From positions 124,001-188,000 of the forward strand of contig NW_017264201.1 of the NCBI RefSeq assembly GCF_001619985.1: DNA of 64,000 nt. The letters are read 5' to 3'. Below are positions 1 through 64,000 of the stretch, piece by piece (within the stretch, counting starts at the first letter, position 1; each line of letters starts with the position of its first letter). Under the pieces are notes generated by a model. That model searched no databases and was not told where the DNA came from. It was given only the letters and a program-made list of their open reading frames with translations. This stretch comes from Xylona heveae TC161. Taxonomy: Eukaryota > Ascomycota > Xylonomycetes > Xylonales > Xylonaceae. A program made the position numbers and the translations under genes.

Positions 1-1
1 C

Positions 2-304
2 AAGTCCAGCCCTAACAAGACATCTGGATCTGCCGTCAAGACCGGCCGCGTTGAGAAGAACAAATACTACGAGCCAGGTCCGCCGCGCTATCAAGACCCA
101 CGCAGCCACATGTTTGCCCCGAACTACTACCGCGGTCCTGTCAATCCCTTTACCGAGATGGCCGAGCAGTTTGAAGATGAACGTGCCGCGCAAGCGGGCT
201 GGTACAATAGCCAGGCTATCCCCTCTGCCCGCATCAAGCGTGAAGCTACCATCGACTATGAAGAGGAGGAGGAAGAAGACGACAGTTATGATCCGAGTTT
301 CTAG
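2..304 (+). CDS. 3' end of a gene with acidic C-terminus (partial); possible cluster member
   Basis: The reading frame is open from the left edge of the window to a TAG at 302-304, giving about 100 C-terminal residues; the start lies outside. The tail is rich in Y, P and charged residues, then carries IKREAT (a psi-K-x-E, SUMO-type motif) and a run of acidic residues, ending DDSYDPSF. This layout resembles the C-terminus of the paralogue at 10781-11587, which ends FIKKEAVTIED. It may therefore be the leftmost visible member of the Myb/HTH-like cluster, but its N-terminal domain is not visible, so this is inference only. No function is recognised. Confidence 0.6.
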   Translation, partial: KSSPNKTSGSAVKTGRVEKNKYYEPGPPRYQDPRSHMFAPNYYRGPVNPFTEMAEQFEDERAAQAGWYNSQAIPSARIKREATIDYEEEEEEDDSYDPSF

Positions 305-801
305 ACCCTCATTCCTCGACGTACCTATCCCCTCTGCCTTGTCGTCCAGAGATACAGTTTCTTATTGATATCAACTGTCTTTTCTCGCCAGCGACAACGT
401 ATGTGTCTTTGACAGATACATACATGGTGATGGTCTCGAGCAAGGAGGGTTGAAGAGAATAATAATGCAGCTGGTCTGTATTTACGACTCACGACACGCA
501 ACGGCTAGTGTTGCTTTACATATGCTCGCATATGCTTCGTCGATTAAATCAATTATTTCATTTGTCTGGGAACTCTGGGGGCGTCTTTCTTTTCTACAAC
601 TACTGTGTATCCATCTCTGACTTCTCGCGGGATGTCCTCTTCTCGCTGAAGTATCCAGACAGACTGCACGGTATTATCATGTCGCATCTCCACTCAAACT
701 GCTGTTATTTAGCTCAGATCAGCTCAGCTCCTCTTAGCATAGCTTCGCTCATCTTTACTCTGCTGAGATTAACCCAGCTTATGGTAGCTAGCTTTCGACT
801 C
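305..801. other. Intergenic, no gene seen
   Basis: Downstream region of the left-edge gene and of the minus-strand gene ending at 802. T/C-rich with short open frames that show no coding signature. Confidence 0.5.
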
Positions 802-1227
802 TTATCTGTCGCGAAGAATGGAATAGCTTATTACTTTACTCGAAATACTTTCTTTTACTATAGTACAAGAGAGCAGGGCGTTCATGGGCTCTTTGTTGTA
901 GATTGAAAGGGAAACGTCCCCAACATGGAAAAGCGCGTCCGGCATCTTTGTGGTCAAGTACTTCTCGAGCAAGTCCTTGTCTGTTATGTCTTCATTCTGG
1001 ATAAAAGGTGTAAGGTCTGGATGCGGTCGGTTGATGTGCACGCTAACAAATGTGTATGCATCCACGTTTTTGGGTAGCAGTTGTTGGCTGTTCTCATCTT
1101 CGGCGTCCTCATTGTCGAACACTGACGGCATGGGGTCATTCGGTGGTACTTGGATGTTCTCATCTTCAATAAGCGATATCCTGCTGCTATTTGATAATCT
1201 ACCTAGACTCTCTTGGGGTTTCATCAT
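802..1227 (-). CDS. Hypothetical 141-residue protein
   Basis: An uninterrupted minus-strand frame of 141 codons opens with two consecutive ATGs and ends in TAA. The product is hydrophilic and acidic in its first half (DNEDAEDENSQQLL), with a more structured second half containing VSVHINRPHPDLTPF and DKDLLEKYLTTKMPDALFHV. No signal peptide, membrane segment or known motif is visible. Composition and length make it a plausible small gene, but there is no intron or homology to confirm it, and it may be an exon of a larger unmodelled gene. It lies convergent to the gene that enters from the left edge. Confidence 0.4.
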   Translation of the reverse strand: MMKPQESLGRLSNSSRISLIEDENIQVPPNDPMPSVFDNEDAEDENSQQLLPKNVDAYTFVSVHINRPHPDLTPFIQNEDITDKDLLEKYLTTKMPDALFHVGDVSLSIYNKEPMNALLSCTIVKESISSKVISYSILRDR

Positions 1228-2667
1228 GACACCTCTCTGTCAAGATGCTTTCATGCACTGCTGTTAAGTGACTCTTTTGCAGTAATTTATTTATAGTTAA
1301 AGACACAAACCATTGGTGGGACAGCCTGTTTATATGCTGGCAGAAAGACGGGCATCATTGCCAGTCAGGATCATCAATGTGCTTTATACCCTTGGACTTT
1401 CTCTCAGACCGAATCACTGACTTTCTTAGGTAGGGTCGAGCGTGTAGCAACGTGGCGAACCTACCTAAGCCATACTCCGCCTGCAGCCGACTATACCGCG
1501 AGACCGATGAACCATTCAATCGAGGGCAACTCCTTGACCTTGCCACATGCAGCGTACCCCGTTGTAACATTTGAGATTTCATCCATTTAAAATGCGCAGT
1601 CACATCCTCTTTCATCACGCAAAGTCATTACCACACCGCTTCTTTCGAGGCCAAGGCCCTCGACGCCCATCCGTAGATCCCCGGCGCCCCTTCAGGGATA
1701 CGCATGGGGGAGGGTGGGAGCGACTACCAAGTAGGGCATTATCGGTCGCACAGACAACGGCCCAAGGCAGGTAACCGAGTCGAATGACAGTCATGACACC
1801 CCATTCATGCACTTTTCTCCTCTGAACTCCAGCACCGGCCGCCCCGGGCCAAAGATAGCGCTGCCGCCTAGCGTGTCTTTACCCCTGAACCAACCAAAAG
1901 GCCCCCCCTGCTGCAACGGCAAGGTATCGTAGCTTATCCGTCGGGTTTCAGATCACAGTCACAAAATGATTCCGCGCTTGAGAGGTGAGGACGTCATGTC
2001 GCATTATTGCAGCCTATGAGCTCAATATGGACCTAGAGTATGAGTTGCTGCCTGGCAGGCAATTTGACCATTTCACTCGTAGAAATAAACGTAGCCCACA
2101 TCGGTATTCGTTGTTGCAGAACAGCTGGAATGTCTACGCATCGACACAGGCTTGAAGTCGATTGGCTCGTGAGAGCGGTGGCTGATCGTTTCATGAACAT
2201 CACATAGATTTGTCCCGTCGCAATTGAACTTTTCTATTCCACTTACTTACGTTTCTTCTTCTGTCCTTCGTGGTCATTCTGAGGCTCAAATAGTTAATCT
2301 TATCGGATCTCATTTCTTTATCAATGTTTCCCACTTACTCAGTGCCCAAAGCCGAGCTTGATTCTTTTGATACACGAAAGTGCATATGTTGCTGAGAAAA
2401 GAGTAGTCCTAGCCCTCTTTCCTCAAGTGAATCGAGGCTCCGTCTCAGATCCCTCTCACCCACTTCCTCTCAACTCTCACTTCGGCATTTCCTCCGTAAC
2501 CTTGCCAAGTTCGCACAGACTTCGACACAACATCTTCACTCGTAAGTACCAGGTCCCACGATTCTCTTCTCAAATGCAAGTAGAGTCACCACTTACTCCT
2601 CTTATAGCTCAAAGTCACAGACGCTCGCAACAAACTTCACGCAAGTCCAACATTCACAACCGCCAAA
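1228..2667. other. Long intergenic region and leader of the gene at 2668
   Basis: About 1.4 kb without a supported gene. The last 400 bp are C/T-rich, as in fungal leaders, and contain a likely 5'UTR intron at 2542-2607 (GTAAGT donor, CTTATAG acceptor) shortly before the ATG at 2668. Short open frames around 1355-1812 overlap on both strands and look random. Confidence 0.45.
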
Positions 2668-3395
2668 ATGCCTATGAAGTGGACTCCAGACAACGACCAG
2701 TTGGTGAGTTATTGAGCACATTTCCACTATTTTGGCCTCTGATCCATTCACCATAATTCTATTCGGACCTCCTTCTAAAAGTTAATTAGCTCCTGTTGAA
2801 AATTCTCGAAACCCACGATCTTACCGTCGACACGAAGAAAATTGCTGCCGCCTGGCGTAAGTCTCTCCCTCTCTTTTCTATGCTCAGTACTAACCCAACT
2901 CAAGCCACCGATGATGGCCGCGAAGGTCCTACCGCTCGTGCCATTTCCGAACGTCTCGTTAAAATTCGCGCCAATGCCAAAGCCGGTGGCGCCGGCCATT
3001 TCGCTGTGAAGAAGCCCGGCAATTCAAAGCCCAATACTCCCCGCAAGGGGCGCGCTATCAAAGCCGAAGGCGAGGATACTCCTTCCACCCCGAACAGCAA
3101 ACGCAAGCGGGCTACCAAGACTGTTCCAAAGGAGGACACCGATGATGAATACGCTAGCTACAATATTCCCGGCACCGAGACGAAGTGGCTCGCTGATGGT
3201 CTGGCTCATCTCAATGGTTCCGCCAGCTATCAGGTTCTTAGAGACCAAAATGATGACGATGGAGATGAGATGGAAAGTCCGAGCAAAAAGACCAAGTCTC
3301 TCGTCAAGATGGAACCGAATGTTAGCAATACCGACTTTGGAGATGAGAACTTGCTCTACACTGTTCCCTTTGGAGACATGAGCACTTCATCCTAA
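2668..3395 (+). CDS. Myb/HTH-like small nuclear protein (cluster member A)
   Basis: Three exons, 2668-2703, 2790-2856 and 2905-3395, give 197 residues. Intron 2 (48 bp) is a multiple of three and would translate through, but GTAAGT, TACTAAC and CAAG mark it as an intron. Residues 1-55 begin MPMKWTPDNDQLLLL and form the three-helix Myb/HTH-like domain (helix 2 IAAAW, helix 3 TARAISERLVKIR). The tail is basic (RKGRAIKAE, NSKRKRATK), then acidic. Two psi-K-x-E motifs are present, IKAE and VKMEPN; the latter matches IKVEPN in the member at 10781. The protein is probably nuclear and DNA- or chromatin-associated, by inference from composition. Its first exon is nearly identical in layout to that of the minus-strand gene at 4791, so the two are close paralogues in convergent orientation. 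Confidence 0.8.
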
Positions 3396-3939
3396 AGACC
3401 AGGCGCTATCTTGCATTGTGCTAAGAATTTCGCGGCATTGCCGACCGGTCGGTTTTGTTTCCTCGTGGTTTTCCTGTTAGCACTCAGTACGGCGTCTCAC
3501 TGGATGTGCGTCTTCAAATATGCAGTGATCATAATCTTCCTAAGATATTTCATCATTTATTATCCATCCATAGCCTATTGCTCATAAAGAGCGTAGGGTT
3601 CTCGATATGACATTCTCAGCCAGCGATAATCGAAGATAACTTGCATGACGGAGGTAGCGACAATACCAAAGCTAATGTCGTTATCGTTATTATTTTTTAG
3701 TTGGCGTTCACAGAAATTAAATCACTTTTCTTTTCAGTCGATGATGACAATAAGCTGCCCCTCAACAAGGTGAAGAATCCTGTCAATGCCGAAGTTCGAA
3801 AATTGGTGACAATAATGATTGTGCGACAGTTGGTTTTCTCGCCAAATTTCCACCAATCTCATCACTCCTTTTCCGAATCTGTGAACTACAACTTGCAAAT
3901 ACATTGACCAAGAAAATCTATGCTAGCTAAGCCTCGCCT
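3396..3939. other. Intergenic between convergent paralogues
   Basis: AT-rich 3' flanks of the two convergent genes. A short plus-strand open frame near 3701-3907 shows no coding signature. Confidence 0.4.
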
Positions 3940-4791
3940 TCAACGCTTCTCAATATCTTCTCTGAAGACAGGATCCCTACTGATCTTGGCGAGAAATGGA
4001 TATATCAAATCTAACCAGTCTCGCATCCGATCTCTATTCTCATTACCTTCCTTGTCAGTAAATCTGACATGTCTTTCTTCCATGCCATCCTTGGCAGAAG
4101 ACGGCCTGTTGCTTAAGTTTGCGACTCGAGTATGTGGCATATTTGGGGGCTTTGTGGGGTTTCCAGGATGGGAGAAGCGTCGTTGCTTTTTGTTATATTT
4201 TGGTTTGGGTCTTTCATTGGTCTCGGTATCGGTCTCGTGCCCAGATGCCCGTTTTCTTTTCTGGTTTGGCGTAGGCGAAGTCACATCGCTGTTTGTGCTG
4301 GGAGGGTCGTCATTGACTGTATGAGATCGAGTGATTGGCGATGTTGCGTCCGATTTCTTTGGATTCCCCAGCGCTGGCCCAGCTCTGCCACTTCGAAGAT
4401 TCTTGATCCGACGATCAATTGCACCCGGTGACAATTGTTCCTCTTTCGCAAAATATATGTTAGTGCACGAAAATTGACGAATTGTGGAAGGTAGTACGAC
4501 TGGTCCAAAGTCGCGAACAGCCAATAATACAAGTAAGAGGGAGTAAGCAGCATTTAAAGATGGGGAGGGAATGGATACTCAAAAGACTGCAATACGGACC
4601 ATTGCGCATCGCCTCAGTAAGTGCATCAATATCGATCTTGAACTTGTGCGTGCGAAGGAGATGCGCGAATAGCTGGAAGATCACGAACGTCAGTATTTAT
4701 TTGAAGTCTCTGTGAGGCATCAAATAGGCTGATTGCAATAAGAAATGTTACTTACATGCGCATCCGAAGTATCTGTCCAATGCATGGGCAT
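3940..4791 (-). CDS. Myb/HTH-like small nuclear protein (cluster member B)
   Basis: Three exons on the minus strand, 4791-4756, 4672-4600 and 4442-3940, give 203 residues. The donor of intron 2 is GTCCGT, less usual; its branch CACTAAC and acceptor AAAG fit, and the phase closes. The N-terminus MPMHWTDTSDAH mirrors MPMKWTPDNDQL of the gene at 2668, and the 12-codon first exon has the same length. The domain continues LFAHLLRTHKFKIDIDAL and LSPGAIDRRIKNLR. The tail is basic and disordered (QKRKRASG, KYNKKQRRF), and the C-terminus is a distinct mixed-charge helix (DRMRDWLDLIYPFLAKI). No psi-K-x-E motif is seen, unlike most members. The role is unknown; a nuclear location is inferred from the basic tracts. 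Confidence 0.78.
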
Positions 4792-4814
4792 TCTCTAGTT
4801 TCCAAGTCGATGTC

Positions 4815-5183
4815 TCAACCGCTTTTCAAGGAAGACAATTGGATCCAAATTGTAGTAGGATGAAAGCTTGAATTGTGAGGCGAAGCAGAAAACACTTCAA
4901 ACGGAAAGAAGCCTTTATACGATTTGAACGCCTTGAGAATCACGCGTATCAACGCGTCACGCTGTAATTCCAATTCAGCTGGCTTTTCGGAGGACTGGCA
5001 AAGTTTTCTAGGGTTTGTAGTAAATTGCCCCATTATCCTGGCCGTTTCGGTATCGTAGCAAATGATATTTTCCACAGCACCTGGAGAGCATGGTTGTTCA
5101 TGTTGTGAAACCTCAAATCTGCAGCGTAACCGGCCGGTGATTTCGGATATGCAAAGCAAACCACACTCATCCTGGTCAATCAT
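4815..5183 (-). CDS. Hypothetical 122-residue protein
   Basis: A single open minus-strand frame starts at ATG 5183 (MIDQDECGLLCISEITG) and ends at TAG 4815, only 23 bp upstream of the start of the next minus-strand gene at 4791. Residues look protein-like (RDALIRVILKAFKSYKGFF), but no domain is recognised. The tight spacing leaves almost no promoter for the downstream gene, so this could be an upstream exon, an old duplicate, or a random frame. Confidence 0.33.
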   Translation of the reverse strand: MIDQDECGLLCISEITGRLRCRFEVSQHEQPCSPGAVENIICYDTETARIMGQFTTNPRKLCQSSEKPAELELQRDALIRVILKAFKSYKGFFPFEVFSASPHNSSFHPTTIWIQLSSLKSG

Positions 5184-5950
5184 TTTACGCGTTTAGAGAA
5201 AGTCTTCCCACGCGGAAGCTTAATGCTCACACGATTTAAACCATCGTAGAATTTACATGTACTGAAGACTGGAATATACCTTAGACTATGACTTATGCAA
5301 TCTTTAGGGTTTACCCTAAAACAAAAATGTCGACACGTGATCAGTCTCTTTAGCAAATACGAAGTAGAGCACGAAGATATTAAAGACGATGGTTTGGCTT
5401 TTAATGCTGCGTTTTGAAATATGTACGATAGAATTGTCTGAATACAAATATGCAAAGTTTGAATTTTGTGTTGAAAGATTGATGTGGCTGAGCCCAAGGT
5501 GTACCTCCAGCTGCAAAATTTGACGTAATTGTTGTTTCATTGATTATGTCTGATATGAAATAGCAAACAAACTGGCAATCAGCGTTGAGAATATGATGCA
5601 CGGCAATATTACCAACATTGTCTCAGCCAGTCAAACAAACTACTACGCAGCAAGCTTAAATAAAGATCCTTAATTACTCATGTTCATTCGAATAGAATAC
5701 AGTTTGTCTACTCTGTATCGCTTTAAAATAATTCCTTCAGAAATCAATTCGGGGTCCAATAAACAGGGAACCACAGAATTGAGGGGAAACCAATCTTGAC
5801 AGTGCCTAGTGGCAGAAACTTAAGATCCACCGTGCGGTATAAGCCACGCAATTCTAGGAAACTGCTTAAGACTGATGAAGAAGAGAGGCCTAGTGATCCA
5901 AATTCTATTAGTCAAATGCAGTTTGATTGTCTCGGAAAGAGGTCTACCTA
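5184..5950. other. Intergenic, AT-rich
   Basis: No supported gene. Overlapping minus-strand open frames at 5180-5601 are short and low in coding character. Confidence 0.4.
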
Positions 5951-6611
5951 CTATTTAGTGGTGCGAGTCTTCTTCGCATTGCCGCGGTTTGGGGTCTTGG
6001 TCGCCGCAGCGGCAGGAGCGGCTTTACCACGTTTAGTGGCGCGCTTCTTAGAACAAACAGGCGGCTCGATAGTGCTTCCGTCATTGCCCTCAGTAGTGGA
6101 AGCTTCGGCGCCGACTCTCTTACGTTTGCCAGCGGTAGAGACGCTTTTGGCCTTGGGCGGGGTGGGGGCAGTGGCACCTTCATCTTCCTCAGCAGCGAAA
6201 GCACACGGAGAGCCGTAGGCATGGCCAGCACTACGATATTTAAGCTTTAGGTCGTAGTGCCTCTTTCTAGTTTGCTTGTTAGTCATATATATATCTTAGT
6301 AGAAAGGGAGTAAGGAAAAGTTAGAGATGCATGTTGGGTACTGCTTGACTGCGCTGTTTTTGGAGAGGAAGATGATGAAAACAAAACTGAATGCAAATAA
6401 ATGAGGAGACAAGGAATAAACAGTCTAGTAACACTCATACAATCTCCAGCCTGCTTAGATGTATGAGTGTCGAGACCTACCGAAGAGCTTCGGGGCTGGC
6501 ATCCGAGTCAAGAATACTCTTGACGGAGTCCCAGTTGATGTGTTCGCGGCTTGACTCAATCACCGCAAGAAGAAGCCTGATTTGGGCCGTGGTCGGAGGC
6601 TTGACGCTCAT
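5951..6611 (-). CDS. Myb/HTH-like small nuclear protein (cluster member C)
   Basis: Two exons on the minus strand, 6611-6481 and 6266-5951, give 148 residues. The donor is GTAGGT, the branch TGACTAAC and the acceptor CTAG; the phase-2 junction creates an arginine. Residues 1-60 contain the domain: TTAQIRLLLAVIESS, then INWDSVKSIL, then SPEALRKRHYDLKLKY. The (I/V)(D/N)(W/F) start of helix 2 matches the members at 7658, 10781 and 12456. The C-terminal half is Lys/Ala/Thr-rich (GKRKRVG, SKKRATKRGKAAPAAAATK), resembling histone H1-type tails, which suggests DNA binding in the nucleus. No psi-K-x-E motif is seen. It is divergent from the gene at 7658. Confidence 0.78.
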
Positions 6612-7657
6612 TGTAATTGAATCGAGGAAAGAGCAAACAATAAGAATGAAAGAGTTCAAGTCAGACGGGAATGGAGTAATGAGTGAGTTTCAGGATCTGT
6701 TTGTGGAAGTGCTGATGTGGATGGGAAGTTTGTAAAAGAAAACAGAAGTGATGAGGATCTCAACTCAACTTCATCTTGGACAGGCGAGAAAGGCATCGCC
6801 GCGGCGATGAGACTGTGAGTGATCCCTCATAGACTCAAATCTCTGCGATGCAAAACAAACATTGCGAAACACTGATAGGACGAAGCAAAAGGCGCTCCTT
6901 GAGAAAAGTGCCGAGCGAAGACTTATAACAGATAAAACATGGCAATAGGAGACGGCATATAATTTATCTTCTAGACAAGCAGCATAAGAAACATAACGAG
7001 GGCGCTGTTGGGCATTTTGATGCAATATCAACATTCCTGCAACATCGCATGTTTGCTGCGGCGCAGCTATCCGCCAGCCTATCCAACGGCTTTCCCGAAA
7101 TTTTGAACATAAACAAAAACAAGATAAACATGTCAGTTTGCAGCATCATAAACTTCTTGGTTTTGGGGTAATATTGGTTCCCTTCACTTTAGCAGAGGTT
7201 TGATGATTTTGACGTCTGGTGGAGGTTTCGTCGCTGACTACTTACGCACAGTCCCGGTTCTTCCCGTCGTCCGGTGGATTGCCTTTTCATATGACTTCAG
7301 AAAACTCCACCACGCACCAGAAATCAGAAGAAGGTAATCAATCGAAGCATCTATCCGTCAATTCTAGAAAGGTCACAATCCCTTTCAAAAGCCTACCTAG
7401 AACATTCCATCTCGCGGCATGCATCCGTTTGCTTTGATTGAGTCCTGGTTATTGGCAAGACTGAAATGGCTCGTTCACCCAGAATACATTTATTTCCACA
7501 TCCCCTGAACTCAGTTTCACTCATTATCAACATAAATTACTACTATTTGGCCTGATTCGTGTGTCAATATCTTCTTATCCCAATTCCTAGAGATCCTCTA
7601 TCTCACTCAATTCATTTCTCAAGCGCCGAAATAGCATCACGCAGTTATTTGAGAAAA
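6612..7657. other. Divergent intergenic region
   Basis: About 1 kb between the divergent cluster members at 6611 (-) and 7658 (+). It presumably holds both promoters. No further gene is supported; open frames here are short and overlap on both strands. Confidence 0.4.
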
Positions 7658-8352
7658 ATGGCTACTCTTCGCAGGTCCAAGACAATGCCGACAGACGGTC
7701 CAACCGCAAAATTTCTCTACACGATTCTGAAGCAGCTTGATCTCAAATCGGTATGTCTTCACGTAATTTCAGGCATCTGTTTTTTTTGGAGAATATTTCA
7801 CTGATAGATATCACTTAGATTGATTGGAGTGCTGTTGCGAGCCAGCTGGAAATTACCAATGGCCACGCCGCGCGCATGCGCTTCTCCCGGTTCAAGCAGC
7901 ATATGGAGGGCGTGGTACCATCTCCAAGACGTCGCGCGAGCCCAAAGCCGAAGAAGGTCAAGACAAATCCGGACAAGGAAAAGAGTGTCGTCAAGAAGCA
8001 CGAATATGACGAGATGAACGGTCAGACGGACGATGCTGAATGCGCTCCTGCGCGAGCTATTCCATTCATCAAACACGAACGTGTTGATGATATTCCCCCT
8101 TCGAACCTCTACAGTATCGACACTACCCCTTCTCTCACTCATGGCCTGGTGCAACCCACTGTCAGCGATCACCATATGATGGGAATGGATATGGGAATGA
8201 TGTCGGTTATGCCAATCCCGCAACAGCATCAAGTGGCGCCCGAGATGATGCCGGACCGAAAAGATTTTGGGCCCTTTGCTGGAGTTTACCCACCCGCTGA
8301 GAGTGTCATTCCCGTTCGGGTCAAGGTCGAGCCACGATGGGACGAGGAGTAG
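7658..8352 (+). CDS. Myb/HTH-like small nuclear protein (cluster member D)
   Basis: Two exons, 7658-7750 and 7819-8352, give 208 residues. The intron is phase 0 (GTATGT donor, CTTAG acceptor) and lies directly before IDWSAV. The domain reads PTAKFLYTILKQLDLKS, IDWSAVASQLEI and GHAARMRFSRFKQHM, matching the members at 9041, 10781 and 12456 in order and intron site. A basic stretch follows (SPRRRASPKPKKVK), then a Met-rich segment (MGMDMGMMSVMP) and two psi-K-x-E motifs, FIKHE and VKVEP, the second only seven residues from the end (RWDEE). It is probably a nuclear DNA-associated protein. The ATG was chosen because it is the first in the conserved frame and has an A at -3. Confidence 0.8.
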
Positions 8353-9040
8353 CTGCTTTATAGTCAGCACCGTATCTCAAGGGAATTTCATTATGGAAGT
8401 TTTTCCGTCAAGGTTCGAACTCGGAGCAAATATAATGTTAGGTTAGCATTAGTATCATTATTAGTCACTGTGCTTGAAAATCATAAAAAAATTGCGTTTG
8501 AAAGGCATTAATTGAGAAGATTTTAATTTTACCAATTCGTATCTAAATACAAAGAAAAAGAATTATAAAAATGCACGTCATTTTTTATGCTGAATTAAAT
8601 TCCTGTTAGGAACCCTAAAGTTTTTCCCTACCAGATCCCTCATATTTAGATATGGGTAGCAACGTATATCAAACGGAAGTCAAAGCTCTTTTCAGTAAGG
8701 TTCATGCTAAGAATTGTCTCAAGAAACCTGTACTGCAATTTTTGGAAATTACCTTCTAATCAAATAAATCTCTTTCTCATCGTATAAGGGCGTTGTGCCC
8801 CTTTAGGCCCCCGCTTTTTCCTCCTCCAGATTCACTATTCTTCACTCCAACGAGCTCGCCTGACATAAATTCTCCTCCCTCCTTGACTTTTCTTACCAAA
8901 ACAAAAATCTGGCAACCGTCTCAAAACAAAAACTTTATATTTTCGTATCTTATTTCTTTATCAACAAATCAATAGCAGAGGTATATGAGTCACTTAATAA
9001 AGGTGTCGGTAACTTGCTGACTTGGATTGGCTGGTGATAG
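8353..9040. other. Intergenic, AT-rich then CT-rich leader
   Basis: The 3' flank is AT-rich; 8780-8980 is C/T-rich and fits a leader for the gene at 9041. No gene is supported. Confidence 0.4.
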
Positions 9041-10001
9041 ATGTCCAAAAAGGAGAAAGTCAAGACCTGGCTATATCCACCGGTCAGCCCCGAATTTTTA
9101 AAAGGAATGATGCCGGCGATGGATGTCGAATTTCTTGCAGCGTGTTTGAAACATACTACTGTCTGGGCGGTAAGTCAAAAAGGACCTCGTCTCTAAGACC
9201 TTTGGGGGATAGAGTATAGCACGCGAGGCGCTGCTCTTGTGTAATGGTCACTTGCTAATGAAAGATACTTAGGTGGATGCTGAAGCATGCAAGAATGCTC
9301 TGGATTACAGGAACGCAATGTGCGTGCGAAATCGTCTCAAGTCTTTTGAAAGTCGCTTTGGTATTACTATACCAGTGATTCTTCCGGACGTTGACGAGAC
9401 TGAGACGGAAATGGAAACGGAGAGCGATGGAAGCAGTAGCAGTCATACGCTTTCTAATGAGAGTGGAAGCAGCCACAGTCTTTCCAGCTCGCCGTCTCTA
9501 GATCTGCCGCCAACCCCAACACGCGCGACTCCGGAACCTCAGATGCCTCGAATTCCCCGAATCGCTCCACCTGCATTAAAGAGACCAAGTGGAGCAAAAG
9601 ACAAAAACAAACGTCCTAAAAAACGGGTGCGATTTCAAAGAGAGGATCCTACAATACACAGATTCACAACAGTGAACAAGGAGGAAGGCACGGTGAGGAT
9701 TGATCGGGAAGAAATTGCGGAGTTTTTTGTCAAAAGACATAACTGGTGCACTAAATGTAAGAAATGTATCGAAAGAGCAAGATGTGAACTCGACCATCTT
9801 GATCTTGACGGAAGGCTTCTGCTACTTTCTTCCATTGCACAACATGAGATTGACCAGGGGACTGCTGGAGCGGACACCGGCCTAATGCTCTTCGCGCAGT
9901 GGATGTTGGAACATGCTGAAAGTCTTCGGGGTGTCGATAAGATTGGTGATGGTAAATTTCGTCTTGAAAGGGTCAAGAAGAACACGGAGACCGATAATTG
10001 A
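9041..10001 (+). CDS. Myb/HTH-like protein (cluster member E)
   Basis: Two exons, 9041-9169 and 9273-10001, give 285 residues. The phase-0 intron (GTAAGT, CTTAG) lies directly before VDAEAC, the same aligned site as in the members at 7658, 10781 and 12456. The domain reads MDVEFLAACLKHTTVWA, VDAEACKNALDY and NAMCVRNRLKSFESRFG. A Ser/Glu/Thr-rich acidic region follows, then a strongly basic patch (KDKNKRPKKRVRF). Unlike its relatives it has an extra C-terminal module, with WCTKCKKCIERARCELDHL (a Cys cluster that might bind metal) and a helical end. No psi-K-x-E motif is evident. Its function is unknown, and it is the most diverged of the small members. Confidence 0.75.
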
Positions 10002-10780
10002 TTGTTAGCATGTCTGGGGAAGCGAGAATGATAGCTTACTCTAGAGATATATTATAGTAACAACATTACTTTGGTTTCGTCTTGAAATTCTCTGTCTCCG
10101 AGCCATTATCTGCCTTCTCACTTACATTTGAGAATTCATGGGATATATTTTTTCTTCCTCTAGTCAAGGATTGTTCCTCCCCTGAAATCACTCCTTTCCC
10201 TCAACTCTCGCGTCAAGCTCACTTGAAATCCCGGCCCCCTTTTCTGAACCCAGGAACCACTTATATTCCCTTCTTCTCCCTTCTCTTTTGGCTGCTCATT
10301 AATCATCTCTCATATCCCTCAGAAGTCTTTACCCCGCCCTCTCCTACCTGATATTTCTTTCAGAGACTTTTCCTTCAAGACGCAATCCATTCTTCAAGAG
10401 CCTCTTCTGTAAGTTTTACTGAGCTTTTATTGGAATACTAACAGCGTCCCAATCTCACCTTCCCCGTCCCTCACTCATCTCTTCTTGTAATTTCTCCCTC
10501 CTTTACCTCCTCGTCTATTCTCTCTTCCTACACAACACACAATCTCTTCTCATTCTTATTGCTTTCCAACCTACTCACTGGTGTATTCAAAGGCGTTTCG
10601 GTTTCCGCCAGCTCCTTTCTTTACATCCAAGTTACGAGTCTTCGAACTCAAGGGTAAGCATTCCATGGACTTGAACGATGTATAGATTTTCCCAGTGTCT
10701 TTGGGTAGTTGACTGTCTTTCTTCTTACAAACTACAGACAAACCTACCTCTTTTGCATACAGTCAAACAATACTGTCAAA
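10002..10780. other. Intergenic with long pyrimidine-rich leader
   Basis: From about 10130 to 10640 the plus strand is strongly C/T-rich, typical of fungal promoters and leaders, ahead of the gene at 10781. No gene is supported. Confidence 0.45.
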
Positions 10781-11587
10781 ATGTCGGATAAAGGAGTTAC
10801 CAATCTCTACAAGCCAACTGACGCTGAAGCTCGTCTTCTGATTGCTTGCTTCCGCAACATCGGGGAGAATGTCAATGATAAGGCAAGTAAAATGCCGTTC
10901 GCTCGCAACGCAGTGGCACTCCTCCTACATTAAAGAAATGCCCTCGCATCCTCTCCTCTTGGCCCGAGTTAATGTTATTATGCTTCATTCATACGCTGCG
11001 TATCCGCCGTCTATTGGCTTGACTGGAAGTAATCTGCTTTTTGATGGGCCTAAGTCACGACTACTCATTATATTCCTGGAAATTATGCTTCTGCTCCCCT
11101 CTGGCTAGGCTTTCACAAAAAGCATATCGCTAATGTCGAGGAATAGATTAATTTTGATCAAGTTGCGATCGATACGGGATACAAGACGGCTGTGATTGCC
11201 CGCCAACTTTTTAATCGCCTCAAAAAGATGATCAATGACGCTGCTGATATGCCGAAAGTTAAGGCTGAGAAAACTCCAAAGGCTGCTACCAAGCGCAAGG
11301 CTGCCGCTTCCAAGGGCGATGAGACCCCCAAGAAAAGAGGCAGGAAGACCAACCCTAAGCTGTCTAAACCTACCACCGATATTGAGGATGACGCCGATGA
11401 TGAAGAATCGGTCGTGAAGCCGGAGGAAGCAATTTTGCTCGATGAAGACCTCAATGAGAAACTTGAAGATGAAGATGACGATGACTCTGTTCATGAAACC
11501 ATCAAGGTTGAGCCTAATGTCGCTTCTGGTTTCACTCCTGTCAACAATCCCTTTATTAAGAAGGAGGCTGTGACGATTGAGGATTAG
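10781..11587 (+). CDS. Myb/HTH-like small nuclear protein with four psi-K-x-E motifs (cluster member F)
   Basis: Two exons, 10781-10882 and 11147-11587, give 180 residues. The intron is 264 bp and appears to be of GC-AG type (GCAAGT donor, GCTAAT branch, AATAG acceptor). Its position, phase 0 directly before INFDQV, is the shared site of the family, which supports the unusual donor. The domain reads AEARLLIACFRNIGENVNDK, INFDQVAIDTGY and AVIARQLFNRLKKM. The tail has an AT-hook-like basic stretch (KKRGRKTNPK), an acidic stretch and four psi-K-x-E motifs: VKAE, VKPE, IKVEPN and, near the end, FIKKE. It is likely nuclear. IKVEPN matches VKMEPN in the gene at 2668. Confidence 0.78.
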
Positions 11588-12455
11588 ACTTTCTCTGCTT
11601 TCAAAGGCGCCATTTGTTTGCTTTGATAGCGCTCTGCGAATTGCGACGAGATCTGGATATCAAATTTGAGAGCGAAAAGGGAGTCTAAGCATGGAAGCGG
11701 GAGTCTTTATCAGTTTTACCGGGGGATCACTATGTCGTTATGAAATTTTCAGTGTGGAACTGGCTTCCGTCTGAGTCGATGTCGTTTTTAAGTCCTTCTA
11801 GAGCATATCCAAATACCTGGTGTATTCCAAACCTCTGATCATTTTCACAGCATCTCGGGACAAGCAGAATTTGCAACAAAGAAGACCATCGTCGTGCGTT
11901 CGTTGTTGCTGCATCAGTCTGCAGCCATCCGTCCTTTGACCTAAACTTTATTTTATTCTACTCTGGTTTTTTCAAGCTATTCAAGCCCTACTACTGATGT
12001 GTGTTTGCTCACGGTCAACTGCATCTGCGAGTGGATTTCCTTTGAACATCATTGTAGACCTCCCACAATCATCCGCCGCTATTTCTGGATATCCATCAGC
12101 CTCGCTTCTGGCTTCTTTAGCCTTTCAATTCCTTTACTTTGAGCTGCAGCTGAGTCCTCATTTAGTTCCTTGGCAGTCAAACTTACACAGATCAGAAGCA
12201 GTTCGGAGAAAGTTTTTATTCTCCTCTCACCGTCTCATCTCATTCTTCTATCAGACACCCAACGTCAAAAATCTTGACAAATCCCTAAATCTCAAACGGC
12301 ATTTGCGTCAGAGAATATCCCAACTTTCCTCACTTTCCTTTCGCTTTGAGGACGTCAAAAATCTCCCAGAGCCGGACACAGTCAGACAGAGGATTGTTGC
12401 AAACTCACTCTAGCCACTTCCGACCCGTTTTTAAATAATTCACTCGCGGCTCACC
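11588..12455. other. Intergenic and leader of the gene at 12456
   Basis: The second half is C/T-rich. An open frame at 11997-12413 has leader-like composition and no recognisable protein features, so it is not annotated as a gene. Confidence 0.4.
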
Positions 12456-13466
12456 ATGCCTCCCGCCAGCAACGAAGAACAGTTCAAATTTCTCATTAGT
12501 TGCATCAGATATTCCAACAATGGCAAGGTAAGCCACTGCCCCTCCTACAATATACCCTTCGTCAAACTCTCCCTAACTCATCTGCCTGCTTCGGTCTACC
12601 ACTCTGTAAAAACAAATAACCTCTAATCGCTCACTCGTACCGTTTGTGTTTATATGCTCGTCTTGCTGATACAAAATAGGTTGATTTTTCCGAAGTTGCC
12701 AACGAATGTGGAATTGTCAGCAAAGGCGCCGCGTAAGTCTCTCAATGCTTCAATTGCAGACTTCACTCTTCCACAGCTAGACAAACCAAGTTTCCACTCG
12801 CTCCACCACGGATAAAAAATACTTCGGAACTAGTATTGACTGTTGTGTAGAGCCAAGCGATATGAACGAATGATGAAAGCCCACGGCATTTCGCCCATCA
12901 GCGGCGCCATGACCAGTCCCCCAAGCACTCCGTCCAAAGAGACCGGCACATCTACCACTACGAAGGGGGGCTCCTCTAAGAAGCGCAAATTGGCGAAATG
13001 TAGCGACCTGAGCGGCGAAATTGCGGCTGATGACGAGGAATGCTTGTCTTCACGCATCAAGCAAGAACCTTGCGCTTTCAACTTCAATGCCGAGAATCAC
13101 GCACAGGTGCTTATTAAACGCGAGGACGCCGAGAAAGAACTATCCGGATTTCTTGACCGGTCTATTTCCCACGATGATAATAACAACGGAGGATTTATCA
13201 GTGGTGCAGCGCTTGATGATCCTTTTGGCGTTGTCGGCGGCAGTACCGGATATGATGGTGCGAGCGAACTTGCTACGTACGGCGGATACTTGCATTCCGA
13301 TAGTCCTGGATATACCGTGGGATCGTACAACCACGTTGGGACGTTTGAAGATGCGGGTATGTCATTTCGCGGGGGCTTTGCGGGCTTGAATATGGGCGAT
13401 GAGAGTCTTGCGCAGGGCGACCAAGGTCCGGAAATTGTGGGTTTGGATGCAGAGGAACACGTCTGA
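12456..13466 (+). CDS. Myb/HTH-like small nuclear protein (cluster member G)
   Basis: Three exons, 12456-12527, 12680-12732 and 12851-13466, give 246 residues. Intron 1 is phase 0, directly before VDFSEV, the shared family site. Intron 2 is phase 2 inside the helix-3 region, one residue from the corresponding phase-2 intron of the gene at 5951-6611. The domain reads EEQFKFLISCIRYSNNGK, VDFSEVANECGIVSKGAA and AKRYERMMKAHGI. The tail has a basic patch (SSKKRKLAK), two psi-K-x-E motifs (IKQEP and IKRED), and a Gly/Tyr/Asp-rich acidic end of about 90 residues, different from the other members. A nuclear role is inferred only. Confidence 0.8.
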
Positions 13467-13901
13467 TTCTGTGGCGGCCAAGAATGGTTCATTATTGATC
13501 TCCATTATCATTTTTCTACAAGACGGGCTTGTCGACGAAATTTGATACATATTCCGGATACTAAATAGCAAAGGTAAAACCAAAAGATCGTAAAAAAATA
13601 TATTTTCGGCGACTCTTCAATTTATTTCTATCTCTCTCTGACGTTCAAATGTTCCGCGAATGAGGTAAAACCCGAGACTAAATTCCTTCCGGCCATGTCT
13701 TGTCCAACGCCGGCCCGAGCGAGCCACGCACCAACCGAGACCCTAAACTCTATCTCAACTTCATTCGCGATTTAACTGTAACCAATACCGTAAACACTGC
13801 TTACATTGCAATATTCTTTCCATCCTCACATGCAAAGCCGTTGATATACCACTTCAATTTTCCTGGTCGCCTCACTTGAACACAGTCACAATACCCACCA
13901 C
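13467..13901. other. Intergenic between convergent genes
   Basis: 3' flanks of the genes at 12456 (+) and 15142 (-). No gene is seen. Confidence 0.45.
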
Positions 13902-15142
13902 CTATTTCTTCGCCTTCTTTACCACGTCCCCTTCATGCACATTTTCCCCCTCCAGAACCGTCTGGCCCGGCCTCTTCTTCACAGTTTCTCCCAACGAATC
14001 ATCATACGGATCGGGGTCTGGTCCAGCTGACGCAGGCGGGAGATTTAACTATCCGTAATTTATTAGTTCAGGCTAACCCTTTTTCTTCTTCCTTTGTCTT
14101 TCTTCTTTTTCCCATTTCTTCTCTTAAGCAACTGGAGAAAGTACCACGTACAACACACACAAACAAAGTATACATACCGTCATGCGTCCAAGCTCAACCA
14201 GTTCCTCTAATGCTTCGACCTTGCGCCGTTTCAAGTCATACATGCGGACCTCGCGCTGTTTCGGTTCAACAGGGAGCTTTGTTTCCGCGCGGTATTTTTC
14301 CAAAACAGCCTTGAGCGCACGCGCGGCTCGTCTCTGGGCAAGTTTTTCTTCGTGCGTTGCTTTGTCTGCTTTGTCCATGATTTCTTGAGCGAGGTGGATG
14401 TTGCGCTCGAGACGGGGACTGAAGCGCGGTAGAGGAACCTAGATTTTGTTAATATTTTTCCATCACTCGTTTCATTCATTCACTCTTCTTCTTTTTTCCC
14501 TTGTTTTCTTGTTTTCCGTCATCTAAGACAGAGAGATGGGAGACAAAGGGACGAGAGATCGAGATGAAATAAACAAGATAAAGTAAGATAAAATCTAGAA
14601 AAAAGATGTAGAAACTGGAATGGAAGGGAGCTTACAGGAATACAAGACCGTCTTCCACCGCGACAATTATCACACAACGTCGACCCCGCTCGGCGCGTGC
14701 ATTGAGTCGACGGATCCGTGGCGAGTTTATTCACGCATGCTTCGCAGAAATACGTCACCTTGACAGGACCCTCTGAGGCGGTGGTGTTGCTGTTGCTGTT
14801 GTTGTTTTTGATGGGTATTCCTGGAGTTCCGGTGCCAGCTCCACAGTCTGTTCCAGCACCCCGGCGGGCCGCCTGGGCGGTATATTGACCAGTAACAGTG
14901 GAGATTGTTTTAGACCCTGCGCCATCCTCGGCAGTGGCAGCGGCTATACCGGCAGATACAACGGACAAAACGGAAGGATTATTCTCGACGATCCCCGCAT
15001 CAAGTCGAGTACGAAGTGTTTCGAGCTGAGTTCTCAACACGCGGTTCTCGCGGCGGAGAAACGAAAGTTCCGCATTTTCTGTCGTGTTCTGCTGGCGCTG
15101 GTGCTGGTGCTGGGGCTGAGAAGCTGAAGGCGATGATGACAT
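13902..15142 (-). CDS. Coiled-coil protein with a Zn2Cys6-like cysteine cluster
   Basis: Three exons on the minus strand, 15142-14636, 14438-14178 and 14048-13902, give 304 residues; all junctions are phase 0. Residues 24-47 form a short coiled coil (LSFLRRENRVLRTQLETL). A Thr/Asn/Gly-rich linker follows. Cysteines at 133, 136, 148, 157, 160 and 167 are spaced C-x2-C-x11-C-x8-C-x2-C-x6-C; the last three match the second half of a fungal Zn2Cys6 cluster, but the first loop is x11 instead of x6. The middle exon is a long charged helix (LAQRRAARALKAVLEKYRAE). The C-terminus is acidic, then ends KKAKK. It may bind zinc and DNA, but the noncanonical spacing and central position leave that open. 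It lies inside the HTH-protein cluster without being a member. Confidence 0.7.
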
Positions 15143-15221
15143 TTCGTGTCCTCTTTCTCTTTCTCTTCTTCTGTTTGACGAGTCAAAAATCTAAAATCAA
15201 GATGGTGTATTGATGCCCAAG

Positions 15222-15735
15222 TGCTACGGTGACACCTACGAGTAGGCGTCGGGCAGTATCTCCTAGATAATCCCTATCAGCATCTCAAGGGTTCTCACCT
15301 AGTAATATAGCGTCCCGCAATATTATTCAGTGATAGAAGCGCAAGGTGAAATAGCGATTCAGGTCTGGGTCGATAAAAGTAAACAATAGAATTGTTGCCG
15401 AACTAATATCTGTATACTGATAACCAATATTAAAGCGTAACTTCAATATTGTTAACGATAACTTTAATAACGTCAAGAACTACACAGAACAAACTTACTA
15501 CGTAGGAAATCCATCCTCCTTATATAGACAATCTGTTCCATTAGCCATAAATTTTGATCAGCACTGATTAGCTGTGTTCTGTCCTAACTTCTACTAATCA
15601 CCACAGATCATAGATTCTGCCGATGACCTCCGCCTTCCTCTCTTCCTATCTTCCCGTGACCTCTTCCCGTGACCTCTGCCCGTGTCTTGTGCTTCTTGCC
15701 ATCATCTGTCCGCAACCCTTGTAACCTTCGTTACA
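15222..15735. mobile_element. Solo LTR of an LTR retrotransposon with intact 5-bp target duplication
   Basis: A 514-bp segment begins TGCTACGG and ends CGTTACA, so it has TG...CA ends with a short imperfect inverted repeat. It is flanked on both sides by the same 5 bp, CCAAG (15217-15221 and 15736-15740), the duplication length usual for Ty1/copia and Ty3/gypsy elements. A TATA-like TTATATAG lies near 15518, and a short CCCGTGACCTCT tandem repeat lies near 15652-15690. No internal coding region is attached, so this is most simply a recombination-derived solo LTR. The intact duplication suggests an insertion that is not very old. Which superfamily it belongs to cannot be told from the LTR alone; an orphan non-autonomous element is the alternative. 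Confidence 0.72.
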
Positions 15736-15740
15736 CCAAG

Positions 15741-17757
15741 CTATGGGGTTTGCCTCTCGGCCTGATGTATGAATAGAGGAAAACTTTAGAGCTCTGCAGA
15801 TTAAGAGAGAATGACAGTGGAATAAAGACTAGAAAATGCACAGAATGGAATACATGTTCTAGATTCATGAGCTGTAAATTGTGAGTTGTGAACTGTGAAC
15901 TTTGACATGTGAATTGTGACGTGGTTATAACCCAAGTCAAATAACAAACCGGTTCCATGGAATCATGACATGCGTTGAACTCTTGATAGATATGCATAAA
16001 TGCAAATTAGTCAAGAATTGAGACAAATTACTCTACCATGACAAACAGACCTAGCATATCGTATCTCAATTTTTTTATATTCCAGCCGTGTACTGAAACC
16101 CTTTCCACTGCCAAAAACCTACCTATGTATGATAATAAGGACTAATATTCATTTCACGGCTTCTTTTGTGTTTTCTATTCTTTACTTGGGATATATTTAT
16201 ACTTGATTCCAAAAAATAAGACTCTGCTATATTATACCGTCATTACTTTCGAAATGACTTAGCCATGAGGAATGAAAAATATTCTTAACAAATAGTTCGG
16301 TCTTGTTGAGCGCTTAGCTCGCTTGTGAAGTTGTGAAGTTGTGAATATTTACAATTTATGGATAGTGCCGTAGCCGAGACCCGGACTAGACTGACCTGGA
16401 TCGGACCGGACCGGACCAATACGCTTAGGTAGCCCTGCAGAAGCCTGACACTTTTAATCAATCTTCCACAATTCTTGTCGAATAAAGACACACCTTGGAC
16501 TACCCCCATGTGAGCTCGGCATGTATACTAACGTCTTTAAACTCTTGTTTGTGTGTAACGTGGCGTGAGGGCAACGGATTGAAGGGGTTAGGGTTTGTCT
16601 AAGTCTTAGAGGGTCTTACATTCTATTGGCTGCTGTATGGTTGTTCGCATTTCTCTTTACTCGTGCAGTAGATTTGGCGTTTCGTAGTCTCATTGCAAAA
16701 TCAAGATAGTCCATACGGCGGCATGCGTCGCTATCAAGGACAGGGATGGTGCGCTTGCTTGTGCATATGGCGCTTAGCCCTATTATTCTTGCAGATATAC
16801 GACGCTTCAACGGCTTATAGTATGATCAATTCCGGATATACTATGTAATTCTGTGGTAATTGAAAGTCGAAAACTTGGAAAAGTGCACAGAAAGCCGTTC
16901 TACATTTGTTCAGTCTAGTTCCAATGCATTACCCTAGAGACCACAGCCCTATGTAGACAGGAGCAACAGGTGTAGCCGAGGTTCACAGTGAAGCATCGCT
17001 TAGATACTATTGTACTGTAAATCCTGAAGATGGTAGAGCGTCTGATTGGACGATTGATAGTGTTTGTTGCGCTGCATCTGCGCTTGAGGCTCTCGAGTGC
17101 CTTGATCATCTCTTTACCTAAAGGACTCGATATCCGCATCTTCATCACACCCAGAACCCTGACCGGGTGTAAAGACAACTGATGAGAGTTGTGTCCTGTG
17201 ATCACTGAAACCGCGTCACTCTCTGTGAGGTTTGAGGAGTAATCGTCGAAGACACCGGTAAGTCTTTTCCTTGCTAGGCTTCTCAATGGAGGTTTTCACC
17301 CCAGTTCTGGAGCAAACGGTCGTCGGATCTGACCCCTTGACGAGCTGAATGCTCAATTCCGGTATCATGGCGGTGTTATGAAAGCGGTCATCTATACCTT
17401 CATGTTTCCCTTGTTAGAATCGCCTTTCTCTATCCGTCGCTCACTTTTCACTCTCTTCTCACTCACCATTGCATGCATGCCCTAGCGCCATTTGAGGTGG
17501 GGGTGCGGTAGACCTCGCGGCGCGGAAGCTCGAAATTGAAACTGGCTTGGTTAAAGATGAATCTCTCGAGGATATAAAGTCTCATTCCGTCCCTTCTTAG
17601 TTCCCCTTCGGACAGTCACCATCTCTTGACCTTCACCTTCATCTTTCTCGGTGAGTTGATCCCTTCACTATCTGATTCACCTTTCCAAATCACTTCGTCT
17701 TCCTATACCTTCATTCACCAGCTAACTGTATGTTCATTAGCTTCACCGAGATTCGAT
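15741..17757. other. Long AT-rich intergenic region, possible remnant coding
   Basis: About 2 kb without a confident gene. It holds small tandem motifs: GTGAA-type repeats near 15885-15920 and 16320-16345, and GGACC repeats near 16400-16417. Two minus-strand open frames, 16616-16810 (ending RVKRNANNHTAANRM) and 16915-17286 (containing RRSTIFRIYSTIVSKR), look somewhat protein-like and could be exons or a decayed gene; no splice model is convincing. The last 200 bp are the C/T-rich promoter and leader of the gene at 17758. Confidence 0.4.
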
Positions 17758-20003
17758 ATGAAGATCGTCAATAGGCCAAAAACACGGAAGCTGACTCGGT
17801 GGGACAGTAAGTCGACATCTCTTCTGGGGCCCTTTATTTATGGCATGTCGATCCATTCCACGCTTGACCCTCGGAGCTCAAGAATTGAAATCCTAAACCG
17901 ATTGGATAATTGGTTGTTGGATTTGTTTTCGTGTTCGCTGGTTATCATGTGCTTTTGTCTAGCATCGAATTATTTCGGTGGATTCTCTTTCTAGTCCCAT
18001 CCAAGAGGATTGCAGCAGTTGGCTGATATGAAACAGGCGACAAGGATGTTTTGACGGGTCTCTGGATCCAACATGTGTGCCAGGAAGAAGGAGTTAAGAT
18101 TCCGTGGCACAAAATTGTACCCCATATCGGACCCAATGTTACCGTTGGCGCCCTTTTGCAACATCAGGCAAAACTTCGAGACCAATATGAACGAAAGGGT
18201 TTCCACGTCCCTCCCGCTAGCAATCGGCGCGGTAAAAAGTCCCGTGTATCAGGCTTGGCTGCTGAGGAGGACGATCTGTCGCAGGTTGCCACATATCAGT
18301 TGCCGCATCTAGCTTCTGAGCAGCAGGGCCTGTCCATGACATCCAACAAGACGGAGACTGCTTTCGATGATGATGGAGAAGAAAGCGACGAAACATATAG
18401 TGAATCGAAACCAAAAGGGCGAAAGAAGCAAACTCGTGCCGGTAAAAGAAAGCCTCGGTCCCGCAAGGCACCGGCTGTGGCTATCAAACATGAGGAGGAC
18501 TCAGTGAATGATGATCCTTGGGACTCTGAAGTAACCGAAGAACACAAGACCTTACTCACTGACGAAGATTACGTCTCATACCAAAATACTGAACAGACAC
18601 GCGCTGAGGCCCTCAATTCGCAGTATCCGGGCCCCGGACACTTTGAAGTAGAGGAGTCAGTCTCTCTAGGAGCTTCTTTGATGGAATTCGCCGCTTCTCC
18701 AAACTCTTCGGCTGACGAACCCCGTCGTCCTAGTAAAATTGTTGTTCTTCCCATCAAGAGCGGATCAGAAAGATTTCCAATGGGGTTGAGACACTGGCCA
18801 AGCCAGGCTACAACAGATAGCCAGCTTGGGGAGAATATCTCAAGCAACCCCACTGAAAGCAGCTCTGCTAGCGAGTCCCAACCTTCAAACGAGATGAGCC
18901 AACAGGCTTTCCCTGCGAGTAATATCGGCGCTAATGAGGTAAATATTCACGACCAATATGACGGTAATCACGAGTTCACTCAAGCCCGCATGGCGAGCTA
19001 CAACAATCTTTCCACTCTTCCACAAGGCCTTCAACAGATCAGCGCCTTGAGCGGAGCTAACCTCATGAACCCGAATTACATGCAGGCTGTGAGTAGCTTT
19101 GACCAAGCTGCACCACCAGTTCCAGCCATGGGAGTTGGCGACAGTTCAGGCTGGCAACAGGGATCAGCAATCCAAGCGCTCGAGTCATACCACCTGCAAG
19201 CCTTCCCTGACAGCCAATATCTCGGCACCACTGGTACAGGAAATTCGAACAATGGGGGCGGCAATTTTGAACCGATTTCTGCTGCATATGGTAAGCTCTT
19301 GGGCGAGAAATGTCAAATTCGCGAATGCATAAAGACTTCCACTGACAAAGTATATCTCAAAGCAGGAGATCAAGCAAGCTCCTCATATCAATTAGCCCAG
19401 TTTGAGGCTTATATGCCTAAACATGACACCAGTGCTCCTCTCGTGTCCCCGTCTATGGCACCGGTTTCAAATAGTGGCCCGGAGCAGCACGAATACCCTC
19501 AGACCAACATCTCAGATAGGCTCGCCAGACGTACAAGATCAAATAGAGACAACAGCCGTCGCCAAACGCGATTTGAGCCTTATCCCTCTAATTCAATCAA
19601 TGTTGAGGGGACGCCTTTGGTCGATGCGGAAATTGGCATTCCAAGCAACGGCAATGCAATTGCGGCGGCTTCAAATCTCGCGAAATTTACTACTTCAGAC
19701 GAACTTGAAAATGATGCTGAAGTCGGTAGACCTTCAGCGACAAATATGCAAGATAGGCTGAGCTCAGACGACCGTGTCCCAGGGCCGGCTATGGAAAGAA
19801 ACAGGGAAACTCAAGACCCTCATCTTGGAGATTCTGTTGTCAATTCGGAATATTTGGCTAGTGAGCAAGCCGAGGAGATTCCACCATTCCCTTATTCAAT
19901 CCCTGGCTTCCAGGAGTGGGTTGAAGAGCAGGACAGGATCGACATGTTCGGGGAAGCAAATGGCGAGATGTTCCTCGATCCTGTCCCATTCGACTCATTC
20001 TAG
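17758..20003 (+). CDS. Large Myb/HTH-like protein (cluster member H)
   Basis: Exon 1 is 17758-17806 and exon 2 begins 18037 (phase-1 junction). A further 75-bp segment, 19291-19365, has a GTAAGC donor, ACTGAC branch and AAAGCAG acceptor and is a multiple of three, so it is probably an in-frame intron. The product is 646 residues if spliced, 671 if retained. The N-terminal domain reads TRWDSDKDVLTGLWIQHVCQ, VKIPWHKIVPHIGP and VGALLQHQAKLRDQYERKG, matching the smaller members. It is followed by basic tracts (KPKGRKKQTRAGKRKPRSRK), an IKHEE psi-K-x-E motif, and about 450 residues of Ser/Asn/Gln-rich, likely disordered sequence with an aromatic-acidic end (MFLDPVPFDSF) that resembles a transactivation tail. 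It is probably a nuclear regulator, by inference. It is two to four times longer than the other members. Confidence 0.75.
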
Positions 20004-20730
20004 ATATGTCTTCAGCACGATGAACGGTCGCGGGTATTTGAGCTCTTGCATTCTCAAACGAATTCATGGCGATGAGCAGGAAAAGCCAAGAGACGAAGAT
20101 ATCACGAGCTGCTTGTGAAAGAAATTGCAGGGTGCAGATCACCCATCCCGCTTTCGAAATTCCCCTTGTTCTTATGATTTTTCATAATCTATCAGGACGC
20201 TATTTACACCAATGCAACGGGGAAATTGGTGTATCGGTTATTGTCGTGCGAAATTGACATGTTTATAAGAGCTATTTCATACGATGATAATGAGATTCTC
20301 AATTCAATTAGTAAAACTTTCTCCTTTTCTAAAAACAATTGAAGCGATATGTCTGTCCGGTAAGTGGACCTTGTGGCTAGAATTGAAGTTGAAATGTCGT
20401 TTTGTTTAGGTTGAGGTTGGAACTCGGGCTTTTCGGGATCTAGATGCACCACGTGACTTAAAGAAGAGCATGTTTAAACGAAAGGAGCAAGAATAGACGA
20501 ACTAGTGCTTCTGGTTGCTTCGCTGCTGTTGTCCCTAAATTTTCCCCGACGTCCATCCATTTCTCCATCTCGTCTCGTTCCCGAATAATCTCCATCTCCG
20601 TCTTTCATCCTCTTTTCTTCTTCCCTTCCTACTTCGCCTTTTTCCTCCACGCATATACAATTCTTTAATTCAAAAGCGTGCGCCGCTTAATTTCTTTTTC
20701 CTTTCTTTCAATTCGTATTTTTCCGTTACC
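20004..20730. promoter_or_regulatory. Region upstream of hsp60, possible gapped heat-shock element
   Basis: GAA at 20499, TTC at 20509 and TTC at 20519 are spaced by 10 bp in the promoter region, a gapped arrangement some heat-shock factors accept; a CACGTG box lies near 20452. The leader 20560-20730 is strongly C/T-rich. The heat-shock site is weak evidence: it rests on short motifs and on the gene being a chaperonin. Confidence 0.25.
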
Positions 20731-21454
20731 ATGCAGCGTGCGTTGACTGCCAGAGCTCGGGCCTCGGCCCTTTCCTCGAGCTCCGCCTCCAGATTACGGC
20801 CTGCCGTTGCTGGCATTAACCTCCAGCAGCAGAGATTTGCTCACAAGGTAAATTCGAACCATTTTCAAGCGTCCATGGAATGCAATTGAGCCACGCTAAC
20901 GTACTTGCAGGAGCTCAGATTTGGCGTGGAAGGTCGCGCTTCTCTGCTCCAGGGTGTCGACACTCTGGCCAAGGCCGTCGCCACGACTCTCGGTCCCAAG
21001 GGCCGAAACGTCTTGATTGAGTCCCCTTACGGCTCTCCTAAGATCACCAAGGGTAGGTTTTGATGCACAATTTGAGATCGAAATTACGTCGCTAACTAGC
21101 ATCTAGATGGTGTCTCTGTTGCCAAGGCAATCACCCTCAAAGACAAGTTCGAGAACCTTGGCGCTCGTCTCCTCCAGGACGTCGCCTCCAAGACCAACGA
21201 GGTTGCTGGTGACGGTACCACTACTGCCACTGTCCTTGCCCGTGCAATCTTCTCCGAGACTGTCAAGAATGTTGCTGCTGGCTGCAACCCCATGGACCTC
21301 CGTCGCGGTACCCAGGCTGCCGTTGAGGCTGTTGTTGAGTTCCTGCAGAAGAACAAGCGTGACATTACCACCAGCGAGGAGGTTGCTCAGGTCGCTACCA
21401 TTTCCGCCAACGGTGACACCCACATTGGCAAGCTCATTGCCAGCGCCATGGAGA

Positions 21455-21491
<37 letters not shown>

Positions 21492-22611
21492 CCGCACCAT
21501 TGACGATGAGCTCGAGGTCACCGAGGGTATGCGCTTCGACCGCGGATACGTTTCCCCCTATTTCATGACCGATGCCAAGACCCAGAAGGTCGAATTCGAG
21601 AAGCCCTTGATCCTTCTCTCTGAGAAGAAGATCTCCGCCGTCCAGGACATTCTGCCCGCCCTCGAGGCCTCCACCCAGCTTCGCCGCCCCCTTGTCATCA
21701 TTGCTGAGGACATTGATGGCGAGGCCCTTGCTGTCTGCATTCTCAACAAGCTCCGTGGCCAGCTCCAGGTTGCTGCCGTCAAGGCCCCCGGCTTCGGTGA
21801 CAACCGCAAGTCCATCCTTGGTGACCTTGGTATCCTCACCAACGGTACCGTCTTCACCGATGAGCTTGACGTTAAGCTCGAGAAGTGCACTCCCGACATG
21901 CTCGGTTCGACTGGTTCCATCACAATCACCAAGGAGGACACCATCATCCTCAACGGTGAGGGTACCAAGGACAGCATTGCTCAGCGCTGCGAGCAGATCC
22001 GCGGCGTCATGAACGACCCCGCCACTTCCGAGTACGAGAAGGAGAAGCTCCAGGAGCGCCTTGCTAAGCTCTCTGGTGGTGTTGCTGTCATCAAGGTTGG
22101 TGGTGCCTCCGAGGTCGAGGTCGGTGAGAAGAAGGACCGCTTCGTTGATGCCCTCAACGCCACCCGTGCTGCCGTCGAGGAGGGTATCCTCCCTGGCGGT
22201 GGTACTGCCCTCCTCAAGGCCGCTTCCCAGTCCCTTGGCGGTGTCAAGACCGCCAACTTTGACCAGCGTCTTGGTGTCAGCATCATCAAGAGCGCCATCA
22301 CTCGCCCTGCGCGCATGATTGTCGAGAACGCTGGCACTGAGGGCAGCGTTGTCGTGGGCAAGCTCATGGACGACTTTGGCGCCGACTTCAACAAGGGTTA
22401 CGACAGCTCTAAGGGCGAGTACGTTGACATGATTGCTGCTGGTATCCTTGACCCCTTCAAGGTTGTCCGCACTGCCCTCACTGATGCCAGCGGTGTCGCT
22501 TCGCTGCTCGGTACCACTGAGGTTGCCATTGTTGACGCTCCCGAGGAGAAGGCCGCTCCTGCCATGCCGCCCATGGGCGGCATGGGTGGCATGGGTGGCG
22601 GCATGTTCTAA
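20731..22611 (+). CDS. hsp60: Mitochondrial chaperonin Hsp60 (group I, GroEL-type)
   Basis: Three exons, 20731-20847, 20911-21052 and 21107-22611, give 587 residues, the usual length for fungal Hsp60. Exon 1 encodes an Arg/Ser/Ala-rich, acid-free mitochondrial presequence ([20 protein letters not shown]) ending near QQRFAHK. The mature part has the group I hallmarks: [26 protein letters not shown] (ATP site), [22 protein letters not shown], a GGGTALL segment and the GGM repeat tail ([12 protein letters not shown]). It folds imported proteins in the matrix as a double ring with Hsp10. Codons are strongly C-biased, as expected for high expression, which also opens a long spurious frame on the opposite strand. 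Confidence 0.98.
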
Positions 22612-23589
22612 GCGTATGCCTAAGAATATGCAGTGACTTGTACTCTGTCTTTGAATATCCCAATGATTCTTCTGTAACATCCTTGTACATTTAGCACGCC
22701 ACCTCCTCATTTTCGCTTTCTTTACATGTCTTTATGTTTTTCTCCTACGCTGCTCTTCTCTTTGCATGTATAATGTATTCTGATATCTTACTCCACTCGA
22801 CCTACGCATTGAGTCTCTCGACTTCTAGCATTGGCAAAAAGCGAACCCGGATCTTTGTATTATATTCGTCATAGAGGCGACCCTAATTGGATCAAGTTCC
22901 ATTGATACGCGTGTATGACAAGGATTAATTTCGTGATCGCACAGAAAGTATGTGTGGCTTACACATAGATGGATGCCTTTTACATGGCAATGATGAGGAT
23001 GATGATGATGCGAGTAAACAAAAAATATGCAAGGTAGGCAGCAGCTTGGTTAAATTGAAGCCACGATTGTGCGCGTATATATTGTCCTTGGTGGAGTAAA
23101 ATACGGTCTCTTGTTCGCTAAAGCAGGGAGTGCCTGGTGTCAACTTGGCTACTGCAGACCCCACTATACAGATGACAAGTACCATTGTACCTTGTTGTTT
23201 TGCCCATTGATTGTCGCTCCTACCCCCTCCGAATCACACGACAAGTAAACTGTCGACACTATATACCCCTCCAACTCTCGCCTGGGAGCTTTCTCCATTC
23301 CACCCTACTTTCTTCCCATCATTCAATCTTCCCATCACGGTACGTCGAAACGCCCTCACCCTTACTCTTTGAACTTCTGTAAACAGTTTCCTTCATCCCC
23401 GTCGATTTATCCTGTTTTCCCTTGACGCGCATCCTACGGAGCTTACCCCCAACGATACCAATCTCGCTTACAAGGCTGACGTCTTTCAGATCCACTTGCC
23501 TCGTTGCACCTACACCGCAACAGCAGCAATCATTCCAAGCTTTCTTTCTGATATAGTCTGAATATACATTCACCAGACACAACTTAATC
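22612..23589. other. Intergenic and cofilin promoter
   Basis: 3' flank of hsp60, then promoter and C/T-rich leader of cofilin (about 23240-23589). Short frames on the minus strand look random. Confidence 0.5.
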
Positions 23590-24451
23590 ATGGTATGGGC
23601 TTCTCTGTTAATTTGCATCCTTAGGCTTGAAATATGATCGGTGGCTAACATGAATTGGAATCCTAGTCTAGTGGAGCTGGGTACGTTTGATAGTTGCGTG
23701 GTTCTAGGGGAATGACAAAGGGGTAAAGGAAGCAAGAGACAGGCTTTCGCTTTCCGACTTTTGGACTCTCCGCGAACTCTTTTAAATTTTTTTCGGCGAA
23801 TTTCATAATTCAATGGATTGCGACAGCTGCTAACAGAGGGCATTACAGCGCCGGTGTGTCGGAGGAGTGCTTGACCGTCTTTGAGGAGCTCAAGGCGCGC
23901 AAGCAGAAGTATGTCATCTACAAGCTGCAGAACTACACCGAGGTAGTCGTCGACCAAGCTGGTACCGACCCTAGCTACAAGAAGTTTGTCGAGATTCTCG
24001 ACGGCATTCAGGACAATGGAAAGCCCGTCCCCCGCTACGCGGTCTACGATTTTGAGTACGCTCTCGCCAGCGGCGAAGGTAACAGGTATGATTAATCTCC
24101 AAAACTTCTAGTCTGCCTTTCAAAGCGCTAACTGGCCGCTTCTAGGAGCAAGATTGCTTTTATCGCATGGAATCCTGACAACGCCAAGATCAAGGTATGA
24201 TCTGTGTTGCCTATCTTAGGCACCCACTTACGGAGCATGGAGGGCGAATGCCTTATACCTGCTATTGATGAATCATGCTGACACCCCTACAGGACAAGAC
24301 CACTTACGCGTCCTCAAGATCGGCGCTCGTCAACGCTCTCAACGGCGTCAGCGAGGTCGTCCAGGCGACTGACCTCGATGAGCTTGCCTGGGACGAAGTT
24401 GTCGGCAAGGTGAGCGGTGGCAAGGCCGCCAAGGGCGAGCCTTCGAGCTAG
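23590..24451 (+). CDS. cof1: Cofilin / actin-depolymerising factor
   Basis: Five coding exons, 23590-23592, 23668-23681, 23849-24085, 24146-24194 and 24293-24451, give 153 residues, close to the usual ADF/cofilin size. The first coding exon is the ATG alone and the second is 14 bp; both are required to give MSSGAGAGVSEEC with frame closure. The single ADF-homology domain includes CLTVFEELKARKQKYVIYKL, PRYAVYDFEYAL, KIAFIAWNPDNAKIKDKTTY and the long actin-binding helix YASSRSALVNALNG. It severs and depolymerises ADP-actin filaments in the cytoplasm and cortical patches. The serine at position 2-3 is the usual regulatory phospho-site region in the family. Confidence 0.95.
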
Positions 24452-24830
24452 ATTACGATGAAAATCAACATTTGAGACTGGTTGGTTGTTGCTGCCACCG
24501 GAGGACGTGTACATGGCAGGCAAGCAAATTATTTTCACAACAGAGGGAACGAGTTGACAAATACCGGTTAGGAAGTAGACATGTTAGTTAGTTGTTAGAA
24601 GCTGAGATCCGATATTTGAGTCGAGATCATGCACCCTGGGCTTGTTTTTGCACCTAGCTGCACCGTATTGCACTTGTTCATCATCTATTATACATGCATC
24701 AATTCTGTGATCATTTCCTGTATGCCTCTCTTGCATTAATGTGGTGATTGATACTTGATGCTAAGATTGATATTTCTTCGGTGCAGGAGAACAGTTGTAT
24801 GCTAATTGACATAGATATTGTTAGAAAAAA
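24452..24830. other. Intergenic between convergent genes
   Basis: 3' flanks of cofilin and the GET5-like gene. No gene is seen. Confidence 0.5.
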
Positions 24831-25837
24831 TTAATTCAACCCTTCCTTTTCCACCGCAGACTTGAATAGCCCGAATACTCGCTCGCTGCTTGCTTCATCC
24901 CGTATCCGCTGAGTCAAGTATCCCTTCAAATCATCCCAGAACGCAGGTGTTCGAAGCACATCTGGTCCGCTCAACCCTTGGGCCACTGGGCCCTGTCCTG
25001 TTGCCCCTATCGTCTCATCACGGGTTGCCTCTCCTGTAGTACCAATAGTCATTGCCTCGCCACTGATACCAGCAGCTGCCAGTTCTCCAGTCTCCGCCTC
25101 ATCCGCTTCAGCAGCCTTTGCTAGACTCTCCGCCGCCGCCTGAACATGAGCCGGGGTCTCCCGCTTGACTGACTCTGGAAGGGTAGGTTGCGGCGCCGCT
25201 ACGCCTGGACTAGTTGCCACACCTGCAGGTGTTGAATCAGGCTGCTGGTTGATGCTTGCTGCGCCACCAATGATCATAACACTCAGCTCAAGCCGATCAA
25301 CGTCCATTGCTGCGTTGTCCGCCGACGGAGTCGATGTGCCGGACCCAGAACCGCTGAGAAGGTCTTTCAAAGTCTTTGTATCCGATGCAGGTTTCTTCTG
25401 GTAAAGTAATTTGATCTTGTCCAAAGGTGCACCGAGCTCTTTTGATATATGAGATTTCAGAGCGTGAATGCTCGTGCTGGGGGTCTGAGAAGGGAGTGTG
25501 CTCTCATAAGGCGGGTTACGGAGAGATTTGAGCTGGACGGTGATCAGTTGCTCAGAGAGCTTCGCACCGGACGTGAGGGTAGAGGATGTCGCAGTGGACA
25601 GACGAGGACGTTTGGTCATGGGGACGGAGGATTTCGGGAGAATGTACTATCATTACAACCAGTCAGCATGCATTTCCAGCTAGGAGAGAGTATAGCTATT
25701 CCACCAAGGTAGCCGTGAATACATACAGGACGCTGGGCAGGCAGTTTCCTTGGATCCTCGGCATAGTCGGATGGTAGCTTGATTGGCCGTGTGTCCAGTG
25801 CAGCAAGGAACTGCTTGGCGAAGCTGAGCTCAGACAT
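24831..25837 (-). CDS. get5: GET5/Mdy2-like ubiquitin-like protein of the tail-anchored protein pathway
   Basis: Two exons on the minus strand, 25837-25727 and 25646-24831, give 308 residues (GTATGT donor, GATAG acceptor). The N-terminus (MSELSFAKQFLAALDTRPIK) fits a Get4-binding segment. A ubiquitin-like domain spans about residues 75-160 (LITVQLKSLRNPPYE, IHALKSHISKELGA, KIKLLYQKKPASDTKTLKDL). An Ala/Gly/Thr-rich linker leads to a C-terminal segment, FWDDLKGYLTQRIRDE ... VFGLFKSAVEKEG, of the type that forms the Get5 homodimerisation domain. Get4-Get5 with Sgt2 hands tail-anchored proteins to Get3 for ER insertion. Assignment rests on domain order; another UBL cochaperone is possible. It is divergent from nop2. 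Confidence 0.72.
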
Positions 25838-26227
25838 GCTGGCGTTGGCGGGGTTTTGTAGCACTGCTCTAGATAAATAGGATACGATTGCCCGTGTTTA
25901 AACGATTTGCGACAGAGGTTTAGACTGTCTTCGAAGAGCTGCAAGGTTGGCTTCTGATATAAGGCCGCGGTGGATTATTACTAGACTGCTACTACCGAAC
26001 GGGAGGATGATGATGCCAAGGTAATGCTGACGAAATACGTGATTGGCTGGTTCATGGTGGACTAAGCTTGGCTATTACGGCGTTCCAGGCGTGCCAGTCG
26101 GCGCAGGAATCGGAAACTCCGACATGAGGAAAAGAAAACTTGACGATACTTTTTGGGAAAATTCCCGTCCCGTCAAACTTACCCGTCTCAAAACACACAC
26201 TTTATACCCATACCAATACAGCACAAA
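25838..26227. promoter_or_regulatory. Divergent promoter, GET5-like / nop2
   Basis: Only 390 bp separate the two start codons on opposite strands, so both promoters must lie here. No specific factor site is claimed. Confidence 0.55.
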
Positions 26228-28567
26228 ATGGGTGTTGGACGGCGTATGAAAAAGCAGGGCGCTCCTGCTGCCCTAGGCGAGGCCCATTTTGCCGCTCTGA
26301 AAAAACGCAAAGCCGGCGGCGAAGTTACTTTTGACGATGAAGGAAAGGCTCCTAAACAGGACAAGAAGCGCAAGACAACAACACAGGAGAAGGAGAAGCC
26401 GGCAAAGAAGCAGGTCAAGGAGACTGTCAAGGAAAAGCCAAATGGTATTGAGGTCAATGCCGTGACGAAAAAGCCCAATGGCAAAGTCGCGGCCAAGGCC
26501 AAGGTTGAGGCTGCCGCTCCTGCCACCAAGAAGCCATCCAAGAAAGCGCCCATCCCAATGGACGACGATGAGGAAGATGAATCTGATATTCCCGACGACG
26601 AATTTGAGGATCTCGACGATCTGGAGGATGAGGACGGTGATGAGCCCATGGGCGACGATTTTATGGGCGAGTCTGACGAGGGGTCCGAAGTCTACGATTC
26701 GGACGAGGCTCACGAAAAAGCCATGTTCTCAGAAGATGAAGATGTCTCAGACGCCGAGGAGCGCTTGACCGCTGCCAACATTGCAGGTTTGTCGCGCAAA
26801 CTCGACGAACAAAAGGCTATTGAAGACGCGGAGGCGCAGGCCGAACTCGAGGAGGCTGCGCTACAAACCAACATTGCCGGCGACAGGCCCAAGGTTCTCC
26901 CCGGTGAAGATGACGAAGAAGTCGACCAGAGCACCCTTCTCGCTCCCGACCTTCAACTTCTTCGGACCCGTATCACCGACAATGTTCGCGTACTCGATGA
27001 CTTCCACAATTTGGCTGAAGAGGGTCGCTCGCGAGCGGAATACGTTGCTCAGCTGCTCAAAGACATTTGCGCGTACTACGGCTACAGTCCTTACCTTGCT
27101 GAGAAGCTCTTTAATCTCTTCCCCCCGCGCGAAGCATTCGCCTTCTTCGAAGCCAACGAAACGTCTCGACCGATTGTCATTCGTACCAACACTCTCCGCA
27201 CCCACCGTCGTGAACTCGCCCAGACCCTCATCAACCGTGGCGTGACTCTCGAGCCTGTTGGCAAGTGGTCCAAGGTCGGTCTGCAAGTATTTGAAAGTCA
27301 AGTTCCGCTCGGTGCCACCCCCGAGTACTTGGCGGGCCACTACATTTTGCAAGCCGCATCATCATTCCTCCCCGTCATGGCGCTCGCGCCGCAAGAACAC
27401 GAGCGTGTTCTCGATATGGCCTCTGCCCCTGGTGGTAAGACGACACACATGTCTGCATTGATGAAGAACACCGGTGTTATTTTCGCCAATGATAGCAACA
27501 AGTCCCGTTCCAAGGGTCTGATCGGTAACATTCACCGCTTGGGCTGCAAGAACACCATTGTCTGCAACTACGACGCGCGCGAGTTCCCGAAAGTCATGGG
27601 CGGTTTCGATCGCGTTTTGCTCGATGCCCCCTGCTCAGGAACAGGCGTTATTGCCAAAGACGCCAGCATCAAGACCAACAAGTCTGAGCGCGACTTTATG
27701 CAGCTCCCTCACCTGCAGAAGCAGCTGATCCTGTGCGCCATCGACTCTGTCGACCACGCCAGCAAGACTGGCGGTTACCTCGTCTACTCCACATGCAGTG
27801 TCACTGTGGAGGAGAACGAGGCTGTCGTGCAGTACGCCCTGCAGAAGCGACCCAACGTCAAGCTCGTCGAGACGGGTCTCACTTTCGGCGTGCCCGGTTT
27901 TACAGCCTACATGGGCAAGAAGTTTGACTCCAAGCTCAAAATGACCCGCCGCTTCTACCCTCACGCCTACAACGTCGATGGCTTCTTTGTTGCTAAATTC
28001 AAGAAGACTGGTCCCTCGACCAATACGACCACAAAGGACAAGCCTGACACACAGGCTGTTCAGAACGGTGAGGAGATGGATGTCGATAACAAGACGCCCA
28101 TCATGACCGAGGACGAGGAAGAACGGGCCGCCGCCGGTGGCGCCGACTTTGGTGGCTTCGACGAGAACGAAGACGAAGCATATATTGAGAAAGCCACCCG
28201 CCGACGACTCCGCAAGAAGGGTCTCGATCCCAAGGGAGTCCTGAACAAGCCCAAGGCTGACAAGCAAGAGAAGTCGGATGAGACTAATGGCGCTGCCTCA
28301 AAGGAGACGACAGCCGAGTCTTCGCCAAAGCCTGCGGCCAAGTCAGACAAGGCGGATAAGAAGCAAGCTAAACAGCAAAAGTCCGAGGCAAAGACTCAGC
28401 CTGAAACGGAAAAGAAGGCCCAGGCCGAGATCAAGTCTGCCTCGAAGCCTGAAAAGGGCGAGAAAGTCGTCTCCCAGCAACGCTCAAAGACCGTCACAAC
28501 AGATGCCCCTACCGCTGTCGCAAAGGCCAAGTCGAAGGCCAAGAGCAAGACCAAGACCAAGGCTTAA
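26228..28567 (+). CDS. nop2: Nop2-type 25S rRNA (cytosine-C5) methyltransferase
   Basis: A single exon of 779 residues starts at MGVGRRMKKQGAPAALG, a conserved start for the family; an upstream in-frame extension lacks that signature. Residues 1-170 are Lys-rich, then strongly acidic (DDDEEDESDIPDDEFEDL), typical of nucleolar proteins. The NOL1/NOP2/Sun catalytic domain covers about 270-610: the SAM site DMASAPGGKTTHMSAL (about 395), the motif IV cysteine in LLDAPCSGTGV (about 465) and the motif VI cysteine in VYSTCSVTVEENEAV (about 518). It methylates a cytosine of 25S rRNA and supports 60S subunit assembly in the nucleolus. The C-terminal 180 residues are Lys/Ala/Glu-rich and disordered. 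Confidence 0.96.
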   Translation: MGVGRRMKKQGAPAALGEAHFAALKKRKAGGEVTFDDEGKAPKQDKKRKTTTQEKEKPAKKQVKETVKEKPNGIEVNAVTKKPNGKVAAKAKVEAAAPATKKPSKKAPIPMDDDEEDESDIPDDEFEDLDDLEDEDGDEPMGDDFMGESDEGSEVYDSDEAHEKAMFSEDEDVSDAEERLTAANIAGLSRKLDEQKAIEDAEAQAELEEAALQTNIAGDRPKVLPGEDDEEVDQSTLLAPDLQLLRTRITDNVRVLDDFHNLAEEGRSRAEYVAQLLKDICAYYGYSPYLAEKLFNLFPPREAFAFFEANETSRPIVIRTNTLRTHRRELAQTLINRGVTLEPVGKWSKVGLQVFESQVPLGATPEYLAGHYILQAASSFLPVMALAPQEHERVLDMASAPGGKTTHMSALMKNTGVIFANDSNKSRSKGLIGNIHRLGCKNTIVCNYDAREFPKVMGGFDRVLLDAPCSGTGVIAKDASIKTNKSERDFMQLPHLQKQLILCAIDSVDHASKTGGYLVYSTCSVTVEENEAVVQYALQKRPNVKLVETGLTFGVPGFTAYMGKKFDSKLKMTRRFYPHAYNVDGFFVAKFKKTGPSTNTTTKDKPDTQAVQNGEEMDVDNKTPIMTEDEEERAAAGGADFGGFDENEDEAYIEKATRRRLRKKGLDPKGVLNKPKADKQEKSDETNGAASKETTAESSPKPAAKSDKADKKQAKQQKSEAKTQPETEKKAQAEIKSASKPEKGEKVVSQQRSKTVTTDAPTAVAKAKSKAKSKTKTKA

Positions 28568-29844
28568 GTTTGTTTTAACTTTTTTTTCGTCGTCGTATTC
28601 GTCATGGAAGTGAAGTCTAGTATTTTCGTGTCTCTTCCAGCGGATCAGTGATTCAGTGCACTCGCCGCATTACACGTCCTTGGCATTTTATCATGGGGTC
28701 GTATATATTCCGGTTTATCTTCTCCTTTTCTCATCGCCATACAGCCATGTCATCCACTTTCCCTTTTCTCAATGGTGGACATTATTAGCTGGGACTTCTA
28801 TTCGGGACCTGGTTTCCTCTTTTCCTTTGTGTACAGTACGGTCTAAAAGTATTCCACATGTTTCTCTTTTCTTCCCTTTTTCCCTTTTTTCTTATTTAAT
28901 TTTATTTTATTGTGTCGTATTTAGATATGGACAAACCATTGGAGTTTTTAGGATCAATCGATATTTTATCAAAGCATATTTTCACAAATATTTTCTATTT
29001 TTTTTTTTTTTATCGTAATTTCTTTTTGTCGTTGTTTTATTATTTATTTGTTTGACTCACTATTAAATCTTTCAGACTCAGCTCACTCGCGACAGTCAAT
29101 ACAATGTATATCGCCATGCTCTCTCGCACCTTGAGAGAGCCTCTCATTGTTTCTAGTATGATATTCACTCTAGCTCCTCTAACGTACCTCTTGTGGTGGA
29201 CTCGTGGACTCGTGGACAGTGGACTTTTCGTGTTTCTGTCACTGAGTCACTGACTCACTCCTATTCCTGAAACGCAGCCTGGCGGAGTCTTCGGAGGCAG
29301 CGTTTACTGGGCGACAAGTTGCGCTAAGCGAAAAATTACACAGCGGTGCTAAGCCGAATTGGAGAGTCAGTCTGGTTATGGGTCCTCGGTCTGTCTGTCG
29401 TTAGGGGCCGCGCTTAAGGTTCTTTTCCGCTGCTTGGGTTTGTTTACGTCTAAGATGCGAGACAACTAGAATATCACACGAGAGAGACGTATGACTGATT
29501 GAGAGAGATTAATTGACTTAGTCCAAAAAAATGTCTTGTGCTTCTTTTGTTTCGCGAGAGAGAGAGAGATATATATATATCTAGCAGACATAGTCTCACA
29601 GAGCAGAAAAAAAGAACAATGCCAACACTGTATTATTTTTCTATGGAACTTATCTCGTCTTGTTTAACGACCGGAAGAAATGTATACGGATCGATTCGCT
29701 GCGCATGGTAACTGTACTGGGCTCCGGTCCTTTCAAGAGCAACATGTGCGTTAGAAACTTAGAATTTATCTCATGTAATCATCATAATTACTCTAGTCTC
29801 TGGCCTTGGGAGAAAATGAGAAGTTGAGAAATTGAGAATTGAAC
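28568..29844. other. Intergenic, low complexity
   Basis: About 1.3 kb, T-rich near 28860-29060. It contains an adjacent (GA)n/(AT)n microsatellite at 29555-29580. No gene is supported. Confidence 0.5.
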
Positions 29845-30282
29845 TTACGACTCGCCTTGCTGCCCGTGCCCCTCCATACACACTTCTCGCCCTAGGTCCG
29901 AAGCCAAGCCGCCATTTTTTCGCGATTGTTTTTTTCTTCTCCCTGCACAAAAAGTTAGGACAAAAAAAAAAACGGAGAAGAACATGCAGGGACCGCAGGG
30001 TCTCAATGTCTCACTTCTTCTCTTCTTTATGCTTGACGGTTCGAGAACGGCGTATCGGCCAATATGGCCGACCCCAGAGTTAGTCTTGATTTCTTGTTGT
30101 AGCTTGGCGATATTGCTCTCGATATCTTCAATCTTGGACTTCATGGCTGTGTGTTCGTGCTGAATGCTTTGCAAGGTGGAAATAATTTGGACAAGAGTGC
30201 CATCCGCCGAGCTGCTAGGAATGGGAATGAGAGCGGGCTGGAGTGGCGGGAGAGACTGCGGCGCTTCAGGAGGTAGAGACAT
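29845..30282 (-). CDS. Small coiled-coil protein (tandem copy 1)
   Basis: Start MSLPPEAPQSLPPLQPALIP at 30282. The frame is open to 29845 (145 residues), but 30014-29943 looks like a 72-bp in-frame intron (GTGAGA donor, CCTAAC branch, GTGCAG acceptor), giving 121 residues. A Pro-rich head leads into a heptad-like helix (LVQIISTLQSIQHEH, KSKIEDIESNIAKLQQEI) and a basic end. The helix is clearly related to that of the next gene at 30871-31224 (LIKIFTILQDIQNEQ, RSKVEQIQNQV), so the two are tandem duplicates. No function is recognised; a self-associating or scaffold-type protein is the most that can be inferred. Confidence 0.6.
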   Translation of the reverse strand: MSLPPEAPQSLPPLQPALIPIPSSSADGTLVQIISTLQSIQHEHTAMKSKIEDIESNIAKLQQEIKTNSGVGHIGRYAVLEPSSIKKRRSETLRPCGPCMFFSVFFFVLTFCAGRRKKQSRKNGGLASDLGREVCMEGHGQQGES

Positions 30283-30870
30283 CTTGCGAAAACTGCGGGA
30301 TGGCTGTTAACTTGTTAACTTGTGAGTAATGCCATTGTTTTGAAGGATATGCCTGAGAATAATTAGTTTATCGTACCTGCGGTGACTCGGTGAGGAAGAA
30401 TAGTTAGCTTGTAGGTATGCATGTAAGTATGTAAACCGTAAACAAATCAAAAAAGTTGGGATAGAAGGGCAACACGTTGTGGGCGTTTTGCTTCAGATTC
30501 ACTTGATGAAGAAGAAATAAGCGAGAAAGAAGGGCTTGTATTTTACCATTTGGAAATATCTTTTACGGTTCGTATCAATATGTTTGGAACTGAGTATCAT
30601 TCATATCATCCATATCAGCGAGTGCAGACTCTGCCAAATTATGGTCCTTCAGCTACACTCAAGTACTTCAAAATAAGGCAGCTTCATACCACTTGTACAT
30701 CTATTGCAAATTGTACTGCAAACTTGATTCATCCGTAAATGTCTTATGTCAATAGTATTCCCATAACAAGACAACATATCCCTCTACATCTGCCATAGTC
30801 TCATACCATCTTCTCAACTCTCCCGAATCAAGCACACAGTCCTACTGACTCGACACAGACTCAGCTTTCT
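30283..30870. other. Intergenic between tandem copies
   Basis: A/T-rich region between the two coiled-coil genes. It probably holds the promoter of the gene at 30282. No gene is seen. Confidence 0.4.
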
Positions 30871-31224
30871 CTACTGGCTCTTTGACTCTGTCTGCATTCC
30901 CGTTTCTATCCCAACTGTGCGCATGTCTATAGCGTCACATGTCTCCTCGATTTCGCCAAGTAATTCGAGCATTGCACTTGTAGTCTTTTCCCTGTTGCGC
31001 AATTCATGTTTTATATCCTTGTGGGACATTTTCACCTGGTTCTGGATTTGCTCGACCTTTGATCTAAGATCAGACTGTTCATTCTGGATATCCTGAAGAA
31101 TGGTAAAGATCTTGATCAACGTATTCCCCGGCTGGGACGGCGTAGTAGACTGTTGATAGGGGCAGAATATTTTGTGAGGGGAGAGGTGGTTGCTCCATTT
31201 TGAGGTGTCCTGGTTTGTGTTCAT
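30871..31224 (-). CDS. Small coiled-coil protein (tandem copy 2)
   Basis: The frame from ATG 31224 (MNTNQDTSKWSNHLSPHK) to TAG 30871 gives 117 residues. A long helix covers most of it (NTLIKIFTILQDIQNEQ, RSKVEQIQNQVKMSHKDIK, MLELLGEIEETCDAI), related to the gene at 29845-30282. The start is uncertain: in another frame an ATG with a good context, near 31204, begins MEQPPLPSQNILPLST, which resembles the Pro-rich head of the sister gene, but that frame does not run into the helix. An unrecognised short intron or a frame change may separate head and helix. The function is unknown. Confidence 0.5.
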   Translation of the reverse strand: MNTNQDTSKWSNHLSPHKIFCPYQQSTTPSQPGNTLIKIFTILQDIQNEQSDLRSKVEQIQNQVKMSHKDIKHELRNREKTTSAMLELLGEIEETCDAIDMRTVGIETGMQTESKSQ

Positions 31225-32177
31225 ATGTAAGTAGTTATTTCGCAGTAATATGGTATAGAAGGCCAATTTACCTTGATTGTGTCGATGAATCTGTATTCTA
31301 CTTTTTTTTGGACGATGAGTATAAAGCACAGAAATGTGGAGGCAACTAGGGATACTTATAAGAGAAAATGGTCTTATATTCGGCATGCAAGAATGTCTGG
31401 AAACCTGTTGTTGGTTGTAGAATGCACATTTGAACAAAGAATCTATGTATGGTGGTATATAGCGTTTGATGCTTGTATATGCTCGACTTTTCTGCTATGG
31501 TGCATTTGTGGTCCACTCTGTTTGTGTCATAATATTAACTGTTTTTACCAATTCTGTAGGAGTCAATTTATTTATAAATTAGACGGCGTTACTTAAATTC
31601 TTTGGATGACCTTCTAAGCGCCGCGATTGAAAACTCGTTGAAGACCTACAGAAGGACCGCAGATGTGTTCTCTTTTCTTTCCCGTATCTTGGTAGATAAG
31701 AAAAAAGGTCAGAGACTTGATTCATACTTGGTAATCTTGATGAGTGGGAGTGGCAGGATGGGAGACAGGCTTTGAAAAGTCATTATTGGATAAGAAGTAC
31801 ATTCAAGGTTTCGATGTTACAATCGCATTAAGTTTGTGACATAGCATTTATGACAGACCAATGAATACTTTAGAATCTCGCGGCCAGTCGTGATGGAGGC
31901 AATTTCCATTTGTAAAACCTCGTTGCTATGCTGGCAGGGGTGTTGTCCACCTATTTAATAAACGCATAATGTCACCAATTGCACGTTAAAAGATAGAACA
32001 TCCATTCCTGTAATACATAGCTCAAGTAGATAATGGCCGGTCTCAGAACGGATCCAAGACCTGCAAACCACATCTACCAACATGCCCAACATGTTCCATG
32101 ATTTCTAATTACAGGAGTTCCCCAGAGATGCGGCACTCTCATCAGAATGCGGCAGAGGATTGGCTCAAGAGAGTCAA
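31225..32177. other. Intergenic, AT-rich
   Basis: No supported gene; a plus-strand frame at 31273-31596 is rich in Cys/Trp/Tyr and looks random. Confidence 0.4.
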
Positions 32178-32931
32178 TCACTCGCAGACCTTGTCCTCAG
32201 CGACCTCAGAGCCAGTCTCGGTGGCAGCGGCATTCTCCTCGACTGCGGCCGCCTCTTCGGCTTTGGCGTCGGTCTTGTCAGGCTGAGCAGTATCCGGAAC
32301 GAGTCTTCCAGTGTCACTGACAACAAAATTCATACGTATGTCAGCGCGTGACACAGGGCCTCGTATATTTGAAGACGATGAGCCGTGACTAGAGGGAGGG
32401 AAGAGAAGGTAAGACAGTAAACGAAAAGAATAGAGATAGAAATAGAAATAGAAATAGAAATGCGTACCCAGGGTCACTATCAGTATCAGACGACTCGGGC
32501 TCCTCTTCATCGTCATCACTCTCATCATCTTCGACAAATTTGATGTACTGCTCAAAAACGTCGACTTTCAGCTTGAGATGATGGAGGAAGCCCTCGAGGC
32601 GAGTGAGCCGGGCGGCCAACTTGAAGATCTCTTCGGGCAACCCAGAAGTGCGTTCTTCGGTGCCAAGGACCTGACCATACATAACATTGATCTTGTCTAG
32701 CATCTTACTGACATCAATGTGAACCTTCTCAACGCCAATCTTGAGCGCTTCAATCTTGAAACTCAATGGTTCGTCAGGTTGAGTGATTTGTCTCAGGTGC
32801 AGAACCATTCGAGCAGCCAGCTCATCCTCGGGGATGTGCTGGAGACTTTGGAGCTCAGTACGAAACATGTCATATTCGACCGGGGAATCCTCTTGATGAG
32901 GTGGCCCAGTTTGATGAGGGAGTTCGGACAT
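32178..32931 (-). CDS. Acidic coiled-coil protein, hypothetical
   Basis: Two exons on the minus strand, 32931-32468 and 32316-32178, give 200 residues with a phase-2 junction (GTACGC donor, GTCAG acceptor). The first 120 residues are helical (EDELAARMVLHLRQI, KIEALKIGVEKVHIDVSKML, IFKLAARLTRLEGFLHHLK). A strongly acidic stretch follows (FVEDDESDDDEEEPESSD), and an Ala/Glu-rich tail ends it. No known domain is recognised. The 151-bp intron contains a hexamer repeat. Confidence 0.65.
32431..32462. repeat. Intronic (AAATAG)n microsatellite
   Basis: About five imperfect copies of AAATAG lie within the intron of the minus-strand gene at 32178-32931. Confidence 0.8.
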
Positions 32932-33626
32932 TTTTTTCACAGAGGTTTTGCTGTGTTGAACGTTTTTGCTTGAATGTGTCAGTCGAGAAAGTGCCCTCCT
33001 GTGGAGAGAAGGCGTGACTGTGGAGGAGAGGAAGGTAATGAGGGAGAGATGAAGACTTACCTTGTTTTTAAGGTTAAGGTGAGGTAAGAACTTAGGGTAC
33101 TTGAAAGCTCGACCGGAAGAGGTGCAGCCTGAGACAATTCAAATTTGAAGTGGATTCTGGAGAGGAAAGATCAGACGTGAGGAAATGAGAATGGCGAAAG
33201 GAGAGGGGGGAAATAAACAGACCGATTAAACGAGAGTGTTGAAAGCCGCAACGGATTCACTGGAGCAGAGGTCAGCGTGTCCATCAGAAGAAAGAAAAAT
33301 TTCATCCCGACTTGTGTTCGAGACACCGTCAGCATCAGGCACGGCCTAAGCTACGTCAACCAAGCATCCTAACAAAACAGTAAATCTCAAAGATAACAAT
33401 ATATTTGAAGCTTAGTTAGCCACAAGACATTGCGTAAAACATGCAACTAGTTATCTTCGATGAGTAACGAAATAAACAGATTGAAAGAACGTCCCAACGC
33501 CGAGGAGAATTCTTAATCTATATACTCTCGTCAGTGAAAGTTGCTACAATTTGGTTGCAGTTGACCTTGTTGGCCGTTCAACTTACATTTCCTTCACTTC
33601 AAGAAGAGGAACTTGACGAAGCGTCA
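32932..33626. other. Intergenic
   Basis: Upstream flank of the gene at 32931 and 3' flank of the gene ending at 33627. No gene is seen. Confidence 0.4.
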
Positions 33627-35082
33627 CTAAACCTCCGCATAAATGTCTTCCTCGACAAACTCCCAAGTCTCGTTCATGCTCTCGTCAGAAGGATCATTAG
33701 CAGGCTTAGCAGCTGACCCACGGGTGATGATAACTGTCATCTCTCCTTCAGAGATACTGAGTCCGTTATCAGCATTCGGTACGTCTGAATTGTGCACAAT
33801 GTGACTTACGTGCTAATATCATCCCTCAAGGAATTTGAATTTCTGTTTACCATCTCCGGAGAATTCTCCTTGACAATTGGCTTTGCCCCTTTATTAATTT
33901 CAGCCAAGCCATACTGTGAAAGGAAAAAGGCACGATCCAACCCCGGCTGGGGACTAAAGGTGGCAGGCATGAAATGATCATATTGAATGGAAGATCTACC
34001 GCTGCATTAGTCTATGCTTGGCATCCAGTTGCAAGTACTACTCTTCAAGCCCCAAAGCAACTGAAACTTACACATCAGCTAGGTATTGAGCGCGTTGCTG
34101 ACGTCGCTTTTTGGCTTTTTCAACGTAGCTCTGGCTAATTTCATCAAACAATTCATCCTCAGAAACGCCGGCAGAGGGAAAAGAGCTGGCAGGAGCCTTG
34201 GCTGAGGTAGCCCTCAACTCTTTTGCCAAGTCCTTGTCAATAAGAGGGCTATCAAAATGTCAGTCAACCAAAACTAGATAAAAGGGACTCTGAGCAAAAT
34301 TCTTTGATTATAGAGAATACTTACAAGACTCGCGGGCCGAATTTGTTGAACCATTCGAGATGTTTCATAATACGCTCAACGCGAAAACGCGGAGTCGTGC
34401 TCATCAAATCCTCCTCGCTGGAAACTCTGGCCATCTTCCTCTCAATGAAGGCCTGTTCCTGAACTTCCATTGCATTGCCAAAGCCACGGCCACGGCCCAA
34501 TTTTTCATAAAGGCGCCTCTCGATATCCGCCAGCATGGGCCGAGTACGCTCCTTAACTGCCTCGGAAGCCGTAGGATCCGCGAGTACCTTTTGCAGCAAC
34601 GTCCTAAGCGTGAGGAATCTTTCCATCTTGTCCATCCTTTCTTTAAGGTCTTCGTCGTTGTTTGGATTTTTATACGAAGACTGTATCGGCTTTGGGAAAT
34701 GTTCGGCTTTCATTTGACGCAACTCGGCTTGTTCGGCCAAAAGTTCGTCAAGGTCTTTCTGAATTTCCCCACTCGTGGCTCTGTTCGTAGATGGAATTAT
34801 CTCGGAAGTTTTAACAGCTTGACCTCGGAACTCTTTCCATCCATAGTTCAAGCACCCATCACAGTGCTCACATTCTCCGCAGTGCTGGCATTTCTTGCAC
34901 TTGCCGCAGCCTCCACAGAGCAGGCAGCTCTTCAGACCAACACAGGGGTTGGGAGACGATTGGCAGTGGCCATTCTGGAAGCTTTCCTTCGTTGCCTCTG
35001 ACACAGTGGGCTCATTTACCTCATAGGTTTTATTCAACCAATTGTTGACATCCATGTTGCGTTGCTTGGACCTTTTTGGCAT
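33627..35082 (-). CDS. Protein with nine-step C-x2-C cysteine ladder, unknown function
   Basis: Four exons on the minus strand, 35082-34325, 34248-34072, 34001-33810 and 33756-33627, give 418 residues; all junctions keep frame. The most striking feature is a cysteine at every third residue from 53 to 77 (nine in a row: 53, 56, 59, 62, 65, 68, 71, 74, 77), preceded by Cys 40 and 47. This could bind several metal ions. Behind it are helical, charged segments (QKDLDELLAEQAELRQMKAE, RMDKMERFLTLRTLLQKVLA, RPMLADIERRLYEKLG), a basic segment (VEKAKKRRQQRAQYL) and an acidic C-terminus. There is no signal peptide or membrane helix. It is not assigned to a family; a metallothionein is unlikely because the ladder is one small part of a large protein. 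Confidence 0.75.
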
Positions 35083-36847
35083 GATGAATGAATGTCAAGC
35101 TCGACAGGTCTTTTGAACCCAATGGTTTTCTTGGAGTCTAGATATCTGTAGGTTGGGGTTAGCACCCGCCCCACACTCTTGAATTACAGGCGGAGGAAGA
35201 GTGCTAATGCTCACTTTAAACTTCGCAAGTCGTATCACTGGAAAACAATACCCTAATGATCAAATGTTAACTTTCTGCTGATTTAACATTTTCTGGGAGC
35301 ATGGAACTGCGTGTAGTCTTGCCTCTCGAGTTCTTGGGTCTTTCTTACAATGGTTCTGTGACAAGAACTCGCACCAAAGAACTATGGTTCAACAAATGAT
35401 TGGGGTCGATCTGATCAGGCGTAGTAATTCCTAGTTCAAACTAAAAGCAATGACCTGTCAGGCTTTAAGCCGCTCATCAGCTGGTAAGCAAGATCCTCGA
35501 GCGTGATGTCCTGCAGTGCAACTTACCACCTTGTCAAGCCAGCAGGCTAGGCTCAGTTGCTGCTCAAAGACTTCCAGGTCTGAGCTTAACAAATGACAAA
35601 CCAGATGTCTGCTGAAGGAACGGGTTTCAAGTAACAGCAGTGCAAGTCAAGTCAAGCAGACTCTCAGAATCACCTTTCCAGCTGTCCAACTGTGAAAAGT
35701 CACGCTCGAGACTGCCCTCAAGCTGCCCAAGTGCAGCCCAACAGGCTGATCAGGAAAAACACTATCACAGGCAGAGGATATCACAAGTGAGAACAAAAGA
35801 GATGGGAAAGAACAAGATCCAGACTGAAAACTCTGATGTTCGGGGCTGACAGTCTGGATTCGAGTGTGTTTGGTGTGAGAGAATGGATGGCGCGAGTGAA
35901 GATCAAATACACAAACACAATAACAATCAGTCAGTGAAGTGCTCTAAGCGAGCTGCAAGTGAGCCAAAATTGGAGAATAGAAAGTCTTGCTTCAACAGAA
36001 TGTGAATATTCACGGTGGATGATGCATTGATTCATGGAACAACCGAGGCAATGTGGAATTGGAGTATTGGATCCAGACCTTAGCAACACAATTCTCACAC
36101 AGTGACAACAAGACAGATAAATAATTGTCGACAATATGTCGACATACTGGAAATGTATGATCTCGAGATGGTTGATTCGGCGATTGGCTAGATTTCGAAT
36201 ATCGGAAAATATAAAGTGTCGTTGTTTTCTCGGATTCGACAACATAATTGGGCTGATGCTTTTTAATATCTTCTCTGGCCGTGGGCAATTCAATTTCTGT
36301 ATATCCGATAAGGAAAGTCGTCGCCTTTCTATCAAAGTTGTCAGACAGATGTCTCCGAAATTTCTCGAAGAAACCCTTCATGTCCTGCGTCATCAAGATA
36401 TGATTTGTCAAAATCACCACCAATAGCGGAAGGGGGACGACTCACCGCCGAGGGTAAATATTACGCAAAACATGATCAAAATACGAAGCACTGAAAGGTG
36501 TGTCCAGTAAAACAACTTTCTATTGGGCTTGATAAAATAACACAGCAACGAAAGTGTAAAATAAGACGGTTAGACGTGAGAGTCCACACCCCCTTTTACC
36601 CCCTATAAACGCATTTTATAGCCTTGGAAAACACTGCACCTGAAGTTTAACGAATGATACCAAGCATAATCATGCCTTCAAGTCATAACCATCCTCGAAC
36701 TCTGAAACTTCCACAAGAAAGGAATTGAGAGCACCAGGACGTACAACACCTACGGAATCTCGTAGCCCCAGTATTACACCGCCGAACGTCGAGGAAGCCC
36801 TTTGCATAAAAAAAGAATCGAGCATCCGGGAGGCTGAGGACGAGGCA
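35083..36847. other. Intergenic; weak minus-strand ORF
   Basis: About 1.8 kb. A minus-strand open frame at 36010-36423 (MKGFFEKFRRHLSDNFDRKA within it) could belong to a small gene whose first exon begins near 36473 (MFCVIFTLGG), but the junction phase does not close, so no CDS is called. The stretch 35280-35760 shows nothing recognisable. Confidence 0.35.
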
Positions 36848-38260
36848 TCAAATACCCATATACATTAATATGATAACAAGAACCGTCATAAGGCCCCTTC
36901 CAAACCCCTCCCAAAAAAGAAGCAGACATCCGAAGCCTATGGTATCAGAGAGTCGCCAATAGGGCCAGGAGTAGCGGCCGGCAATGACTCTTCCCCCGAT
37001 GTGATAATTATATGAATAGACCAAGCAAATCGCAAGGATCGCCGCAACACTACCAACGATAATTTGATCGATAATTCCCAGCGGGTCCCGATTCCTATAG
37101 AGCATCTGAACGCAACTCCGCCTCGTGCGCTGCGGTCGATAATAGTCGTTAATATTCACATTCGAAGCATTTTCATTATCCTCCTCCACATAATTGCCGC
37201 TGGTGTTTAGACGGGGCCCATTGGGACCATCGTCGCGGTATCCGAGAGCGTGGAGACCAGCCATAATATTTTCTTCACGGCTTCTGCCGAAAGCGCCGGT
37301 GACATTGTTTCCAGTAGTACTAGTACCGGGGCCCTGGTTACGATGTTGGGAGCGACTTTCAAGGGATAGTCTTGGAGACTGTAAGGGAGACTGTCGACGG
37401 CTGGAAATGGAACTGCCTGGGCTTGGGTTAACAGTCAACCTTCCGCTGCCGACAAGGCGGGCGCGATTGATGCGGAATGAGATATTATTGCTATTGGGGC
37501 TTCTGCGCGGCACAGTATTGCGTCGGACAATGCCAGAACCTGAAATGCCAGTTCCAGAGCGAGCAGCGCGTGGGCTAGTCTCTGTAACGGTGGCACGCCG
37601 AGATCTCCCGCTTCCATCAGTGTTGGTGCCGACTGCAATAATGGTACTTTCGTCAGAGTCAGAGCCCTCCGAGTTTGAGTCATCATCACGATTGTCCTTG
37701 GGCGGGGTTGGGGGTAAAGGCTGGCCACTTGAAGTGCGGTACGAGATGCCGTTCGTACTTTGACCAGACGGACCGAGAAGCGGAGTTGACGGAGCGGAAT
37801 CAAAAGAGAACGAGCTGTTTCTGGCGGTATCTCGCGAAGGAGAGGAAATTGGAGAACCTAGAAAAGTAGACGTCGGGTTTGAATTTTGCGGCGGTATGTC
37901 CTGAAGAGGGGTCGAAGTCGTACTAGTTGATGCTGAATTTGGGGTGTTGTGCGGTGCTGCGGGTGCAGAGCTCTCATTGTCGTTTTCTACCAAGCGTGAA
38001 ATCTCATTAGTTCTTAAGCGCTATGCAGCAAATAGGGAAACCAGATGTAAAGGCAAAGGAAAGAAGTGAAACAAGATGTTTCTTTTGGAAATGATTTGAG
38101 ATAGTGATTCCCAAAAGACTTTAGGCAGCGATACTAAGGATTGTCCCACACAATATAAGGAAAGTGAAAGAGAAAAAGCTAAAGATTACCCACCTCCTCC
38201 GCCAAGCTGAGGGTGCCTTGGCCGCGGGATAGATGGGCTCTGAATTAAGGGAGTCTCCAT
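36848..38260 (-). CDS. Fungal membrane protein with Ser-rich cytosolic part and two C-terminal TM segments
   Basis: Two exons on the minus strand, 38260-38194 and 37986-36848, give 401 residues; a phase-1 junction makes GGG-ENDNES (GTGGGT donor, ACTAAT branch, GGTAG acceptor). Residues 1-285 are Ser/Thr/Pro/Asn-rich and likely disordered, with many possible phospho-sites (FSFDSAPSTPLLG, RRQSPLQSPRLSLESR). The C-terminal quarter has an Arg/Cys motif (TRRSCVQMLYRNRDPLG) and two hydrophobic segments, IIVGSVAAILAICLVYSY and the last 35 residues (FGCLLLFWEGFGRGLMTVLV), ending almost directly after the second. The family is not recognised; it is likely a tail-end-anchored protein of an internal membrane. 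Confidence 0.72.
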
Positions 38261-38844
38261 ATTGATATACCGCTGAACACTCTGTGCGAAGGTTAGCAAA
38301 ACAGCAGATTTGGCATCGATTGCTGTCCAGGAGGGATAACACGACGCAAAAAGAGGAGCAGCCTCAGAACGTACCTGTTCAAAGTATGCAAAGGTAAAAA
38401 GGAAACGAACGGGTGCGATTATTAATGATCGCGAAGGGAACAGCTATCACCCAAAGGTTATGTTGATCTTGTTCCCGGGCAGGTCTTCTCAAGCCTAACA
38501 ATGCAAGCTTGAAAAGGTTGCAATTTCTGAATGGAGGAAGGAGCGAAAAAGTGGGATAAATGTTAAAAGCTTCCGGGAAAGGCAAGACCCAAAGACTATG
38601 TAAGAGCATTTGTTGACACAGGGAAAATGAAGGATGTCGGCAAAACTCCAAAGAAGGCAAGCTATACACCATATCAAACCCGCCTTGCAGAAAAGGTCGT
38701 ATCACGCCAATTCGATGATACAGAGGAAAGAGTTCTTATATATAACAAAACAAGATTTAGTTCGTCTAAGAAACCAGAGTATCTGTCTGCAAGCATAACG
38801 TACAAATTAAATGCTAAAGGCTTATGAACACATCTGCGTTGTAC
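38261..38844. other. Intergenic
   Basis: Promoter side of the gene at 38260 and 3' side of emc7. No gene is supported. Confidence 0.4.
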
Positions 38845-39725
38845 TCATCTGGACTTCCTTGAATCGCTCGAAGACTCCGCTGATGGGTTGGAGTTCTTCC
38901 CAGCAAGCCATGCAGCCATGTCAAAGTTTTGGAAAGATGCAGCTGCAGCAGAGCTGCCCGAGCCCATACCATTGCGGCGCTGCTCTTCTAATTCGGCTTT
39001 CATTTCGGGATCCACTGCAGGGAAGATAATATCAGTAAAAGTAAAATGAGCATTGATTCCAACATTTTCAGAACATACAATTGTCCATGACCTTTGGCAT
39101 TCCGAATATGAGACCCAGAGAGGCAAGTCCGAGCAGAATCATAGGATTACGAAGGAGCGAGAGAGGAGAGACTAGTTATGCGTGTTAGCCGGCTGATTTC
39201 TAGTTGATAGGAAGGAACGAGACCAAATCACTCACATCCTTCCCTCTTCACATAATACTCCTTCTTAACAAGGGGCGCCAAGCTGATTGGGTCCACGGCC
39301 TGCGTCTCGCCCGTATTCGCCCATTCAGTATCTGGAAACGTTTGCCACGCCTTGATCATTTGCACCTTTGTCTCAATACCCGCATCAGCGGGAGATCCCG
39401 CTTCTGTTGTCACCAATTCTACGTCCCCACCAATGTCAACCCTCAGCTTCGGGAATATATAATCCAGGCAAGCAACGCTCAGCAAATACGATCCTTCCTC
39501 AACGTTCCTTAGGGTGAATGTGCCGTCGCGCGAAATCGGTGCCTCATAGTCCTTTCCAAGCGTAGTCAAGGTGAGCTTTGTCGAAGCTGGAAGAGACGCG
39601 CCGGGATTCGGAAGGAGAGACGTTGACGGGACCGCCACGCGGAGGATCGTGGACGCTGCAGTAGCCGTTGTTATTGCTGAAGCTGCGAATGAAAGCGCTG
39701 CCGCCGATAAGGTTAAGAAGCGCAT
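38845..39725 (-). CDS. emc7: ER membrane protein complex subunit 7 (EMC7)
   Basis: Three exons on the minus strand, 39725-39236, 39171-39079 and 39014-38845, give 250 residues. A signal peptide covers about residues 1-23 (MRFLTLSAAALSFAASAITT). A lumenal beta-sandwich domain follows (SLLPNPGASLPASTKLTLTT, RDGTFTLRNVEEGSYLLSVA, FPKLRVDI), then one transmembrane helix encoded by the middle exon (NPMILLGLASLGLIFGMPKV) with the conserved DPEMKAELEEQ directly after it on the cytosolic side. This layout is diagnostic of EMC7 (yeast Sop4). The EMC inserts and matures membrane proteins in the ER. Confidence 0.9.
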
Positions 39726-40431
39726 TATCCTTAGTCACTAGCAGCTCCAGAAGTTATATTAGATGCTTGCTGGAAGGGTCTCGAAAATAGCTGGTATCTT
39801 GTTGCAGGAGCTCCCGAAGCTGACAAGCAAGAGAGCTGAGGTCGTCGAGGAGCTTCTCGGAAAAACGACGATGCGGAAAAGTTGAGCTTCTTTGGATCGG
39901 GATCTAAAAAAGTAGTTGGACCGGGGAATGCAATTACTTTTGAAAATAAATCAAAGCCTAATCGATTGACTGCAGAAATAAAAATATTAGTTGGTGGCTG
40001 AAATGTAATCAATTGAAGAAGGGTATCTCCATAACCGTTCTCCTGGTACGAAGGGCGGCGGTTACTCCGCTACGGTAACTTTAGACATGCCGGAGCGCTA
40101 TTTCGCTATAGGTTGCTTCAACTCCCTGTAGGCTACATTATAACCATTTCGCAACTATTGGGTGAACTCCATCTGCAATAATATTAAACCTTTTACAATT
40201 CTGAAATTTGATTGCTAACTGAATGTATATCTATGGAAATGTAAACGAGTCTTCTAAGACTGCATCCACCAGAGAACATCATTGAGTCATGATCCCGCTA
40301 TTGAGAATCATTGAATTGTTCTTGAAACCTTTTCCAATGCAGAATCTGTTCTTTCTCCGGGCAGCTTCCTCGAGATAAGAATTGTTGCCCGCATTACAAT
40401 CATGAAGCCCGAGTTCAAGCAATTCGAATGG
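39726..40431. other. Intergenic
   Basis: Promoter region of emc7 and 3' flank of the chromodomain gene. No gene is seen. Confidence 0.45.
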
Positions 40432-43400
40432 TTACTGTCTCTTCATGTAAGAGTCCGTGAACTCACCAGGAGTCAAAACTTCCACCTATTACATGGATCA
40501 GTGAATTCAGTACTTCAGCATTTGAACTTCACACTTACGTGGTTCCAACGCTCCTTCCACGATTCCACGGAAGTGGGATGGACAATAATGAAGCGACGAA
40601 AGTGCTCCGCATGTATGCAAGCCCATCCGGCGAAATATTCCGCAAGATAATCGGCCTTTGCTTCGCTAGAGTCGCCTTCCGGTGTGCCTAAGTCGATCAC
40701 AGGGGGATCAAGTTCCTCCATGAACCCGTAATAGTTTGGCAGAAACCAGGGGTCTAGAAGACCCTCTACCGCGTTCCACATTTCCAATCGTCTAATAGAA
40801 GCGGCCAAGTTAGCCTAAATTTGACTTGTGGTATGAGAGAGGGAGAACAAACCCTTCATAGGGGCCTTTGAGTTCAACTTCATTCTTTAGAAATTCCTGT
40901 ATCTCCCCTCTAAGAGCAAGCTTCCATGTACCTGGAACTTTTCTAGCACTGTATTTGCAGTACCACTGCACAATTGCGTTTGCATCGCTGGATCGTTGTT
41001 GCAAGAGGTCCTCGGTAAGGTAGATGACCGCACCTAGTGGGAATAGTTCATAACAGACAAAAGGCGCCGAGGGCTTCCACTCGTCAGTTCCAAGGCACCA
41101 AACTCTAATATTGTTGCGAAGAACCGAAGTCAGGCGAGGAATTAGGTGATATCTATAGAACGAAGGATGGATCTGCAGGTGTCAGAAAGACGTTTGAAGA
41201 GGAAAGAATGATGCAGGTACAAACCAAAATCACTCCTTGTTTAACGGTAGAAGAAAAGTAATCCCATGCACCAGGAGTGGTGGAAGTGTAAACTCTGGCA
41301 TCGTGCGGCTTCGACATGAGAAAGTCCACCACGAGAAGCATTTCCTCCTTTGCATGTTCTGTGAAGATAAGGAAAAATTTTTCAACATATTCCCCTTTCT
41401 TGAGCGGCCTTGGTAGAAGATCGTCGTATTTGACTTTCAACAAGTCAGAAAAGACTGACACAAGACGAGGGACGTCAACCGAACTAGAAGAGAGGCTGTT
41501 CATATCTTGCGTATTGCGGATCGGTGCCGGCATAGGAGATCGAAAATGAAGACGAATTTTGGCTTCGGGTGCCTTTCTGGGTCCGCTATTCAAGAAGCTC
41601 CAGGAATCCATCATTTGTAGAGGGTAAGCAACAATGACAATGCTATCATGAAAGAACATCGCTCCAGACGCCGTAAGACACAGCATTTCTTCAAACGATT
41701 CAATTCCCGCGGCTGCTGATTCGCCAACTGGCAGCACATCGACCGAATCGAAGGTAGATTTCCCCTTTGACTCAAATCAGCAGTAAGATCTATCGAATAT
41801 GAGGCTATTTCAAGATATCACAGGCATACCTCATTCATGAATTCTCGATAATTATCCGCGAGGCATATCTCACGAAACCAAACCTCTGGTTTTGGCCCAA
41901 AAGTAAGAAGCCACCATTTTCTCATTTCTTCACTCATACCGACGAGCTCAACTACACCAATAGCAGAGCCATCATCGCCTTTCTTGAACTCAGCAAACAC
42001 TGCCAGTGGATCGAATGGTCTCGGCTTCGGTTTTGGAGTAGGTTGCAATTCAGTGTGCGCGACTGGATCCTTGTCGTCCACGGTCGAATCCGCTGGGCCG
42101 AGTGACGGTTTGATGGCTTCTTCCATATTAGATCCGGCTTGCATTTCAGCGGAAGGTCTTCGATGAGCTTCAGAATACTCCTTGAATGACATTGATTTCT
42201 TAGGCCGACTTGGCGGGGCAGGAGCCGGGACGCTAGCATCCGACGCCGTGGGTGAATGTGGCAGACCGCCAGACCATCTATGACCCGTTGAGAAGACTTC
42301 AGTACTCGGGGGAACAATGCTGTCTTCTTGGGAAAAAGTAGGGCGCTCGGAGAGCCTTCTACCGGCGCTTTGCTGTAAGCTCTCTTCTCCCAATTGGTCT
42401 GACGAATCTTTACTTAACGCGTCTGCAAAAGATACTCTCTTCTTTTTGGGGGCGTTTTTGGCCTCGGAAAGAGCCCGGTCTTTTGCTAGTTGCTCTTGGA
42501 GCAATTCCCATGGACTCCTTGACTCAGCTGTCGTCGTGGGCTCTATGCTCTGATAAGCTCTACTCTTGTCTTTCGCTGATCTAGGGTCGAAGAGCTGCAA
42601 AGCATTGGCATCTGGAACAGGCTCATTTCGACCTCTCAATTCAGCCCAACGAGCACTCTGTAGGGTCGTGAAGCGGCCATTGGGGCCTGCGGCACGGTTT
42701 TTCTTAGCCTTGGGGATCGACCAGTTCTTGAAGATGTCGGCTCCTTGAACGCGCTTTGCTAACATTGGTTGATACTTGGTAGAAGAGGCACCTAGCCTAG
42801 ATGGACCGCGACCGACAATCCGATTCGCAGCCGGCCTTGGCCTAGACCTTGAGCTGCCGGAATCTTGGCCTTGAGTTGGTAGTCGAGATGGAATATTTGA
42901 CGACCTTGAAGTAATAGTTGGCGTCACAGCAGTCTCCCCAGGCAAGATTCGATTTCCTGAAACAGGCTGTTTCTTTTCTTGTCTGAGCTGCTTCGCTGCT
43001 CTAGCCGGTGCCTCGCGCTCTTCATCGCTGCTCTTCTCGTGTCTTTTCCTTCCACGAACAAGACGCCGGCGCTGCGTGGAGCCAAGTATATCGTCATTTT
43101 CTTGGAGGAGCTCCTCGATCATGGAGTCCTTATCAGTGTCCTCCTCAGACTCAGTTCCTAGCTCTTCCACACCCATCAATTTCGCGTCTTCGGGCTCTTT
43201 GACCGGGATTCCAAGTCGTCTTCTTTTGGCCCGGCGACGCCTCTTTCTTTTCTGTTGTTCATCATCTTTCGTCTGCACATCCAGCTCCCATTGATCTAGG
43301 TCAAAGGGCTCTTCCAATCCTCGCTCGATGAGATTTAGGTGGGATCTCCAATCATCGATCATGTCCGATGTGGTAAAGGACTCTTCTCCTTCCCAAGTGG

Positions 43401-43584
43401 CTCGCTCGACATCGTAGCCTGCCCATTTGACGAGGAAGTACGGCTTATCGTCTTGACCTCTGCGCTCAGTCAGGATAGTCTCTACTTCATACTCGTCTAG
43501 CACTTCACTAGCAGCCGTGGACGTTATGGAGATGGAATCGTCCTCGCTAGCTTCCGCCATGATGTGGTCTTCTGGCGATGCCAT
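40432..43584 (-). CDS. Chromodomain protein, large (heterochromatin-type reader)
   Basis: Five exons on the minus strand, 43584-41830, 41770-41225, 41172-40853, 40791-40539 and 40485-40432, give 975 residues; every phase closes. The start MASPEDH was chosen over an upstream in-frame ATG at 43677 because the latter adds a non-conserved, leader-like segment. A chromodomain lies at about 32-80 (YEVETILTERR, PYFLVKWAGYDVERATWE) with the aromatic cage residues Y32, W54 and Y57, so it should read methylated lysine such as H3K9me. A basic patch (QKRKRRRRAKRRRLG) and about 400 disordered residues follow. The last 400 residues are a folded region I cannot assign, with VYTSTTPGAWDYFSSTVKQG and PHDARVYTST; its layout is reminiscent of Chp1-type proteins, but that is a guess. 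Confidence 0.82.
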
Positions 43585-44470
43585 TGTCGGAAGTTGAGGA
43601 GAGTAGTATGTCAGTAGGAAAACAACTTTCCTGAAGTTGACTGAGGTGCAGAGCTTCACATGGAAACGACTAAGCACCGACTAAGCATCCCGGGGCGGGA
43701 AAGGTTGGAGACTCTTGGAACAAAGATACTTTTGGAGAAATTGCAATGTATCAACGGGAATAACATAAGGACCAATTGCAAAAATGGGCAAGCAGAAACG
43801 TGAAGAAAAGCGTATAATATTGCCTCAATCTTCTATCATTTTGCAAAAAGAGAGTCACAACCATGCCATCAAAATCCAAGGCAGCTTCTATTAATGCACC
43901 CGAGTTTGCATATGATGTTAAGAGAGCAAGCAATTCATAGATAGTACATCAATGTGGAAAAATTCATCAAGAAACCAATTCGAAGAATTGTTCCTCTTTC
44001 ACTAAGATCATTGTGCCCTCGGGAAGATATGTTGTTGAGAAATTAACAGGGGCGTGGTAATATCATCTGTGTTTTTGTGGTAGATATCACGTGCACGAAT
44101 AAGATATGATAGCGAGCTTTAATCCCAAAAGGGCCAAAGACGAGGCAGCCCGGTGTTCCATCTGTTCCAGTCGCTTTAGTTGCCCCCCAGTGGCATCCCA
44201 GGGCACCTTCCACCACCAACGACACCATCTCCTAAACTACCCTACTACGACAGGCGCCAGCGTTACCCCCTTTGGATCTTTCATCCATCCCACTGACGAT
44301 ACTATTCTCCCCCAAATAAATCTTTGACAAACCGCACTTCTCGAGAATTTCCCCTTCACGTCGAATAGATACCCGCTTACAATCTCAATCGCTGTGCCTC
44401 CCTTGACGTACCTCTCAACCTCGTATCCCGACTTTGTGATCCAGGCACGCGAGCGCAGCAAACCGTAATC
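43585..44470. other. Divergent intergenic region
   Basis: Promoters of the chromodomain gene (-) and rab11 (+). The part 44200-44470 is C/T-rich leader. No gene is seen. Confidence 0.45.
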
Positions 44471-45349
<879 letters not shown>

Positions 45350-47769
45350 ATGGCATTTTTTTTGATGGATTTTGTTGTGCTTTACTATCTACTTGGGCGA
45401 TTTGCATCTAGCAGCCTAAGGTGCGATGGGATGACGTGGTATGTTCCACGACTCGTTTCGTGATTGTTTTCTTCCATTTAGATTTCCGGCGTCTACGTCT
45501 CGTACTTGTCTCCAGGCAGAGCCGTCTGATGGTTTCTTCAAAGTGTTCCCATTTTCTTTCTCTTGTTTCTTTTTTCTTCTTTACCATACTGTAATGACAT
45601 GGGATGATTTGGTTTCGCTTTGACGGAATGGGACGTGATTGGGGAAGCCGATGTGTGGTCACACGATGACGTCGTAGATGAATCTGCTGATAAAGGCTGG
45701 AAATACCAGCATTCGACTTTTGACAAAACAAAGTACCTCTGATTGGGAAAACGAAGACATCAGCGGTGGTGTTGCGCAAATGATGATTGTCTAAGACCTG
45801 TTGTCGCGTTGGACAGGGTAGCCTTCACTCTACATGTAGGCATCTGCAACAGATTGGGTTTTTTACTGAATTGGTGATCTATAATGGAAGAAGATGTACG
45901 CAAAAATGTTGTGTTTGCCATGATTATGGGATCGTGCTTTGATTGTTTTTGATAGTCGGCGTCAAGTATTATGAATAGTGGGATAAACCGTTCTTATCGA
46001 CAAGGGAGTCTGCCCCTGAAAGAGGATTACGTGGAGAAGGTAGACGAATGATGGCCACGTACAAGGTAGAGGTACATTTTTTGTACCTACAGTATGGTTA
46101 TGCTCAAAGTACTTGAACATTTCATTTTCCCGAGTTGACGCAAACCGACCCTTTGCGCGTTTGCTTTCTATGGGCCGTTCTTGATTTCTCTAGCTTGGGG
46201 TCCGGAGGGTTCGTGAGGAATAATGATTGGGTCTCCTTTGTCCGGTGGTCGAGGAATCTGGGGCGCAGCGAGGAAAGCGTGGCGCGTTGGCGCACTGTTC
46301 AGGGACAGGGGGACCGAGGACCAGACGAACTGCCTCACTGCCAGCAGCTGCACATGGTGGACCAAAGCAACTTTCTTAGCTACCTGTTGTCTACGCAAAA
46401 CGGTAATTGGATTACTTGCGCAAGAGATTCTTTCAGAACCAGGAGCAACGTGGTTAACGGGACCAGGAAGTACCCATGTCTGATCTTTTTGGATGAGGAG
46501 GATGTCGTTTCTGATGCATTTCAGCTGCGGTCAGCATCAGCTGCGACGGACTTAAGGCCGTCCACAGTAATTGCCTCTTTTTCATTTGATATTCTTTGTC
46601 GTCTCCTTGGTCTCCTTCGTCTCAGAGATTTCCTGTTCTTTTTATCATCAGCTTTTATTATTGTCCGTGCCGCCTTCAGCCTCACTTCGGAACTCTTGTA
46701 GCTTCAAGACACGTAGCAATTGTAGAGCTAATCCCGATTCAGCCATAGCTTATCCATCCGACCTCAGGCAAAACCAACGCGTAGAAACAACTTCCAAGAT
46801 ACTCTTTTGTCCACTGATTGAAGGCGCAATTTTGTGTACTTGATAGTGCTTTGTACCTGTCTCTTCTCTATATTGGCAGACGGGACCGCTTGTGGTTCCC
46901 GGGTGCTATAATAATACGACTGCTACAACAGCAGGCAACGGGTGAGATTATATCAAACTTGTGGCGAGAGAGGGGGGATGGGAGAAGAAAGTGAAGGCCA
47001 GCCATGAGCCATGCATCATGCATCTACCCATGCATGGTCTGGGAGATGGCTGCGCGAAGTTTCCGACGGATGGTGGCGTCCTTGTCTCCTTCCCGCAGCC
47101 TATTTCAGCTCCGTGCGCTCCGTCTGTCTGCCTGCTTCATCTCCTTGAGCGCCGAAGCGCCGTTTGTCACGTTTTCAACTCGTCTGAGCACAGAACAAAT
47201 TCCGCCCACCCTCTTTCCTCCCTTCTCGTTTCAGTTGACTATAAGCTGCCATTCTAATCCAGACTTGTCAATCAGGAGAGGCTGAAGAGTCATAGCTTTT
47301 TCTCTGCTTCTCACTTTTTTCCCGTGAATCTCCTTCTCCGCAGTCAATCTTCTCGCCCTACTTGGACTCACAACCGGCGTATCTGCCTACGTCCCCCCCT
47401 GTGACAATCTTACATCTTGACGTCGTCTCTGCCTCGTGCCTGATGGTGCCAAGCGGCTCTAGAAAAGGCTGGCAAAGATCATGCATCCAGAGTTACATAT
47501 AACCTACAAATTGCTGACATTTATTTGCTTGTTGAACCCTATCACGTTTGCCCATTTGCTGCCTTGCTACCAGCTGTCTTCCATTCATTATCTGTCTCTC
47601 ATCGCCCTACCTATACCTTCATCCTGAATCTCCTTTCCACGGGACACTCGTGGTCTTCTTTTCCTCTTCACCAAACAATTCGTCCTTGATCCCCGTAACC
47701 TCTCAAAGTAGTGATATTCTCCCATATAACTCTCTCTTTTACGAAAACCGCCATTCATCCGACGCTACT
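45350..47769. other. Long intergenic region, no gene supported
   Basis: About 2.4 kb. Open frames at 45408-45779 (-), 46135-46701 (+) and 46961-47285 (+) lack conserved features, and the first overlaps the 3' flank of rab11. From about 47170 the plus strand is strongly C/T-rich and is the leader of the gene at 47770. Confidence 0.4.
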
Positions 47770-50700
47770 ATGGACCTCGCCGTGAGCTCCCCCATTGATC
47801 CACCTCCATTGCTCTTTCAAGAGCCCTCGTCTCCTCTCCATTCTTCGCAGTCTCCGCCTCCTGTAGCTGTCACAAGCTCCTTGTCTACTACTCTCCGACT
47901 ACCTATACCAGCCACCATTCCTTCGTCGCCAGCTGTCATGGAATCCGAACCTGCTGGGAGACATGACCCCAGGATGACTCTTGCGCATGTTGCTTCGAAT
48001 GACGTGGATAGTGAAGGCGATGGAGACGAAGCAGAAGCAGCAGCGAATGCTGCGCCCACTCATATCCCAGAGCGTGAATCAAATACATTTGCCATGGATA
48101 CTGTTCCTATAGAAATACAGATACCCGAGCCGCCGCCAGAATCCATAGCGAATGAAACTTCTATCCGACAATTGTCTGAAACAGCTCAAGGGATTTCGAT
48201 TGCACTTATCAGCAGGTCAAATCCAGTCGTGCCTCCGTCTCCGCCAATGCCTCCGCCTTTGGAAGCTGGTCGACCTCCAATTGCAGCTCCCGTCCCTCCA
48301 CCACCGATTCGAGATGATGAGGATTCCGACTCCGAAGATGAAGAGACCCCGCATTGGGCCTATTATACTGAAGATCTCTCCACGCCGGACGAGGAGGAGC
48401 TTCGGCTGATAGAATCTCTAGGACCGGAACGCAGTGCTCTCGACCGTACGTGAACCTGACCGTCAACTTGCTACCTATACTGACTTGATAAACATTAGAT
48501 GAGCACTGGGAAAGGATGACGTTTGAAGCGCTGGAGGATCCAGAACACATTCCTGGCCCGATTGGACGTATTGAATGGACCGTTACAGGCGTCAATGGTA
48601 CGCCGGAGAAGCCGAATCGCAAGTTGGTGATGCGATCCCCTTCAGTACGCATTGGTGGCTTAGACTGGAATATCAAGTTTTTTCCACGCGGCAATGACAC
48701 AGATTACCTCAGTGTATATGTTGAAGGTTCCCAGCCCCCCATTGATGAGGAGACGGGAGGGCAGGGGGCCAGTGAGGGGGCGGCGGACGTTGAATCTCAG
48801 CCTGCGACGGACGATACTGAGCTGAGCCACATCGACCTCGGATTTGGTGAATTAGCTACGAAAAAGACAAATGACCGGTCGAACGAAGATCGAGGATCTC
48901 CTCCTAAGGCCAGCGGAGAGACTGAAGTTGTTGCTCAAGGGACCAAAGACCCCGTCATAGACTTGAAGTTTGGGCAAGCGGCACAGATTGGATGCGTGAT
49001 TTACAACCCGAACGAACCCCGCGTTTGTCATTTCAGCCGTGGCGAGCATTGGTTTGCCGACGGCGCTCTAGACTGGGGCTGGACACGCTTCCGTGGACCT
49101 CATGCTGGCATGCACGAGCGTCGTCATGGCGAACGGCAAGCTCTTCTGCGAAATGATACCCTATGTTTCACCGCTTATATTCGCCTCGTAAAGGATGATA
49201 CAGGCTCTCTATGGTATCATCAATATGAGGACAGGGAGTGGAACAACTTCAGGAAGACCGGAACGATCGGAATATGTGCCACTCCCTCACGAGGACCCGA
49301 GAAAAGAGCGTTGGTTGCGGCGCTGTGGAGCTGGCTTCACTTGGCTCCGGTGCAACGCGTCGTGCTCGATGCTCCTGTCCCATATGACCTCAAAGACGCT
49401 CGTCGCCGTCCCAAACCTTTGCTCTTTCATCTGCGCATGTTACTTCGCAGCATGCGACAAGCATCTTCGGTCACGTCTGGCTTTGCTTACACAGCGGCTC
49501 TTCAGCAAACACTTGAATTTTACGGGGTGGATCTGATGGAAAGATACGACGTAGTCGAATGCTGGGATATTCTGCGCGGAATCATGGAGCGCGAGCTTCA
49601 GGGCACCGCGCTGGAAGGCCGGTGCTCAAAGCTCTTCGATACAGTTCTGTCACAGCCTTCAGAGGAGCAGGGTGGATCCCGTGCTCAGGCTCAGAAGTTC
49701 TTTGGTAAAGGGCGAGCGCCCAGCTTTCGCATCCCCGTGGAAGGCGTCAAGTCGATTCAGGTTGCGTTGGCACAGGTTCTGGACAAGGATGAGACTGGTA
49801 AGCTGGAAAGTCTTCCACAGTATCTTCAGCTGGAGCTCGACAGACAAAAGTTTGACCTCGAGACACGGCGTTGGAAGAAGCTGGTCAACCGCATTGATTT
49901 GGATGACACACTTGACCTGAAGCCTTGGATAGCTCCAGGCACTGCTGAAGTCGAGACTAGATACACATTATATGGATTCATTGTGCACAGCGGCAGCCTT
50001 CATTCGGACATGTATAGCGCGGTAATCCGCCCCGGAGGTTCCGGCCCCAAATGGCTTATGTTAGACGGCCAACAAAATGGGGAGCGCGTGATCCGCCTGA
50101 CAAACAAGGCAGCCATGGAGAAGTACTTTGGCAAGGAGAATGACCCATTTGCTCCAGTGTCTTATGTGGTAATGTACGTCCGGAACGACCTTGTCGATGA
50201 ATTTTTGCGAGGACCGCCTATGCAGGAAAAGGAAGACGGGGAGACATGTGGTACGTAAGAATGACTTTTGTTATCGTTTGTCGTTGTGAGTATTTTTTTT
50301 TCCTGACAGACAGTAATTCCAGAACGTTACGACACTTTTAATTCTTTCTCGTCAGCGACGTGGGCAACAAGGGACATGCACGTACCAGCAGACGATTCTC
50401 CAGTCAATCTCAGACTGTTCAGGGCTGAACTTTTCCATGGCCGTCAGGGAATCGGGACGGTGGATTGCTTTGATTCCCAATGGGACTCAGGCACGTCGAA
50501 GCACGTACACGACGTGACGCTTGCTGGTGATCTGACCATCAAGCATCTCCGAGAACATATCGCTGAGGTGATGGAAGATGTGGACGACCCCCGACAATGT
50601 ATTCTGTGGGCAATGCATTCTCATTGGCATGTGCCTCGGCCGCACAGCTTCTTTCAACGACAAGAGATCTATTCCGGAAGGATTGATGACGAGGTCCAAC

Positions 50701-52289
50701 TGAAGACATTCAGAGAGAAATACCCCATGTGTTCACTATGGCTACATGTGCTTCCCAGGGATCAGTTGGATACGGATTCATTGCCTGCCCAAGTTGCAAA
50801 GTATCGAGTCCATGCAAATACGCCTTCACCTCGATCTATCCCAGACTTGGTAACGGCACCGCCGCTTCCAGCTGAGGCCCTTGTTCCACAATCTGATGGG
50901 ATTTTCAACACTGAGTCGTCTCCAGTTAGTCCTCGCACTGGTAGTGAGGAGGCTCAAGCCTTACGCCAAGGTGCCCCCGTCGCGGAGACAACAGCGCCAG
51001 TGTCGGACGCCGATCCAGAGCAGTCTGTAAACACAATTGAAACTGTGCCTCTCGAACCTATAGGTGATGTATCAGAAGCATCATCCGAGCAGATAAGCCC
51101 TCGAACACTTCCTACATTTGAGAATATAGTTTCCCCTACGTTTGGTCGGCGCAGAAACGGGGAATTTCTCGCGCGGGATGAGCGCTCCCCAACACCACCG
51201 CTCCCGCCGTTACATACCTACGAACCGCCTCCCCAACCGCCCACGCCGCCGTTGCCAATTCCTTCTTCAGTTGGCGACTGCGTGTATACATTTCTCAAAA
51301 AGTTCGACACGAGGTCTCAAACAATTACTGGTGTTGGGACGTTTTTCTGCATGAGAGATGATGACGTGTATGAAATGATACTCAAAGAAGCCAAGATACC
51401 CGAAGAGTCATCCATTACCGTCTGGCAAGAATTCGCATGGGGGTTATCCAATGCACTGATTCTCGGCGAGCGCTTTGGCGAGTTTGAATCCAATGCAGCC
51501 ATTTATTTGTATCAAGAGACCATGCCAGAAAACGAGTACGTATCTTTACCCATGAACCCATGTTCACCGTTACAATTTATATCTAACATGTCACACAGAA
51601 ACCAAGAAATCGAACTTCGCGGCGACTTTATCAATGCAAAAGACTACTTTAACATTCTCTGTCAAGACCTGCACACTCCGCCGTGGGCGTCTGACACTCT
51701 CACGTCCCGCGCACCAGGATATGCATATTTTGCCCAGGACGAAGTCTATACCGGTCCACTCGTCAATAACCGCCCTCATTGTCCCCCCTCTTTCTCTTCC
51801 AACCCCTCTTCCTCCTCCTCCTCCTCCTCCTCCTCTTCTAACTCCCCCTCTCCCACCAATACCCAATCCCCATCATCCTCCGCCACAGGCACCCTCATCA
51901 CCTCGACAGGCGACATCTACACGGGCCCGTTCCTGTGCGGCGCCCGCCACGGCCCGCGCGGCACCATCACCTTCCAGAACGGCGACACGTACACCGGCTC
52001 GTGGGAGCGCGACGAGATTTCCGGCTGGGGCAAATACGTCTACGCCGCCACGGGCAACACGTACGAGGGCGGCTTCCGCCACGGCAAGCGCCACGGCAAG
52101 GGCACCATGGTGTTCCAAGTCGCCGACGAAGAGGAAGACACGTGCCCCATTTGCTACGAGGCGGAGAAGAATGCCGTCTTTTATGACTGCGGCCATGTCT
52201 GTGCGTGTCTCGACTGTGCTAGACTAGTGGAGAATTGTCCCGTCTGTAGAAGACGCGTTGTGGCGGCGATTAGATTCTGGAAGGCTTAG
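47770..52289 (+). CDS. MATH - inactive USP-like - MORN - RING fusion protein
   Basis: Four exons, 47770-48445, 48499-50250, 50323-51535 and 51599-52289, give 1443 residues with every phase closing. The order is: Pro/Ser-rich head (1-225); MATH domain with an acidic insertion (about 246-460: GRIEWTVTGVNG, WTRFRGPHAGM, LLRNDTLCFTAYIRL); USP fold (about 478-800); USP7-like Ub-like region (about 830-960); Pro-rich linker; helical region (about 1120-1215); poly-Ser; MORN repeats (about 1321-1390: GDTYTGSWERDEISGWGKY, NTYEGGFRHGKRHGKGTM); and a C-terminal C3HC4 RING (CPICYEAEKNAVFYDCGHVC, ENCPVCRRR). In the USP part the Cys box is degenerate (TGTIGICATPSRGPEKRAL, no cysteine in the catalytic place) and the His box reads HSGSLHSDMYSAVI where GGHY is expected, so it is probably a pseudoprotease. 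The RING suggests ubiquitin-ligase activity. Confidence 0.88.
51806..51836 (+). repeat. (TCC)n microsatellite coding poly-Ser
   Basis: A run of TCC/CTC triplets inside exon 4 of the MATH-USP-MORN-RING gene encodes about ten serines just before the MORN repeats. Length is likely variable between strains. Confidence 0.85.
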
Positions 52290-53122
52290 CTTAGTCTTAG
52301 TCTTTGTCTTTCTTAGTGTTTCCAAGCCTTGGTCTTCTTTATTCATTTTTTTTAGTCCTCTAGTAGTCGCGTTCTCTAAATCATCTCTCCCTTTTATTTT
52401 TTATCTTTCTCTTTTTTAGTCTTTGGTCTTTTATATTCGATGTGTTTCTTCTTATAATCTGAAATCCGAAGTCTGAAGTCTTTTGATCATTTGGTCTTTA
52501 GTTTTAGCCCTTGTTCTCTTCGTTTTCAGTCATTGGACCTTAGTCCTCTCAACTCGTGCTCTTTTCTTAGTAGATCATCTTTCATCGCTCCTTTTATTTC
52601 CGACCATTTTCGTTAACTATTCGTCACTCGTCAACTTTCTTTCCAGTAGTCTCTCAGATATTTTATTATCCAAAAAGAAAGAAAATGGATTTTCCAACTT
52701 TTGTTTCGTTTCGATATAAAGTCGACAACCATATATTGTTTTTTTTTTGTCTGGCTGTCAGGCTGTCTGGCTCCTCTGGTGACAAAAATATTTTATTCCA
52801 AAAAGAGAGTGCCGTGTCGCTGGGAAGAAAACCTATCATTTGTCTGGCTCGTGTGACTAAAGTCTAAATTTGCTGTGCAGTATAACCGTAACTTCTAAGG
52901 AAAAAATCACTATTGTCAAGTGACGGGTTAAGTGACTATTTATTGATGGGTTAATGAATGGATCAATTGATAGATCAAACTTGTTAATTGGAATTGGCGT
53001 CATTTGAGATAACTACCTAGTACGGCCACGCTAAGTGAAGAAGAGAAGAAGGAGAAGCGTCTGAACAGACATGATTTCAGATTAGATGGGCAGAAAATGG
53101 AAGACGGAAGGCTTAAGATATT
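52290..53122. other. Intergenic, T-rich
   Basis: 3' flank of the RING gene, with a poly-T stretch near 52738-52748. Repeated GTCTTTxxTCTTT-like runs occur at 52290-52560. No gene is seen. Confidence 0.45.
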
Positions 53123-53228
53123 GATGCTAAAGATGTAGGAAATTGAAAAAGTAAAAGCAAAGTAGAAATGTAGAAATGTGAAAAGAAAAAAAAANNNNNN
53201 NNNNGATGCTAAAGATGTAGGAAATTGA

Positions 53229-53258
<30 letters not shown>
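53123..53258. repeat. Duplicated 34-bp sequence flanking a 10-N gap and poly-A
   Basis: The 34 bp at 53123-53156 recur at 53205-53238. Between them lie a short A-rich stretch and ten Ns (53195-53204); the second copy runs into a poly-A tract to about 53258. This looks like an unmerged overlap at a homopolymer, that is, an assembly artefact and not a biological repeat. Confidence 0.85.
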
Positions 53259-53259
<1 letters not shown>

Positions 53260-53422
53260 GTGAAAAGCCAAGGTGTACCCCGCAACTAGCATCAAGCCCA
53301 GCAATCCAGCAATCAAATTCCAGCGACCTGGCGACCCAGCGACCCAGCAACCAACGAGCGAGAATGTCATGAAATAAGAACAGTGAGAATTTCTCGTCAT
53401 ACTGTTTTTCTGCTTTCACAGT

Positions 53423-54436
53423 TTAAAAGCCATCGCCGCCATAGTCTCCGTCATCATATCCCTGATCGTAGCCGGCATCGTACTCGTTTTGATCGTGGTC
53501 CTGAATCGCGTCTTCCAGCAACATACCGCCTAGCAAGCCACCGCCGACACCCAAGGCAGCTGCTCCACCGGCGCCGATACCGTGCTTTTTCGCTGGCGCT
53601 TGTTGGGGCTGAGCGTATCCGCCTCCATATCCGGGAGCGTAGCCGCCGCCATAGGCCTGTTGCGGCGGATAGCCTCCGTATCCGCCGTACTGGCCGGGCG
53701 GAGGACCGTACCCTTGGGGCGGCGCGTAGCCTTGCTGGGCGTATCCCTGGGGCGGGTACGGCGAGGAGGAGGACTGATACACAGGCTGCTGCTGCTGCGA
53801 AGATGAAGAGTGCTTGCCAAACATCTTGCCAAATAAGCCGCGCGATTTCTCATCGGGCCGCGGAGAAGTGCTTGAGCCACCATAAGGAGCGGGGCTAGGG
53901 TTTGCATAGTCTGACGGCATAGGCGTGTTCATGTAATCTTGCTGTGCGGAGCGACCCGAGGAGAGCGGTTGCGGAGAGCGGGATGAGGCACGGGCTTCTT
54001 CTTCAGCTTGCAGCTGTCGTGCGTAGGCTTCGTCGGAGGAGACGTTTTGTTGTGAGGTGCCGGCACCGCCGCTTCCAGAAGTGTTCAGATATGGGTTGTT
54101 TGACTTTTCGGGTCCCACGGGCTTGGACACATGTTCGCTGTAGGATGGAGGTGGGCCTGGAGGCGCCGAGGGGTCATCGTTGGGAGCGTACACCGGCTCA
54201 GTGGGCTTGTCCCACTGCGCCTTCTTAGTGTAGATGTTTACGTAGAACCTGATACAGTATTAGCTTGACAAACTCGTAGTTGTGTTGGGGCAAGTGAAGG
54301 TTTCCAAGGAAGAAAAAGGAGAAAATGAGGGATTTGGAGTAGCTCACCATTCCTTGTACTGGTCGTTGAACTGAGCTTTCCAGCCCTCGGGCACCCTTGG
54401 CGGCGGAGGGCCTGGCGGAGGAGCGAAATCGGCCAT
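53423..54436 (-). CDS. WW-domain protein with Gln/Gly/Tyr-rich low-complexity region (Wwm1-like)
   Basis: Two exons on the minus strand, 54436-54348 and 54248-53423, give 304 residues; the junction lies inside the WW domain and recreates its middle Trp (GTGAGC donor, ATCAG acceptor). The WW domain covers 15-46 (VPEGWKAQFNDQYKEWFYVN, AQWDKP) with W19, Y32 and W42. Then come PPPSY (itself a WW-binding PPxY-type motif), a Ser/Gln-rich segment, a prion-like region (YPPQGYAQQGYAPPQGYGPP, QQAYGGGYAPGYGGGYAQPQ), a Gly/Ala hydrophobic stretch (IGAGGAAALGVGGGLLGGML) and an acidic DxGYDxGY tail. This order matches yeast Wwm1-type proteins, implicated in stress and cell-death control; a precise role is not known. 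Confidence 0.8.
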
Positions 54437-55829
54437 GTTTGTTATTCTTGTAAAGTGTGAAATGGAGGTGATGTCAGAGTGAGGGTCGATCAGGTACAAC
54501 GATGAGATAAAGACTCAAACGCTGTGGTGCGGATACAGTTGACAATAGGATTGACGAAATTTATGAATATTTATTTTGAATCCGAAAAGGAAAGAAAAGG
54601 GGATAAGGAGTTATTGGAGTGGTTCTGTAGAAAGGAGAAGAATAAGATGTGGAGATGGGTGAGAGGAGACGTGGACGATTCGGCCCCTCAGGGTCTGGAT
54701 TCCGACAGGGTCTCGACCCACTTGGGTGAGTTGGGTTGGGATCAGAGAGCTGCGGTAATTACAGTGTTGACTGTGGTAGGCGAGATCACGTCAGCGGTTG
54801 TGAGGCGATTGCGGTGATGAAATTGCCCAAGGGTAATTCAAGGTGACGAAGGAATGTGAAATAAGTAAATGAAGAGAAAGTAAGTGATTAGGACAGTGAA
54901 GATATATATTGACTTTTCGAAGGTATGGGATATATTCGCTACAACAGCTCGGAGATGTACCAAGTCCGATCCGAGGGCTGTGACAATAGCTATCAGGCTC
55001 GTACGAAGAGGCACAGAGAAGACTGGAACTTTCTACAGAATACTACTTGGAGACTTGAAGCTTTGAACAAGACATTTTCACCCGCCCAGCCAGCGTGACA
55101 GCTGAAATGATGAGAGATCTTCATCTTCTTCATAGCTGATACTACGTCAACTGTGGCTGAGGGATTGTGGCTGTGAGATGACGATGACATTTACAGACAA
55201 ACACCAAGTCGTTCGGCAGCAGACAGCTCCTTCGCTCCGGGTGGCTCAGGGGAGAAATGCTTAAGAAAGCTTAGCCTGCACAGCCCCTTGGCCAAATAGG
55301 GTTATGGTTGCCTATTCTGCTACCAACGACACTTGACGTCCCTCATCTCCAACGTCTCCTCGAGCTGTCATATTACCGTCGTTTGCAGACTCTTATAATG
55401 TCCACTCCCTTATGGGAAAAGTACAATGCAGAGTCTCTATGCACTTTACTTGCCCAAGACCATACCTTTTACGGTACAATGTTGACCATGAATTACAGAT
55501 CACGTGCTATCATAGGAAAACCACCATACGAGTACTACTCCAAACAGAGTCCTTACAGTCAAGGGCAGCAGTGATAATGATCAAATAAATGATACTTGAC
55601 CAGAATTGGCATCAATACCAATCAACTTTGGAAAATGACAGCTAACAATTTCAAAATTTTTTACTATATATTTTATGACTGACGCCGGGATCAACATGTT
55701 TTTCTACATATATTTCCCTCCAGAAATTGTTCTAACCATTATAACAAATTGTTCCCATATCCTCTTAAATTCCAATCATACTCAAATTCAACATTGCTAT
55801 CACTCTTTCCCAGAGATAAATCAAAAAAT
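54437..55829. other. Intergenic, no gene supported
   Basis: About 1.4 kb between divergent genes. Open frames at 54524-54817 and 55308-55574 have no recognisable features. Confidence 0.4.
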
Positions 55830-56737
55830 ATGTCCAGCAATATTAACAACACAACATCGCACACTAGCGAAAACGCGACTCACCACGAGCATGTCCCAAT
55901 GCAAATCGACTATCTGACCCGGCCTTTTGTACCGATAGAAATAACAAGAAGAAATCCAGAACCTCGCGTGGACTTGTTATTTGACATATATACAGACGAC
56001 TCAGAGACGTCGGGATCAGATACGTCAGACACGACCGAGACATCTGAGCCTGATTTGCCTATATGGGCCCGAAGCCTGTACGACACTTTCGCCAGACTAG
56101 ATCTCATGCTGAATGAGATCCGCCGCGACATGGAAAATATGGCGACAAGAGTAGAGAATTTAAATCTCAGAGTGCAGCGACTGGGGCAAGAGAATGCTGC
56201 TGAGACGTGGGCAGATGAGGATACATGGGGAGTGCAATGGCCTCTGAGACATGTTGGTGCAGAGTACGTTTTCTATCATGATCTTTGTTCTTTTCCATTT
56301 TCATTATGTCTTTGTGTGTTTACTTTTCATTTCTTTATTTCTTTATTTACGTTTTATTTTACTCTTTCCTTCTCCCAATGCATCATACTAAAATCACGCT
56401 TGAAAAGACTGTCACTGACATATGTACAGTACCGAGAATATCAATCCTCATCCAGCTAGTCCTGCAGACGAGGTCCAGTGGAACACGCCTGCGCGCCGAA
56501 CACGGCGATTCCTTCGAAGAGGCGCGGGATTAAAAGATATGACCGGTATGTTCACGTCATATGCTAATTCCCACTACCGTTCCATTTATTCTTCTACAGT
56601 TCTACTCTTCGCCTACTTTATCTTGTTTTCTCCATGTCTTCAATAATTTACCGTAAATGCACAAGCTAACATGACGCAATGCTCCAGCCTCGCAAATGAA
56701 CATTCTAGGCAACATTTGCAATCCTCCTTCTCTCTGA
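55830..56737 (+). CDS. Small coiled-coil protein, hypothetical
   Basis: Three exons, 55830-56263, 56430-56545 and 56688-56737, give 199 residues with phases closing (GTACGT, GTATGT donors; GTACAG and CTCCAG acceptors; GCTAAC branch). The N-terminal half is Thr/Ser/Asp/Glu-rich (DDSETSGSDTSDTTETSEPD). A helical coiled-coil segment follows (SLYDTFARLDLMLNEIRRDM, TRVENLNLRVQRLGQE), then a Trp-rich piece (ETWADEDTWGVQWPLR) and a basic stretch (ARRTRRFLRRGAGLKDM). Its coiled-coil layout recalls the genes at 29845 and 30871, but similarity is too weak to call homology. The function is unknown. The short last exon is less certain than the first two. Confidence 0.55.
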
Positions 56738-57953
56738 CTGGAAGATATTTCGGGATACGCAGCGCAGTCAAGCTGCTCAAGCATGCGAAGCTTTTATGCA
56801 TGGGACTGGCGTCATGGACTCATGGATTCATGGACTATACACTGTATACCAATTGCACATCTAGCCGGCGGTCAGCGGGCCTTTTTCTTTTCTTTTTCGT
56901 TTTTTCTTCTTTTTTTGCCTTTTCAACATTCTGCTTTCACTTTTCACCGTCTTAGAAGTGTCTTCAAACCGAAAAATACAATACCATTTCTTTTCCCGTA
57001 AGAAACGCTTATCCTGTGAATGATGAAAAAAGCACTATTGCACATGCCAATAATTCATAACAAATTAACAATGAAGTAGACTATAACCTACGCCATGCAT
57101 GATGCCCGTACTCCCGACTATGAAAGTGAGAAATGAAAGGTAAATCTTCCTTGGAAATGTTACAGTAACGACAGCTCAAATCTACATGTACGCGATGACA
57201 GGTTGTTACAAGCTGATAGTTAGCATCGAACCAATGCTTTTTTTGTCTTTTTTTGTTGTTGTCCTTTGAGTGTAATTTTCTCTTCTCTGCAGTATAAAGG
57301 CTTCAAGAAACAATGAATGATGATTTTTTGGAATGCGCTATTGCTATATTCCATAGAAGGAGCCAAGTCGCTGAAGTTCAGGGCCTGAACTCATGTCGCG
57401 GCACAGCGGCACAGGGATGTTGCGACACTGCGGGACTGTGGCACAGCGCCTTGCAACAACGGTCGTTGAATCGTCATTCGTCAACGTGTGATGAGAGCGC
57501 TTGGGTAGACGATAGCGAATAGGCAATAGATAATAGCCAGCGCAGCAGTGTCCCTTTCAGCGTTTCAAATTCATCACAAATTACTACTTGATTATGACAG
57601 AGCCACTCTTTTTGGAGTTTCAGCTGAGGATCTGAAACGAGCAACAAGACGTTTTTTGCGTCTCTCTAGACCAGTAGATTTGGTGCTTGAGGAAAAATAT
57701 AAAAATAAAACCTAAAATAAGAACAAAAAATAGAACGAAATTAGTAGCTGCGGAAGGAATTACACGATACATATAGCTCTAAACTGTCTGATAGAAGTTA
57801 TATAAATAATGGACAGTAGTACACGGTGATAAATGGTATTAAATGCAGAAACACATCGTCGAGGCATATTGAGTTGTTGATTTCGTGAAAAAAAGCACAA
57901 CGCAGCTCCGGGGTGGCTTATAATTTATATCTATCCTGACATCTTATTCCTTG
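56738..57953. other. Intergenic, AT-rich
   Basis: About 1.2 kb with T-rich tracts (56880-56940, 57240-57265). No gene is seen. Confidence 0.45.
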
Positions 57954-58591
57954 ATACCTTCTAACAAAGACCGGCTGTACATTGCGCTTTATGCTCGAGG
58001 TGGAGCACCCACGATGCCGGGTGCAGAAGATACGTAAGTATAGCAGCCTAGAGTACGATTATTCCGAAAATGGACTGCAATCATCTCGAAAAGCAATCTG
58101 ATGCAGTCGACACTAATACTTATTCATATAGATACCACTGGGCTATCATAACGGGACCCAAAACCGAAGTCGAAGATGGGCGAGGCATGCGGTATCATGC
58201 CAAAGAGCGGCCGAGCGGTCCAGGCAAAATGGAGTGGTTCTTTGAAGAGCGCGAGGTGCCGCTTGCCGCCACCAACATGCTGCTTGTCCGGGTCATGATT
58301 GGCAAGGTCGAGAAGCGCGATCGGCTTATAAATATTCTGCGGAGTGTGCCTATTCGACAAAACGTCCAGGGTTGGAATTGCGTGTGGTGGGTGAAGGAGG
58401 CTTTGGAGCTGCTCAGGGCTGATGGGAAAGCGCTGGGAACGAGCATACTTGAATGGAAATCCGTTAGGGATTGCGCAATGGCATACTGTCAGGCGAAAAA
58501 GGACAAGCATCGCTTCGATGGCAAGGTCAAATATGACATGACAAAGGCTGCCACCTTTGACTTGATTGAGGGAAAGGAGACAATACCCTGA
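57954..58591 (+). pseudogene. Fungal DUF6914-like protein; start codon appears to be ATA
   Basis: Two exons, 57954-58033 and 58132-58591, would give 179 residues (GTAAGT donor, CACTAAT branch, ATATAG acceptor). The conserved head of this fungal family, of the form DRLYIALYARGGAPTMPGAE, is present in exon 1, and YHWAIITGPKTE follows the junction. The codon where the family's usual Met-Pro start falls is ATA (57954-57956, then CCT TCT), and an in-frame TAA lies further upstream, so no ATG precedes the conserved head. The next ATG, 58014, would remove about 20 residues including the LYIALYARGG strand. Either the start was lost (recent pseudogene), initiation occurs at the downstream ATG or a non-AUG codon, or an upstream exon is missed. 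The family number is from memory. Confidence 0.6.
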
Positions 58592-58686
58592 GAGTCAGAA
58601 GGAGCGACAGAGACTCGGGCCTGTAATCTGTCACATTAGCTCGGGGAAAAACACAACCAAGTTCGATTTTCCCTTACTATTGATGC

Positions 58687-59556
58687 TCAAAAATCGCCAA
58701 AATATTTTAGTCTAATCTGCTCCATAGCCAATTCTCTAGGCATTGCATCAAGGAAATTATCGATTTCCTCGCGCCAGAAATAATTCTGCGGATTGACCTG
58801 CCATGCCGTCGTATACTCCCAATAGTGAGGAAACCACCCGGCCGTTTCCCAGTCGATAATTCCGACAACGTCGTCTCCTCGTGCGAGGATGTTTAGGCTG
58901 CTTAAATCACCATGAGTGAAGACTGGAGGCGGCCAAGGCCCATTGTGCATTTCTATAAGCTGGCTTATCTCGGGGAAATGGTCAGGGTGCGGCTCCAGAC
59001 CACCATGGAGATATTTGTGGAAATCATGAATCGTATCAAAAGGGCCAAATTTCAGTGAGGGGCCCGGGAGTCGACAGTCATAAATAGCGCCCCCATCCAC
59101 GTCTGAGACGCCCGGGCCTGGAGGTGAGATGGCACGCATCTGCTTCACCATCCTCTTCAGTTGAGCATAGATCTTCGCTTTGGACTCGGGCGAGCGAGAC
59201 ACCCAATTATGGCCGATGTGCTCGCCCCGTATTCTGTCCATTACTATATATGTGCAACCGTTGCGAACGAATGAGCAACGAACTCTAGGTGTCGGGATGG
59301 ACGTGTTGCGAGCCACAAATTCCATTGCCGAAGCTTCGGATAGGTTTATCAGAGGCCCATATTTGACACATAGTCGTTTGGTAAGCAGCAGGACCCGACC
59401 GCGTTGAGGACGAAAGTGCTTGAGAATGGCTATGGTGGCAAGAGTGGAGAACCGACGAAAGCGTGTAGCCTTGATCGGTTTTGACAAGCCAGCGTGTGGC
59501 GATGAAGCAGAGTCTTGGAGAGCGCTGTTTTCCTTGCTGTGGTGGAATATTCGCAT
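58687..59556 (-). CDS. Aminoglycoside phosphotransferase (APH)-family kinase-like protein
   Basis: A single exon of 289 residues runs from ATG 59556 (MRIFHHSKENSALQD) to TAG 58687. The APH fold is recognised by the Brenner-type loop FTHGDLSSLNILARGDD (catalytic Asp in HGDL, Asn in the same loop) and the metal-binding IIDWETAGWFPHYWEY. The N-lobe carries LLLTKRLCVKYG (nucleotide-site Lys) and the helix-C equivalent EASAMEFVA, then TPRVRCSFVRNGCTYIVMDR. Such genes are numerous in fungal genomes; substrates are generally unknown and true aminoglycoside resistance is not implied. The gene is convergent with the DUF6914-like gene, 95 bp apart. Confidence 0.88.
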   Translation of the reverse strand: MRIFHHSKENSALQDSASSPHAGLSKPIKATRFRRFSTLATIAILKHFRPQRGRVLLLTKRLCVKYGPLINLSEASAMEFVARNTSIPTPRVRCSFVRNGCTYIVMDRIRGEHIGHNWVSRSPESKAKIYAQLKRMVKQMRAISPPGPGVSDVDGGAIYDCRLPGPSLKFGPFDTIHDFHKYLHGGLEPHPDHFPEISQLIEMHNGPWPPPVFTHGDLSSLNILARGDDVVGIIDWETAGWFPHYWEYTTAWQVNPQNYFWREEIDNFLDAMPRELAMEQIRLKYFGDF

Positions 59557-60154
59557 AGTGAAACGCCCCCCAGGGAAGTTACAGAGCGTTAACAAGGAGC
59601 GAGGGGTCCAACGGGCGGGCCTTCATGCATCGAGGCATAGTGGATGAGTTTCATCGGCCAGGAGCTTGACAGCATATTATATTTATAGATCAATTTTGGC
59701 GCCTTGCAACAACAAAAGTCTCCCAGGGTCCACAGTCTTGTCCAGTCTCGATCCGCAAATGATAGACGCCGAACAGGGTGACGGCGCTTGATGCGGCAAC
59801 GCTATCGATGAAGCGAGTTGACAGGACATTGTATGGCCGAGTAGACTTTGTAGATATGCAGACAATCAGACACCAATAGCATCATGTGAATAAGCGCTCT
59901 TTGAAGAGTCTTACCCGGGGACTTTAGTCTTTTTTAGGAAATATTGCCGCCTAAATCGCAGCGAACTGGGTAATGTTCTCTGGCTGAGCACAAAAACTTT
60001 GCTGAGGAATAACGGTATGGTCTCGAAGCTTTCTTATTTAAAGTAACTCAAGCTTTAACCACGATGCCAAGGATATATGAAAATACAATCCATCCTTGTC
60101 AAATATATATAACATTGACCGAGCATTACGTGTTGCATTTACTCCTTACCATTT
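59557..60154. other. Intergenic
   Basis: Promoter of the APH-family gene, then AT-rich sequence. No gene is seen. Confidence 0.45.
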
Positions 60155-60313
60155 CTAAAACTCCAGTTGTCTCATGAGGCAATATCCCGCAAAGAAACCC
60201 ACGGAAACCAATACACCACCTTGTATTCCTCCCCTCTTTTTCTCTTGTTCAGCAAAATCAGCGAAGATCCTCGTACCATATCCGGGGCGCTCCTCAAATT
60301 TGTTACCTGTCAT
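60155..60313 (-). CDS. Possible 52-residue membrane protein
   Basis: From ATG 60313 (MTGNKFEERPGYGTRIF) to 60155 the minus strand encodes a short charged segment (DFAEQEKKRGG) and one hydrophobic helix (GGVLVSVGFFAGYCLMRQL). The layout resembles small mitochondrial or ER membrane proteins, but no family is recognised and an upstream exon is possible. It could be spurious. Confidence 0.33.
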   Translation of the reverse strand: MTGNKFEERPGYGTRIFADFAEQEKKRGGIQGGVLVSVGFFAGYCLMRQLEF

Positions 60314-61081
60314 GAGAACGAACAAGGAAATGATGCTCTGAGCAACAAAACAGGAAACCAAAAACGTGCCGTGAGCTGGAACATATGTTGTATGATACTA
60401 CGGGATTCCCTTGCTGTAAATTATAACAGATACTGTACCCAAAAAAAAAAAAAAAAAAAAAAAAACCAGATGATGGTGGTGATAGGTGACACAAAATCAG
60501 TTATCATTAGTCAGTCGTTAGAGTAATGTACAAATATTACTTTGGTTGTCTCTCAAGGCAGCAGTGAATGAAAATAGAAGGTGCGAGGGGTCATCCATGT
60601 CACTATGAATCATTTGAAGGGGCGTATCGCTCTTGCCCACAAGGTGTTTTGCAAATACACGCTAGTAATACAGACCAGAAAGCAGTACTTGAATCTGTCA
60701 TGATTGGTAGGAGCACTGTTGTCTTCTTGCGTGTTCACTTCTCTCGTGTCATCTTGGTTTTCTTCTTCACCTCCTCTCATCACGCTTCGCCCACGACTGT
60801 GTCCAGGTATAAGTAAAGCTTTCTTTCCGCTCTGGACGTCTGGTAGATGTCAAAGTTCAAGACAAGAGAAGATAACCATTACGCACTCAAGAGGCAAAGG
60901 TAAGTCATGTCTATGGATCTCAAGATATGTTGATGGGCTGATTTTGGACTCAGAGTCTCAGATTACTCTCATCTTCTACCGCACTCTCACCAGTGATATT
61001 CTCCCGTCACTTCTTTTTCTCTTTTCCTACGACAAAAATTCGGAACATCTGTCGCTTTGTGTGTCGTTTTTTCCAATCAAG
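60314..61081. other. Intergenic with poly-A tract
   Basis: Contains 25 consecutive A at 60441-60465. The last 150 bp are C/T-rich, as expected for the leader of the gene at 61082. No gene is supported. Confidence 0.5.
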
Positions 61082-61741
61082 ATGCCCCCAATCCCTCTAG
61101 ACCGTCTCAAGGACCTGGTTGCCGACGTTGGTCGAAAGTTGGACTCTATGCACATCGACTACGCTATAATGGGGGGTGCAGCTGTCTGCCTTATTACTCA
61201 AGACACCACACGTGTCACCGAAGACTTAGACTTGGTTATCCAAGTCGACGAGCGTGAGATAACGGCCGACCGCTTGACGTCAGAGTTCCTTCAGAGATGG
61301 CCCGAAGTTTTCTTTCCCATCAATCAGTTTGGCCATATCATCCCGGCCTACAAAATTAGCATTGAAGATATGGGAGACCAGCTTGTTTAGTTGGAAGTTT
61401 TCGATCATCTCAGCTGGCCAGAGCGACCACAATACAATCTCCCTTCCACCTCTCGAAACACCATCAACGTAAACGGCCACCAGGTGAAGACTTTTAGCGC
61501 CAGTTGGATCTTCCGCGAGAAGGTCCTTGCCCACCACCAACGTTTTCACACAAGCAAGAGACCATACGACTTCGCGGATATTCTTAGGATGATTGATCTG
61601 TTGGAGCCCGGGCAACCGGAACTCAATTTTGAGGGCAATCCACAGCTGGAAGAGGCACTCTTGACACTTCTCCGCGTGCGACCTCACTTGCGAGGGGAGT
61701 TGAAGGGACTGGTCAAATGTACAGCAGTCTTTGGCAATTAG
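61082..61741 (+). pseudogene. Nucleotidyltransferase-fold protein gene, interrupted
   Basis: The frame beginning at ATG 61082 (MPPIPLDRLKDLVADVG) matches a nucleotidyltransferase-fold protein over about 220 codons. YAIMGGAAVCLI carries the GG turn, DLDLVIQ the DxD-type metal motif, and the second half has KTFSASWIFREKVLAHHQR and KRPYDFADILRMIDLL, as in related proteins where a Lys/Arg-rich helix contacts the substrate. The coding region looks whole in extent but broken about once, so it is annotated as a probable pseudogene. The break could also be a sequencing error. Such genes are scattered in fungal genomes with unknown substrates. It is convergent with the gene at 62043-63022, which seems to share the fold. 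Confidence 0.6.
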
Positions 61742-62042
61742 TGAGTGCTGGTGCTCTTCTCTACTCTTGATGATTGCTAACTCAGCGATTTGAATAGAAA
61801 TAAACCGAATTCATGCCGTCAGGTCTCCGAGGCCATCACTGATTTTTTTTTTTTCCTTGCGCATTTTTCTTTATTTCTTTTTGCTCTTGCTTTTGAGACG
61901 CTTCAGAAGATTTTACAATGGCAGTGTTACTAAAATGACTCTATATACTTTTAGAAAATGAAATTCCTGACGGATTGTCTGCATTTTGATTATTGAGTTA
62001 TTTTTAACTAAGTACATGACGCCCTCGTATTTCGATACGCTA
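61742..62042. other. Intergenic between convergent genes
   Basis: T-rich 3' flanks. No gene is seen. Confidence 0.5.
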
Positions 62043-63022
62043 TCAATTTTCTTTGCCATGCATACGAGGCATTTCGTTCTCTTTCAGCTTTTTGCCCGTC
62101 ATGTCATAGGCAAACTCCTTTCCTGATCCAAGTCGCTTTGCTACTCGACGATCCAGAGTTCCGTAGCGCTCCTCCCAATCTTTACCGAAATTCTTGCTGT
62201 ACCATGTCACTACATGCTTATTCTTGCAATGATCAAGAGCATCTTTCTGAACATCCAAGTACCCGACAACCAGAGCGACCCACGATCTCAGCACCTCGTC
62301 CCAAGATGAGAAATAATCTTCGTAGACATTGAAATCTCCTCGGACCCTCTTTATCTCATCGACGGCAGCCGTAACAAAGCTCTCCACTATAGCTGATTCT
62401 CGCGGATAGAATGAATTATCAAAGACATCGTAACCATGGTAATTGTAAAGTTTCCCAGCACCTTGAAGGGCATTATCGATAGCAAGATTTTGTTGCCCGG
62501 CATTATCGGTGCGTCCTTCCTTGGTATGAGCAACCGCAGGTGCAGTATTCAATGGTAGAGGCGGTAGCGGTAGATGGGCAAACGAGTTTGGAACTAGAAA
62601 GATGCGTTCGCTGCGGAAAGACTGAAAGTGCTCTGGATACTCAAAAACTCGGGAGACACCATCGAGACTCTTGTAGCCAGCATTTATTCTGTCTATCGCA
62701 CGCTGAGGATCACGAAGCGTTTGTAAGACTTCAGGAGCTGGCGTGCGTCTAGGGGTTGATGGTGGGAATCCCGCATCTACGAGTTTTTGTACCGCTGAAT
62801 CGAAGTCTTCATCGCGAACAACTATGTGAGGGTGCTAGGGATAGAATCAGTATTAGGGCCCTAATAAAATAGGATGATAGGCTATCTTACACCGAGTAGC
62901 GTCGGAGTGCCGAGATAGCCAATTGCGGGTTGCCCCCAGACAAAGGCGGGTATGGGTTTCAGAGCATTGGTGACGTCTGACACTGCTCTAATCGGTTCTG
63001 TCATTCGTGGATGTCTGAACAT
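62043..63022 (-). CDS. Hypothetical protein, possible degenerate nucleotidyltransferase fold
   Basis: Two exons on the minus strand, 63022-62891 and 62834-62043, give 307 residues (GTAAGA donor, phase 0, CCTAG acceptor). The head reads IPAFVWGQPAIGYLGTPTLL and GHPHIVVRDEDFDSAVQKLV DAGF; its pattern (small residue turn, then x-P-x-x-x-hydrophobic, then a long helix) is that of a nucleotidyltransferase fold, but the DxD motif is replaced by HPH, so it would be catalytically inactive. The remainder has NYHGYDVFDNSFYPRESA, RSWVALVVGYLDVQKDALDH and VVTWYSKNFGKDWEERYG, which I do not recognise. The fold assignment is inference; the gene structure itself is well supported. Confidence 0.68.
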
Positions 63023-64000
63023 TTTGTGGCGGTAATATTTGCAATCTCTTGAGGAGTACGTTCTCTATGCTTGGATTTTTAGAAAGAATAATTAGACGAA
63101 GTGAGAAAGGAGAATCCGCTTTTGTGGAGGAGATGAAGTCGCGGAATTATTTCAACGAAGGGACAGGAAGGTGAGATAGAATTGAGTTGATGCTGGGGTG
63201 CGCTTTATACTAGTACTAGCATACCCGAATTATATCTTAGCGTTGGTAAATCACTTAAGCGAAGGACACCCCGCATTGTTCGCCACACGTCAAAACCATA
63301 CCTGATACAGTACAAGAACCATTGTCCCGTGTAGACTGTAAACAGAGAACAATGACTGAAATGGTGTAGAAAAAGACCACGACAATTAAGCCCAGATTGT
63401 ATGCTGGATATCAATTATAACCAGTTATCTGGCTCCACCTACCTGAAGTTGTCACGAGTCTATGACAGTAAACACGAGATTGAGAAATGTTTGGACGAGA
63501 GATACCTGTCCAAGCAGATCTGAAGGGGAGGAAAAAGTATTACGCCCGTCTACAATACTATACTGCGGAACTCTTGCCCAGTAACCAAGTTCTCGATAAG
63601 TTCAAAGGTGGAGCGAGATAAACCAGATAGCATCAGAGGAGTGAATCGACGTCATAAAATTAATAGGAATATATATAAATGAGAGAGATATTTCGCGCTC
63701 GAGGGTGTGAGAAAGGCTTGACGGCGTTGCCGGTCTGCAGATCTGCGAGACTGAGACTAGGGAAGAATGAGAAAAGAAAAAAGGGGGCGTGCTTGCTCAA
63801 GACAAAAGAGAAACGCGCGCTGGACGATACAAAAGGAAAAAATCGGCTGACAAGAGAAAGTGGCTACATATACCAGTTTTACGCACTGTACGTTACGTAC
63901 GAGAAAGCAGAGAAGAAAATGAGATACAATGGTCCAGTAGATAAGTAGTAGAGATACCGTAGGTAGAGAGAACGATAGTAAGAAAAGAAAATAAAAGGGG
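63023..64000. other. Right-edge region, purine-rich
   Basis: Upstream side of the gene at 63022. From about 63650 the plus strand is G/A-rich, as the leader of a minus-strand gene outside a window edge might be, but the nearest start is at 63022. No gene is supported. Confidence 0.4.

Follow-up and report, generated by a model that had tools for sequence, protein, structure and literature searches.

A putative local array of single-repeat Myb-type genes in the filamentous fungus Xylona heveae

To our knowledge, arrays of regulator genes are unusual in filamentous fungi. The bHLH regulators of Aspergillus nidulans are described as having diversified within their family and not via tandem duplication (PMC8396895). 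Canonical Aspergillus SANT/Myb proteins, among them FlbD, CicD and MylA, have a domain of ~50 residues with three helices, and 14 of the 21 proteins in the A. nidulans census, which was based on IPR001005, carry one repeat; the 21 genes show no array, none having a neighbor by gene number in Table 1 of that census, where AN4524 and AN4527 come nearest and such numbers are only a rough guide to gene order (PMC11199622). SUMO synergy-control motifs, in which a SUMO consensus is flanked by proline, are described for animal factors such as Nurr1 (PMC3554661). A literature search on Myb families, Myb arrays and SUMO gave, among the matches listed (titles and starts of abstracts), no Myb array of the kind described below.

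We analyzed a 64,000-nucleotide stretch of DNA from X. heveae (the window), in which positions 2668-20003 hold eight spliced genes, B, C, D, E, F, G, H and J, six on the + strand and two on the - strand. All eight gene models were built by hand, and each is open through to its stop codon. Their 11 introns are 48-264 nt long, with ten of the GT-AG type and one, in gene G, of the GC-AG type; intron 2 of gene C has a weak donor, GTCCGT. When codon scores were compared in six frames, the model frame was best in all eight genes, by a weak margin in C (0.08) and F (0.05). Gene B (2668-3395, + strand; exons 2668-2703, 2790-2856 and 2905-3395; 197 amino acids) encodes a Myb-like N terminus with W..D..L in helix 1, a KRKR patch, and the motifs IKAE and VKMEP. 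Gene C (3940-4791, - strand; exons 4791-4756, 4672-4600 and 4442-3940; 203 amino acids) has a KRKR patch as well and shares with B the protein start MPM-x-WT. These genes are followed by gene D (5951-6611, - strand; exons 6611-6481 and 6266-5951; 148 amino acids), gene E (7658-8352, + strand; exons 7658-7750 and 7819-8352; 208 amino acids), which has IKHE and, close to the C terminus, VKVEP, and gene F (9041-10001, + strand; exons 9041-9169 and 9273-10001; 285 amino acids). Gene G (10781-11587, + strand; exons 10781-10882 and 11147-11587; 180 amino acids) encodes four psi-K-x-E motifs including IKVEP, and gene H (12456-13466, + strand; exons 12456-12527, 12680-12732 and 12851-13466; 246 amino acids) encodes IKQEP and IKRE. 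Gene J (17758-20003, + strand; exons 17758-17806 and 18037-20003; 671 amino acids) encodes IKHE and looks Myb-like by eye (W..D..L and IPW), without statistical confirmation. The first-pass annotation had placed a tandem cluster of seven to nine such genes in 2-20003, of which eight genes on both strands hold, but no member was demonstrated in 2-2667 or 13467-17757; HMMs from the eight proteins, run against six-frame translations of the whole window, found no further member above E 0.5.

Five of these proteins match Pfam family PF22980 (Myb_DNA-bind_8, a Myb-like DNA-binding domain) in their N-terminal domain. With whole proteins as queries, E (67.6 bits), G (32.4 bits) and H (85.9 bits), three of the eight, score above the curated gathering cut-off of 27 bits, while D (15.4 bits, or 17.9 trimmed) and F (16.2 bits, or 19.6 trimmed) match over the same domain below it. 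B, C and J differ in having no match to the family at E up to 10, with residues 1-228 covered for J, in a scan where HMMER filters discard most matches above about E 0.1. The annotation had suggested an arrangement of undescribed kind, and yet the domain itself is known, with E, G and H belonging to an existing family; a literature search by the family name and accession numbers tried found no paper naming PF22980 and no tested function. Like the canonical Aspergillus proteins, the array members have a single domain of ~50 residues, but no classical Myb model in Pfam matches any of the eight at E up to 10 (J residues 1-228). The IPR001005-based census probably does not count proteins like these, and the array hints that a whole group of Myb-like genes can escape a standard SANT/Myb census. 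The helix-3 region of C matches DUF7158 below threshold (15.4 bits, cut-off 27), and the remaining sub-threshold Pfam rows for the eight proteins were taken as chance.

Pairwise identities between the domains are 4-33%. The motif said to open helix 2 occurs, by eye, in all eight proteins as [IV][DNP]xxx[VILC], but the W or F given for its third position is found in five only (D, E, G, H and J). Net charge of helix 3 is +3 or +4 in seven proteins and +1 in J, with +3 reached by 15% of random 15-mers from the tails, and the three helix blocks hold 0 to 2 tryptophans per protein. In leave-one-out tests with a three-block profile, drawn from an alignment made by eye with all eight sequences in view and thus generous, B to H (7/8) were recovered in true register, each with a score reached by none of 1000 shuffles of its own sequence and by none of 518 chunks from beyond the 20 kb. 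J was reached by 52 of 1000 shuffles, at the 5% level, and by 61 of 518 chunks; it was otherwise found from a B and C profile alone (7/1000 shuffles), with helix 1 misplaced. Plain HMMER leave-one-out placed D, E, F, G and H above all 3471 background sequences, left 51 of them above B and 285 above C, and did not find J. When aligned automatically, B, C and J have few columns in common and helix 2 of J falls out of register, and this alignment was discarded. The test that the annotation had set for refutation, an HMM from four members recovering the other four above background, failed in all 70 splits: a held-out member topped the background, of 35 splits each, in 15 for H and for E, 12 for G, 9 for D, 5 for C, 4 for F, 3 for B and 0 for J.

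Intron position is better evidence of common descent than this split test. E, F, G and H have a common phase-0 intron immediately 5' of the helix-2 motif, B and C have two introns at common places, and D and H have one in common, in helix 3; the D/H comparison and that of intron 2 in B and C rely on alignment across small gaps. Coincident intron pairs, read off the alignment and entered by hand, number 9 compared with 0.42 in simulation, and none of 50000 simulations reaches 9. Gene order can be set beside this, as E, F, G and H are contiguous and B and C adjacent in 1152 of the 40320 possible orders. That a Myb/HTH-like family duplicated locally, as proposed, is supported for D to H, and for B and C through profile and introns, but is not shown for J. 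Recent duplication at the DNA level was rejected, the longest direct repeat being only 38 nt at 82%; the lack of long DNA repeats and the low domain identities fit old and fast divergence alike.

The tails behind the domain had been called mutually unrelated apart from basic patches and psi-K-x-E motifs. They are not unrelated: all eight hold the patch, and the tails of B, E, G, H and J carry psi-K-x-E. The basic patch K[KR]x[KR] occurs 13 times where 2.3 are expected (0/4000 shuffles); in a control set of seven further protein stretches from the window it is mildly enriched (9 vs 4.5, p 0.03), and five of those nine patches lie in a chromodomain protein. Twelve psi-K-x-E sites occur in nine tails, counting that of a fragment at 2-304, compared with 1.8 expected (0/5000 shuffles), while two reversed control patterns gave none, with 1.8 expected for each, and the seven other protein stretches show no excess (2 vs 4.5 expected). 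The motif is absent from the tails of C, D and F. Its extended form psi-K-x-E-P, scored for proline on the C-terminal side only, is found at four sites, in B, E, G and H (4/8 genes; 0.15 sites expected), and in all four tails it is positioned behind the first basic patch. Among the 28 pairs of tails only B and G align with Z above 3 (Z 5.4, 0/200 shuffles; ends VKMEPNV and IKVEPNV), and the B-C score was reached by 10 of 500 shuffles, all such scores being weak since the shuffles do not preserve low complexity. AT-hook-like [RK]GR[PAK] patches occur in B, G and J (3 vs 0.17 expected). C and F also hold RVxF motifs of the PP1-docking type (3 vs 0.97, p 0.08), a lead that was dropped.

AlphaFold predicts three helices at low confidence for the exon 2 part of the J domain (mean pLDDT 55.6) and for the B domain (mean pLDDT 60.1), the B sequence here reading through the 48-nt intron 2 and so including 16 extra residues. 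A fold search of the low-confidence J model against the PDB gave three matches, none significant. In sequence searches of the PDB, the sole match of B at E up to 10 was MYB21 (E 0.95, not significant), H had no match, and J had five, the best (E 0.023) to a stretch of an entry that bears the name alpha/beta hydrolase fold protein, which were taken as chance. Scans for bacterial and archaeal relatives with residues 1-74 of H and for viral relatives with residues 1-60 of B found none, as expected because the family is fungal.

The reading that we favor, with a probability of about 60%, is that the genes of this filamentous fungus encode nuclear regulators of the single-repeat Myb (HTH) type, arrayed locally through old tandem duplications. 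It builds on open gene models, domain resemblance in seven of the eight proteins, common introns, motif enrichment and the charge of helix 3. A rather unlikely alternative is that only D to H form one tandem family, while B and C are a Myb-like pair of separate origin and J stands as a third group, all neighbors by chance or through older shuffling. The plain HMMER test divides the genes along this line, a profile from D to H misses J (518/1000 shuffles) and sets helix 3 of B in the wrong place, and B and C have their introns at places other than those of E to H. However, the same profile finds C in register (0/1000 shuffles) and B with 2/1000, the leave-one-out profile recovers both, the tails of B and G align, and B, like E, G and H, carries psi-K-x-E-P behind its first basic patch.

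SANT domains have a Myb-like fold but are not known to bind DNA, and the array domain could be a SANT-like module that binds proteins or histone tails, making these proteins chromatin-complex subunits. We consider this quite improbable: the lack of a classical Myb row and the few tryptophans are in its favor, but a basic helix 3, strongly so in seven of the eight, agrees with DNA-reading Myb repeats and sets the domain apart from typical SANT helices, and the AT-hook-like patches also argue against it. It is very improbable that several members look alike simply because they hold short amphipathic helices and that the real Myb_DNA-bind_8 genes are E, G and H only. Although just these three pass the Pfam threshold and domain identities are low, F has the exact phase-0 intron of E, G and H, D has the helix-3 intron of H, coincident intron pairs far exceed expectation, and D and F score well in the leave-one-out tests.

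As members of an array of Myb-type regulators, the proteins would each begin with a domain of ~50 residues, folded into three helices by analogy with Myb, in which the strongly basic third helix of seven would read DNA. The patch that comes next, in the tail, is of the nuclear-localization type and would direct the proteins to the nucleus. The tails of B, E, G, H and J carry candidate SUMO sites, and several members are likely sumoylated, judging from these motifs. In B, E, G and H, one candidate site has proline on one side, in the manner of synergy-control motifs. Given SUMO-consensus sites in the tails, four of them followed by proline as in those motifs, the output of these proteins is probably tuned or repressed by SUMO. 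Since a single Myb repeat often needs a partner, the paralogues may pair combinatorially on shared sites. Proteins of DNA-binding type that are encoded in tandem and share a SUMO-type motif would offer a compact setting in which to ask how new regulators emerge and come to split their tasks. A bolder and doubtful proposal is a lineage-specific regulatory locus in which eight or nine single-Myb paralogues pair in changing combinations, with SUMO at psi-K-x-E-P as a common switch, and which repeated tandem duplication has built and kept together. Mammalian KRAB zinc-finger arrays are clustered and SUMO-linked, and such a locus, if real, would be their fungal counterpart.

The fragment at 2-304 is the 3' end of a gene that starts outside the window. 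As a possible ninth member it gives no tail alignment that clearly beats shuffles, the best being with B (reached by 23/300); its IKRE and acidic end resemble the tails of array members.

The array comprises eight small spliced genes, six on the forward strand (B, 2668-3395; E, 7658-8352; F, 9041-10001; G, 10781-11587; H, 12456-13466; and J, 17758-20003) and two on the reverse strand (C, 4791-3940; and D, 6611-5951), and these hand-built models agree with the first-pass annotation in placing a cluster of eight genes on both strands. The reading frame is open to the stop codon in all eight models, and a codon score whose training set was seven stretches elsewhere in the window ranks the model frame best of six for every gene, despite low scores for C (0.08) and F (0.05). 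The models contain 11 introns of 48 to 264 nt, and genes with short introns are present in the window, whose DNA is treated here as fungal. Ten introns have GT-AG boundaries, including one with a weak GTCCGT donor (C intron 2), and one is GC-AG (G, 10883-11146, 264 nt, donor GCAAGT). Intron 2 of gene B (2857-2904) is 48 nt long and contains no in-frame stop; if retained, it would add 16 residues to the N-terminal domain, between helices 2 and 3. Between H and J lies a probable gene (14124-15142, reverse strand) whose start is coiled-coil-like and which includes a C-x2-C stretch rich in cysteine; it has no apparent Myb-like domain and no Pfam match above cut-off in its first 169 residues. An HSP60 gene, named from its translation rather than by family search, is found just beyond the array (21100-22611).

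The N-terminal domain, putatively of three helices, matches the Pfam family Myb_DNA-bind_8 (PF22980; cut-off 27 bits) in E (67.6 bits), G (32.4 bits), and H (85.9 bits), and matches below the cut-off cover the same domain in D and F. No PF22980 match at E up to 10 was obtained for B, C, or residues 1-228 of J. Leave-one-out HMMER searches were judged against a background of 3471 sequences, made up of 2000 shuffled proteins and 1471 open frames that lie in the window but outside the array. Each of the five genes D to H outscored this entire background, while 51 background sequences outscored B, 285 outscored C, and J was not found. The first-pass annotation held that all eight genes share this domain, and named as refutation an HMM built from four members that fails to find the other four above background. 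In none of the 70 possible splits did all four held-out members outscore the complete background. This refutes the claim as worded, although alignments of four sequences with 4-33% identity have little power and the requirement to beat every background sequence is strict. Single held-out proteins were recovered, per 35 splits, 15 times each for H and E, 12 for G, 9 for D, 5 for C, 4 for F, 3 for B, and 0 for J.

A profile of three blocks, in which loop lengths may vary freely, did better than plain HMMER, although this test leans in favor because its blocks and loop ranges were picked by eye with all eight sequences visible. Seven of the eight members were found in the right register, with scores reached by none of 1000 of their own shuffles and by none of the 518 chunks cut from the sequence past 20 kb; J was also placed in register, but its score was reached by 52 of 1000 shuffles and 61 of the 518 chunks. 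A profile built from D to H only found C (0 of 1000 shuffles) and B (2 of 1000, with helix 3 misplaced), and missed J (518 of 1000). Conversely, with a profile from B, C, and J, the numbers of shuffles per 1000 reaching the score were 0 for F, 4 for D, 19 for E, 28 for H, and 39 for G, with one helix misplaced in every target except F. AlphaFold models of contiguous stretches of J and B, predicted from single sequences, both contain three helices, at mean pLDDT values too low for the fold to be assessed (55.6 for J; 60.1 for B, whose input included intron residues), and the model of J had no significant match in the PDB.

Several of the genes share intron positions. A phase-0 intron lies exactly before the helix-2 motif in E, F, G, and H, with no gap freedom, and another follows residue 12 in B and C, behind the same start, MPM-x-WT. 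B and C also share a phase-1 intron after helix 2, and D and H a phase-2 intron in helix 3, both comparisons crossing a gap of two residues. The 11 introns thus form 9 coincident pairs (a count entered by hand) against a simulated average of 0.42, and 9 was reached in none of 50,000 simulations. Intron-sharing genes are mostly neighbors, D and H being the non-neighbors; in a post hoc test, 1152 of 40,320 gene orders (2.9%) keep E to H contiguous and B adjoining C. The strongest argument for local duplication comes from shared introns and neighborhood together; the introns also tie in F and D, whose Pfam matches are only weak. Long DNA repeats are no longer present, so either the copies were made long ago or their divergence has been rapid. 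E, G, and H are members of a known Pfam family, D and F are likely members of it, B and C are probable relatives, and the membership of J is unproven. Searching all six frames of the window with HMMs built from all eight genes, from D to H, or from E, G, and H brought up no additional member above E 0.5, and 20 open frames beyond 22.6 kb, taken from 28 listed of at least 170 aa, gave no Myb_DNA-bind_8 match at E up to 0.01.

The tails had been described as unrelated except for basic patches and psi-K-x-E, the SUMO consensus. The patches (K[KR]x[KR]) indeed occur in all eight tails (13 found, 2.3 expected from shuffles), but psi-K-x-E is confined to some, with none in C, D, or F, and the tails of B and G do align (Z 5.4, the sole pair of 28 above 3). 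The eight tails hold 11 psi-K-x-E sites, or 12 in nine tails when the fragment at 2-304, the end of a gene starting outside the window, is included; shuffles gave 1.8 and reached 12 in none of 5000 cases, and two reversed control patterns do not occur in the tails. By comparison, 3760 residues from seven protein stretches elsewhere in the window hold 2 sites against 4.5 expected, and therefore the excess in the tails is not general. Basic patches are mildly enriched in these controls (9 against 4.5, p 0.03), with five of the nine in one chromodomain protein. Four sites, one per tail in B, E, G, and H, are followed by proline (psi-K-x-E-P; 0.15 expected), and all four come after the first basic patch of their tail; B and G also have psi-K-x-E sites that precede a patch. 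The 2-304 fragment contains NPFTEM and IKREATIDYEE, ends in an acidic C-terminus, and is reminiscent of the array tails; its tail alignments do not clearly beat shuffles.

In DNA-reading Myb repeats helix 3 is strongly basic, which typical SANT helices are not. The net charge of helix 3 is +3 or +4 in seven of the eight proteins and +1 in J, with +3 reached by 15% of random tail 15-mers, and this favors a putative DNA reader over a SANT-like module. We infer that the array encodes putative nuclear single-Myb regulators, several of which would be restrained by SUMO attachment at the predicted sites. The psi-K-x-E-P sites of B, E, G, and H resemble in sequence the synergy-control motif described in animal factors, in which proline flanks the SUMO consensus and the attached SUMO limits activity at promoters that have several sites (PMC3554661). 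A census of A. nidulans based on IPR001005 reports 21 SANT/Myb genes, and their gene numbers give no sign of an array (PMC11199622). The proteins described here would probably escape such a census because none of the eight (J as residues 1-228) has a classical Myb match in Pfam. Searches in which subscription papers are largely absent found no paper naming Myb_DNA-bind_8, PF22980, or its presumed InterPro number, and no earlier description of such a Myb array in titles or abstract starts among the matches listed.

In the window as a whole, no tRNA was found in a bacterial-code scan and no Rfam match reached the gathering score. A chromodomain protein (41821-43680, reverse strand, 2.1e-9) lies ~22 kb from the array. 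At 48492-52289 on the forward strand, two consecutive open frames match Pfam MATH and UCH, then USP7 ICP0-binding, MORN, and RING finger, and a GTAAGA...CAG stretch at their junction suggests one gene, which may encode a USP7-like deubiquitinase carrying its own RING end.
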